Assembly: GCF_964204865.1 (NCBI RefSeq)
Contig: NC_135251.1
Span: forward strand, 6,944,001-7,008,000
Reading direction: 5' to 3'
DNA length: 64,000 bases
Source of the DNA: Styela clava
Taxonomy: Eukaryota > Chordata > Ascidiacea > Stolidobranchia > Styelidae
A program made the translations under genes and the position numbers. The notes below the pieces were generated by a model. The model searched no databases, had not been told where the DNA came from, and saw only the letters and a list, made by a program, of their open reading frames with translations. Shown in pieces: positions 1-64,000 of the stretch. Within the stretch, counting starts at the first letter, position 1; the number at the start of each line of letters is the position of its first letter.

Positions 1-123
1 CAAACACACGCGAACGCATACATTAGCTTAGTATATACCGGTACTTTAACTATTGAATCGATCGCATTTCTTCTACAGCAAATTAGATTCTTCTTTTTAT
101 ATTTAGTATTCAGCTATATTGCC

Positions 124-3100
124 ATGGAGAAAGAAAACCCGGGGAACGACGAAAAGAGTGAGGAGGTCGAAGAACAAGCTCAATATCAAATAACTAAAGA
201 CAAAGGTAAGTGCATGCCTATTTGAAACTACATTGCAAAAATCGCACATCATGTTAATTATTTTGTTCTGCATTAATCAAGAAATGGGTAAATGCGTAAC
301 AATAACAACAACAATTTTTTTTCTGAATGAAATACTATTAACGGTAATTTTATTTATTATAATTTTTATGAACTACGCCATGTCTTTTCTCCTAACACGA
401 CTCGGATCGACGCTTACAAGCAATGCTATTATTGTATATCTAATGTACAACCACTCACTGTGTGAAAAACAATAGTAAACCATTCGCGAGGAGTTGGGTG
501 TGAAGCTAGGTCCCAAGATAATTGACTCGTATACAAACAGAGTTAGTACAATTGAAATGTGAATATTTGAAAATTTGGTTTATTTATAGATGATAAAGAT
601 TTTGGTAAAGAAGCATCAAACATAAAATTAAAAGCTGAAGATGGAGTTCAGCAGACTGAAACAGTAACAGGTAGCTATGATTCTATTTAAACGCATGTTT
701 AACTTGTTGCTCAACTTGTTTTAAGTGGGGATTTGAATTAAATTAATTCTCAAACGGAACTCAAACTGGGGTCGATAGTTTTTGTAAAATCGGGGTCTCG
801 ATTTAGAGTCGCTTTGTTTATTACCCTGAACCTCAAGTAATTTTAATGAAATTCGATTCTCGAGTCGTTTGTCTAACCGGAGTTGGAGTCAATTTATTTG
901 CTGGAACAGGATGACGAGTTGCAGTCGATCTGTTTGTCTAACCGGAGTTGAAGTCAATTTATTTGCTGGAACAGGATGACGAGTTGCAGTCGATCAGTTT
1001 GTCTAACCGGAGTTGGAGTCAATTTATTTGCTGGAACATGATGACGAGTAGCAGTCGATCAGTTTGTCTAACCGGAGTTGGAGTCAATTTATTTGCTGGA
1101 ACAGGATGACGAGTAGCAATCGATCAGTTTGTCTAACCGGAGTTGAAGTCAATTTATTTGCTGGAACAGGATGACGAGTTGCAGTCGATCTGTTCTTCTA
1201 ACCGGAGTTGGAGTCAGTTTATTTGCTGGAACAGGATGACGAGTTGCAGTCGATCTGTTTGTCTAACCGGAGTTGGAGTCAATTTATTTGCTGGAACAGG
1301 ATGACGAGTTGCAGTCGATCTGTTTGTCTAACCGGAGTTGGAGTCAATTTATTTGCTGGAACAGGATGACGAGTTGCAGTCGATCTGTTTGTCTAACCGG
1401 AGTTGGAGTCAATTTGTTTGCAGGAACAGGATGACGAGTTGCAGTCGATCTGTTTGTCTAACCGGAGTTGGAGTCAATTTATTTGCTGGAACAGGATGAC
1501 GAGTTGCAGTCGATCTGTTTGTCCAACCGGAGTTGGAGTCAATTTATTTGCTCGAACAGGATGACGAGTTGCAGTCGATCTGTTTGTCTAACCGGAGTTG
1601 GAATAAATTTATTTGCTGGAACAGGATGACGAGTTGCAGTCGATCTGTTTGTCTAACCGGAGTTGGAGTCAATTTATTTGCTGGAACAGGATGACGAGTT
1701 GCAGTCGATCTGTTTGTCTAACCGGAGTTGAAGTCAATTTATTTGCTTAAAAAGAATTATTTTTATATATATGCTATTTGTAGTCGAACTCGATTAGTTT
1801 GAATCTGGTTGGGTGGTAGTCGAATTGATTTGTCTAATCAAGAATCACAAACCGAAATTTGTAGAATTCTAAAATTGGAATTGATATTAATATAACTTGC
1901 AGACATTAAAGTTTTATGATCTGAGTTTTTCCTCATCGTTTTTCGTATCAGGGAAATGGGAGTCCATTCATCCTATTTTCTCTACGACACCAAAGTCTAA
2001 ATCTTTAATCTTATGAAACAGAGCACATTTACCTTTCAATCAACATCCAGGCCAGAAATATTTTGGAATCGAAGGTTGGGTCGTGTTCCACAAGCCGAGA
2101 TCTTATACCTGACAAAAAAATAATATTGGTGTTTGCCTTCGTTTTTTCAACTTTCAACTTAAACTCGCAAATAGAATGCTTGTTGAATTTCACAATTAAA
2201 ATTAGCAAAAATATCTATAATATTCAATTCAAGAGTCCTGCTGCACACTAACACAAATATATTTCTATAACGTTTCGTCTGACCAAAATCAGACTTCCTC
2301 AGACAAGCAGTTTACAACAAAATTGTTGTTACATTGTTGTAAACTGCTTGTCTGGGGAAGTCTGATTTTGGTCAGACGAAACGTTACAGAAATATATTTG
2401 TGTTAGTGTGCAGCAGGACTCTTGAATTGGATATTATGGTATTTTATTCCTGCTACAGCATCCTTGCATTACATGCATACGGATCCACTAGCGCAAAGGC
2501 ATAAAGAAAGGATTGGGAGTTAGTCTCGCGCAACCTCTACTGATCGAAAAATATCTATACTTCAAAAAGGGTTGAAAGCTTCAATCCCATGCTTAAATTA
2601 TTATAGGAGTTATGATTGGTTGAATAGGCTAGGCTGAACGGGAAAATAACTTATTTGTATAGTTTAACCCGCTGCAAATACAGATTTCGAACTTGACAAT
2701 TTAATATGTTTAATAGGTTATTGAGAAAGTTAGGATATTTCAACTCATATGTATAAATTATTGCATGGCAGGTGCTGTTGTTGAAAATCCTGGCCCGGAT
2801 AATTGTGAAATAATGGGAGGTGAGAACAAATATTTTTGAGTTAATTTTAGTGGATATAAAATATAAAGTACCTAAGCTATATTGAGCAGCAATATCGATA
2901 AACAAAAAAATCGTGTTTTGAAACGCTCTGTAGAACAATGAAAATACGGTACTGTAAAATGTCACTTCAGACGTACAGGAAAGTAATTGCTGGCTAACGG
3001 GGGAAAAGCGCGCCATATGACTGAGACTAATTAGCCATTCGAATTACTAATATGCACTAACATATTGATTGATGTTTTATTCCGACCCTTAGATTTCTAT

Positions 3101-4086
3101 GTCAGCCATTAATTTCAATTCGGCAGTTTAGTGAGTTTTCAGTTCTTGAAAAATTTGAAAAAATTTCATGATTGAAGTAATGATGTGTTTTTTTGCATTT
3201 AGTGTTACAAAACATACAACAACAATTGGATGCGTTAACCACAACTGTTGCTAACATTCAGCGTGGTAAGTCGATCTCATATTCATAAATTAAAGCTGTG
3301 ATTTTTTGATACACTACGCTTCGTACTACTTGTAAAATTGTTGTAAAACTAGGTTCCAATACAAAACTTAAGATTGCATTTTCAGCATTTATCTCTCTAA
3401 TACTGTACAATCATGGTGTGCATTATCGCTTCTAGTCAAGTTACAGCCAAGGTGGTATATGACAAAATATACCGTGATAACCAGTAATTGCGTGGGCAAC
3501 TCTGATACGTGAAGAAGCACTCCACCAGTTTTTTGCAGATAATCTCACCTATTGGTTTCGAACTCACCAACCGCGGTACCAATAATCTTAACTCCTGTTT
3601 TTTTCAGATGCTGTACTTGCAAGGCAACCAGCTATAGGGCTACCTCCTCCTGGTCCTTTAGCTATTGCTAGGCCTTCATTACCATTATCTGGAGATCAGT
3701 CACAACAATTTCCGGGAGATGAAGAGCGGGCCATATTATTACCACTAGCAGAGCAATCAGCAATTGGACCACCACCAGTTGGGAATCGTCCTCCCAGCGA
3801 ATCAGCATCCGGTGGTTTAAGTATACAACCATCGCAGGCACGGGATCCTATTTCTGTAAATCGTCTTGCAAACGCACCAGCTTCCGGTGGTGTGTGTATA
3901 CAGGCACCGCAGGCAGGAGCTTATATTTCTGGAAATCTTCCTGCATTGTCAAATAGTTGTAACGTTGATCCGTTTGTTGAACAGTCTCAAGAAGTCCAAC
4001 GATCTGCTGGCATCTCTCCGTTAGTTAGTTCAGTACGATCTGCCGTACACCGTAGATTCAATCGCGATCGATGTAATCCTTTTTAA
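124..4086 (+). CDS. Five-exon gene, 250-aa Pro/Gln-rich protein of unknown function
   Basis: I do not recognise the family. Exons, read by eye from GT-AG junctions: 124-205, 590-670, 2772-2819, 3203-3265, 3608-4086. Every junction is phase 1 and the sum is 753 nt, ending in TAA, which strongly supports the model. The start ATG has a good context (gccATGg) and donors are standard (GTAAGT, GTGAG). The N-terminus is short and acidic (MEKENPGNDEKSEE). Exon 3 encodes GAVVENPGPDNCEIMG. Exon 4 is Gln/Leu-rich and may form a short helix (LQNIQQQLDAL). The last exon, about 159 residues, is rich in Pro, Gly, Ser and Gln, has two loosely repeated blocks (SASGGLSIQPSQA and PASGGVCIQAPQA) and ends in a basic stretch (RRFNRDRCNPF). 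No signal peptide or TM segment is visible. The acceptor of exon 3 (gcatggcag) has a weak pyrimidine tract, so that exon is the least certain. Further upstream non-coding exons cannot be excluded. Confidence 0.72.
871..1746. repeat. 65-bp minisatellite, about 13.5 units
   Basis: The anchor gtctaaccgg recurs at 871, 936, 1001, 1066, 1131, (1196, altered), 1261, 1326, 1391, 1456, 1521 (altered), 1586, 1651 and 1716, an exact 65-bp period with no indels. Units differ by a few substitutions, such as gagttgcag/gagtagcag. The array lies inside intron 2 of the gene at 124-4086. Degenerate relatives (gagtcg-type words) flank it at about 740-870 and 1780-1840, so the array probably grew from an older repeat. 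Confidence 0.95.
2225..2429. mobile_element. 205-bp near-perfect palindrome with hammerhead-like core
   Basis: Arms 2225-2320 and 2334-2429 (96 bp each) are inverted copies with two mismatches, around a 13-bp loop. The ends read caattcaagagtcctgctgc and its complement. Within each arm, read from the loop outward, is CTGAGGA (CTGGGGA in the right arm), then a stem GTCTGA/TCAGAC, then GAAAC. A smaller relative with the same ends and stem lies at 43548-43655. No ORF. It fits a fold-back or MITE-like element, or an inverted dimer of a Penelope-type terminal repeat; the class is an inference. Confidence 0.8.
2447..2546. repeat. Companion segment next to the palindrome
   Basis: This ~100-bp stretch (tgctacagcatcc... 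to ...cctctactgatcg) matches, in inverse orientation and with moderate divergence, 43434-43530. In both places it abuts the palindromic element in the same relative order. Palindrome and segment therefore look like parts of one longer mobile element. Confidence 0.6.
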
Positions 4087-4331
4087 TTAACAGTTGGACG
4101 ACCCAAAACGAACGTACGGGATTAAAAATTATTGTTGTTCTTTAGTGAAAAATAGCCTTCCCTCTCAACTAATGTGTTATAGAATTTATTTTAGTATTAT
4201 TGCGGTGTCTTTCCAGAATAATTAAAAAGGAATTGGTCTACTAGGCTCTTTAAATTTTTCCGTGCCGTGTGGCCTATAATTCCTCGTGTCCTGGTTATAA
4301 TTTCGTATCACCTTTTCATTTTATTAAATTA

Positions 4332-4337
4332 AATAAA
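4332..4337 (+). terminator. Candidate poly(A) signal of the 5-exon gene
   Basis: AATAAA lies 246 nt after the stop codon at 4086 in an A+T-rich stretch. It is the first canonical hexamer I see downstream. The assignment is positional only. Confidence 0.3.
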
Positions 4338-4544
4338 TATTTAAAGATGTTGAAGCAATAATTCTGTTTGAAAGAAACAGTCCTCTTGCGCGAAAATTTT
4401 ACGATGACCAAACGAATGTATTGAGATAAGCCACAAGACTTTTTTGCAAAATTGTTTAGGGAGGATGTAAAATGGTATTAATAGCAAAACTTCATTCAAG
4501 ATAGATGAATGTAGATTAGCTTTGATCTGTATTTATTAGATCTT

Positions 4545-5410
4545 CGCTCTAGGATACCCTTATCCTCAGTCGTTTTGTATATCTATCTGTTTAGATGTAG
4601 CTTTTAAACAGCTAGATCAATCTGGAAATTTCCACGTGGGTTATCCTGCCACCCTAATAATGTGAGTTTCATAGAAAGTCCGAATTGAAGTTTCGTTTCC
4701 ATGGCAACAACAAAACAACCGCCGATTGGTAAAAATATTCTTCTTTCTCATAAATTTTCGCCATTTCTTCGTCAACCAATGTGAGTATAAAACTTCCGAG
4801 AATGCTGTACTCCGTGGAAGAAGTTACTATTACAAACAAGACGTCATTCATCTCGATAGTTCATAAACTGAAGCCTTTGGAATTTTAGTGTTTTAATTAA
4901 TATCCGAAGCATAATTTCGCACAGCATTCAAAATGAACTGGTTTAGTTTCAGTATAATGGCGTCACCCCATTACCCGTTAGCAAGATTTCCCAAACTTAT
5001 TTAGCCGCGGACCACTGGTTGTAAATCTTATTTTTGAAGGGCCATCCTATGTCGTATCAATTTCTGGGCCTAACCAACGAGGAAGAATGATTTTTCCTTT
5101 GACGGAATAAAACTCATGAAATTCTGAACCAATACATACTACTGTCGAATATTGCCAGATGATTTATTCGTATATGTTTTAGACTCTTTTCATATCGTTG
5201 CGGACCCCCGTTTGGGAAACCTTGCGTTAGAGTACCTGAATTGACGCGACTTCAAAGTAATGGCGAAGATCTATACTGGGCGTCTGTCGGCTTGTCAGTC
5301 TGTCTGTTTGGCTTGCTGTAGCGTCCAAACGGCTGGACAGATATGGATCCAAAAAATATCACATGGGTGATTTTGTCACCCTAGTATGCATTTCACCCAT
5401 TGATGTTTCG
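4545..5410. repeat. Intergenic stretch with a diverged repeat pair and a small hAT
   Basis: No gene seen from 4087 to 7118. Two diverged copies of one repeat lie at about 4545-4670 and 5265-5410. Both run from a ctgtctgttt-like word through a gctg(t)agc...aaac stretch to gggt(t)at/gatttt...cacccta. A small hAT-like element (4982-5224) lies between them. The rest, to about 6000, is unremarkable A+T-rich sequence. Confidence 0.45.
4982..5224. mobile_element. Small hAT-like non-autonomous element
   Basis: Terminal inverted repeats are CAAGATTTCCCAAAC at the left and GTTTGGGAAACCTTG at the right, one mismatch apart. Subterminal CCGCGGACC / TTGCGGACC is typical of many hAT MITEs. The flanks share cgttag (6 bp), short of the 8 bp expected for hAT, so the target duplication is imperfect or decayed. 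No coding capacity. Confidence 0.6.
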
Positions 5411-5784
5411 TTCCTTCCTGTTTCGGTCAGACTTTAACGGACACATACGTGTTAGTGTCAATTTTATTTTCAATTTTTCCTGCTTTCTCAAATACAATAT
5501 CTATGAATTTTTCTGAATTTATATCGATATGCGAGTTTTGAAAAATTCGACATGTATTCGACATCCAAAAAATGTATTTTAGAATGTATTTGAAATGGCA
5601 TATAAATCGGTTTAAAATAATACTTGAGTTCTTCTCCTCGGGCGTTAAGCGGTGTGTGCAGAACCAATAAAGAGAATAAACGATACCTGAATATTCTTGT
5701 CAAAACCTGTATTTTATAGCATGTATTTGTATTTCTTTGTAAAATAATATTTAAATATATCGACGCTTCAGAATTGTGTGTACC

Positions 5785-5960
5785 AATATGAAGGTAACTA
5801 ATATTGTTCGCCTACTTCACATCAAGTTGTATAAAGGGACTAAAACCTATGGGCAAGGGGTATGTATATTCACTTGGATAGCACAGTCAGTCCCCGAACT
5901 CGTAATAGAACTAAAATAAGGAAATTCGAAAAAATATTATGGCCTAACCCTAACCTGGGA
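5785..5960. repeat. M-type repeat fragment
   Basis: Contains a tatattcacttggatagcac word, gaactcgtaatagaactaaaataag and gcctaaccctaacctgg. These also occur in the M-type copies at 27330-27550, 49598-49805 and 53568-53790. One arm appears to be missing. Confidence 0.5.
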
Positions 5961-7118
5961 TATATACTACGGAAGTAACACTTATTGTGTTATGTTTCCA
6001 TCCTTACAATAATAAATATCCTCAGTATACATTTATCTCTTTTTTAATTGCTCTACCAACATTTTGGGACGTCTATTACTACTAAGGTAAACTCAAGCTT
6101 GTATTAGAGAAAGAAGAAACGCAAAAACTAGACATGCAACTACAATTTAACTAGCCATGTAAATGAACATAATCTTAAGGCAATCCCATTTCGACCTCAA
6201 AATCGTCTTGAGTTGTGAAATTTCAGAACATTGTAAGAAACGAAACACTTAACTATTATTAACAAAACTAAAACTAATTTGTATGTTGGTATTTACTAAT
6301 TTTACTGACAACGATGAATACACAACAAACCTAGTATCCACAGTAGTAAAGTACACCGAGAAATAAAACAACAACAATAATAAAAAATAATAAAAATTTT
6401 GAATTCACCAGGAAGACTGCAATCAACATAAACAAGGTATGAATAATCAATGGAAGGCAAATTCCAGAATTTAAAATTTCGGGACCATACAAAATATTTT
6501 TAATCCTTCAAACACGGTTTACTGCGAGCTGTCACTCGCGCCGTATTGACTATATATATGTGTCCGAAAAAGTAAGACGAGTACTAGACAATGTTATATG
6601 TACATTATAAACAAACGGTTGACTAAAAACAAGAAGAAACATTAAGAAAGTAATTACATATAAGTAAGAAATTTAAAAACACAAAATAACAGCGAATTCT
6701 ACAAAAATCGATACTTAAAATTTGTAAAAAAGCATAAAAATCACTAGACAATCGACAATTCAATTTTGTCTGGAATGAAATTTAGGGTGCCTTTGGTTAT
6801 TGTTTATGATAGTGAATATAGTAATAGACTCGCACGATATACTGTATTACCTCATGAGAAACTAACTACTGGCAAAAACGGTTCAGTATTTATTTAGTTT
6901 ACGGCACACAAGATTTTTGACTGATTTTTGTTATACAGGAACTACAAGAAAATGAAGTGCGAATTTGGTCATACATAAAGAAGGCAGATGAAAAGTTTTA
7001 TATGTTAAGGTGGACACGCGGGAGGTTGTCAAATTAACACTCTTGAAAAAATGAAAATGCCATTGATCACGGTATAAAACAAAAATTGTAACAAACAACA
7101 ACAATACAAGAACAACTA

Positions 7119-9749
7119 CTAAATTACAACATCACACCCATGTATTCCGCCTTTCAATCTTCCGTACGGCATTTCAATGTGTTCATCCGCATAGTATTCT
7201 TCTTCAAGCAAATATTCGTTGTCAATACTACTATTCAAACCAGAATCATAACTCATTGGTATCTTGTACGCTTCTTTCTTGTCATCATCCAAAACATCTT
7301 CAATCTGAAAATTGTTGTGGACATCTTTCTCGTTTACATGGCCAGGAGAAGAGTCTATGACACTTTGGCCAAGTGATGTTTCCATAGTAATGTTTTTATT
7401 ATCTTCTTCGTTCCTCTGTTCACTTTCAGCACTGAATGCCAATGTTGGAGATTTAGGTAAAGGGTCGTTCGTTGTGTTTGATTTCTGTGGTATCTGATCA
7501 ACATGTTCCGAGTTCATTGCTTCGTTTTTATTTGCTTTCAGATTGATTTCATGTTGCAAACTTAGATCCAATGAAATCTAAAAAAATAATAATAAAGACA
7601 AATAAAGAATAATATTGTTAATTTGAAAGTTAAGAGACATGCGAAACTGGAACAAAACTGAATAAAAAAAGACTAGAAAAGAGTTTTATACAAAAGGGTA
7701 ACAAATAGGAAATATGACAAAACATTGAAACAGATTTATTGAGCATTTTTGAAAGGCAGAAAATATCAAGAGATCGCAGAGTAATCAGAAGTAGTTCAAG
7801 TAGAGTAATCTAATGGGTTATAAAAACAAACTTTTTCCCGACGAACAACAACGAAGTTATATTTTTTTATGACGATTAATGGGTTTATTTTTGCTAGCTA
7901 ATCACTGAAAATTTCAAACAATTAGTCAAGCAGTTTTGAACTTGATGACGTCATCACACAAAAATTCAAAGTGAAAAACGAACCCCACTGAGCCCACATA
8001 AATTTGTAAAGTAAATGAAGGTCATAGGCTTCTAACAAAAAATACAATCGTGAACCAATGAAAACTTCCAAACAATTTTTCAGTGGTTAATGAGAAAGCA
8101 TCACAACAAAACAACAACAATAAGAATACTAACAACAACAAAAATTTGGGAAAACGATACATAGGTCTAATAGTGAGTTATACTTGCTGATGCCTTGTCA
8201 TTGGGCGTGGTGAAATTTTATTTGTTCTCGGGATATGAATCGTGTCATTCTTGACCGGCATTCCCAGAATTGGAGGAAGTAGATGAGTTTTCTTGAACAC
8301 CGAACCTGAATATTATATTAATAAGAAATTACATGACTTGATTGATAAGTTTTTGTAAGAATCAAAATGTGCTAATAACACATGGTTTTGATTTTATGTC
8401 TGGTATCGCCCGTGGCACGAATACAAAATCTAATAAACAGCTTGAATGAGTTGAAATTGTTTTACGGTTTGAAAAGTTACTTACTGTATTGTATCAACTG
8501 CATGATTCGTAAGAATAATGAATGTAATCAGATTGAATGAAAATCTTAAAGCTGCCAATCCTCAAACTAAAACATGAATGAATTCATGAAAAAAATCTTG
8601 TTAATCCTAACCATAGCAAAATATGTAAGTAACAACTCACCGACTTGTTTATTGTCTTCCGTATCAGGAGTTATTGAATTCGTATCAGAGTTATCACTTG
8701 TTATCATGTGTTCAACCTCATTTCATTCGCGTATTTAACTTGGGATCTGATTCAAACCAATTGCATCGATCTTCAGTGAAGTAGTCTTTTGTTTTTCATT
8801 ATGCCCGAGACTTGTTTACTCCCTTCTAGTGAATATATTGCTGTTCTTTTATTAGTATTTGGCGCAGTCAATGATTTGCTTGTCTTTGTTCGTTTTGGCC
8901 GTGGAACTTTTGGCTCAGCAACACTTTCGACTGCGTCAGGAATCGTTGAGAGTTTTCGTTTCGAGTCCTTATTATGTACAAAAAAAGAAGTAATTTAAAA
9001 TCATCAGATATGTTTCTGTTGAATACAAAGTAGTGCAGTCAAAATAAATTACTCCAGAACTGCGGATTAGCTTTAAATATCATCAAGATTCAAAAGCTTA
9101 TGTTCAACCCATGCAAATATTGAAAGCTTTATAAAGAAGGGCGAGTTGAAAAGGACCCAATAAAGGTCGATATATAGGGGGTCAATAACGTCTCAAAAAT
9201 TTTGTTTAAATAACAAAGAGAATTTATCGATACCATATATTTTTTTGGTCCACACAGATGTATTAAATGAGATAAAAATATTTGAACGATTACTGATTCA
9301 AAAACAAAAACTTAGTTAAGATATATTGACTTCATAACAAAATGAAATCGTAAAGGGACTTTATGGGTAGCAACAGTCAAAGATAGCGTTTACAAATTGC
9401 ATTGTTTGGCTAGAAGTTCAAAATTCTACATAAATATTTAATATCTTGTATGAAACTATTTAACTAACTGATATTCAATAATTGTAGAAGCAATTTCTTA
9501 CTTTGGTTGTTTTAACAACCATATTTAATATCGTACCTTTGGTGATTCTTTCACGGCTTCCCCTCCAGTAGAGTGTTCCGAGTTTGAACTTGGATAAGAA
9601 GAACTAGCGAAGTCAATACTTATGCTGTCTCGAAACTTCCGAAGTCCAGAAGCCACCTTCAGACCAAACACACCAGAAAACCAGAAAGGGGATTTCCCCC
9701 CGTGAGATGATGACTTTAAATTGTGACGACGAGCAAAATCAGCTCTCAC
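7119..9749 (-). pseudogene. T1: broken copy of the receptor tail exons 17-20
   Basis: Tail-only paralogue of the adhesion GPCR. Exon equivalents: 17 at 9537-9749 (213 nt, open), 18 at 8641-8967 (327 nt against 343), 19 at 8184-8305 (122 nt, open), 20 at 7119-7577 (open, stop TAG). Splice signals survive. Exon 18 has lost its frame: a small deletion after the shared SLTAPNTNK stretch leads to a stop. No TM2-TM7 exons lie upstream; only a scrap of exon 16 remains at about 10979. Exon 20 still ends in CDVVI, but the YIEM tyrosine is His here (DEHIEMPYGR). It shares TSLGQSVID with T2 and not with copies A and B, so T1 and T2 are sister copies. Exons 17, 19 and 20 are well kept, so the break may be fairly recent. 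Confidence 0.75.
7840..8160. repeat. Family D repeat (AAC-rich, with TGACGTCA)
   Basis: Intronic repeat in T1: acaacaac runs, cactgaaaatttc, caattagtc, gatgacgtcatcacacaaa, then a second ccaatgaaaacttccaaac and further AAC runs. Related copies are at about 14615-14930, 28915-29190, 35535-35850, 42215-42400 and 53890-54000, with truncated ones near 21210 and 44110. The 8-mer TGACGTCA is at 7945. Confidence 0.6.
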
Positions 9750-11280
9750 CTATTCAAAATTAGAAGTTACATTACTGGTATCAATCGTGCTGGGAATAGT
9801 TTATTCATTCAATCGGATTATTCATTCGCATTTTTGCATTTCAGAGTTACCTTATTGTTATACTTTAGTTAATTGAGTTATATCGAATACACATGGAAGC
9901 ATTTCAATGCTGTTGACTTATAGCTCATAATGCCATTATGGGATATAGCCGGGAGATCACTTAAGTGCTTATAAAAATATGGCCCTAATATAATTGGTGA
10001 GTAAGAAGTATTATCCTTTATGTATACCTCTTATCGTGGACTAAGTCAAAACAAGAGCAATAAGAAACTTTTGCGTCGTTTTCAAGCATGGCATATGCTT
10101 GCCCGATTGTTCGAGGCCACGGTAGCACGTCATTTTTCTTTATCATATTTTCAATTCTCCGAGTTTTATGTCAAGAAGTATTTGAAAGCTAAGAAAAATA
10201 CAAAGAATCTGCTATTACTTGAAAGAAAGTAATTTAAGTGAGCTAGAAATCGTTTTCTGCGCGTGAACATGCTACCAATCGTTCAAACAATGATTGCGCT
10301 CGGTCGAAACTGCTAGCGAAAACATGCGCTCTTTGTATCTTGAATAACCAGTGTTGGAGAGGTGACGTAATTCTCCTTTCTGAGCGACTTTGTTATTGAG
10401 TCAATTTCGCTTGTATTAATCATAACGATTTCAAAACGAAACTTTTTTCAAAAAAAAAATATTCTCTCATTTCAACGCGACATGGTTGAGCAAAAAGCAC
10501 ACGCGCCTCGAGAAACAGCTGGCATAAAGCGTGAATACGCTTTCCAACGAAATCTAAGTGAAATTTCCTGCTCATTTGAACGAAAAGTCATGACATTTTA
10601 TAGCAGCGATATACAAGAGGCTCAGAGAGAGGGCGTCTGAATTGGACTAATCCCTATTATCTGCAAGCTTTGCTTTCTGAAAACAATGAAAAACTGGAAA
10701 TTCATTTATTGGCTGTGTATCGTATTCATACAATCATATATCAGCTAGAGTAATTCAAATTCATATTACTTTATAAAATAAGTTTTCATTGTATTATGAA
10801 ATACATAAAAAATAATTTTCTAAAATTACCAACAACAATTTGTCATGTTTCAATTTTCTACATGTTAGCATTCTGATAGTTAAAAATATTTTTTATTGTA
10901 GTTGGGAAAACGTGTTTGGTGTCCTGCTACATATTGGTTGAAATATGAGAAATACAATTATCTAAAAATATCTTATCTCTGAATTACACTAACAATGGAA
11001 AACAAATAAAGATAATATTTTGTCTTTATACCTAACAAGGGAAATGTGTTCAAGTATACGGACACGAAGTCCAAAACAAAATGTTTTACCATCATTTCCT
11101 CAAAAATCATGCGGTGTTTCGTGTCCCCTGAGGAATATAAATGTGTGCTGTCTCATCCCATCCCATGGGACGTTTCAAATTTCCACGGACAAGCCTGGAT
11201 ATTTAGGAAATATATGTTCATCCGTTTTTAAACTTCTACTATTTCGATAAATTAGATATAAACTATATTTTCTGGATTGG
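9750..11280. repeat. T1 upstream flank with a remnant of exon 16
   Basis: No intact gene. At about 10979-11015 the plus strand reads ctgaattacactaacaatgg and continues with aaaacaaataaa, matching the 3' end of receptor exon 16 (39762 onward in copy B). The donor dinucleotide is destroyed (atct where acct is expected) and the match stops after about 35 bp. So the tail module was copied with a breakpoint in, or later erosion of, the TM7 exon. The same remnant is in T2 at about 32111-32150. Confidence 0.6.
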
Positions 11281-11906
11281 TTAACTTAGGTTGAGTTTCC
11301 ACATAGTTCAGATGTGTTAGCTTTCAAGTATTTTTTTTTTTTTCATTATTTCTTTACCAAGAAAGGCAAAAAAACAAAAAATAGTTTGCTCAAGTAGCGC
11401 TAAGTTAATCTTGGCTAGCGAAAATTCCGTTATTAAATAATTAGAACTTGCTGAATTTTGATGGTTTTTGGTAGCAAACTATACGGCTGCGTGGCCAATC
11501 AATTGGATTTCAATGCAATTCATGTCATAAAGAGAGGACATAGACCAATTTTAGAGAAGTAGAATTTCTGAAATATAAAAATTATGTAAAAAACATTTGA
11601 ATTTTGTATAGTCTTTGATTTATCAGGCTGTACTATTAATCACTTGGTGCAAACAATTGGCTAAATGTACTTTTTTTTGTGCCATTCTATTGTGTCGTTT
11701 GAAAAAACATTTTAGTTTTGACGTTTCACTTTGTTTGCTATTTTTATATAATACAAATTACTACAACTATTGATATACGACATACATTATAACTTACAAT
11801 GATTGATACAGCTTCATAAGCTATATTAAATGAGTAACAAATGTACAAGTGATTTTCGGCTGTAAATGCTTTTTTATATTTTATTTGCTTGCATAGCCAA
11901 TGTAGT

Positions 11907-12123
11907 GTTATCATGCTTAGTAGCATGATCTGGTCTGGTAGTCAATACGTTGGTAATATTTTGGTGTAACAGGTTAGAGTTCCCGGGTTTGAATACCATG
12001 TAAATTTGAATTAAAACTCAAAAGCGATGGTCAGAGTCATGATCCAATGCTGAAATATTTTAGTATTTGTAGACATACCAGACCTTCTGGCTAAATAAGA
12101 CTTATAATCTTACAAAATAAACT
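11907..12123. mobile_element. Insertion (~217 bp) present in block A only, possibly SINE
   Basis: Block A reads catagccaatgtagt, then this insert, then ttttaacaataaag. Block B (about 33040) joins the flanks directly. The insert holds gttcccgggtttgaatacc, which resembles a tRNA B box (GGTTCGAATCC), and starts with a gtggtctgg-like word also found at 25797. A tRNA-derived SINE is plausible. The reciprocal reading, a deletion from block B, cannot be excluded. Confidence 0.45.
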
Positions 12124-12574
12124 TTTTAACAATAAAGTCTTTCAGATTGTTTAAGCTTTTTCTGTTGAATCTTTCTAAGTTTCCCAAGACTAATGTACAT
12201 ATCTTGTAGCTTGCTTTGTTAACCTACCATACCCCTAAATTGATATTTACAATGCAATGTCTTAAATTTAATTTAGCATTTTTCTATTGAATTCAAATAT
12301 GTTGTAAATATCTTGCAGTTTGTTGTGCATAGCATTTTACCATATACATACACTAATTGCTATGCCTAGATAAAAATCAGCAGATACTTTTACAACTTGT
12401 TTTTTATTTACTCCATTAACATCTCAAGACACATGGTACAACTACTAAGATCTCAGGTAAACTTAGAAACGTATCAAAAAAAAAAAAACGATAATAAAAA
12501 ATACATCGAACTAAAGAAGGCAATCCTATTTTAGACCGCAAAATCGCCTTGAATTGGAGTATAATAAATATTTG

Positions 12575-12690
12575 GAACTCCAGAAGTATGCGCACCAATA
12601 TGGCGCACAACCTGACATAATATTTGTGTACCGATTAGAATTCAGTTTCTGCGACATCTTGGTGCGTATACTTGTGGACCACCAAATATT
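12575..12690. mobile_element. M-type palindromic element
   Basis: Arms agtatgcgcaccaatatggc... and ...catcttggtgcgtatactt are inverted copies, with a short core holding gtgtaccgattag. The block B partner is about 33505-33600. Shorter relatives are at 20850-20945 and 41825-41935. No ORF. Confidence 0.6.
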
Positions 12691-13898
12691 TACCTTCAGC
12701 TATTTTTTCATTCTCAATCCCATGGGTTACTTTGGGAACATTCTAGGGAACGAAACTTATTAATTAAACTACTACAAATTGTTAGTATTATTTTCTAACA
12801 GTATTGACAACGATGAATACACAACTAACCTACTATCCACAGTAGTAAAGTATACCGAAAAACAGAACAACAAAAATAAAAAAAGAAATAAAAAGGATCA
12901 CAATTATAAAATAAAGATTCGAATATTCGAATGATGCATTTAGTATAGAACTGATTCTAAATGATTAACAAAAGTCAAATTCTATTTGTGGAATTCGAAA
13001 ACTCGGTACCCTGGGTTGAATACTTAAGATTTTTCCCAACTTGTCCTTACAAAGAAGTTTTGTGTTATCAAATAGGGTTGGATTTTAGCTTTTATCTGTT
13101 TACTGGCAGTGTACAAGACAAACTAATTGTGAACCCTTATTTTTTCGAAGAACTCCAGTAAAGTGGAATTAACCTAAAAGCTATTTTTCGATCATATTAG
13201 CATGATCTACTTCAAGCATTGCGTCAATCTGTATGTAGTAACGCGGAATTCTGCACCATAGTTCTTTATAGTCTTGGCACTTCGGTGTTCACCTGTAACT
13301 TTGTTTAGAAATCAATCTTCTATACATTCGAATGAGTATTCGTAATTTGCTTTTTGAGCAAATTTCTCCAGAAACAAGTGGGAATGTGAGCTTCTACATG
13401 CAGATAATGTACAAACAATAAAGAAAAAAACAAGACAGAAAATTAGGAATAAAATCTTCAGATAGGTAACAAATATAAAAACGCAAAACAACAGCGAAAC
13501 CTTTGAAAAATTCCATAATTATTTTTTCTCAAATATGCAAGTTCAAAAAAAACATAAAAAATAGCTAAACAGTCGACAATTCCATTTAGTCTGAAATGAG
13601 ATTTATTGGGACTTTGGTTACTGCTTTTGATATACCTTGAGTGTAATAATAGTAATATGCTTATAGCAATTTTAATCTTTTCTTGCAAGACGAAGCACAT
13701 AAGGACTAACATTTGTTTTACTCAAACTAGAAGAAAGTGAAGAGCGAATTTGATCATACATAAGGTAGACAGATGAAAAACTTTATATGTTAAGGTGGAC
13801 TCGTAGTAAGGTCACAAATTTACACCTCTTAAAAACGAAATTGCCATTGATCGCGGTATAAAACAAAAGTTGTAACGAACATAACAATACAAGAACAA

Positions 13899-16800
13899 CT
13901 ATATTACAACATCACATCCATGTATGCCTACTTTGAATCTGCCGTAAGGCATTTCAATGTATTCATCCGCATAGTATTCTTCCTCCAGCAAAGATTCATT
14001 GTCAATACTATTCAACCCAGAATCATAACTCATTGGTATCTTGTACGCTTCTTTCTCATCTTCATCTAAAACATCTTCGATCTGGAGATCCGCTTGCGTT
14101 TTGTTTGTATCGACCTCGTTTACATGGCCAGGAGAAGATTTTATATTGTCTCCTGATTCCGGACAACTGTCGTTTGTCTGTTCACTTTCTTCACTGAATG
14201 CCAATGTTGGAGATTTAGGTAAAGAGTCGTTCATTGCGTTTGATTCTTTTGGTATCTGATCAACATATTCCGAGTTCATTGCTTCGTTTTCATTTTCTTT
14301 CTGGTCACTCACATGTTGCAGCATTGAATCCAATGCAAGCTACAGAATAAAAAAGTAATAAATCTGACGAATAAAGAGTAAGAATGTTAATTTAAAAGTA
14401 AAAAGACATATAATAGGAGACCATGCAAAACAAGAACAATATGGAGTAAAAAAAGACAAGAAAAAATATATATACAAAAAGGGTAACAAAAAAGAAATAT
14501 GACAAAAACAATGAAACAGATGTATGGCACATATTTCAAAAGCACAAAATATCAAGGGATCGCAGAGTAATTAGGAGTAATTAAAGAAGGCCCAATCATT
14601 TCTAGCTAAAAAAAAATTTGTCGACTAACAACAACAAAAAAACACTGAAAATTTTAAAACGATTGGACCGACAGTTTTGAATTTTGAAGACGTCATCACA
14701 CAAAACTTCAAAGTAAAGAGTGAATCATACTGAGCCCGCAGAATAGCCGCACAGCCCACAGGTAATATAATGATGGACTTTAAGCGAAAAACACAATATT
14801 TAACCACTGAAAATTTCAAAACAATTGGTCCGATACTTCATGAAAAAAGTATCACAACAACACAACAACAATAAGATTACTAACAACAACAACAATTTGA
14901 CAAAACGATTCATGGATCTAATAGTCAGTTAATGCTTACTTGCTGATGCCTTGTCATTGGACTTGGTGAAATCTTATTTGTTCTCGTAATATGAATCGTG
15001 TCGTTTTTGACTGGCATTCCCAGGATTGGAGGAAGGAGATGAGTTTTCTTGAACACCGAACCTGAATATTATATTATTACAAAATTACATGACCTAATTG
15101 GTGAGTTTTTGTAAGAAATAAAATATGCTAATAACACATGGTTTTGATTTTATGTCTGATATAGCATGTGGCACGAATATACTACTAAACAGTTTGAATG
15201 AGTTGACAAATTCTTTCATGGTTTGAAAAATTACTGCTTGTCATGTTATTCAATCCACTCAGCCATAAAAACTTGAGCTATGAAAAGTACTGTGTTTTAA
15301 CGAATCAATCAAGTTAATAACTACAAGCTTTGAAAGAATAATAATTGTAATCAGATTGAATAATCTGATCATCCTCATTCTCAAAAATCAATGAATAATC
15401 CTTTCAATCTATCTAAAACGCAGCAATATTTGTGAGTAATAAATAACCTACCGACTTGTTTGCTGTCCTCTGTATCAGGAGTTATTGAATTTGTATCAGA
15501 ATCATCACTCGTTATCTTATCTGTGCCATTATTGTCTTCAACCTGATCTGATTTGAATGTTTCAGTCGTGAATTGTTCCAAACCAATTGCATCGACCTTA
15601 GCCGAAGTAGTCTTCTGCTTTTCATTGTGCCCGAGACTTGTTTTCTCTCTTCTAGTAAATTTACTGCTGATCTTCTTATTTGTATTCGGCGCAGTCAATG
15701 ATTTGCTTGTCCTCGTTCGTTTTAGTCGTGGAATTTTTGACTCAGTAATGATTTCGTCTGCGTCAGGAATTGTTGAAAGTTTTCGTTTCGAGTCCTGATA
15801 CCAAACACAAAAATAAGTAGTTTAAAATCATCAGATATATGTTTCTGTTGAATACACAGTAATACAGTCTAAATTAATTTGTCCTCATCTGCGAAAGTAG
15901 GACAATTTAAAAAAGGGCCCAATAGAGGTCGATATATAAAGTATCAATAACGTCTTAGAAATGTTTAAAATTGCAAGGGGAATTTATCGATACCATATAC
16001 TGTTTTGGTCCACACAGATGTATTAAATGAAGTAGAAGTACTTGAACAATTACTGATTGAAAAACAGAAACTTAATTGAAAACTGACTTCATAACAAAAA
16101 TGAAATTGTAAAATATCTTTATGAGTAGTATCAGTCAAAGATAGCGTTTACAAGCTGCATTGCATGGCTAAAAGTTCAAAATACTACATAACTATTTACA
16201 ATCTTGTACGGAACTATTTAACCAATTTATATTCAATAATCGAGAAAGCAATTTTCTACTTTGGATGCTAAACGGCCATATTCAATATCGTACCTTTGGT
16301 GATTCCTTTACAGCTTCCCCTCCAGTAGAATGTTCCGAGTTTGAACTTGGATGAGAAGAACTAGCGAAGTCAAAACTTATGCTGTCTCGGAACTTCCGTA
16401 GTCCAGAAGCCACATTCAGACCGAACACACCAGAAAACCAGGGAGGGGATTTCCCCCCGTGAGATGATGACTTCAAATTGTGACGACGAGCAAAATCAGC
16501 TCTCACCTAATCAAAATTAGAAGCATATTACATTATTGGAATTAATCGCACTGAGAATAAAATATTCATCTCGTAGGATTAATCATTCCTATTTTTGAAT
16601 TTCTGAATTACGTTTCTTCGCTTTGTACTTTAGTTAGTTAACTGAGTTATATCGAAAATATGTAGACGTATTTCAATGTCATTGACTTTTACCTCATAAT
16701 GACATTATGGGTTTTTTATCTCTATTTTCCGCTCCTAAATTAAATAACCTATGCTTCGTACTACCCGAAAACAATACAAAACCGAACATTCATTAAATGA

Positions 16801-19800
16801 TCGCCCATCGTATCAAAAATTATATATCAGATAGAGTAATTCGAAGTCAGATTACTTCAGAAAATAAATTGGCAGTTGAATACGCAATACACCAAAACAA
16901 TTTTTTAAAATTAAGAGCAACATGTTGTCATGTTCCAATTTTTAAATTTTATACATTTTAGCATTTTGATAGTAAAAATATTCTCCATTGTTGGACGAAA
17001 ATGTTTGGAGTGTTGCTACATATTTGTTAGGGACAGGATAGGATAGGATTTACATATTTATCCCCGGGGAGACCGCTTAATCATATTGAAAACTACGATG
17101 GTGGAGGAATCCGTAACCCACCAGCGGTAACGTGAACCACCCTACGGCAGGGGTCACCAAACTTTTTTGACCGCGGGCCGGGTATGACTCAAACTGTGTT
17201 GAAACGGGCCGGACAAATATTTTTGTCAATGTAATACAATAAATTCACAAAAGTTGGGAAATTCATTCAATTTATTCAACAATATGTATTCTACATTTCT
17301 GAAGACTTGGAATATTAAATTCTATCTATATCGCAGAATATAGATCGAGAACATCCTAGGAGAACATATATACAAGATTTCTATATCTAGACAACTATCC
17401 TGAGTTTAGCTGTTATCAAAACGTTGCAGTCATGGATTAGGAATGTTACAAAATCCGCCTTTTCGCGCCAAAAAAATGTACGCATCACGTACCATACGTA
17501 CGTAAGTGCCGTTACGCCGTGTCGGAATACTGCTCATAAAAAACGACTGCGGACTGCCTGCTGTAGCATTGAATTCCAAGAAATATTGACATAATTAGAT
17601 AAAATAAACAACTATTATCTGGTATTTGATTTTATAAATTCCCCAACATTCGGAGCTTTTAAAAATTACGCTCAAGTTATACGTAGTGCAAACTAATGAT
17701 ATTGTCCATGGGCACCAATAAAATTTATGTCGACGTGTGTATTTCTTTCCTAACTTGATACTTACCAATTTTTATGAAGTTTGTACTATCAGAACATTGT
17801 TAATTATTACCCCCAATGAATCACTGTCAAACTGTCATGCACAACTCCAGCGTTTATTTGCACGATCTTTCGGCGGTGTCAAGACCGTTGCCAGAATAAA
17901 ATCCTGAAATAGTCTCAATATTCCATAGTGACGCAATCGAAAGGTTAGTGATTGATATATATGTACATTCATATTTATTACAGTTCTTATCAAAAAAGTA
18001 TTAGAATCTTTATGGAAAAAATTGGCCTGTCGGGCGGTTCTAAAATTCCGATATCTCCGTAAACTTGGTATTGTTTTTCCTTTTCACTCAGATCTATCCA
18101 ATGACGCAGTTTTTGTTTAAATCGGATGAACTTTAATTTTTTTGTAACATACCTACATGAATATCCGCATTTAGGCAGTACAAAAGTTAGTGTGACTTGT
18201 GAAATTGGAGCAGTACGCGAGGGATTACAGTTACTGTTAGCGCGACGTGCACATTCGGCATTAATTTCAGCACAAGAAACGTAAACAGTTTCGCCCCACG
18301 AGTGCATCTTTCACAGAAACGTTGCGTACCCGGTAGAGAATTTTAGCCTATTTTGTCACAGCTATTTCTACACTAATTTTTCATTACTACTATTAAAACT
18401 ACAATCCCTAAGGAGGCAAATGATGATTGACTTATTTGATTCATACTTAAATTTCCCAAACCCAACCAAAAACTAACGAATAGCATTCAAAATCGCAAAA
18501 ACGAATTATTGTTTACAACCACGACTGAAAATCTGTCAGGGTGACAAAAGTGTCTGAGCGGATGCGGAAAAGAACGACGATGCTCGGGAAAATTTCTCTT
18601 GGAAAAAAATTTCGCTATTTTTTACGTGTTATTGCGGGCCGGATAAAATGACGCAGCGGGCCGGATCCGGCCCGCGGGCCGTAGTTTGGTGACCCCTGCC
18701 CTACGGCGTCGGGGAGTCCAGCAATCCCCTCACACATAATTGAAATATAATGAAAACGAATTTAAAATATATTTACCTCTGAATTACATAAGCAGTGGAA
18801 AACAAATAAAAAGAATCCTTGGAGAGAGTTCGTCGTCGCAAAAAGGTACTGGAACAGTAAAGTATCATGGCTCAGAGACAAGAGGCCAAATAACCACGTC
18901 GTACCAAGAAGTGGAGACAGAAAGATACTCCCTTTTACCGCGTTTCTGGATGTAATGGGGAACAAGATTAACAATTTACAAAAGTATGTCGCAGAAAATT
19001 TATTTTTGTTCTATGATAGTAGTCAAATTAGCCTATTTATCAGATGACAAAAAGCCTCAAATTTTCCCGTTTGGGTCATTAATACAATAAATTTGAATAT
19101 TGAAATTATCATAAATCTCAACATTCAAAAATATTTGTTTATTTAATCAATCAACGTTATTGGACACGAAGTGGACATAACGATCGTTTCTATAATATGT
19201 TGTTGTTCTTGTTCTTGTTGAACCAATTGCTTTGAAATTTTCAGTGGTTAAAGATAAAAATTTTCTTCAGAAGGCTTTTATTTTTTTTTGTGTGCTATGA
19301 CGTCATCAAAATTATTGCCATTAGGTGGCGCTACGTGTCCATATATTTGAGCGTAGCTCTCCTGTTTAGATTTGAGATCATTTCACAAATTTTTGAAACT
19401 CAAGTTTCTAAACTAGAATTATTTAGGATTTGAAAATTCTCGTTTTTCAAGGGACTCACAAATTTGTAAAAAAAAACACTTGGTATTTAACTGGGTATCA
19501 TAAAATTTGAATCTCAAAAATTTGAATTGTTTCACATTAAAAGAACATAATTATCTAGTACTGCTCTTGTAGCATCATATGCATCTTGTTACTTACTTGA
19601 CTTTGCTGATTCTGACATTATTAGTTTGGTCAGGTTGGATTCCCACAATGACTCGAACAACAGAGACCAGGATAACAAAATTGATAAAGATCACAAGTAT
19701 TGCAGGCGCAGCAAATGCCCAAATAGAATTGTCAGATGGTGATAACCAGCAGCTGCAAGAAAGTATAAGTTTTTAAAAAAAAAACGTAGTTTTAAATCTC

Positions 19801-20749
19801 GCGCATTTTAAAAGGGCAGACAACATGACAACGTGATAGAAACCAATGTCCAAAAGAGATCGTACATTTTAGTTCTTACTTCTGAACTTAGGTGCAGTGC
19901 AGTCTGGCATATGGTGTGTTAGTAAATTTCTTTGATATACAGTCAATATCCAATCTTTCAATGAATTTGATACTTACATCTTATTTGTTCCCAGCTGTAC
20001 GTTCAAAATTCCCATGGAAATCCCCATGACAATAGCGGGGATTCCCCAACCAGCAAATACATAATACTTCACCCAACGTCGAGCGGAGACGAATACAACA
20101 ACAACTTGGGAATAAAGAAACAAGCCTGAAAAAAAAATTATTTTAAATAGGCTATAATGATTCTTCCAAATTAACCGATATTCTTCCCAAAACATTGTTT
20201 TTTAATTTAAATCATCTAAATACTCTCCTCTGTGACATATGGGAACACTTTACTGATGCCAGTCAATCCGTCAAGTATTTACTAAACTAAGGGTGTACTG
20301 CAAAGGCAATATTACGAGACTTTTATGTCCGTATATTTGAGTATTGCTCTTTTGTTTATAAGACTTACTCATGTTCATATCTGATTACAACACGTAACAA
20401 AACTGCCTACAATCAGGTCCGGTTACCAGTCCGTATCGTTTAAAACTATAAAAGTTTTTGATATTATTAAATTGTTCAGTTTTATTTCTATCACAATTAT
20501 CTAAAAATCACTCAAAATATTATGATTTTTAACATTCTGTTTAACGTAAACCATTTCTCCTTAGCCATACTATTACCTTCAATCAGCATCCACGATAACA
20601 CTGCCATATTGAAGTAATACAGCAACACTGTAACTAATATACAGCTGTATTGTTGCCCTTGTGCAAGTTCTTCAAACATAAATACTAGATCAGCTGCACC
20701 TACTGCTACCCCAAGATTGAAATGGATCTTCATGTTCTCTGTGTGAAAT
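13899..20749 (-). CDS. Copy A: partial adhesion GPCR, TM2 to C-terminus
   Basis: Near-identical duplicate of the last eight exons of the receptor at 34815-56721. Exons: 20577-20749 (TM2-TM3), 19978-20125 (TM4), 19597-19752 (TM5), 18777-18945 (TM6-TM7), 16294-16506, 15452-15794, 14940-15061 and 13899-14339 (tail, stop TAG). All lengths equal those of copy B (173, 148, 156, 169, 213, 343, 122, 441 nt), all splice signals are present and no frame is broken. Differences from B are few, for example Ala for Thr in VDAIGL and in QADLQ. No exon for TM1, GPS or ectodomain lies between 20749 and the block edge at 21320, nor on this strand of the island beyond. It is either a very young dead duplicate, an alternative 3' cassette of the upstream gene, or an assembly artefact. 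Confidence 0.8.
14615..14930. repeat. Family D repeat in copy A intron
   Basis: Same family as 7840-8160. Here the CRE-like word is mutated (gaagacgtcatcacacaaaa). Two cactgaaaattt half-units with AAC runs are visible. It lies between tail exons 19 and 20, and its block B counterpart is 35535-35850. Confidence 0.55.
17029..18741. mobile_element. SINE-like repeat interrupted by a hAT element (copy A)
   Basis: Flanks of this insertion (tgctacatatttgtt and gaaatata) lie next to each other, allowing for divergence, in T1 (tgctacatattggttgaaat near 10926). The host repeat starts with aggataggatttacatattt, carries gaccgcttaatcata, and resumes after the hAT with cggggagtccagcaatcccc and tcacacata. 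Diverged relatives lie at 49203-49440, 60560-60760 and 61590-61720. Insertion therefore followed the T/A split. Confidence 0.65.
17148..18698. mobile_element. Non-autonomous hAT element (copy A), 1551 bp
   Basis: TIRs are CAGGGGTCACCAAACT at the left and AGTTTGGTGACCCCTG at the right, with subterminal gcgggccgg runs. It is flanked by a perfect 8-bp target duplication ccctacgg (17140-17147 and 18699-18706), diagnostic of hAT. The longest open frame (17990-18307, minus, 105 codons) shows no transposase signature I recognise, so the element is probably non-autonomous. It sits in the intron between receptor exons 16 and 17. Confidence 0.9.
19158..19368. repeat. Family C repeat (with TGACGTCA)
   Basis: Starts tattggacacgaagtggaca and continues taacgatcgttt. 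It then has gaaccaattgctttgaaatt, ttcagtggttaaaga, tatgacgtcatcaaaattat and ends at ccatatatttgagcgtagct. Other copies: 40143-40353 (block B partner), 50884-51130 and 63245-63630. It shares the tttcagtggtt/caattg words with family D in inverse orientation, so the two families are related. Confidence 0.7.
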
Positions 20750-20849
20750 CTGAAACGATGTATATGATGTGATCATCCGTAATCAGTAATTTAATTTTTC
20801 ACCATACTAAAGTACATATTATAAACAAACTATACAAAAAAGCAGAAGT

Positions 20850-20945
20850 ATATGTACCAAAATGGCGCACAATCTGAACATAGTATGTGTACCAGATTAG
20901 TTTTCCGGTTGTGCGTCATCTTGGTACACATACTTCCGGTGAGCC
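20850..20945. mobile_element. M-type palindromic element (block A)
   Basis: Arms agtatatgtaccaaaatggc and catcttggtacacatacttc are inverted copies, with gtatgtgtaccagattag in the core. It lies 5' of copy A exon 13; its partner in block B is 41825-41935. Confidence 0.7.
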
Positions 20946-21320
20946 AAAAAAAATAAAATAGTACTTCAGGGTGAAGGAAGGCGCGAGACAACAAGACTGA
21001 TTATCGAGCAGCGGCATACGTAAATGTAAAAATAACAAACATAAAGTTCAATAATTTGAAATGAAACCAAAGTAAAGTAATATAAATAGAACAAGAGAGC
21101 ATTTCTCTAATATATAGGAACACGAAAGCCAAAACGAAACCAGAATAAATCTTTTACATCGGTAGTCTGATCTCTGAAATGCGGGTGGATTGTGGAACCG
21201 TCAGAGTGTGTGCAGTTTTTAATTTTGATGACGTCATCACACAAATTCCATAAATCCCACAGAAATTTTGGAAATAAATAAAAATGTTAGCCTTCTAATG
21301 GTAATCCAAACCACTAAAAA

Positions 21321-24240
21321 GCAAGTATTCTGAATTGAATAGAATGGTTTATTCTTTATTCTTGCTTTGTTCTTTGTTCGATATTAATATTGTCCCGATA
21401 TATGATAGAGCAACTCAAGGTTTTAATAGCAAAACAATTCAGCTATTCTAGTATGTTTTAGAATTGAACCATTGTTAATGTTTGATTCTCTTAAATAATA
21501 TGAGTCAATTCAGGCCTAGACCGCCGGATACTTCTATCCTCACGTGATGTGTATTTTCACGCTGTATTTTCATTATTTGATCACATGACATGTATGACAT
21601 GCGTCTTTATGGCACCATTTTATCTGCGGCACGTAAATGGCAAAAAACAACATAGGTGTATTGAACGCTAAAACATTCCAATTTTATTTGCAAAACTAAA
21701 AGTCAACTCGGATTTACTATGTATTTCTTGCCGAGCGTTTTTAGACAACAGGTTATAAGTTGTGTGACCTTATGGAATGTTATAAATCTGTTATCTTGAT
21801 AAATGTGCTGGAAATTTTTGGTAAAGTTCAATTCCAAGAATTGCTGCCAAAACTGCCCTAATGGAGCCGTACATTTAATTTTAATCAGGTCCCTCTTCAG
21901 CATACAAAGTTTTTATTGTTAATTCAAGAAAACTGATCTCTGCGCGAGATAGTTATTTTATTTAAGACTTTATATTCGATGTCTTGCTATCGTCGTAATA
22001 TATATTAAAACCACGCAACGTTCTGTAACTAACCATTTTCAAATATATTGTATTCTTTAGAATGTTCATGTTTGTTTGTACCAATGCCATTCTCTTTGAT
22101 CCTGTGATCCGAAACTCACATGATACGGCGCGTGCCCGGTTAACCCTTAGTTTGTCCGCCATCTTTATTTTTTTGTATATGTGTGATATGTTTTGTTTTA
22201 TTCAGGCTGTAAAAATTGCTGAGGCGAGTTTGGCATTAGAGGCGACTGAAAACTCAGGAAGCATTATTAAAGTGAATTACACTGGAAGAATATTGCTTTA
22301 GCTGCGTCTAGGTACACAAGTCACTGAAAGAATAATAAACATGCTAAACCCCCCCTGTTATTTAATTTTATTATAGATAGATACCAAATATGGTAACTCA
22401 GTTATGCTTAGACATCCGTCAGTAGAATTTTTGATTTTTTAGGGGGAAACAGCAGGCATTCTTGATTGTGATATTAAATAGTTGTTACATGTTGAATATC
22501 ATTCTATATTATGCATTTACAGCATATTTTCAACTAGCATTTGTATTTAAGGATTCAAAATTGAAATTTTATCTTTTTTGTTGAATTTTGTTATACACTG
22601 AGGCTTTTGTGTATTTATGCATGTATATATTGTATATTTATGCATGGATATAATAGCTAAATACATAACAAAGCGATGCAAAAATAAGGTGCTAAAATTT
22701 CCTACTAATGTAAAATACCGTTCATGTTTATTTCCTTTCGGTATTAGATAGTTTTAATAAAAAGAATAATTACATTCGATTTATCACTATTTTCCGAATT
22801 CTGTTTGAATATCGCTTAACATAAAGTTTGGTCTTCATTTTGTTCTTGTTTTATGTGCTTTACTAATAAATTAGGTGAACGTATTCATTGTTTTATATTA
22901 CAATAGCTGTAAACTAGACAGTAGTTGTTTTATTTTAAAAAAACAAAAGTTCTCATAAATATCATGGATTGATGATGGATACTTTACAGAAGCTACATAT
23001 ACAATAAAAGTTGTGTGTATGTATGTTTTTATGTATAATAACTATAGATACTAGATAGTTTTAAGAGCATTCCATTATTTAGGGAAAGTGTGAAAATGCT
23101 GTACTAGTGGAAACATTTAAGAAAGTTCAATCTAGATACAATCCTATATCAATCCTATGCTTCAAATTTTAGCTGTTGTAACGAATTAAAACATTGTGGC
23201 TTGCATTAGGATTTATGTTTGAGTAAACCCATCACCAAAATAATTTGTGCCTTCATTCAAGTAATTTTTAAAAATTCATTCGTCACACAAATTCTTTCGG
23301 CACTTTCATTTTAAATAATTGTGCATCTGTAATTAATGTCATAGATGGCACATAAAATGCTGTATAGATATTGATACAATACATAGCAGCTTTTAAAAAT
23401 ATTATTAAATCTAACATTTCATTTCAAATCATTTCCAGGCGGCCCTTTTCCTAACAGTGCGTTCATTTCTGAAAATGACTAAAACTAATGTTTTATAAGC
23501 ATCGTTTTGTTTTAGTTTTAGGTTTATGATATTTCATTTTTAATAAAAAACCATCCTTTCATCTTATCACTGTAAAATCTTCTATTACAGCATGGCTTTA
23601 ATTGTAACGCTTAATTTGTGTCATGACATTTTGTTATTCAATATAAGGAAACAAATTATATAAACAAATAAGGAACAAAAAGCGGTCCACATTTCAAAAC
23701 CCAGGTAGCAACACTGTAGGTAGCAACTGTGCTATTGTTTTAGTATGACATCAGTGTCATGAACTATGACATTTTGTTTTTTGAGTACTCCCGTAGTATG
23801 TGTACCAGATAACAATAGGCCATAATTTTATTGCAATTCCTCCTCATTTTAGGTCTATTACAATTGGAGACTGTCTGTGTTAGCCAAGTGAATATATCCC
23901 TTACCCATAGATTTCTGTCCCTTTAGACAACTTAATGCACAACAGGCAACAAAATTAGTTACCTCTATATTGAAGTTACATTTTCTGGAGCGCCATCTTT
24001 TGAATATATTTGAAGTAGATAAAATTGTTCGCTTATACCATTTTCCCCCTTTTGTTGATAGTTATTTTGTAAGGTAGATGCTTAGATCTCACATAAACTT
24101 CGACCTGTAGGTATTTACTATGGAGATCAACTCTCCCCATTGCTCATTGAACATACACCACCTATCCCATGGGATCCAGTGCTTGGTTTAGTTATAGGAT
24201 AGAATTCCACACAATAATGAATATTTTGCAATTTTTTGCA
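21321..24240. other. Unique island, non-coding part
   Basis: Not duplicated elsewhere in the window. Mostly A+T-rich with no convincing exon. A possible acceptor (ttattcag, 22198-22205) precedes a 31-codon open stretch ending in TAG at 22301, which is too weak to call. An M-type fragment (ctcccgtagtatgtgtacca, tgtgttagccaagtgaatat) lies at about 23785-24030. Confidence 0.4.
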
Positions 24241-24269
24241 GTGAAATAAAATTAAAAATAAAGCCTAAA

Positions 24270-25553
24270 ATGGAATTTTATGGCAAAACTGTGGCTCAAA
24301 AAATTCGCAAACAAGTCATCAAAAAAACGGATGCTTTTGCTATTAATTTAAAAAATGTGCCAGAAGATTGGGAAAACGAGGAGATTAAGAACACGTTAGA
24401 AAAATATTTGAATCCAAAAACCGATCCTATTAGATCAGCAGACCCTTCAAACGAAAATGAATCAGAATCATGTCTGCATCAAACCCAGTTTGTAGCATCA
24501 ACTTATAAAGGATGGATCTACTTCATTATGCTTTTGACACCATATACTGCTGGGATTATACTATTGTTCACTGGATATTGGTGGGGGATAATAGGAGTCT
24601 TGGCTTCTATTGTACTGTTGATTAAAGAGATAGTTAACCCCAGTACGACCAATGATATGAACGGTTACTCGTTTAAATTGAAACTTTATTTTGCATTGAT
24701 GCAAGTTCCACCACGTGATAACAATTGCTCAAACATTAAATTTATTATAATTCAGCATCAAATTAATAAAGACCAGAAAGTGGAAGAATTTTTCAACCGA
24801 ATTATTTTGAATAAATTTCAAAGCTCTATAGAAATCGGCAATGTTGAAAAACTTGTCAAATGGAGCAAAATTTCCCAGAGAAGTGAGGCAACATATGACG
24901 ACTACTCTTACATGATGCATTCTCGAAAGGTCATTTATGAACAAGTTCCGATTTGGGTCATTGTTTTGTTCATAATACTGGGCATTATCGCAAGTCTTGT
25001 GGGTGCCTTTTATTATCGGAGCATTATAATGGCAGCTATTTCAACATCTTCAATAACAGCTTTTCTAGCATACATTTATAGATTCTTGACAATTAAGGAT
25101 AAAAATATCAGCATCAAAGATAAAGCAGAGTGTTTGGAAAATATTCGCCTTTTTCATCGTTTCATTAAAAATGAAAATGTTTACTTTGTAATATTGCTCG
25201 ATCAAGCCTCTGCTTCCTGGGACCAATGCTGCATCTTTTTAAAACATCTGAAAGACTTGGAACTAAATAATTTAGTGTTGGTTGTCAACGAGGCACCAGC
25301 AACATTTCCTTATGAACTTCAAAGTTTGGATCCTGGATTAACTATATACACGCCTGTACATTCCCATACTATATTAGTACATAGACAAACATACATGGAT
25401 TACCTGAGACACCTGAGGGAAGTGGAATTGGAAATTATCAGATTACTCCTCAGTTTAAAAACAAAATATCAAACGAACAACCACCGAAGTCGTCTCATTT
25501 CGATCATTTCGAAGTTCCCTAAAAATAGTTCTTTTTCCTTTGGAGATCTTTAA
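24270..25553 (+). CDS. Four-TM protein, KAP-NTPase-like, 427 aa
   Basis: A single uninterrupted frame of 427 codons, by far the longest in the window. Hydrophobic segments lie at about residues 82-100, 104-121, 226-247 and 251-270, forming two hairpins separated by about 105 polar residues. After them comes VYFVILLDQ (304-312), like a Walker B strand. Near the N-terminus is FYGKTVAQKI, where GKT resembles the end of a Walker A loop, but the leading glycine (GxxxxGKT) is absent. Two TM pairs lying between Walker A and Walker B are the known layout of KAP P-loop NTPases (Kidins220/NKPD1 type); this assignment is an inference from layout. The frame is also open upstream to a good splice acceptor (ttttttgcag ending at 24241), so a 5' exon may exist; otherwise ATG 24270 starts a single-exon gene. 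It lies on the opposite strand to the receptor copies, in the only unduplicated segment between them. Confidence 0.6.
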   Translation: MEFYGKTVAQKIRKQVIKKTDAFAINLKNVPEDWENEEIKNTLEKYLNPKTDPIRSADPSNENESESCLHQTQFVASTYKGWIYFIMLLTPYTAGIILLFTGYWWGIIGVLASIVLLIKEIVNPSTTNDMNGYSFKLKLYFALMQVPPRDNNCSNIKFIIIQHQINKDQKVEEFFNRIILNKFQSSIEIGNVEKLVKWSKISQRSEATYDDYSYMMHSRKVIYEQVPIWVIVLFIILGIIASLVGAFYYRSIIMAAISTSSITAFLAYIYRFLTIKDKNISIKDKAECLENIRLFHRFIKNENVYFVILLDQASASWDQCCIFLKHLKDLELNNLVLVVNEAPATFPYELQSLDPGLTIYTPVHSHTILVHRQTYMDYLRHLREVELEIIRLLLSLKTKYQTNNHRSRLISIISKFPKNSSFSFGDL

Positions 25554-28150
25554 TGTCAGAAAGTAAGTTTTGGCTGTGAGTAAAATAATTTCAGGGTCGT
25601 GTATTGTAAAAGAATAATTTTATTCGTGAAAAGGGTCATGCTTATTGAGAGTAGTAATATTTTATTATATGGCATTGAAAATGCAACATACATTTTAACA
25701 TAAAATTATTCAACGTTGTGAACTAAGAGATTCTCTGCTTGATAAATGTTATCTTCATATTTTCCCTACATAGTCATTAATAGTGTAATTGTGCTTAGTG
25801 GTCTGATCTATTAGTCAATACATTCGTTAGCAGTCTTGGATTAGCCGGTAAATAAACTTGGGATTGAACCTACGGAATCTCTCTTCGGACTCGGAATAAA
25901 ATTAATTATTACCATAGTAAAATAAAGTCGAAGATTTTGAACATAATGAAATAAAGAGTTCAAACGCAATAGTAAGTGTCATAATCTATTCCTGAATAAG
26001 TCAAAGCCCTCTGAATTTTATATTTCAGTAATTACAGCCCGTAAAGCAAGACAGATATATTATCCCCAAAAATGGGAAGTCGATAACACGGCAAATATAT
26101 TTTGACCTATGTATTTTACATCTCCCAATGTTTGGTAGGCTGTATTGTTATCCACTAATCCCACGGGTTGCTCAACGGATAGGTTTAATGCTGATTGTTT
26201 TTTGTCTGGAATTGTTTTGTTTTTCCATCATAAAAGCACAAGTGCTTATTTTATAAGATTTGATTAGGTTCAAGTGTTTTCAATATACCCCATTAAAATC
26301 TAGATAAAATCATTTTTTCTCACATCTTCTGATTACTGTTTTATGATCCTTTTTTTCCATCCTAGCTTTCCATCACTTGTATAACCATATATGGCTTTAT
26401 TTTAATCGAACGTTATTTGCTTAAACTTTCCGTGTTTTTCACGAGCCATGTCTTTATCTATACTTTGTAGAATATTGTGCTATAGTTTCATCATATGCTA
26501 TGCTTTAATAAAAAATCAGCAAGATACGATTACATCATGTTTTTATTTGCTCTTTTAACATCTCAAGATATCTACAACTACTAGGATCTTAGATAAACTC
26601 AGGTTGTATCAGGAAAAAATGCAAAAACAGACATGTAACTATATTTTAGCTAGTCGTGTAAATGGGCAAAATCTGTACGATTTTTGACCGCAAAATCGTT
26701 TTGAGTGCGAGTATAATAAATACTTTTTTTTCTCTATTTTTTCATTCTACTTTGTATCGGGGATTTAAGGACATTATAGAAAAAAAAATTGTCAACACTT
26801 ATCAACAGAACTACATACAACTTATTTTTTGTATTATTTTCTAACAGTATTGACAACGATGAATAAACAACAAACCTACTATCCACAGTAGTAAAGTATA
26901 CCGAAAAATAAAACAACAACACAAATAAAAAATGAACTCTAAAAGGAATCAAAACTATAAAACCTATGATAGTATGATAATATCACATGCTTTTCACTTT
27001 ATATGAAATAATTATATAATCTTTTGAATAACTTATATAAAATGAATAACTGTGTCGCGATTCAAAAAATTATAAAACAAATTTAAATTCACCGGGAAGA
27101 ATGCAATCAATATAAAACAGGTTATAAATAATTCATAAAAGGAAAACCCCGCTGGTGGGATTTAAAAGTATGAGACCTTGCAGCTGCTACAATTGCTTAC
27201 GTCGAAGTTTGAAGTATCCGAACTTGACCCTACAAGATATTTTTAATCTTGCAAACCCGGGTTAGTATGAGCTCTCACTCGTTTACTCGTATCAATAAAA
27301 AAACATGTCCAAAATTTTGGTCCCGTAGTATGTGAATCAAGATGACGGACACCGGAACGTAGTATATGTACCAGGTTAGGGTTAGGCCATAATTTCAGGT
27401 ACAAATACTACGAGAGTCACTTGGCTAGTCCTTGAACTCGTAATAGAACTAAAATAAGTAAAATTGAAATAAACTTATGACCTAACCCTAACTTGGTACA
27501 CACATACTACGTTCCCGTGTCCGCCAACTTGGTTCACATACTACAAGAGTACCGAAATTTTTCCAAATACTTCAGCAATGTGGAATTCGCCGCCTCATAG
27601 TCTTTTTCCATATTCTATTGACAAAATATCCTTCAGGTCTCTAATTCAATTGTCTTTACGGACGGGGAATTTTAGGTCATACTCCTTCATTGGCCCAGTA
27701 GCTTTTGGCACTTAAATGGTTGCCCGAATCTAAACGGCTCAATCCTGATTTTGAGCAAATTACTCCAGAAAAAAGATTATAAATTTAAAGATTATAAACA
27801 AACGATTGACTAAAAACAAGAATTTTGTCTGAAATGAAATTTGTTGTGCCTGATTATGATATTGAATATTGCAATAGACTCGAACAATATACGGCATAAT
27901 AACTCATGAAAAACTAACCACTGGGAAAAAAAAGTTCAGTATTTATTTGATTTACGGCACAAAAGGACTGACTTTTGTCTTATTAGAACTACGAGAAAAT
28001 AAAGTGCGAATCTAATCATACATAAGTGAGGCGGATAAAAAGCTTTTGGACACGTGGGGGATTCTCAAATTACCTTCATTGAAAAAATGAAATTACCAAA
28101 GATCACGGTATAAAACGAAAGTTGTAACAAACAACAATACAAGAACAACA
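25554..28150. other. Intergenic stretch between the 427-aa ORF and T2
   Basis: No gene recognised. It holds a tRNA-SINE-like piece at about 25795-25960 (gtggtctgatctattagtca, gggattgaacct). From about 26450 it resembles the 3' flank of the tail modules (tcagca...atgtttttatttgctc, ccgcaaaatcg), also seen near 6030, 12380 and 33300. An M-type palindrome lies at 27330-27550. Confidence 0.4.
27330..27550. mobile_element. M-type palindrome, long subfamily
   Basis: Outer arms gtagtatgtgaatcaagatg and cttggttcacatactac are inverted. An inner pair (acgtagtatatgtaccaggt/acttggtacacacatactac) and ggttagggttaggcc/gacctaaccctaac extend the fold around a core holding gaactcgtaatagaac. The close relative is 53568-53790. 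Confidence 0.65.
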
Positions 28151-28151
28151 A

Positions 28152-29429
28152 CTATATTACAACATCACATCCATGTATGCCCACTTTACCGTAAGGCATT
28201 TTAGTGTATTCATCCGCATAGTATTCTTCCTCCAGCAAAGATTCATTGTCAATACTATTTAACCCAGAATCATAACTCATTGGTATCTTGTACGTTTCTT
28301 GTACGTTTCTTCCTCATCTAAAACATCTTCAATCCGAAGATCGTTGTGGTCATCCTTCTCGTTTACATGGCCAGGAGAAAAGTCTATGACACTTTGACCA
28401 AGTGATGTTTTCATTGTACTGTTTGTATTATCTTCTTCGTTCCGCTTTTCACTTTCAGCACTGAATGCCAGTGTTAGAGATTTAGGTAAAGATTCGTTCA
28501 TTTCGTTTTGACTTCTTCGGTATTTGTTCAACATGTTCCGATTCCATTGCTTCGTTTTCATTTGCTTCCAGATTGATTTCATGTTGCAAACTTGGATCCA
28601 ATGGAATCTAAAAAATAAAAAAATAATAAATCTGACGAATAAAGAATAATAATGGTAATTTAAAAGTAAAGAGACCTTTAATAAGAGACCATGCGAAACA
28701 GGAACTAAAGGGAATAAAAAAAGACTAGAAAAAAAAATATACAAAAAGGTAACAAATAAGAAATATGACAAAACATTGAAGCAGATTTATGGAGCATATT
28801 CGAAAGGCAGAAAATATCAAGAGATCGCAGAGTAATCAGAAGTAATTCAAGTAGATCCAATCATCTTTAACTTAAAAAGATTAATCTGATGAGTTTTAAA
28901 AAAAAACTTTTTTTCCATCGAACAACAACAAAAATTTTTTTTTTTCAAAATGATCTATAAGTTTGTTTTTTGCTAGATAACCACTGAACATTTTAAAACA
29001 ATTGGTTCAGCAGTTTTGAATTGTGATGACGTCATCACACAAAACTTCAAAGTGAAAAACGATCTTCACTGAGCCTACAGAAATTTCTTAAATACATAGA
29101 GGTAATGGACTATCAAAAAATATAATCTTCGACCACCCAAATTTTTAAAACAATTTGTCCGGTAGTTAATGAGAAGAGCATAACAACAAAACAACGAGAA
29201 TATCGGTCAGAGACCGAAACTTATTGATTGAAAGTTAGGGGATCCCCCAAAACATCGCTCTTACTCCATAGTGACACCTTGTGTCCCATCACTAATTAAT
29301 TAATAACTCGCTAATCATACGACATAATTATTCCAAAATCAATAGGCTTCTGGTCCGACATATGATGAATGCACATGCGAAATCTGGAGCAGATTCGATC
29401 TCGCTTTCGTGAGATATCGCGTGCATCTA

Positions 29430-29464
<35 letters not shown>

Positions 29465-30514
29465 AATACTTATCAACATACTTACCGATTAAAATAGATA
29501 AGTAATAACAGTAATAACAACAGCAACAATTTAGAAAAACGATACATAGTTCTAATCAGTTATTGCTTACTTGCTGATGCCTTGTCATTGGACTGTGTGA
29601 AATTTTATTTGTTCTCGTAATATGAATCGTGTCATTCTTGACCGGCATTCTCAGGATTAGAGGAAGGAGATGAGTTTTCTTGAACACCGAACCTAGATAT
29701 TATAAACACAGAATCGTATTGATATTAATTATATGGTTACAAAAGGATTTGAATGAAATACGTGGATAAAATTAAAATGTAATAAAATAGTTTTTAAACA
29801 AAAATAAAAATCTGACTGGACTGGTATTTATTTTTGGAAATCAACCTATGATAATATGATAATATCACATGCTTTTTATTTTATAGGAAATAATTATATA
29901 ATCTTTTGAATAACTTATATAAAATGAATAACTGTGTCGCGATTCAAAAAATTATTTGCTCTACGTTGATTTTCAATCCACTCAAACATAAAAAAAATGA
30001 ACCGGGGAATATACTGTATAATAACAAATCAATCAAGTTATCAAATACATGATTCAGATTGGATGAACAATCTCTAAATTTTACCTAATCCCACTATCAT
30101 TAACCTAAAACACAAATAAATTGGCGAAAAAACTTTTAATCTGAACCACAGCAATGTTTGTAAAAAACAACTCACCGATTTGTTTATTGTCCTCCGTATT
30201 AGGAGTTATTGAAATTGTATCAGAATTATCACTCGTCATGTCATCAGTGCCATTCATGTGTTCAACCTGATTTGATTCGGATATTTCAGTTATAATCTGA
30301 TTCAGACCAATGGCATCGACCTTCAGTGAAGTAGTCTTTTGCTTTTCATTTTGCCCGAGACTTGTTTTCTCTCATCTAGTAAATTTATTGTTAATCTTTT
30401 TATTAGTATTCGGTGCAGTCAATGATTTGCTCGTCTTGGTTCGTTCTAATCGTGGAACTTTTGGCTTAGCAACACTTTCGTCTGCGTCAGGAATCGTTGC
30501 AGAGGTTTCGAATC
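28152..30514 (-). pseudogene. T2: decayed copy of receptor tail exons 18-20
   Basis: Exon equivalents: 20 at 28152-28607, 19 at 29571-29692, 18 at 30176-30514. Exon 17 is deleted: the 3' intron flank (caaagatgtcgttcacaagc) runs straight into 5' intron sequence (gagttacattactgg) near 30940. Exon 20 is frameshifted after EHVEQIPKK and carries a short local duplication (cttgtacgtttcttgtacgt near 28290). Its last codons still read GIHGCDVVI. Sister of T1 by shared indels and the TSLGQSVID segment. An R1 repeat has inserted in the intron between exons 19 and 20. Confidence 0.75.
29195..29507. mobile_element. R1 repeat copy 1
   Basis: Unclassified dispersed family of about 280-380 bp, six copies here. 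One end reads cgagaatatcggtc with hairpin CGGTC..GACCG and then acttat; the other end has hairpin CCGATT..AATAG/AATCG followed by ataagtaata. Internal words shared by all copies: ctaattaattaataactcgc, aatcaataggcttctggtcc, gatatcgcgtgcatctaaca and a (CAGA)n run, longest here (about 29429-29463). No ORF. Confidence 0.75.
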
Positions 30515-31467
30515 CTAATTACGTACAAAAATATAAGTAATTCAAAATCATCAGATATGTTTCTGTTGAAAGTAGTGCAGACAAATTAATTTCTCCAGAA
30601 CTGCGGATTAGCCTGAATATCATCAAGATTCAAAAGCTTATGTTCAACCCAAGCAAATATTCAAAACTTTAAAAGTAGGACGAGTTGAAAAGGACCCAAT
30701 AAAGGTCGATATATAAAGTGTCAATAACATCTAAAAATAATTAAAACTGCTAATGGGATTTATCGATACCATATATTGTTTTGGTCCACACAGATGTATT
30801 AAATGAAGTAAAAATAATTGAACAATTACTGATTCAAAAACAGAAACCTAGTCAAGATTTATTGAGAATTGACTTCATAACAAAATGAAATCGTAAAGGG
30901 ACTTTATGAGTAGTATCAGTCAAAGATGTCGTTCACAAGCGAGTAAGAGTTACATTACTGGTATCAGTCATGCTGAGAATAGTTTATTCATTCCATCGGA
31001 TTAATCATTCGCATTTTTGAATTTCAGAGTTACCTTATTGTTATACTTTAGTTAACTGAGTTATATCGAATACACATAGAAGCATTTCAATGCTGTTGAC
31101 TTTCAGCTCATAATGCTGAAGGGTAAATAGCCGGGAGAGCACTTAGATGGTTTAAAAAATAGGGCTCTAATGTGATTGGTGAGTAAGAGTTAATATCCTT
31201 TGCGTATTCGTCTTATCGTGGACTAAGTCAAAACAAAAGCAATAAGAAACTTTTGCGTCGTTTTCAAGCATGATATGTGCTTGTCCGATTTTTGGTGTTC
31301 CCGGTAGCACGTCATTTTTCTGTAGCATATTTTCAATTCTCCGAGTTTGATGTCAAAAAGTATTTGAAAGCTAAGAAAAATACAAAGAATCTGTTATTAC
31401 TTGAAAGAAACTAGTTTGAGCTAGAAATCGTTTTCTGCGCGTAAACATGCTATCATTCAAACAATGA

Positions 31468-33420
31468 TTGCGCTTGCTTGAAACTGATAGCGATGTATCT
31501 CGAATATCTAGTGCTCCACTGCGCTTCAAAAAGCTAGTCTGGGCTTGTGGGAAAGGTGACGTAATTCTCCTTTTTCTTGTCGATTTCGCTTGTATTTATC
31601 ACAGCGATTTCAAGACAAAACTTTATTCGCATCTCGAGAAACAGCTGGTATAAAGCATGAATAAGCTTACCAACAAAATCTAAGTGAAGTTTCTCGCACG
31701 TTTTAACGAAAAGTTATGACATTTTTGTGCAGCGGTTTACAATAGGCTCAGAGGGAGGGCGTTTGAATTGGACTAATCACTATTTTCTGCAGGCTTTGCT
31801 TCTGAAAAATATGAAAAACTGGAAATTCATTTAATGGTTGTGTTTCGTATTCTCATACGATCATATATCAGATAGAGTAATTCAAATTCATATTACGTTA
31901 TGAAATAAATTGTCATTGTATTATGAAATACATAAAAACAATTTTCTAAAATTACCAACAACATTTTGTCATGCTTCAATTTTTAAATTTTCTACATGTT
32001 AGCATTCTGATAGTTAAAAATATTCTTCATTGTAGTTAGGAAAACGTGTTTGGTGTTCTGCTACATATTGGTTAAAATATAAAAAATACAATTATCTAAA
32101 AATATCTTATCTCTGAATTAAATAAGCAATGGAAAACAAATGAAAAGAATATTTTGTTTTTATACCTAACAAGAGATATATGCTTAAATATATACAGAAA
32201 ATTCAAAACGAAATGTTTTACCATCATTTTCCTTAAAACTAAACCTTATTTCGTGTCCCATGGAGAATACAAATGTATGCTGTCTCATCCCAGCCCATGA
32301 CACCATTCCAATTTCAACGGAAAAGCCTGGATATTCGGGAAATATATATTCATCCGTTTTCAAAATTCTACTATTTCGATAAATTAGATATAAACTATAT
32401 TCTCTGGATTGGTTAACTTAGGTTGAGTTTCCACATAGTTCAGATGTGTAAGCTTTCAAGCATTTTTTTTTCTGTATTTCTTTACCAAGAAAAGCACAAA
32501 AACAAAAAATAGTTTGCTCAAGTACCGTTAACTCAATCTTGGCTAGCGAAAATTCCGTTATCCAATAATTTGAACTTGCTGAATTTTCATGGTTTTGGTA
32601 GCAAATTATACGGCTGAGTGGCCAATCAATTGGATTTCAATGCAATTCATGACATAGGGAAAGAACATCGACCAATTTTAGAGAAATATAATTTCTGGAA
32701 TATAAAAATTATATTAAATAACATTTGAATTTTGTATAGTCTTTGATTTATCAAGCTGTACTATTAATCACTTGGTGAAAACAATTGGCTAAATGTAAAT
32801 CTTTTTTTTTTTTGTGCCATTCTATTGTGTCTTTTTAAAAAAACACTTTAATTTTGAAGTTTCACTTTGTTTGCTATTTTTATATAATACAAATTACTAC
32901 AACTATTGATATACGACATACATTATAACTAACAATGATTGATGCAGCTTCATAAGCTATATTAAATGAGTAACAAATGTACAAGTGATTTTCTGCTGGA
33001 AATGCTTTTTTATATTTTATTTGCTTGCATAGCCAATGTAGTTTTAACAATAAAGTCTTTCAGTTTGTTTAAGCTTTTTCTGTTGAATCTTTCTCTAAGT
33101 TTCCCAAGACTAATGTACATATCTTGTAGCTTGCTTTGTTAACCTACCATACCCCTAAATTAATATTTACAATGCAATGTCTTAAATTTAATTTAGCATT
33201 TTTCTGTTGAATTCAAATCTGATGTAAATATCTTGCAGTTTGTTGTGCATAGCATTTTACCATATTCATACACTAATTGCTATGCCTAGATAAAAATCAG
33301 CAGATACTTTTACAATTTGTTTTTTATTTGCTCTATTAACATCTCAGGACACGTACAACTACTAAGATCTTAGGTAAACTTAGGCTCGTATCAAAGAAAA
33401 AAAAACGGTAATAAAAAATA
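31468..33420. repeat. T2 upstream flank, no gene
   Basis: Matches the T1 flank (10000-12400) with moderate divergence at first, then at high identity from about 32400. Contains the exon 16 remnant (ctctgaattaaataagcaat, about 32111-32150). Short open frames here are not supported by splice signals or similarity. Confidence 0.5.
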
Positions 33421-33504
33421 CATCGAACTAAAGAATGCAATCCTATTTTAGACCGCAAAATCGCCTTGAATGGGAGTATAATAAATATTTAGAACTCCAA
33501 AAGT

Positions 33505-33600
33505 ATGCGCACCAATATGGCGCACAACCTGACATAATATGTGTGTACCGATTAGAATTCAGTTTCTGCGACATCTTGGTGCGCATACTTCTGGAGCACC
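33505..33600. mobile_element. M-type palindromic element (block B)
   Basis: Arms agtatgcgcaccaatatggc and catcttggtgcgcatacttc are inverted copies; partner of 12575-12690. Confidence 0.6.
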
Positions 33601-34814
33601 AATTAGTTACCTTCAGCTATTTTTTCATTCTCAATCCCATGGGTTACTTTGGGAACATTCTAGGGAACGAAACTTATTAATCAAACTACTACAAATTGTT
33701 AGTATTATTTTCTAACAGTATTGACAACGATGAATACACAACTAACCTAATATCCACAGTAGTAAAGTATACCGAAAAACAGAACAACAAAAATAAAAAA
33801 AGAAATAAAAAGGATCACAATTATAAAATAAAGATTCGAATATTCGAATGATGCATTTAGTATAGAACAGGTTCTAAATGATTAACAAAAGTCAAATTTT
33901 ATTTGTGGAATTCGAAAACTCGGTACCCTGGGTTGAATACTTAAGATTTTTCCCAACTTGTCCTTACAAAGAAGTTTTGTGTTATCAAATAGGGTTGGAT
34001 TTTAGCTTTTATCTGTTTACTGGCAGTGTACAAGACAAACAAATTGTAAACCCATCTTTTTACGAAGAACTCCAGTAAAGTGGAATTGACCTCAAAGCTA
34101 TTTATCGATCATATTAGCATGAACTACTTCAAGCATTGCGTCAATCTGTATGTAGTAACGCGGAATTCTGCACCATAGTTCTTTATAGTCTTGGCACTTT
34201 GGTGTTCGCCTGTAACTTTGTTTAGAAATCAATCTTCTATACATTCGAATGAGTATTCGTAACTTGCTTTTTGAGCAAATTTCTTCAGAAACAAGTGGGA
34301 ATGTGAGTTTCTACATGCAGATAATGTACAAACAATAAAGAAAAAAACAAGACAGAAAATTAAGAATAAAATCTTCAGATAGGTAACAAATATAAAAACG
34401 CAAAACAACAGCGAAACCTTTGAAAAATTCCATAATTTTTTTTTTCAAATATGCAAGTTTTAAAAAAACATACGAAAGAGCTAAACAGTCGACAATTCCA
34501 TTTAGTCTGAAATGAGATTTATTGGGCCTTTGGTTACTGCTTTTGATATACCTTGAGTGTAATAATAGTAATATGCTTATAGCAATTTTAATCTTTTCTT
34601 GCAAGACTAAGCACATAAGGACTAACATTTGTTATACTCAAACTACAAGAAAGTGAAGAGCGAATTTGATCATACATAAAGTAGACAGATGAAAAACTTT
34701 ATATGTTAAGGTGGACTCGTAGTAATGTCACAAATTTACACCTCTTAAAAACGAAATTGCCATTGATCGCGGTATAAAACAAAAGTTGTAACGAACATAA
34801 CAATACAAGAACAA

Positions 34815-37493
34815 CTATATTACAACATCACATCCATGTATGCCTACTTTGAATCTGCCGTAAGGCATTTCAATGTATTCATCCGCATAGTATTCTTCCT
34901 CCAGCAAAGATTCATTGTCAATACTATTCAACCCAGAATCATAACTCATTGGTATCTTGTACGCTTCTTTCTCATCTTCATCTAAAACATCTTCGATCTG
35001 GAGATCCGTTTGCGTTTTGTTCGTATCGACCTCGTTTACATGGCCAGGAGAAGATTTTATATTGTCTCCTGATTCCGGACAACTGTCGTTTGTCTGTTCA
35101 CTTTCTTCACTGAATGCCAATGTTGGAGATTTAGGTAAAGAGTCGTTCATTGCGTTTGATTCTTTTGGTATCTGATCAACATATTCCGAGTTCATTGCTT
35201 CGTTTTCATTTTCTTTCTGGTCACTCACATGTTGCAGCATTGAATCCAATGCAAGCTACAAAATAAAAAAGTAATAAATCTGACGAATAAAGAGTAAGAA
35301 TGTTAATTTAAAAGTAAAAAGACATATAATAGGAGACCATGCAAAACAAGAACAATATGGAGTAAAAAAAGACAAGAAAAAATATATATACAAAAAGGGT
35401 AACAAAAAAGAAATATGACAAAAACAATGAAACAGATGTATGGCACATATTCCAGAAGCACAAAATATCAAGGGATCGCAGAGTAATTAGAAGTAATTAA
35501 AGAAGGCCCAATCATTTCTAGCTAAAAAAAAATTTGTCGACTAACAACAACAAAAAAACACTGAAAATTTTAAAACGATTGGACCGACAGTTTTGAATTT
35601 TGAAGACGTCATCACACAAAACTTCAAAGTAAAGAGTGAATCATACTGAGCCCGCAGAATAGCCGCACAGCCCACAGGTAATATAATAATAGACTTTAAG
35701 CGAAAAACACAATATTTAACCACTGAAAATTTCAAAACAATTGGTCCGATACTTCATGAAAAAAGTATCACAACAACACAACAACAATAAGATTACTAAC
35801 AACAACAACAATTTGACAAAACGATTCATAGATCTAATAGTCAGTTAATGCTTACTTGCTGATGCCTTGTCATTGGACTTGGTGAAATCTTATTTGTTCT
35901 CGTAATATGAATCGTGTCGTTTTTGACTGGCATTCCCAGGATTGGAGGAAGAAGATGAGTTTTCTTGAACACCGAACCTGAATATTATATTATTACAAAA
36001 TTACATGACCTAATTGGTGAGTTTTTGTAAGAAATAAAATATGCTAATAACACATGGTTTTGATTTTATGTCTGATATAGCATGTGGCACGAATATACTA
36101 CTAAACAGTTTGAATGAGTTGACAAATTCTTTCATGGTTTGAAAAATTACTGCTTGTCATGTTATTCAATCCACTCAGCCATAAAAACTTGAGCCATGAA
36201 AAGTACTGTGTTTTAACGAATCAATCAAGTTAATAACTACAAGCTTTGAAAGAATAATAATTGTAATCAGATTGAATAATCTGATCATCCTCATTCTCAA
36301 AAATCAATGAATAATCCTTTCAATCTATCTAAAACGCAGCAATATTTGTGAGTAATAAGTAACCTACCGACTTGTTTGCTGTCCTCTGTATCAGGAGTTA
36401 TTGAATTTGTATCAGAATCATCACTCGTTATCTTATCTGTGCCATTATTGTCTTCAACCTGATCTGATTTGAATGTTTCAGTCGTGAATTGTTCCAAACC
36501 AATTGTATCGACCTTAGCCGAAGTAGTTTTCTGCTTTTCATTGTGCCCGAGACTTGTTTTCTCTCTTCTAGTAAATTTACTGCTGATCTTCTTATTTGTA
36601 TTCGGCGCAGTCAATGATTTGCTTGTCCTCGTTCGTTTTAGTCGTGGAATTTTTGACTCGGTAATGATTTCGTCTGCGTCAGGAATTGTTGAAAGTTTTC
36701 GTTTCGAGTCCTGATACCAAACACAAAAATAAGTAGTTTAAAATCATCAGATATATGTTTCTGTTGAATACACAGTAATACAGTCTAAATTAATTTGTCC
36801 TCATCTGCGGATTAGTCTTAATAGATGTCATCGAATATTTGAAATTTCATGTTCAACCCAAGTCAATATTAGAAGCTTTAAAAGTAGGACAATTTAAAAA
36901 AGGGCCCAATAGAGGTCGATATATAAAGTATCAATAACGTCTTAGAAATGTTTAAAATTGCAAGGGGAATTTATCGATACCATATACTGTTTTGGTCCAC
37001 ACAGATGTATTAAATGAAGTAAAAGTACTTGAACAATTACTGATTGAAAAACGGAAACTTAATTGAGAACTGACTTCATAACAAAAATGAAATTGTAAAA
37101 TATCTTTATGAGTAGTATCAATCAAAGATAGCGTTTACAAGCTGCATTGCATGGCTAAAAGTTCAAAATACTACATAACTATTTACAATCTTGTACGGAA
37201 CTATTTAACCAATTTATATTCAATAATCGAGAAAGCAATTTTCTACTTTGGATGCTAAACGGCCATATTCAATATCGTACCTTTGGTGATTCCTTTACAG
37301 CTTCCCCTCCAGTAGAATGTTCCGAGTTTGAACTTGGATGAGAAGAACTAGCGAAGTCAAAACTTATGCTGTCTCGGAACTTCCGTAGTCCAGAAGCCAC
37401 ATTCAGACCGAACACACCAGAAAACCAGGGAGGGGATTTCCCCCCGTGAGATGATGACTTCAAATTGTGACGACGAGCAAAATCAGCTCTCAC
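34815..37493 (-). other. Receptor exons 17-20: long cytoplasmic tail
   Basis: 372 residues, hydrophilic and probably disordered: a Ser-rich block with a basic start (exon 17), Lys/Arg clusters KRKLS and IPRLKRTRTSK followed by an acidic Asp/Thr block (exon 18), a Pro-containing link (exon 19) and a Glu/Asp-rich end (exon 20). Exon 20 has DEYIEMPYGR, whose YIEM fits YxxM, a known PI3K-p85 SH2 target when phosphorylated. The C-terminus CDVVI fits a class II PDZ ligand. The CDVVI end is kept in all four tail copies. Confidence 0.8.
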
Positions 37494-40400
37494 CTAATCA
37501 AAATTAGAAGCATATTACATTATTAGAATTAATCGCACTGAGAATAAAATATTCATCTCGTAGGATTAATCATTCATATTTTTGAATTTCTGAATTACGT
37601 TTCTTCGCTTTGTACTTTAGTTAGTTAACTGAGTTATATCGAATATATGTAGACGTATTTCAATGTTATTGACTTTTACCTCATAATGACATTATGGGTT
37701 TTTTATCTCCATTTTCCGCTCCTAAATTAAATGACCTATGCTTCGTAGTACCCGAAAACAATACAAAACCGAACATTCATTAAATGATCGCCCATCGTAT
37801 CAAAAATTATATATCAGATAGAGTAATTCGAAGTCAGATTACTTCAGAAAATAAATTGGCAGTTGAATACGCAATACACCAAAACAATTTTTTAAAATTA
37901 AGAGCAACATGTTGTCATGTTCCAATTTTTAAATTTTATACATTTTAGCATTTTGATAGTAAAAATATTCTCCATTGTTGGACGAAAATGTTTGGAGTGT
38001 TGCTACATATTTGTTAGGGACAGGATAGAATAGGATTTACATATTTATCCCCGGGGAGACCGCTTAATCATATGGAAAACTACGATGGTGGAGGAATCCG
38101 TAACCCACCAGCGGTAACGTGAACCACCCTACGGCAGGGGTCACCAAACTTTTTTGACCGCGGGCCGGGTATGACTCAAACTGTGTTGAAACGGGCCGGA
38201 CAAATATTTTTGTCAATGTAATACAATAAATTCACAAAAGTTGGGAAATTCATTCAATTTATTCAACAATATGTATTCTACATTTCTGAAGACTTGAATA
38301 TTAAATTCTATCTATATCGCAGAATATAGATCGAGAACATCCTAGGAGAACAAATATACAAGATTTCTATATCTAGACAACTATCCTGAGTTTAGCTGTT
38401 ATCAAAACGTTGCAGTCATGGATTAGGAATGTTACAAAATTCGCCTTTTCGCGCCAAAAAATGTACGCATTACGTACCATACGTACGTAAGTGCCGTTAC
38501 GCCGTGTCGGAATACTGCTCATAAAAAACGACTGCGGACTGCCTGCTGTAGCTTTGAATTCCACGAAATATTGACATAATTAGATAAAATAAACAACTAT
38601 TATCTGGTATTTGATTTTATAAATTCCCCAACATTCGGAGCTTTTAAAAATTACGCTCAAGTTATACGTAGTGCAAACTAATGATATTGTCCATGGGCAC
38701 CAATAAAATTTATGTCGACGTGTGTATTTCTTTCCTAACTTGATACTTACCAATTTTTATGAAGTTTGTACTATCAGAACATTGTTAATTATTACCCCCA
38801 ATGAATCACTGTCAAACTGTCATGCACAACTCCAGCGTTTATTTGCACGATCTTTCGGCGGTGTCAAGACCGTTGCCAGAATAAAATCCTGAAATAGTCT
38901 CAATATTCCATAGTGACGCAATCGAAAGGTTAGTGATTGATATATATGTACATTCATATTTATTACAGTTCTTATCAAAAAAGTAATAGAATCTTTATGG
39001 AAAAAATTGGCCTGTCGGGCGGTTCTAAAATTCCGATATCTCCGTAAACTTGGTATTGTTTTTTCTTTTCACTCAGATCTATCCAATGACGCAGTTTTTA
39101 TTTAAATCGGATGAACTTTAATTTTTTTGTAACATACCTACATGAATATCCGCATTTAGGCAGTACAAAAGTTAGTGTGACTTGTGAAATTGGAGCAGTA
39201 CGCGAGGGATTACAGTTACTGTTAGCGCGACGTGCACATTCGGCATTAATTTCAGCACAAGAAACGTAAACAGTTTCGCCCCACGAGTGCATCTTTCACA
39301 GAAACGTTGCGTACCCGGTAGAGAATTTTAGCCTATTTTGTCACAGCTATTTCTACACTAATTTTTCATTACTACTATTAAAACTACAATCCCTAAGGAG
39401 GCAAATGATGATTGACTTATTTGATTCATACTTAAATTTCCCAAACCCAACCAAAAACTAACGAATAGCATTCAAAATCGCAAAAACGAATTATTGTTTA
39501 CAACCACGACTGAAAATATGTCAGGGTGACAAAAGTCTCTGAGCGGATGCGGAAAAGAACGACGATGCTCGGGAAAATTTCTCTTGGAAAAAAATTTCGC
39601 TATTTTTTACGTGTTATTGCGGGCCGGATAAAATGACGCAGCGGGCCGGATCCGGCCCGCGGGCCGTAGTTTGGTGACCCCTGCCCTACGGCGTCGGGGA
39701 GTCCAGCAATCCCCTCACACATAATTGAAATATAATGAAAACGAATTTAAAATATATTTACCTCTGAATTACATAAGCAGTGGAAAACAAATAAAAAGAA
39801 TCCTTGGAGAGAGTTCGTCGTCGCAAAAAGGTACTGGAACAGTAAAGTATCATGGCTCAGAGACAAGAGGCCAAATAACCACGTCGTACCAAGAAGTGGA
39901 GACAGAAAGATACTCCCTTTTACCGCGTTTCTGGATGTAATGGGGAACAAGATTAACAATTTACAAAAGTATGTCGCAGAAAATTTATTTTTGTTCTATG
40001 ATAGTAGTCAAATTAGCCTATTTATCAGATGACAAAAAGCCTCAAATTTTCCCGTTTGAGTCATTAATACAATAAATTTGAATATTGAAATTATCATAAA
40101 TCTCAACATTCAAAAATATTTGTTTATTTAATCAATCAACGTTATTGGACACGAAGTGGACATAACGATCGTTTCTATAATATGTTTTGTTCTTGTTCTT
40201 GTTGAACCAATTGCTTTGAAATTTTCAGTGGTTAAAGATAAAAATTTTCTTCAGAAGGCTATTATTTTTTTGTGTGTGCTATGACGTCATCAAAATTATT
40301 GCCATTAGGTGGCGCTACGTGTCCATATATTTGAGCGTGGCTCTCCTGTTTAGATTTGAGATCATTTCACAAAGTTTTGAAACTCAAGTTTCTAAACTAG

Positions 40401-43400
40401 GATTATTTAGGATTTAAAAATTCTCGTTTTTCAAGGGACTCACAAATTTGTAAAAAAAACACTTGGTATTTAACTGGGTATCATAAAATTTGAATCTCAA
40501 AAATTTGAATTGTTTCACAATAAAAGAACATTATTATCTAGTACTGCTCTTGTAGCATCATATGCATCTTGTTACTCACTTGACTTTGCTGATTCTGACA
40601 TTATTAGTTTGGTCAGGTTGGATTCCCACAATGACTCGAACAACAGAGACCAGGATAACAAAATTGATAAAGATCACAAGTATTGCAGGCGCAGCAAATG
40701 CCCAAATAGAATTGTCAGATGGTGATAACCAGCAGCTGCAAGAAAGTATAAGTTTTTAAAAAAAAACGTAGTTTCAAATCTCGCGCATTTTGAAAGGGCA
40801 GACAACATGACAACGTGATGAAACCAATGTCCAAAAGAGATCGTACATTTTAGTTCTTACTTTTGAACTTAGGTGCAGTGCAGTCTGGCATATGGTGTGT
40901 TAGTAAATTTCTTTGATATACAGTCAATATCCAATCTTTCAATGAATTTGATACTTACATCTTATTTGTTCCCAGCTGTACGTTCAAAATTCCCATGGAA
41001 ATCCCCATGACAATAGCGGGGATTCCCCAACCAGCAAATACATAATACTTCACCCAACGTCGAGCGGAGACGAATACAACAACAACTTGGGAATAAAGAA
41101 ACAAGCCTGAAAAAAAAAATTATTTTAAATAGGCTATAATGATTCTTCCAAATTAACCGATATTCTTCCCAAAACATTGTTTTTTAATTTAATTCATCTA
41201 AATACTCTCCTCTGTGACATATGGGAACACTTTACTGATGCCAGTCAATCCATCAAGTATTTACTAAACTAAGGGTGTTCTGCAAAGGCAATATTACGCG
41301 ACCTTTATGTCTGTATTTTTGAGTATCGCTCCTTTGTTTATAAGACTTACTCATGTTCACATCTGATTACAACAAGTAACGGAACTGGCTACAATCAGGT
41401 CCGGTTACCACTCCGTAACGTTCAAAACTATAAAAGTTTTTGATATTATTAAATTGCTCAGTTTTATTTCTATCACGATTATCTAAAAATCATTCCAAAG
41501 TATATTTTAGCATTCTGTTAAACGTAAACCATTTCTCCTTAGCCATACTATTACCTTCAATCAGCATCCAAGACAAAACTGCCATATTGAAGTAATACAG
41601 CAACACTGTAACTAATATACAGCTGTATTGTTGCCCTTGTGCAAGTTCTTCAAACATAAACACTAGATCAGCTGCACCTACTGCAACTCCAAGATTAAAA
41701 TGAATCTTCATGTTCTCTGTGTGAAATCTGAAACGATGTTTTGTATATGATGTGATCATCAGTAATCAGTAATTCATTTTTCCATCATACTAAAGTACCT
41801 ATTGTGAACAAACTATACAAAAAGGGTGCTCCGGAGTATGTGTAACAAGATGGCGCACAACCTGAACATAATATGTGTACCAGGTTAGTTTTCCGGTTGT
41901 GCGCCATCTTGGTACACATACTTCCGGTGAGCCCAAAAAAAGTAAAATGGTACCACAGGGTAAAGGAAGGCGCGAGACACCAAGACTGATTATCGAGCAG
42001 CGGCAGCGTAAATGTAGAGATAACAAACATAAAGTTCAATAATTTTAAATGACCCCAAAGTAAAGTAATATAGATAGAACAAGAGAGCATTGTTCTAATA
42101 TATAGGGACACGAAAGCCAAAACGAAACGGTAATAAATCCTTTACAGCGATAGTCTGGCCAACGGATCTTTGATATGCGGATTGGATCGTGAAACCGTCA
42201 GAGTGTGTGGAGTTTTTCATTTTGATGACGTCATCACACAAATTTCATAAAGCCCATAGAAATTTTGAAAATAAATTAAAATGTTAGCCTTCTAATGTTA
42301 ATCCAAACCACTAAAAACTTCAACCAATTGGCCCAGTAGCTAAAGAAAAAAGTGTTTCTTCTAATAACAACAACAAAATGAAGAAGAATGCTCAAAAATA
42401 GCAGAATAATAATAACAAAACGATAGGTCCAGGTCCATTTTGTGCCCAACTATCTAAATCTATCTTATCAGATTCTCACCCTAGACACTGATTTTGAATG
42501 GCATCGTTAAATGAAGGAATTTTGATTTAGAATTGTACAATACGTTCCTAACTGATTTTGAAGTCACATGTAAACATTTAAAAAAGGGAGAAGTTAACTA
42601 TAAATTCAATGCCCAGGACAGCAAATTATGTTTTATAATATGTATAATTAGAGTGTTCGATATGTTCCATTTACAGAAAATGGGTTTCCTGGATCTAAAA
42701 AAGGATTTATGCTTTTCAATGAAGGTTCGCCGAAGACTTTTAAGCCGGATATTTAAAATATTGGTTTAGAATAATTATATAAATAATAATAAAAACTCCC
42801 GAATGTAAAATCATACTTCAACATGATGAAAGCTCCACACATGACTAGGACTCCTCCTAGAGACAGAGCACATCCAATGTATGAAATCCAGCTCAACGCT
42901 AAGTTATGTAAAAGATAGGAATCGTCTTCCACACTGGTATCAACCATCTGAACGGAATGAATCTAGTTAATTCAAATGACTATCAAAGCTTCCATTCGTT
43001 GCTATATCATTATATCATAAATAAATCAATTTCAATCTCAATCTTCCATTTTTAAATGAACACAAATTCCTATTCGAATGATATTGAGTGAGACGAAGTA
43101 AAATAGATCACGAGTTGAAAAGACTATAAAGCATTGTTACTTATCGATTGTAATCGGTAAGTATGTTGGTAGGTATTTGTCTGTCTGTCTGTATGTCTGT
43201 TTGTCTGTTAGATACACGCGATATCACACGAAAGCAAGTTAATTTTGGGCGAATTATGTCGTATAATTAGCGAGTTATTAATTAATTAGTGATTGGACAC
43301 AATGTGTCACTATGGAGTAAGAGCGCTGTTTTGGGGATCCCCTAACTTTCGATTGATAAGTCTTCGGTCTCCGACCGATATTCTCGTTTTATATTTCGTC

Positions 43401-46400
43401 TATATTTTATCAACATATGCTTGAGAAGTAACTATCAGTAGAGGTTACGCGAGACTTACTCCCAATTCTTCCCCAATGCCTTAGCGCTGGTGAATCCGTA
43501 CGCGTATATTGCAAATGCTGTAGCAGGAATGAACATGACCATGCGATGCAATTCAACAGTCCTGCTGCACACTGTGACAACGGTATTTCTGTAATGTTTC
43601 GCCTGATTAAAATCAGACTTCCTCAGACAAACAGTTTATAGGACTCTTGAATTGCAAAGAATCTGATGTGATGGGAATGTGGTAAAAAATCGTCCAACAC
43701 AAACAAGCTCTGTTATTCACCTTCAGAAGAACCGCAAAGCTAGTCAAATGAACGCATTTACAGATGGTATGAGTTTCATTCGTCAATTCTAGCTCGCATC
43801 CTTCTTTCGACCAGCCACCAGGTGACGAACCATCTCTGAAATTAAAAAAGCAGATGTTAAAAATTTCAATGCTTAATTTTTATTCAATAATTTAGCAGAT
43901 GCCAGTATTGACTAAAATAGCCAGTATTGACTAAAAGTATTTACTGGTGTCTGTATTTAAGTTTTTTTGTAATAAAAAGGCAATGCTAAAATATATGGAC
44001 ACAAATACCAAAACAAAGTATTACAGGTATCCAATCTTTCGCAGTACTGGTACTATAGGCTTCTGGATTTGGAATGGACACCATATCGCAACGAACGCAA
44101 ACACAATAAATAGAGAAGGTCATTTTTAATTTTGATGACCTCATCAAACACAAAGAGCGAATTTTAGACCCCACAGAAACTTTAGAAATAAACAAAGGTA
44201 ACGACAACAACAATTAATAATAACTAAAAATTCCAAAGAAATTGGTTGAGGTAATTGAAAAAAAGACGATCCTTTCACAACAAGGACAACATAAAAAAGA
44301 ACATTAAAGATACCAACAACAACAACAAAATTACAAAACTATCCATAAGTTCATGTTGTGTCCAATAAAGAACAGTTGCTTTATTCATCTTCCCAATTAA
44401 CACATAACTCTATATAGACAAAAACTACTATTTACCCTTCTTCCCAATATACACAATGCAGAGACTCTTCTATCGTATTAGGTGCGGTCGTTCCTTCAAT
44501 TGGTGAGCCCGAAGAATTATCAGCATTTTCCGGGGATGTCGTGCTTTCTGTAACCGCCAGATCCTCCCCATTTTCTCCGCCTTGGGTGAAAATAATAACT
44601 ACGGGATCGTCTTTGAAAACGTGCTTTGCCGGTTTGGGATGAACACTAGTGGTCAGTACAGCGCTATTCACACGGTGCGTTGTTCCTTTTCTGGGATATT
44701 TTCTAAATTAAAAATAATACAAGTTCAATATATATTGTAAAGACAAAATATAATAGATAAGCAAATAATATATAGGCAATAATACGGCCATAGCGTAGAC
44801 TCAAATGCTCTTTGAATTTAGGGATTCCTGGTGACTCCTGATAGGAGTGCTACTTTTTGGATAGAACACTTTTGATCAGGTGGCTAGCAAATATTCAATT
44901 TCGTATGAGTGAAATATATCAAAAGAAGCTAGTTTGATCTGGCCCTTTGAATATGATTGCAGTTTCAGTTTAACAACAAACGGGCATCGTTCCAAACCGA
45001 AATCTGTCACCTGCCTTTGACATTAGTCCATGGATAATGGATTTTTTCACTGCTAATGCACGGCGAAATTAATTCTATATAAAAAATAAGATCATCTGTG
45101 ATAAATAGCTTACACGTCAGCATCACGTGATGGTATGACGTCACTTAAGCCTTTGTATCTGACATGCGTCACAACTGATCTGTTCCGTAATGCACTCCTT
45201 GGAACCATGATGATATCACCAGCGAGTACGTCATCTCTTTGTTGTGGCGAAACTAAAACATAAAAAAGAGAATCGAAGCATGTTTCAATATGCATATCGT
45301 CAGATATCAGTGGCTCCCACCCCGCACAGGGCCTTGTAGCGAAAGACGTCAACAATTGTTGTATAGTAATACCTATGCCTCCTAATGAATCTGTTATGGT
45401 TACAATGATTTTAAAGATTCTTTTCTGAAAAAAAATCCGGTTACCCAGGTAAGATGAACCATTGGAGCAAAAACTGGGGATAGCCGGCGTCAGTATTTTC
45501 TTATATGTATTAACACTGGTTTTAGCAGTAATTTTCTTCCTATTTTATGTTTTGTTAGTATCTCTGGACTTTTATGTAAGCGTTATTCATATCGTTTCGT
45601 GTATATTTCGTTATGAGTGATGGCAGATGGGTAAGTTGAGAGAAAGAAAATTATTACAGTCATTTTTAGTGTCAAGATAATATGAGGATGAAAGAGATAA
45701 TATAAGTTTCCACAATGAGTCTTGTTTACAAGGGCATTCTGAAACCAAATATTAAACGAGTACTTTCTCACCAGTAGTTACGACTCGCCCTTCAACACTT
45801 TTCTTTTGGGTTGTTTTCGACGGAAAGATATACATAGTATCTGTGTCGATTCCAAACGTCCCCTTGTCGGATTCTTCGTCTCCTTTTTTGTCCGTTTTTG
45901 TTTCAGTTTTTTTGAGAGATGCCATCAACAAAGCCTTCGAAATTGCTGGATTGATTACAGGAAATTCGACAATGTCCATCCACATTCCTAAAAATAATTT
46001 CAGTTTCATGTTCTCAATCATCTAGTGTAGTGGTTTACGATTGTAAACAAAAATTTGAAAATCTCTTTTTCACAATGTCAGCTGATTCACTGCGCCTAGC
46101 ACGTCGTGTTAACTTGCGACTATATTTTAACACATGTACTTTAATAATTGAAGGGCAGAAATATATGTACATGAGGTGAATATTGATTTTATGAGTACTT
46201 CCCCACGGTTCGTTCACGATATGGTACTCAAAACTAATTTTCGAAATTCCATAAAGTGGTGCATTTATTTTTATAATTGTTTCAGAACAACGGACCCATA
46301 ATGTACGGAAAGGTAGGAAAAATATAAAATAGGCTTCGTGAACGTGATTGGTTCAGTATCTAATGAGAAAGCGATAATCCTTTTCAGAAATAAAACACAG

Positions 46401-49400
46401 AAATCACGACAATAGCAGCATAATGAACAACATCAGCTTAGTAAAACGATTCATAAGTCCAAAAATGTCCTGGTACATTAGCAGAGTATTAATATATTCG
46501 ATATCATGACGTAAAAAAAATTGTTATCGGTTGCCGAATATACAAAACTCCTACCTATGTTTTCGGATTCCGCTACTATTGAAGTTGAATTGTCGTAAAA
46601 TAAAAGTCTCTCGCTGACGTCACGTGTGACCACTTCAGATGACGTCACTATACCAGCGATTCCGGTGACATTTGGGTCCTTGTAAAATGAAATATGAAAT
46701 TATATAATACAACTAACTATGCGAGGATTTATAAAATTAAAATTTATTGCTTTATTGTTTTAGAACAGTCGGAAACGTGTTTATCAGTCAATCTATTATG
46801 ACGTCACGGATTCGGGAGAATTGTTCCTTATACATCGATTTTGTTATCATTCCATGAGTCAAAGATCAAAAATAGGTATCTAATGTGACCGACGTATGTT
46901 AACTTTCGTTATAATTTTGTTTTGGTTACTTCAATGGAACATTATTCCCTTTTTATAAACAGCAAGTCCTTATGCATTTTTTTATATATCCTTAATAACA
47001 TGGCTATAGACGAGCGAATTCAAATAAACTGAGACGTACTATTGTGGGAGCATTGGAATCTTTTTCGTTCGGCATCACCAATAACTAATGAAGTAGGCCC
47101 TTGCTAAATTTTTTGTTCATGGGGTATCATTATGTTTGATTTACTTCTTTTATATATCAAACTAATTACGGCGAATTTAGCAGATTTAAACTTGGAGGGA
47201 ATTTGTGAAAACCACTGGAGTGAACCTTTTAAATACTTGTCGTAATATGGCACGTCAAGCTTGAGTTAGTTCAGTTAGAGCTGTCAGAGGAATAGCGCGA
47301 TTCGATATGAAGAATTCGAAATAGAATAGAAACTCGATATGATACATGAAGATACATTGAGCTTTAGAAATGACCAGGAAATGGAATAATTTCACAACAA
47401 GAAGTGTTACACTATACGTGTTTTGTTAGAAATTCATTTCATTGCTTCTCAAGTGCGGATGACATAGTCATAGACAGATTGCTAAGTTTTCAAGTCGAGA
47501 GGACAAGATAGTGTATGACGTACTGCTCTTGTTACAATCGTATTTAAGTAAAGTATATACTAGCAAAGTACAAAATTATTCAAAATTATCCGAATTATCA
47601 ATGAATAATCAATGTGCTTTCGAGTATCCACGACCTTAGAAAGTGTCTGAAGTGATGCCGTGATGCTCATGTCGCATTGGTATTTCAGTGTGTCTTATTA
47701 AAGAACAATAAACGAGAATATCGGTCGGAGACCGAGGACTTATCGATCTAATCTGCGGTTTTTATTTCATGACTCTATAGTGACACCACGTGCCCAAACA
47801 CTGATTAATTAATAACCCGCTAATCATACGACATATTTTATCCAAAATCAATAGGCTTCTGGTCCGAAATATGATGAATTCACATGCAAACTTTGGAGCA
47901 GATTCAATCTTGCTTTCTTGAGATATCGCGTTCATCTAACATACAGACAGAGAAATACCTATCAACATACTTACCGATCTTAAGATCGATAAGTAATAAA
48001 TTATCCTGGATTAGAAATGTATTACTCACTCTTTGCAAGGATTTCCATGATTGCTTGTGCGTCGGTTTCATCATTGAATCACTGACGTTGACAAGAACTT
48101 TGGCGAAGTTTTCACTGATTTCTGCGGTTGCATTGACTATCGGATTCAGATTCACTACAAGCTGTAAACGGGTTTTTTGAAAATAGCTAAGTATGGCGCT
48201 GCGTAATTGAGAATTAAACGAGAATATCGGTCGGAGACCGAAGACTTATAGATCGAAATTGCGGTTTCGGTTCATGACTCTATAGTGACACCGCGTGTTC
48301 CATCACTAATTAATAATAACTCGCTAATTATACGACATAATTCATCCAAAATCAATGGGTTTCTGGTCCGAGATATGATGAATGCACATGCAAAATTTGG
48401 GTTCAACCACGTCTTCGTGAGATATTGCGTGCATCTAACAGACAAACAGACAAATACCTATCAACATCCCTACCGATCCAAAGATCGATAAGTAACAAAA
48501 CTTGGCAGTATTGTATTGTTCGGCTCACATACTCTAAGACACAGCAATGCCTTTAGGTGAAGTCGCTAAAAATTTCGAAGCGAAATTTATATGCAGCTGT
48601 GAAATCTAAGTCTGTTTTTGGACCCATTTTTGTTTCTGCGGGCCCAACATTTTGGTATCGATCTTCTGGTTATCTGAATTCAACATTCGAGATTATTTTT
48701 CTATTTGGAGCCAAGATGATTCAGTTACCCGAACCCAATGATTGTTTTTTTGCGTATCCAAGAATAGTATTTAATGTTTTTATACGCAGATTTTGAGTAA
48801 TATGAAATTCTTTTACGGACCCAAAATCTAATTTTATTTCATGGTATCATATGCGACTTAAGAAAATGTCCATCTCGTGGGAAACGAAGGCCTATAAGAT
48901 GCTGAATCACGCGATAGACGATGGCTTCACTCCCGGTTACCAACCTACCTCCATCATTTGACTCATGAGATCCAACTCTCCAGGTGATACCGGAAATTCT
49001 TTTCCACTCCCATCGTCTTCCGGTTCAGAGTTCAACGAGTTACCAAAATCAGAAAGTACCTCGGTCGCTTCATCAACGCTAATTTCTGTAAGATTTTGTA
49101 TACGATGCATCTGTACATAAAAAACAGCAAAATATTGTGACCGCTAGGTGTCAATAAAGAATCGCTTGAATGGTATTTCAAATGCTACGCTTGAGTGGAA
49201 TGGAGTACCAAGATTTTTATATTTATCCCAGGCAAGAAGGGCTTAATCATATAACACACTGCGGGCTACTGTCGGCTTACTAGTTCAGGTCAAGTGAGAA
49301 AATAGCTGCGAGAGGTAATTGTTTCAAAGGGTGGGGAAAGCCGTAACTGACCTGGAGATGGCGGAAGCGTAGGCTAACTGACCCATAACCTGCGGCGTTG

Positions 49401-51353
49401 AAGAGTACGACAATCTTCTCGCACATAGTTACTCCTACATGGAATTCAAACTTGCTGAGCGGTGTATCAAACAAGTTTGTGAAAATAGGTTTTGGACGGT
49501 TATACGGTCCCGATCGCTAACTGAATACCCTCATCAGTAGAGTAGAGCATTTTGGCTACCATATTTAATTTTCCAAGATACACTACATCGAGCATAATGG
49601 GTATCCCCGTAGGGTGTGTACCAGGTTAGGGTTCAACCATAATTTTATTATTTTTCTTATTTCAATTTTATTACTATTTCGGGGACTGTCTGTGTTAGCC
49701 AAGTGAATATACCCCCTGCCCATAGGTTTCAGTCCCTTTACACAACTTGATGTAGAGTAAGCGAACAAAATTAGTTATCTCCATATTGGTACAAACACTA
49801 CTGGAGCGCCGCATAATATATGATCAAACAAAAAAACGAGAATATCGGTTGGAAACCGAAGACTTATCGATCGATAGTTAGGGGATCCCCCAAAACAGAA
49901 ACTGCAGTTTCGATTCATCCACTCTTGTAACTTGCGCACTGCGCATCACACACACACACTCGGCGGGTCTCAAAATTCTCTCGCTTTACAAAAATCTAGA
50001 TCACTATATCAATAATCGATTGATAACTCGCTAATTATACGACATAATTCGCCCAAAATCAATGGGCTTCTGGTCCGAGATAAGATGAATGCACATGCAA
50101 AATCTGGAGCAGATTCAATCTCGCTTTCGTGAGATATCGCGTGCATCTAACAGACAAACATACAGACATACAGACAAATACCTATCAACATACTTGCCGA
50201 TTAAAATCGATAAGTAATAATTGAACCTTACCTTGTGTTCTAAAATCTTATATTCCAAGGTTTTTCGTTCATAATATCCCCAATTCGGGTAGACGCCAGC
50301 TTCGGTTAGGGGAGCAGTCGGCGTTCCGTACTTTCCAGGAGGCGCGTCTTCCCGTGCGTTCTCGTACGTTCCACATCCTGGTTTGCTCTTACGAAAACTG
50401 AAACTTTTGCAATAGATTCTCGTCTCGTCTACGCAATGTTTGGCGCACTCTTCCACGTCATTTGTTTGCAACCAGAAGTTATATTCAGCTAAAAAAAAAA
50501 GGATTTTATTTTAAAAATACGGAATTCAAGCCGGTTTTGTTAATTTTTGTTGTAAACCTTTTTCGAAGGATACCAAAATATTTGATGTTTTGTTTCAATA
50601 ATCTCTCGAATGAAATGAAATCAAAATGAACTACAATTTTCGCATGTACCATCTATTTTTCTAGTTTTCTTCAATATGAAAACGTAAAGCGAATATTTTG
50701 AAAACTTTTAATTCATCCACATTCAATTATGAGCTAAAATGATGTCATATATTTGCACAAAAGACGTTTTGTGGTGTAGTTACACCAAGAGACTGCATAA
50801 ATTCATTTGTTTATTTGAACTACAGACAAACTACGGATTTGTAACTCGAAAATGATGTTATTTAAAAAGGGACTATCATATATTTATTGGACACGTTTAG
50901 TGGACATAACGATCGTTTTGTAATTATGTTGTTCTTGTTGTTCTTTGACACGTTTTGAAGAAATCGCTCTTCTCTTTGATTACTGGACCAATTGCTTTGA
51001 AATTTTAAGTGGTTAAAAATAAAAATTTTCTTGAGAAAACTATTACTTTTTTTTTTGCTATGACGTCATCAAAATTATTGCCATTAGGTGGCGCTACGTT
51101 TTCATATATTTGAGCATAGCTCTCTTGTTGTAAAGATGAAATTAATTTTAATATTGCAATTATTTATGATCATAATACTTACACATTCTCATTCCAGGAA
51201 TGTAGATGAAGTCGCCCAGAACTGAAAACAGAATTATAGATCAGTTCGAGTTAGATACTTTGATGAGTTCACTATTTATTTATTTCATTTTAGAGTGTTT
51301 TCATTTCTACAAAACAAGGTCTTGAACAGCAGATGGCACTCTAAAGATTAACC

Positions 51354-51384
<31 letters not shown>

Positions 51385-54300
51385 CAGTACTGAGTTTTAG
51401 CCGGTTCGCACCGGTTCTATAGAACCGTCTCACGGAATTTTATGAGATCAGCGAACCGGTTAGAATTACTGGTTTATTTGCCTAAGAAATATAACTTTTT
51501 GTAAAAGAACCGGCTGAAAATTATGACTTTTGTGATGGAACCGGCCGACAAAAAATTTGAATCCCACCACTGTATATATATATAGAGTGTCTATGAAGTC
51601 TTAAAATTTTTTAAAATTGCAAAGGGATTTATCGATACCATACATTGTTTTTGCCCCACAGACGTCTTGAATTAAAAGAAAACACTTACAAAAATACTGA
51701 TTAAAAAACAACAAACATGATCAAGATATATTGAAAACTGAATTCGCAACAAAATTGAAATTGTAAAGGGATTTATGGACACCATGGTATATTTTATATA
51801 TCCCTCTGGCATTGCCTCAAGTGAATTAGGTTCTCAAACAAAAGAATATTCCTGTGATCGGGAAGTAAAGAATCATTCTACTCAAATTGTGTCATTTTGA
51901 GTGGAAATTGTAGCTGGCTGGGTAGCTGCTCGGCGAATTACAGCCAAAATATAGTCGCAAAAACCGAGATTTAACGACAGTTCCTGATGATTTTTACTTT
52001 TACTAAGAGAGTCATATGCTTGGATATTTTGAAATTGAATGGTACCTCTAGAGCAGTGGATCTCAACCACTGATACACGACAACCTTCCTACCGGTCCGC
52101 GCAATATATTCTAATATTATATCTCCATTGCACAATACAAAGCATTGGTGGCCTTCCCTTTTTTTTTTTTGTGAGTTATAACTTCTATTGATGCGTAAAT
52201 CAAACTTGATCAGAGCTTCTGCGCCTTTTTCAAGCCCTGAATGCCTGGGTATTTCGATAAAATAAATTATTATTAAATTGAATTGTGTGCTTTTGAATTG
52301 CATTTCCTTGTTGTAATTATATTCGTTTTATTATTTTTTGTATGATTTTGAAGGTTCACCAGTCCGAGAAATTAGTTTCGAAATTTTACTATTCCGCAAA
52401 CTGAAAAAGATTGAGAACCACTGCTTTAAATATGAACAAGTGAGTTGTAAGCGCCAGTAACTTAACAATCAGTAATCAGTAATTTATTTTCCCACCATAC
52501 TAAAGTACACTTTATGAATAAGCAATACCTAAAAGATGAAAAATGGTCATTCAGGATGAATGGAGGCGCGAGACACCATTATCGAGCAGCGACACCCATG
52601 ATTTCTAACAGTATTAGATAAATGAAACAATGATAAAAGAAGTTTTCGGCAAAATAAGTCAAGGCGATCTGGATACCCAGAACACGCTAGAGAAACGGAT
52701 GACGCCTCCGAGCACCGTCTTGTGAGTGATGAACGGACGTAACAATCACATTATTGCTGATTGGCAAGTAAAGAATGTACATTGTGCAACCTTTGATGCC
52801 GACGCAACACGATGCCAAGAGTCAAGAGATTTTTGACTTTGGTGACAACAGGAATAAAACAAAATTGTAAGTAAGTAATTGTAAGTAAGAGCCAAATTTG
52901 AAGTCGGGGCTTGGAATGGAATGTCACACCGCGGATGAACTTAAATATAAAGTTTTTATTCTCTTGGGCTTTTAGCATTGGTTACTTAGAAATTAGAACA
53001 AAGCATGTTGCCAAGTTCTTATCGATATTGAGACCGTGCTTGATATTGCAGATCTGCTCAAATTGGGAGCCGTAATCGGAGTTTAAATTTATGTCATTCG
53101 CGGAGTTGGGATTCAGAATAAGTGCCGATTTTAAACTGTTTGTAATCGGATTTAAGTTTTTTAAACACCATAGAACTGGTCGAATGTTACTAATAATCTA
53201 TTATATTTCCAAGAAATTTTGGAAAACAAACCAATCATTTCAGCTGCCATTATGTTTTTGAAAGAGTTTTAATATCTGTTCTGATAAAAAACGGCCCAGC
53301 AAAAAATACAACCGACTGGTCTAAGCTAGTTAGTAGTCCGTAGAGAAATGGGATATGCCTGGAACTTTTGAAACAAAATGACGAAAAAGAAAGTACAACC
53401 GGCATTTCACAAACTCGCCCTGTGCAGCAGTAAAGTTTTACACGCCCTCGGCCATGAGTTGGATACTGAAGTCGGGTGTTTGGGTTTTACCACGAGTTTA
53501 GTGCCTAAGATTTTCAATTCAACACTTCTAAAATGACACCAGGAGACCAAAAAAGATACTCCCCAAGTATGTGAACCAAGATGACGGGCACCAAACGTAG
53601 TATGTGTACCTGGTTAAGGTTAGGCGATCTTTTCTGGTACAAATACTACGGGAGTCACTTGGTCCCCAAACTCGTAATAGCACTGAAATAAGAAAATTGG
53701 AATAAAATGTTGGCCTAACTCTAACCTGCTACACATTCTACGTTCCGTTGTCTGCCTTCTTGGTTCACATACTTCGGGAGTACCCGAATAAGTTGGTAAA
53801 TGACTTTTCAAATCTGATGGGCAACTTTGAATTCCAGAATAAAAAGAGAGCGAGTTATCCTTGCTACAAACGAGAACACTGAACTAAAGAGCGCATTTTT
53901 CTATAACGTCATCACACAAAAAAACGAGGCAACCATAGAGGCAACAGAAAATTTCTGAAATAAGTGACAGTAATCTAGCGAAACATCCAATCTTCGACTA
54001 AATGTTTGGAAGTAAAAAAATTATGAATTTTTTGTACAAAGCCTCCGCCAAAAATAAAACACCGAAGTCAACGCTTAAAATAGGAAAATTAGTAATTTGT
54101 TCAGTTAGGATTCGGAATGCAGATTTCGCTGGAAATCCAAATTCCAAATCATATTTTCCCAAATTTCACATTTTTGCATTAGTGCATTAGTAGCACAGGC
54201 TTTGAACAAAAGATCCTAAACAAATTCTCAATTTTTCCAAAAATAAAATCGAGAGCCTCACTCAGGGTGTAATAAATTGGGTAGGCAATTGTCAAACCGA

Positions 54301-56721
54301 GAAAATTCCGAACTTTCCAAAATAAAGTAGCTTATTATATAGCTGTGGTACATGGCTAAGTATAAAAGACGTTGCATAAAAATGAGATATGAACACCCTC
54401 AGTATCTTGAAGTCTTTTTCAAAATTAGCAGTTTTTTTACTCTAATTAAGATCTATCGCCATCGTTTCGTGCGGTGTCGTACACACTTTTGAGAGAATCG
54501 TAAGGGCACTTGAGCCATTCGCTAAAAAGTTACCAATCAGCGCTTTTATCTAATCCAATACTTACGATTTTCTAAAGTACTTTTCGCTACCACAGAACAT
54601 TCCCGCCAATCAAAGAAATGGACGATTGTTGCGTAAGGTTCCTACTTTATTACGTGGAAAATGATATTTACACAGCCGTGGTTTCTCTTTGTTAGGTCAT
54701 CAGTATGTCACAATCAATCTATCTCACATTTGTTATGCTGTCACAATGAGTCACTACTTTGACATTTTGTTTTTCATCTTGTGAGGATTGTTTATATTTT
54801 TACGAAATTTGATCTTTCTGGACGATGCTCCCAGTTCACATTAAAATCTCCCTTAGTATGATTTAATTTACGAGTGAATAAAAATGGAAGCTGAGCTACC
54901 AGACAACAAAGTTCAAAAGCTGGAGTGCTCGGAGCAACATTTACAGTTTGGCACATCTTGCATGTTTTATGTTGTAAATTGTATAAACTATAAATTAAAG
55001 TGAAGCAAGTTTAATTTTATTCAAACACTATACACATAATAATATGCACTCTCGTATTTGAATTTAAAATTCCTGAACTCTACTGGCGGAAACCTACGAC
55101 GGCAACTTTTCCAGGTGGTACAATTCTAAAGATTTGCAAATTTAACTAACAAAATACTGTAATAACAGAAGTTACACAGACTAATTTCAATTATTTGTCT
55201 GTGATGTTTTAGCGTGCAAAACTGTGATAATTAAATTTTAAAAAAATTTTAATTCATCCTCTACCGGCACACTAACAACATTGTCAACTGTCCTGGCCCC
55301 GGGAGCTATTCGTTTACTTTTTAAAATACTGAATATTTTTAAATACAAAGCAGCAAATACTTCTGAATCATTAAACAAAGTAATTTCAGTTTACATAGGA
55401 ACAATAATCAGTCAGTAACAATGTGTTTTTTTGTTTTTATTTTCATAAATTCGTCGTGGGGCTCCGTAAATAATAGTCGATCTCTTCACGCGCTCCATAA
55501 CACCATAAGTTTGAGAACTCCTAATCTACAATATTGTCAGTAAGTTGGCCAAGACAAGTAAATCGATCAGGTATTGCCACAGTTTATCGAGACATTTATA
55601 TTGACACTCATTTGACATGGAAATTCACTCATTTGAAGGTTTTATCATTCCTTGGGTGAAAAGAGCCATTAATGAATTATGCTTAGACTGAAGAAGATTT
55701 TGTGCCATTTCCCAAATCAATCTACATTCAAATTATTGGCTTATTTTGAGTCTCGCACGAAGCTATATCGTCAGCAGTTATACCAGATCCACGCGGATAT
55801 TTGCTCATTATACCTTCATGTTCAGCGCTTTGACACTTGCCCAATCCCGGAAACCGGAAGTTGCCCACGTTGCGTTTGTTCAACACGAAAACTTTCATAA
55901 AAACTAATCTATTAATAATTCAACTCACCATTTGTGTCTTCTACTGCTTCCGCGAACGATAAATCCGGACAGACGATCACGATGAATATCTGAATAACAA
56001 GCGAACAGATGACTGAATGCAGCGTTTCAAATCTGGGAGAAATTCGTTTTCTGGAGGAATTTAATTGTTTATGGGGGTAGATACAGAAACATTACTTTGT
56101 ATTCGAATAGTCTTAATAATATTGTTCAGTTATTATTAAAGTAATAATAAATGACATTGTATAAGCAATTCAAGCCGTTCAAACACACACGTAACACTAA
56201 CTGATGGCGCACTAAAGATTGATAAAATAACGGAGTTGTTATGCATAGTGACAAATGATGGAGAAAACGAGATCTGAAATAACTAATGAAAGAAAACATC
56301 GAAAAGGTTTGGAAACCATTGACGGGGGTAATAAAGAACCAATAGTCTATTTCGAGATACGTATTCCAAATATACCCGACGTTCGCAAATGCGCCGGCGG
56401 TGATTTTCCCATGATATTTCCTACAGTGAAATTTCCTGTGGCGAATTTTGCTAGAACCGGTCAAGTCTACTTGAGTAATATGCGACGAACAAACCATTTA
56501 ACAACGAATCTTTATGCAGTGCTCTTTTTTCATTCTCGTAAAAGTAATTGAGAAATTTATGGATTATGTTATTTGGTTTCACTCAGCATTTTCACTTGGA
56601 ATAAATAGAACTTCTCTAGAAAACTGTACCGGAATTTGTATGAATTAATTGTTAACTTTAAATATAGGTTTCTTACCATGATCGGGAGCCATTTCTTGTC
56701 GGTTTTACGTCCAGATTCCAT
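34815..56721 (-). CDS. Adhesion GPCR, ADGRD (group V)-like, 20 exons, 1150 aa
   Basis: Exons 5' to 3': 56677-56721, 55929-55989, 51183-51221, 50232-50488, 48949-49110, 48030-48161, 46555-46678, 45772-45987, 45114-45252, 44436-44702, 43721-43835, 42817-42947, 41555-41727, 40959-41106, 40580-40735, 39762-39930, 37281-37493, 36368-36710, 35856-35977, 34815-35255. Their sum is 3453 nt and every phase matches. Layout: signal peptide (about 1-30), PAN/Apple-like region (49-134), GAIN (about 135-519) ending in a GPS with predicted autocleavage at CVHL|TSFAV (after residue 511), 7TM (about 535-776), tail to 1150. The known family role is a cell-surface receptor cleaved at the GPS and activated by its tethered Stachel peptide. 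LALSWISYIGC (TM1), WMLIEGLFLYSQ (TM3), GWGIPA (TM4), CWLSPSDNSIWAF (TM5) and FHCLCNSEVRADF (TM7 end) point to ADGRD; the PAN-like ectodomain differs from the vertebrate pentraxin domain. Gs coupling is known for ADGRD1 and only inferred here. Confidence 0.85.
35535..35850. repeat. Family D repeat in copy B intron
   Basis: Block B counterpart of 14615-14930, with the same mutated gaagacgtcatc word. Lies between tail exons 19 and 20. Confidence 0.55.
38016..39726. mobile_element. SINE-like repeat interrupted by a hAT (copy B)
   Basis: Same nest and same junctions as 17029-18741 in block A. Confidence 0.65.
38135..39683. mobile_element. Non-autonomous hAT element (copy B), 1549 bp
   Basis: Same TIRs and the same 8-bp duplication ccctacgg (38127-38134 and 39684-39691) as 17148-18698. 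Internal differences are a handful of substitutions and 1-bp indels, one of which breaks the 105-codon frame seen in copy A. Lies between exons 16 and 17 of the full receptor gene. Confidence 0.9.
40143..40353. repeat. Family C repeat (block B)
   Basis: Partner of 19158-19368; TGACGTCA at 40282. In the intron between exons 15 and 16. Confidence 0.7.
41825..41935. mobile_element. M-type palindromic element (block B)
   Basis: Arms gtatgtgtaacaagatggcg and cgccatcttggtacacatac are inverted copies, extended by cacaacc/ggttgtg. Partner of 20850-20945. In the intron between exons 12 and 13. Confidence 0.7.
43137..43386. mobile_element. R1 repeat copy 2 (inverted)
   Basis: Reads ttacttatcgattgtaatcg at its left end and gaccgatattctcg at its right, the reverse orientation of copies 1, 3, 4 and 5. 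About 40 bp shorter internally. In the receptor intron between exons 11 and 12. Confidence 0.7.
43434..43655. mobile_element. Second palindrome-plus-segment element
   Basis: 43548-43655 starts gcaattcaacagtcctgctg and ends ggactcttgaattgc (14 of 15 inverted bases). On the minus strand it holds CTGAGGA, stem GTCTGA/TCAGGC and GAAAC. 43434-43530 matches 2447-2546. It is a shorter relative of 2225-2546 in the intron after the GPS exon. Confidence 0.65.
47713..47999. mobile_element. R1 repeat copy 3
   Basis: cgagaatatcggtcggagac to taagatcgataagtaataa. It ends 30 bp from the donor side of receptor exon 6. The (CAGA) run is short here. Confidence 0.75.
48219..48497. mobile_element. R1 repeat copy 4
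   Basis: Same orientation as copy 3 and about 58 bp from the acceptor side of exon 6, so that exon is bracketed by two R1 copies. Confidence 0.75.
49203..49440. repeat. Diverged copy of the SINE-like host repeat
   Basis: tttatatttatcccaggcaa, gggcttaatcatata, gcggcgttgaagagtacgac and aatcttctcgcacatag follow the order seen at 17029-17147 plus 18699-18741, without the hAT. It gives the uninterrupted outline of that repeat, about 240 bp. Confidence 0.55.
49598..50218. mobile_element. M-type fragment followed by R1 copy 5
   Basis: 49598-49805: tagggtgtgtaccaggttag, tgtgttagccaagtgaatat and atattggtacaaacactact match the 23785 and 5785 fragments. 49838-50218: R1, the longest copy, with an extra ~90 bp including a (CA)n run (cacacacacacactcgg). 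It ends 13 bp from the donor of exon 4. Confidence 0.65.
50232..50488 (-). other. Receptor exon 4: PAN/Apple-like domain
   Basis: Encodes about 86 residues with VEECAKHCVDETRIYCKSF and then SFRKSKPGCGTYE. This is the C-x3-C-x7-C-x2-F-x-F pattern of PAN/Apple modules, followed by a Gly/Pro-rich stretch. PAN modules usually bind proteins or glycans outside the cell. Exon 3 (51183-51221, 13 codons) links it to the signal peptide. An R1 copy ends 13 bp from the donor. Confidence 0.6.
50884..51130. repeat. Family C repeat
   Basis: ttattggacacgtttagtgg to atatttgagcatagctctct; TGACGTCA at 51061. Slightly longer than the block A/B copies (extra gacacgttttgaagaaatcg). In the receptor intron between exons 3 and 4. 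Confidence 0.7.
51385..51572. mobile_element. 188-bp hAT-like element in a TA repeat
   Basis: Starts CAGTACTGAGTTTTAGCCGG and ends AATCCCACCACTG, with repeated ggttcgcaccgg/gcgaaccggtt internal words. Both sides are tatatata runs (51360-51384 and 51573-51585), consistent with an 8-bp target duplication inside a pre-existing TA array. Confidence 0.65.
52054..52423. mobile_element. 370-bp hAT-like element
   Basis: TIRs CAGTGGATCTCAACCACTG and GATTGAGAACCACTG. Flanks ctctagag and ctttaaat agree at five of eight positions, a decayed target duplication. No ORF. Confidence 0.75.
53568..53790. mobile_element. M-type palindrome, long subfamily
   Basis: Outer arms aagtatgtgaaccaagatga and cttcttggttcacatacttc. 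Inner pair acgtagtatgtgtacctggt and a diverged cctgctacacattctacgt. Core holds gggagtcacttgg and aactcgtaatagcactg, as in 27330-27550. Confidence 0.65.
55455..55530. mobile_element. hAT 3'-end fragment
   Basis: gtggggctccgtaaataa and cataagtttgagaactcct match the terminal words of the family at 62408 (aggttctcaaactttt, cggagcccc). No matching 5' end seen nearby. Confidence 0.45.
55929..56721 (-). other. Receptor exons 1-2: signal peptide
   Basis: Exon 1 (56677-56721) starts at ATG 56719-56721 and encodes MESGRKTDKKWLPIM; the donor is GTAAGA. Exon 2 (55929-55989) continues IFIVIVCPDLSFAEAVEDTN. Together they form a basic n-region, a hydrophobic core and a likely cleavage after SFA. An upstream in-frame ATG was not seen. 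The intron between them (55990-56676) holds short open frames on both strands that I do not consider real. Confidence 0.75.
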
Positions 56722-56747
56722 TCAGGCACGGTTCAATGATTAGAATA

Positions 56748-56755
56748 TGACGTCA
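56748..56755. promoter_or_regulatory. Perfect CRE-type palindrome upstream of receptor ATG
   Basis: TGACGTCA lies 27 bp upstream of the receptor start codon (minus strand, ATG 56719-56721), so it falls in the 5' UTR or core promoter. It is not inside a recognised repeat. CREB/ATF binding is known for this 8-mer in animals; function here is an inference. Confidence 0.35.
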
Positions 56756-56910
56756 GAAGTAATGATAATTCTACATGACTTTAATTTAGATTTCAAGCAT
56801 TCTTTTAACTATATCTGATGCAAAAGAATCAGTTTGCTATCAGTAAGGGTTATGTAGTAATAATACCTTTCTTCAGTGCTTTTGCACCAGAGTTGATGGC
56901 TATTCCATGT

Positions 56911-57132
56911 CAGAGGTGTGTTCAGGAAGGTCAGATACAAATAACTTGGTGAAACCGTGGGCCGCACCTACATAACCCTTCTACTAGTTGCATGCACAAA
57001 AATAGACATTGGTGACAAATTCGGGATTGAAAATACTCGCAGTTACCCTATTACACCAAATTAAAAACTGTTTCGCGGGACGCACAATTTTTCCCTAATG
57101 GGCCTCATTTGGCCCCAGGATGCACACCCCTG
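56911..57132. mobile_element. 222-bp hAT-like element
   Basis: Left end CAGAGGTGTGTTCAGG, right end GGATGCACACCCCTG (partial TIR match), with cgcgggacgc and ggcctcatttggcccc inside. Flanks ttccatgt and ttctaatt agree at five of eight bases. Upstream of the receptor promoter. Confidence 0.55.
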
Positions 57133-58238
57133 TTCTAATTAATTCAAGAGACTTGATTCATGCTTTAGGAATGTATTTCATCACCTGATTGAGACCAGGC
57201 AACAAGTGTATATATATTTTAACTGTGGAGGAATTCTGAACTTTGTAAGATGAAGCATTACATATAAGATTCGTGTTAATAATGAGCGACAACTCAGATG
57301 GAGCTAGTCATTTGCCGATTGGCGCTACCTACAACATTTAGTGATCAAGCTAATCTTTGGGCGAGTCGCTATAATAATATTAATAATTATAAGTATAATA
57401 TAAGTTTATTTTACTCCATAATCAGCATAAAAGACGATCAAATAATTGATAAGAGCAAAATAAATAAATCTGATTGCAGAATCGGGAAAGCGAACGAAAA
57501 CTTAAATGCGGTTCAAAAGGTACTTGTGTTAGATTGAAAGGTGTTGTCGTTCCTGGAAAATGGTTGAAAATAATTCAATTACTTTCGTCGCGATTCCCAG
57601 AAACTGCAAGCGAGATTCACAAGACGAGCCCCGGGGAAAGTTTGATGAGCTCTAAATTCTTAAACAAAAGTCAACTTCTTTTGCTCGATAACCATTACTT
57701 GTTTATTGCGTCTCCTTTCACGCTGAAATAAATTATTTTTATTTTAACCCACTGTTTTTTGACTTTCGTATTTCCGGTATGTGGAAAAAGTAAACTACTG
57801 ACTGACTGACTTCCTTGTCTAATATAAATAAATAATAACTCTTTAGGTACCACACCTAGTACAACTTCAAAATCTACAATATCGCTTGAAATTCCAAGTT
57901 TACTTCACATGCGCACAGTTTCTCAGAACTAAAATTTCCACTGTATCATTCATTCATCGTAAACAATTATAACTAAGTCACCTTCAAAAATTGTGAAACA
58001 CTTCCAAACCTCGCCAGCACTTTTCCTAATTATCCGTGCCAAGTGGGGAGAGAGGCCAACCCAAATTCTTGAAGAAATTTTCAAGTGTCTGTCGCGAACG
58101 CCTGAAACTACTTGTCCAACGTCGTCAATGGCTCTTACGCTTTTTAGTGTGAATATGTTAATCTATCGACTATTCCAGTGGTAAGAATGAGAAGTGGTCC
58201 AATTACGTGCGTTGGAAGGCCATTGCATGGACCCTGCC

Positions 58239-58320
58239 CAGGTGTGGGCAAATTACGGTTCGCGGACGGGTCTGGCCCACAGAAGAATTTGAACCGGCCC
58301 ACTCGTGCCGGCTGAAACTA
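58239..58320. mobile_element. hAT-like 5'-end fragment
   Basis: CAGGTGTGGGCAAATTACGG followed by ttcgcggacgggtctggccc, a typical hAT subterminal pattern. No right end found. Confidence 0.4.
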
Positions 58321-58474
58321 CTACTATAGTTTTTAATGATATGAATTTGCGTTGGAAATATCGATGGAAATATTGAAAAGCCTGAATTGATTAGAAAAAT
58401 TGAATAGCCTGCCTTTAAACACAGAAAACGAATATGCAAGTTCATTATTTTCTTCGTACAGTAGCTTATAATTA

Positions 58475-59010
58475 TGCTCGTTTTACCGTCCGATCTTTAT
58501 TAAGGGCCCGTTTGAATAGCCGCCCGTGTGAACAGAACATAAAAATAAATAAGGGCCGGTGCTTGAATACCCGCCCGATGTAAAAGCTGATTTTTCAGTG
58601 GTAGAGAACAATAGGAAATAAGAAGCGCTTTTGTCACAACGCAGTTAAATTTTAAGCGCCGGTAGATAACACTCATACCTTAGGCGTCCAAGTACATAAC
58701 AGATAGCATTGATTAGGTAACACCATGGTTCTCATACTAGGCGTTGCGACGCCCAAGTGCGTCGTTTCAATATTGATAGGGTGTCGCAAAACTTTTCTTC
58801 TTTTGCGGATTTGTACCTGCGAGGCGTAGAAAAAGTCAAAATTTTCGTTATTCTCGTTTAAATCATACTTGAGAACTGGAAATAACAATATATTAATTAT
58901 TGTAACGATCGAAAATAACAAGCGCTCGTGCTTGAATAAGGGCCGGTTTGAATAAGGGCCCGGTTTGTGAGTTGGTTGAAAAAATATGAGCCCGGGCTAC
59001 AAAACGAGCA
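58475..59010. repeat. Composite repeat with inverted ends and reiterated GGGCC words
   Basis: Ends tgctcgttttaccg and ctacaaaacgagca are inverted. Inside, variants of ttgaataagggccggt recur at about 58500, 58550, 58935 and 58950, around a ~250-bp centre with gttgcgacgcccaagtgcg. Unclassified. Confidence 0.4.
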
Positions 59011-59663
59011 AATACGATATGTGTAAATTTTACAAAGTTGTTTTATTAATAAAGCTACCAAATTTAGGCCAAGGAAAGGAAAATGAAGTTTGTTAATTTT
59101 GTTTTGCCATATATATATAGATCCTTCAAATTGTGGGTGTTTTGTTTCATAGTTAGAACATAAAAAGTCTATATTCCGCACACAGTCGTTGCTAAAGGAA
59201 AAATACAGTCTGGTATTACGTTTCGCTAGACTTTTCTCAAATCATATATTGTTTTATATTTAGTCAAGGTAGTAGTTGACTTAAGGCCGGTATACACGAC
59301 AGTGTGCAAACTCACCGCACCGTATTTTCTTTGTTTGTTTTATTTTATTCGTCTGCGGTGGTCTGCGCTGAGTTTATCTACGTTGGCGAACGCTCGAGTA
59401 GCGTTTTCTGAACGCAGTTCGCCGTACTGACAGTCTTGCTCCGCTCGTCTTGGTGGTTTCCGAAGGGAAACTGGTTGTTTTTCATGTGATAAGTGAAAGT
59501 TTTGAACTATTTTCCTGGTTTTCGAGTTGGCTTTTATAACTATAGGCTTCAGAGTGTAGAGTTCAGAATTACTAGTCTTAGATGACCGTATCACTTCGTT
59601 CTATCGATACCAAGATAATATTGATTATTGTTTTTTATTGCTTCGATAACTGCGTTTCGTTAG

Positions 59664-60091
59664 TAGGGCTGGACATTTCGAATCGAATAGTAAATTATTC
59701 GAATCGGTTCAGAGCAATATTTCAAATCGTCGCCATCTTGTTTTTTTCCTAGCGCCAATGGTCGACGTGAATTCCTCCTTTTTTTTATTGAAGTCATATT
59801 TTTTCAATGCAATTATGACATATGACTATTTTCTGGAGTGAGTTAATGATAAAAACGTGTTTCTTATTGTGTGTAAACGCTCAGCAAACTGTCTGAGTGA
59901 TGTATTTTACGTTGCCAGTAATTCATATGTTGAAAGGACCAATTACAATAAAAAAATCGCATATAAATATATATGCGATATATATATATATATAAATAAT
60001 CGCATATATATATCTCTCAAGTATTCGAGATTCGATTCGAAAAAAATATTCGATTTTGAAATCATCAGGTATCCGAAAATGCCCAGCCCTA
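59664..60091. mobile_element. hAT-like element, TAGGGCTGG family, about 428 bp
   Basis: Ends TAGGGCTGGACATTTCGAAT and CGAAAATGCCCAGCCCTA are inverted with few changes. Flanks ttcgttag and ttcgctac agree at six of eight bases. Centre is an A+T palindrome (gcgatatatatatatata). A second copy, with its interior partly inverted, lies at 62182-62403. Confidence 0.65.
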
Positions 60092-60559
60092 TTCGCTACA
60101 CAAAATAGAAATCCCTCTTCTGTCTGCGTTTCAGAACTTTTTGGCGTCCCCAGGTGGTGAACTTTTTAAAATATCATATTTGTGAGGTGAGGTACCACTT
60201 CTTCTTGGCAAAACCTTCCATCTTGTATACATTCTGCACGTCTTAAACCTTATCTAAAGTTTTGTTTGCTCTCCTGATTTCATAATCAGTTTTTATTTAT
60301 TTTTTTTATCATCATTTTATTGCTATGCTGATCATGGAGTCGAAATAAACTTATGTCAGTGACTAAATGACCCCGTTAACCAGAGGAGAGGCTGTGGTTC
60401 GCCCGGGATAAATCCTATTCTATATACCTGAAACAAATAACGAACGTGTTCTCGAGATTTGCGAGACAATCTGAATCATCGGTGCGAGCCATTCGTGAAG
60501 TGAGATTGGAAATAAACCAGGTAAACATGTCGCGATCTAGCTAAGCTTCATTTGGCTCG

Positions 60560-60760
60560 GCGGCTTTGTGCATCGTTCTCAGCGTTAGGAACACACTCGC
60601 CACCTCACCTCTGAAAACCCTACTTGGGTTCGCATGTTCATACTCCGAAGAGGGGGTAGTTATGTGCAAGAAGATTGCTGCACTCATCACCATCGAAGGA
60701 GGTGTTGACATAACCGTCGTTCGCCTTTCTCCGACACGAAGTCCACGCTTTTTGAAAACA
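60560..60760. repeat. SINE-like repeat fragment
   Basis: ttatgtgcaagaagattgct and gcactcatcaccatcg correspond to the end of the 17029-18741 host repeat read on the other strand. With 61590-61720 it also shares a gttaggaacac/gttaggaacat word. Confidence 0.4.
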
Positions 60761-61306
60761 AATAACTGGCTAACTAGTCCAGTACAAGGCTTTAACTGGT
60801 AACCGATTAACTGACCGTGGTTCGCCATATATATTTACGCAGTCTAGTTGACTTTCCTCCAGAATGAATATGTAGCAATTTCTTCTATCCTGATCACACA
60901 AACGAACTGTATGTCAGTCTGTTGGATTAAGTCATGCCCGCATATTGCAAGGTAACTTTATCACTGAACTATACAAGGAACAAGAACACTGCACAAAGAT
61001 AGGCAAACTGGGCCCAGGGTCAAGAAAGTCAGAGATGCAGAACAAAAACCACTAAATTTAGAACAAAGAGCAACTGGTGAATGTCAAAATGCGCTGGATG
61101 AAAACAGATTTGATCGTTATTCTATTTAAATTCATTGACGAGGGCCTACATGATAGATGAACACATTACTTATTAAATTCAAGGTCCAACCTTTGAGAAC
61201 ATTGAACAAAATTTATGATATAAGTTAATCCTAGAATTATTGCATTAAATTTTGTTTGCTTAAGCATCCTAATTGGCCTTTGCCCCCTTAATTGACCCTT
61301 GACCCC

Positions 61307-61398
61307 TTATTCCACAACCATATCCTCTTCCTCATCTTTCTTAGAATCTGATGATTTTGCTTCGCTCTCTTGCATTGCTTTGGCAAACCCTTCAACAT
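61307..61398 (-). CDS. Possible last exon of a gene continuing past the right edge
   Basis: On the minus strand a good acceptor (acctttttag) precedes 92 nt, open in one frame to TAA: VEGFAKAMQESEAKSSDS, then KKDEEEDMVVE and stop. The Lys/Glu/Asp-rich end and the sharp acceptor look like a genuine C-terminal exon with incoming phase 1. I cannot name the protein. No upstream exon was found in 61399-64000, which is filled with mobile elements, so the rest must lie beyond the window, or the exon is chance. Confidence 0.4.
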
Positions 61399-61589
61399 CT
61401 AAAAAGGTTGAGAATATATTTACAGTTACAGTATTTGGAAACTGAGAAAAATAAACAGGATGAAGGGGCTCAGCTGTTGCCACTCTGTAGTGTTAGGAAC
61501 ATGTTTGTCATTAAAACTGTGATGCATAATTATATGTGAAAAGATTTCTGGAAAGCAGTTAGTTTTGCATGATTCCCTTTCATCCCATG

Positions 61590-61720
61590 CGGGAATGGGT
61601 ATGTGCGAGAGGATTGCCGGACTCCACGTCGCCGCAGGGTGGTATTGCGAGACGGGGGACGGTTGGCTGTTAGCACATTGTAGTGATGAAAACACGCTTG
61701 CCACTACCGGTACCACGTGA
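61590..61720. repeat. SINE-like repeat fragment
   Basis: tatgtgcgagaggattgccg and gactccacgtcgccgcaggg are the closest relative here of the cggggagtccagcaatcccc end at 18709, in inverse orientation. Confidence 0.5.
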
Positions 61721-61737
61721 AAAAAAGGTACCAGTGA

Positions 61738-62024
61738 TTACTTATCGATTTTAATCGGTAAGTATGTTGATAGATATTTGTCTGTCTGTATGTCTGTTTG
61801 TCTGTTAGATGCACGCGATATCTCACGAAAGCGAGATTGAATCTACTCAAAATTTTGCATGTGCATTCATCTTATCTCGGACCAGAAGCCTATTGAATTT
61901 GGGCGAGTTGATAAATAATTAGTGATGAGACACACAGGTGTCACTATGGAGTAAGAGCACTGTTTTAAGGGATCCCCTAACTTTCGATCGATAAGTCTTC
62001 GGTCTCTGACCGATATTCTCGTTT
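61738..62024. mobile_element. R1 repeat copy 6 (inverted)
   Basis: ttacttatcgattttaatcg to tctctgaccgatattctcg. Carries the ggggatccc-type word near the end, like copies 1, 2 and 5. Outside any gene model. Confidence 0.75.
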
Positions 62025-62181
62025 GTTATTTGGGCCTAATTTTATTATAGTTTAAAATCTCGGTTGAAATATCAACCTTCAACACAACTAAATGTGTAGT
62101 AACTTCATGCTATATTTAATTTGATCACAGTAATTGATCTAAACACAGTAATTCCTTACTGAGACTGCTTGTCATGAGTAG

Positions 62182-62403
62182 GGCTGGGCATTTTCGAATA
62201 CTTTGTGATTTCAGAATCTAATCGAATAATTTTTTCGAATCGAATCTCGAATACAGAATAAATCACTCAGATAGATTACTAAGCATTCACACACAGAATA
62301 ACAAACACGTTTTATCAATAACTCACTACAGAAAATATTCATATGTTAGAATTTTGTTGAAAAAATATGACTCCAATGAAAAAAAAAATCAGGGAATTCA
62401 CCT
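62182..62403. mobile_element. Partial TAGGGCTGG-family element
   Basis: tagggctgggcattttcgaa and ttcgaatcgaatctcgaat begin as in 59664-60091. The following 62280-62400 matches the reverse complement of about 59770-59880 (aacacgttttatcaataac, tgaaaaaatatgactccaat). No right TIR before the next element starts at 62408. Confidence 0.5.
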
Positions 62404-62407
62404 AGAG

Positions 62408-64000
62408 CAGAGGTTCTCAAACTTTTGATGTTGCGGAGCCCTTGAAAAGGTTGACCATTATCCACGGAGCCCCAAAATAAATGTTAAAATTGTTACTTTC
62501 CAATTAATATTCCTGGGTAAGTTAAAAGTACTTTACTTAATTTGAATGCAACACCTTTTTAATAGGGTTAATACAAGTCATAAATGAATCTAAATTTCAA
62601 AGATAAATTATATATACTAAAGCTATAAATTTGACACTTGACAAACATATTAATAAATTAGGGGTCGAATCTTTTCCCTTTTGACATTTTTGGAAGACTT
62701 AAAAGGCGCTAAAAACGCGCGCGATTGCATTTTGTTACAATCGCCGATTGTTTTCGTCAGTATGGCGTGTTTTAAACCTTAAACATCTTTACGCCGATGT
62801 TTATTCTTCCTAAATCAAAAATTTCCATTGACATATACGTGTATTGTTCCACAATGACAACGATAATTGCTTTTTTGTTCTCGTGGGGAATTATGAGTTC
62901 AATGTAAAAAAACATGTTATCATATTATAGTCATCGGCGACGAAATACTAAAAATAATAACTAATAAAGAGGTAAATCCGCAACTCGAATTTCTTGATTG
63001 GAAAGCGGCATTCTAAAATATTAAAACTGAAACTTAAATGGGAGATAACACTATAAGTGTTGTTTCAGCAGACTTTTATAGACATTGTGAATCACAAAAT
63101 TTAGTTTTATGTTTACTTTGGTTATTCATCATAGTAACTGCGAAATCGAAACACAGTCAATTGTGCATGCGTTGTACCTTTTACCGCATGCAATAAAATA
63201 AATTACAATCGTTCATATTTTGCCCAGACCTTGGGTATTTTATGTTATTGGACACGTTTAGTGGCCATAACGATCGTTTCAATATTATGTTGTTGTTGTT
63301 CTTTGACACGTTTTTAAAAAATCGCTTTTCTCTTCGAATACTGGACCAATTGCTTTGAAATTTTCAGTGGTTGAAGATTAATTTCTTCGCTAGAAGGCTA
63401 TTACTTTTATTGATTTCAAAATTTTGCGTGAATTCTATGGAATTTGATATTTCGTCTAAAATTTTGCTGTATTATTTTTTATCCATGGGAACACGGATTT
63501 TAGTCAGTGTCATGACTGGCTGTACGTTTTGATTCGGCAAAATTCTTGCTACTGGAAATTCAGAACTTTTTTGAGGGTACCGGCTCTGGTCTAACGTGTC
63601 CATATATTTGTGCGTAGCTCTCTTGTTTTAGAATAGTATTCTTTCATTTTAGTATTCCTAATAGTAATCTCGAATCAAACGTGAGTGACGATGAGCACAA
63701 TTAGAATTATTACGACAAGGCACTTTAAATGCAATTTAAATGAAGAATGTTGCGTAGAAATTTCCAATTCCAACTTTGAACCCCTCCCTCTTAAGAATCC
63801 TGGCTGTGCTCCTACTTATAAATAATGTCATTTTTTAATTCCGCCTTTTTGCCATATTTCGAGGCTATATTGTTGTCCAATTTTATCAAAGCTGTTATTG
63901 CTTCTTTGAACAGTTACAAAATTAGCCAAGTCAGTATTTTGAAAAGTAACCGAATAGCTCGCGGAGCCCCTGGGTTTCTCTCGCGGAGCCCTGGGGCTCC
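62408..64000. mobile_element. hAT-like element cut by the window end
   Basis: Starts CAGAGGTTCTCAAACTTTTG, then gatgttgcggagccc; the window ends in tcgcggagccctggggctcc, the expected approach to the opposite TIR. The fragment is about 1.6 kb. No transposase ORF seen. A family C copy (63245-63630) is nested inside it. Confidence 0.6.
63245..63630. repeat. Family C repeat, interrupted, nested in a hAT
   Basis: Left part ttattggacacgtttagtgg to ttcttcgctagaaggctatt. Its middle (where TGACGTCA lies in other copies) is replaced by unrelated sequence. Right part gtgtccatatatttgtgcgt to agctctcttgtttt. Confidence 0.6.

Follow-up and report, generated by a model that had tools for sequence, protein, structure and literature searches.

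A single adhesion GPCR ectodomain upstream of two intact, probably homogenised TM2-to-tail cassettes in Styela clava: a possible alternative 3' module

Results

Anatomy of the receptor gene

The minus strand of the window, by which we mean the whole 64,000-nucleotide stretch analysed (C2:6944001-7008000, where C2 is a 31.3-Mb contig of a 376.6-Mb assembly of 379 contigs), carries an ADGRD1-like adhesion GPCR gene with PAN, GAIN, GPS and 7TM regions (Table 1). In the splice-joined model that ends in the nearer of two tail cassettes, cassette B, Pfam recovered 7tm_2 (1.6e-46), GPS (3.3e-16) and GAIN (1.7e-9), all exceeding the Pfam cut-offs, together with a PAN_1 domain. The GPS contains HL/T, which we take to be the cleavage motif, as CKCVHLTSFAVLL within exon 11, and the best PDB sequence match of the GPS-7TM part is ADGRD1 (8x9s, E 6.1e-65). 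The gene thus has the GPS and 7TM in common with the ADGRD1/GPR133 adhesion GPCRs, with a GAIN domain identified here by Pfam; unlike them, it has PAN_1 in the ectodomain and a duplicated set of TM2-to-tail exons. Vertebrate ADGRD1 presumably has a pentraxin-like domain. A putative start lies at 56721, and four ORFs tested in the region of exons 1-3 (51-56.7 kb) gave no Pfam hits.

The ectodomain and TM1 exons 4-12 occur once, as the initial annotation had proposed for exons 1-12: each of them has a single close match genome-wide. By tblastn within the window these exons match their own positions only, and the whole-genome search returned 17 matches, a lower bound for repeats and large families as are all our genome match counts, of which the nine strong ones are all here and the other eight belong to other genes at 39-50% identity.

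Table 1. Positions of the receptor gene, its tail cassettes and relic modules in the window
Feature	Position	Strand	Remarks	Basis
Exons 4-12	42817..50488	-	PAN_1, GAIN, GPS (CKCVHLTSF), TM1; single copy	Splice-joined model, tblastn, Pfam, whole-genome search
Exon 12	42817..42947	-	TM1; donor AA/gtatga, phase 2 (two codon bases left over)	Splice-joined model
Cassette B, exons 13-20	34815..41727	-	TM2 to C terminus	Exon-by-exon reading
B exons 13-16	41555-41727, 40959-41106, 40580-40735, 39762-39930	-		
B exons 17-20	37281-37493, 36368-36710, 35856-35977, 34815-35255	-		
Candidate AATAAA of B, first base	34523	-	291 nt after B stop; A counterpart 13607	
Cassette A, exons 13-20	13899..20749	-	TM2 to C terminus; own ectodomain not found	Exon-by-exon reading, tblastn, genome searches
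A exons 13-16	20577-20749, 19978-20125, 19597-19752, 18777-18945	-		
A exons 17-20	16294-16506, 15452-15794, 14940-15061, 13899-14339	-		
Exon 13 of A	20577..20749	-	8 synonymous, 0 nonsynonymous vs B (41555-41727); outside core	
Homogenised core in A	13778..20258	-	B counterpart 34694-41240	
Relic tail module C	6625..11913	-	Exons 17, 19 and 20 open; exon 18 frame-broken; exon 16 a stub; exons 13-15 not found	
Relic tail module D	27821..33049	-	Exon 17 absent; exon 18 with stop; exon 20 frameshifted; exon 19 open; exon 16 a stub; exons 13-15 not found	
Diverged 3' flank of D	26473..27822	-	Pieces 60-77% alike to A and B 3' flanks	

Two intact tail cassettes

Exons 13-20 occur twice in the same orientation, and the matching exon lengths, splice sites and phases reported earlier were confirmed. 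In both cassettes the lengths are 173, 148, 156, 169, 213, 343, 122 and 441, the internal introns are GT-AG with equal phases, every exon is open, and translation ends at a TAG stop. Cassette A shows no stop, frameshift or lost splice site in exons 13-20, that is, none of the marks of a pseudogene. The claim that exon 12, ending in phase 2, fits either cassette also held in the splice-joined reading, where its two leftover bases are completed by exon 13 of A or of B. The protein of exon 12 plus A is predicted to be a normal receptor that differs by two residues from that of exon 12 plus B. The exonic differences between the cassettes number 14: eight in exon 13, three in exon 18 (codons 303, 347 and 355), one in exon 19 and two in exon 20. 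A second ectodomain or TM1 belonging to A was sought in the spacer above it and elsewhere by tblastn, Pfam (in the spacer, five minus-strand ORFs from those of 55 codons or longer) and whole-genome search, and no close copy was found.

In intron 17, 71 bp of B (36810-36880) are missing from A (15893/15894). The non-coding sequence that the relic modules C and D align with is ~66 bases longer in B than in A, so this looks like a deletion in A. The two copies of intron 16 are 99.2% identical; that of B holds an insert of ~1.5 kb (~38130-39690, minus strand) with inverted ends and, as read by eye, an apparent 8-bp target duplication. The insert has a counterpart in intron 16 of A and resembles a hAT-type element.

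Relic modules and tandem units

Two decayed tail modules, C and D, accompany the intact cassettes, forming two colinear units of ~15 kb in one orientation: C (6.6-11.9 kb) with A (12.1-21.3 kb), and D (27.8-33.0 kb) with B (33.0-42.3 kb). Neither the relics nor this colinearity appeared in the initial annotation. Homology between A and B ends inside intron 12 (21320/42317). The 3' flank of D resembles those of A and B, so C and D probably derive from an older cassette that shared this flank. Module C was considered as a working alternative tail and rejected, its exon 18 being frame-broken and exons 13-16 gone except for a stub.

All copies found lie at this locus. A genome-wide DNA search with the exon 13 region gave two matches, A and B, and one with the exon 20 region gave four, A, B, C and D. 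A protein search with the 7TM region gave 34 matches, 11 of which are here (A and B exons, plus C exon 17); the next-best gene lies on contig C1 at 51-56% identity. Extending the search 30 kb downstream and 20 kb upstream of the window revealed dispersed repeats only and no further cassettes.

Other elements were noted in the window. In the stretch separating A from D, the plus strand has an intronless open frame of 451 codons (24198-25550); it matches no Pfam family above cut-off and has hydrophobic stretches that, by eye, may be membrane helices. A dispersed inverted-repeat-like element (GTGTACCAAGATGGCG-like) recurs in introns and spacer at 27321-27553, 53560-53784, 20843-20947 and 41807-41888, and also at L025:3029-3252. 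At 867-1747, self-comparison shows a 65-bp unit repeated directly in tandem, its copies ~95-100% alike.

A probably homogenised core within an older duplication

Identity between the units changes in steps. It is 85-91% between C and D (65% to 97% in single 250-column windows), 96-97% below A and B and 99.2% in a core; on the other side of this core it falls to 94% in intron 13 and to ~90% above exon 13. The limits of the core, ~120 nt beyond the stop and ~130 nt ahead of exon 14, make it approximately the coding cassette minus exon 13, and it contains 53 mismatches in 6475 aligned bases, as compared to 144 in 2705 outside it. A two-breakpoint model improved the log-likelihood by 81.7 (80.2 on a coarser control grid), against a maximum of 9.8 in 200 permutations. 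Aligning the tail regions of all four modules gave 238 sites in favour of the grouping AB/CD, one of AC/BD and three of AD/BC, and non-coding identity there is 0.985 for A/B and 0.83 for C/D.

Since the core introns share the high identity, selection on the protein alone is an insufficient explanation. A sharply bounded block of excess identity lies inside an older, more diverged duplication, which is the pattern expected of gene conversion. Colinearity suggests that the units arose by a single duplication and, if so, A and B were overwritten later; that the same unit gives very different apparent ages for A/B and for C/D is what conversion of A/B alone would produce. We infer that gene conversion homogenised A and B, unequal crossing over followed by regain being a variant of the same idea. 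An old partial duplication followed by homogenisation very probably underlies the locus. The suggestion that A brings a "separately evolving" core and tail did not survive this comparison, because the proteins match at all but 2 of about 588 residues and the core introns are nearly as alike.

Two other accounts of the 99% identity were weighed. Two separate duplications, that of A/B being very recent and free of conversion, would produce it equally well. This is a very improbable history, given that cassette and relic sit side by side and in colinear order in either unit and that identity steps down on both sides of the core; a later copy would have needed to land exactly beside an older relic. 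The other account, that alleles of one cassette were placed in tandem by the assembly, draws on the range of identity between alleles in some invertebrates, which includes 99%. Here the flanks differ, the sequence above A beyond intron 12 having only seven short, non-colinear, mostly repeat-like matches to the ectodomain stretch, C and D are 15-17% apart with separate disabling changes, and the contig is 31.3 Mb long, all of which makes such an artefact most improbable.

Probable selection on cassette A

Exon 13 is not part of the core. Its eight differences are all synonymous (pS 0.229, pN 0), a result with P = 0.00046 assuming neutral evolution of A from the duplication onwards and full constraint on B. 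For neutral pair divergences of 0.079, 0.095 and 0.17, A should carry 5.2-11.2 nonsynonymous changes and shows none (P 0.0054-0.000013). Softer versions of the test are weaker, with P = 0.021 when each of the eight differences is given equal odds of lying on either cassette, and P = 0.071 when a divergence of only 0.02 is assigned to A. The pS of exon 13 resembles the ~17% non-coding divergence of C and D, as though the exon had retained its original age. Its synonymous divergence (0.23) is larger than the 0.06-0.10 of the introns next to it, a gap that patchy conversion may perhaps explain.

In the core, exons 14-20 carry four synonymous and two nonsynonymous differences, and coding differences (6/1592) are scarcer than non-coding ones (47/4883; two-sided p = 0.024). 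When derived changes were polarised with C/D under a lax rule, A had 0 coding and 9 non-coding changes and B had 3 and 4 (one-sided p for A = 0.014); under a strict rule A had 0 and 6, and B again 3 and 4 (p = 0.056). A first alignment of a slightly longer stretch gave 0 and 10 for A and 3 and 4 for B. Several differences, three of them coding in each version, are not polarisable in these counts. B thus shows no coding deficit among its derived changes, and among the amino-acid changes the only one open to polarisation (exon 18, codon 355) arose in B rather than A. With p = 0.056 under the strict rule, support for continued selection on A after the last conversion is weak.

Taken from the sequence comparisons, A has probably been under purifying selection for most of its history, and such selection may be continuing. 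The numbers are small; they argue against A having been dead since duplication, and weakly against a recent death. The other option in the initial annotation, a very young duplicate that is already dead, is disfavoured: the unit is old, as judged by the relics (85-91% identity by segment, 83% in their non-coding tail sequence), and exon 13 differs by eight synonymous and no nonsynonymous changes.

The chief rival reading is that A was recently stranded. In this scenario the original duplication was larger and A was, for most of its life, part of a full receptor, whose 5' half was lost, leaving a cassette that is silent and has yet to decay. Such a history accounts for an all-synonymous exon 13 without present use and agrees with the end of A/B homology inside intron 12; most of the ~5-kb spacer between the D flank and A is unmatched in the window, short scattered pieces aside, and the two relics show that tail copies do die at this locus. 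However, tblastn of the spacer found no remnant of an ectodomain exon, and DNA comparison of the spacer with the ectodomain stretch gave only seven matches of 38-238 bp, non-colinear and mostly repeats that occur elsewhere. The whole-genome search likewise turned up no close ectodomain copy at another locus. The relics are easily visible at 15-17% divergence, and an old 5' remnant should be so too. Among the changes polarised since A and B were last homogenised, A also has no derived coding one (p only 0.014-0.056). On balance we regard recent stranding as somewhat unlikely.

Possible exon 12-to-A splicing

A transcript joining exon 12 to A, as the initial annotation envisaged, is permitted by phase and layout, and signs of past purifying selection on A raise its likelihood; distance, candidate poly(A) sites and the pairing test stand against it. 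The acceptor of exon 13 is 1.1 kb from exon 12 in B and 22 kb in A. Besides the AATAAA that follows B, relic D has one at 27947, 204 nt after the stop position; these are only candidates because the motif is frequent by chance in such A/T-rich DNA. Docking/selector pairing of the unique part of intron 12 with the sequence that A and B share ahead of exon 13 was not clearly beyond that of shuffled sequences, the observed energy being equalled or bettered by 3/60 shuffles for B and 17/60 for A, and Rfam gave no hits reaching the gathering score. Use of this splice in vivo is, tentatively, our leading explanation for the preservation of A.

A further possibility is that A is silent in this haplotype and serves as a spare part, since unequal crossing over in the core could place A, or a hybrid, behind exon 12 in other haplotypes and so expose it to selection there. 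The substrate is suitable, being 6.5 kb at ~99% identity in direct orientation and 21 kb apart, and the locus bears signs of repeated duplication and exchange. With a single haplotype in view, this reading appears improbable.

Discussion

The history that best fits exon 12-to-A splicing would begin with repeated partial tandem duplication of the 3' half of an ADGRD1-like gene. The order of events suggested by the sequence is that a first duplication gave a distal tail copy, which later decayed to a relic, and that a second doubled a ~15-kb unit of relic plus full TM2-to-tail cassette. The outcome would be a single ectodomain followed by two intact cassettes, first B and then A. Gene conversion would since have kept these cassettes close to identical as the relics C and D diverged from each other, and purifying selection would have preserved A. 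Transcription past the poly(A) sites of B and D could then allow exon 12 sometimes to skip the nearer acceptor for the distant one and be joined to A. As a whole this is the best explanation at hand, and we offer it provisionally. The anatomy, the uniqueness of exons 4-12 and the pattern of differences are direct observations; conversion, selection and splicing are progressively less certain. With products so nearly identical, the choice of cassette would touch regulation or robustness rather than receptor sequence. On a more speculative and rather unlikely extension, the gene has two interchangeable 3' halves in which conversion equalises the protein and the choice sets the 3' end, transcript length or expression.

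A direct-repeat unit, a homogenised core, diverged flanks and decayed siblings are common to this locus and to partial tandem gene duplications with gene conversion in general. In contrast to an ordinary partial tandem duplication, the copy here starts in intron 12, which leaves an intact, phase-matched 3' half that looks preserved. Protocadherin and UGT1A clusters also join a tandem block of coding exons to a constant part, with the 5' part varying and the 3' part shared. The same holds for chelicerate Dscam genes with tandem 5' cassettes (PMC4835542); as in the present gene, a tandem coding-exon block shares a constant part, and the arrangement of variable and shared ends is reversed.

The closest layout is that of C. 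elegans unc-60 (ADF/cofilin), in which one 5' exon serves two downstream exon series and splicing factors hold back the near intron (PMC3469465). The Styela gene likewise has one 5' part and two complete, phase-compatible series in one orientation. The differences are considerable: in unc-60 a single first exon is common to both series, and the two proteins are tissue-specific with distinct properties, whereas in the present gene the common part comprises nine exons or more, the cassettes are homogenised, splicing to the second series is putative, and the products are two residues apart (2/about 588) and not distinct proteins. A survey of mouse adhesion GPCRs (PMC6667449) reports that the 7TM part is the most stable to alternative splicing, which counts against exon 12-to-A splicing, although variants with a different C terminus, produced by alternative 3' end exons, occur frequently. 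No description of an adhesion GPCR with duplicated 3' cassettes was found among the titles and abstract openings surveyed in the open-licence PMC literature.

If A is spliced to exon 12, this gene would be an adhesion GPCR in which TM2-to-tail is selectable as one block. Use of A would also make the locus a natural partial gene duplication kept by selection and conversion, with its dead siblings as an internal neutral yardstick. If A is unused, it would be the stranded 3' half of a gene caught before decay.
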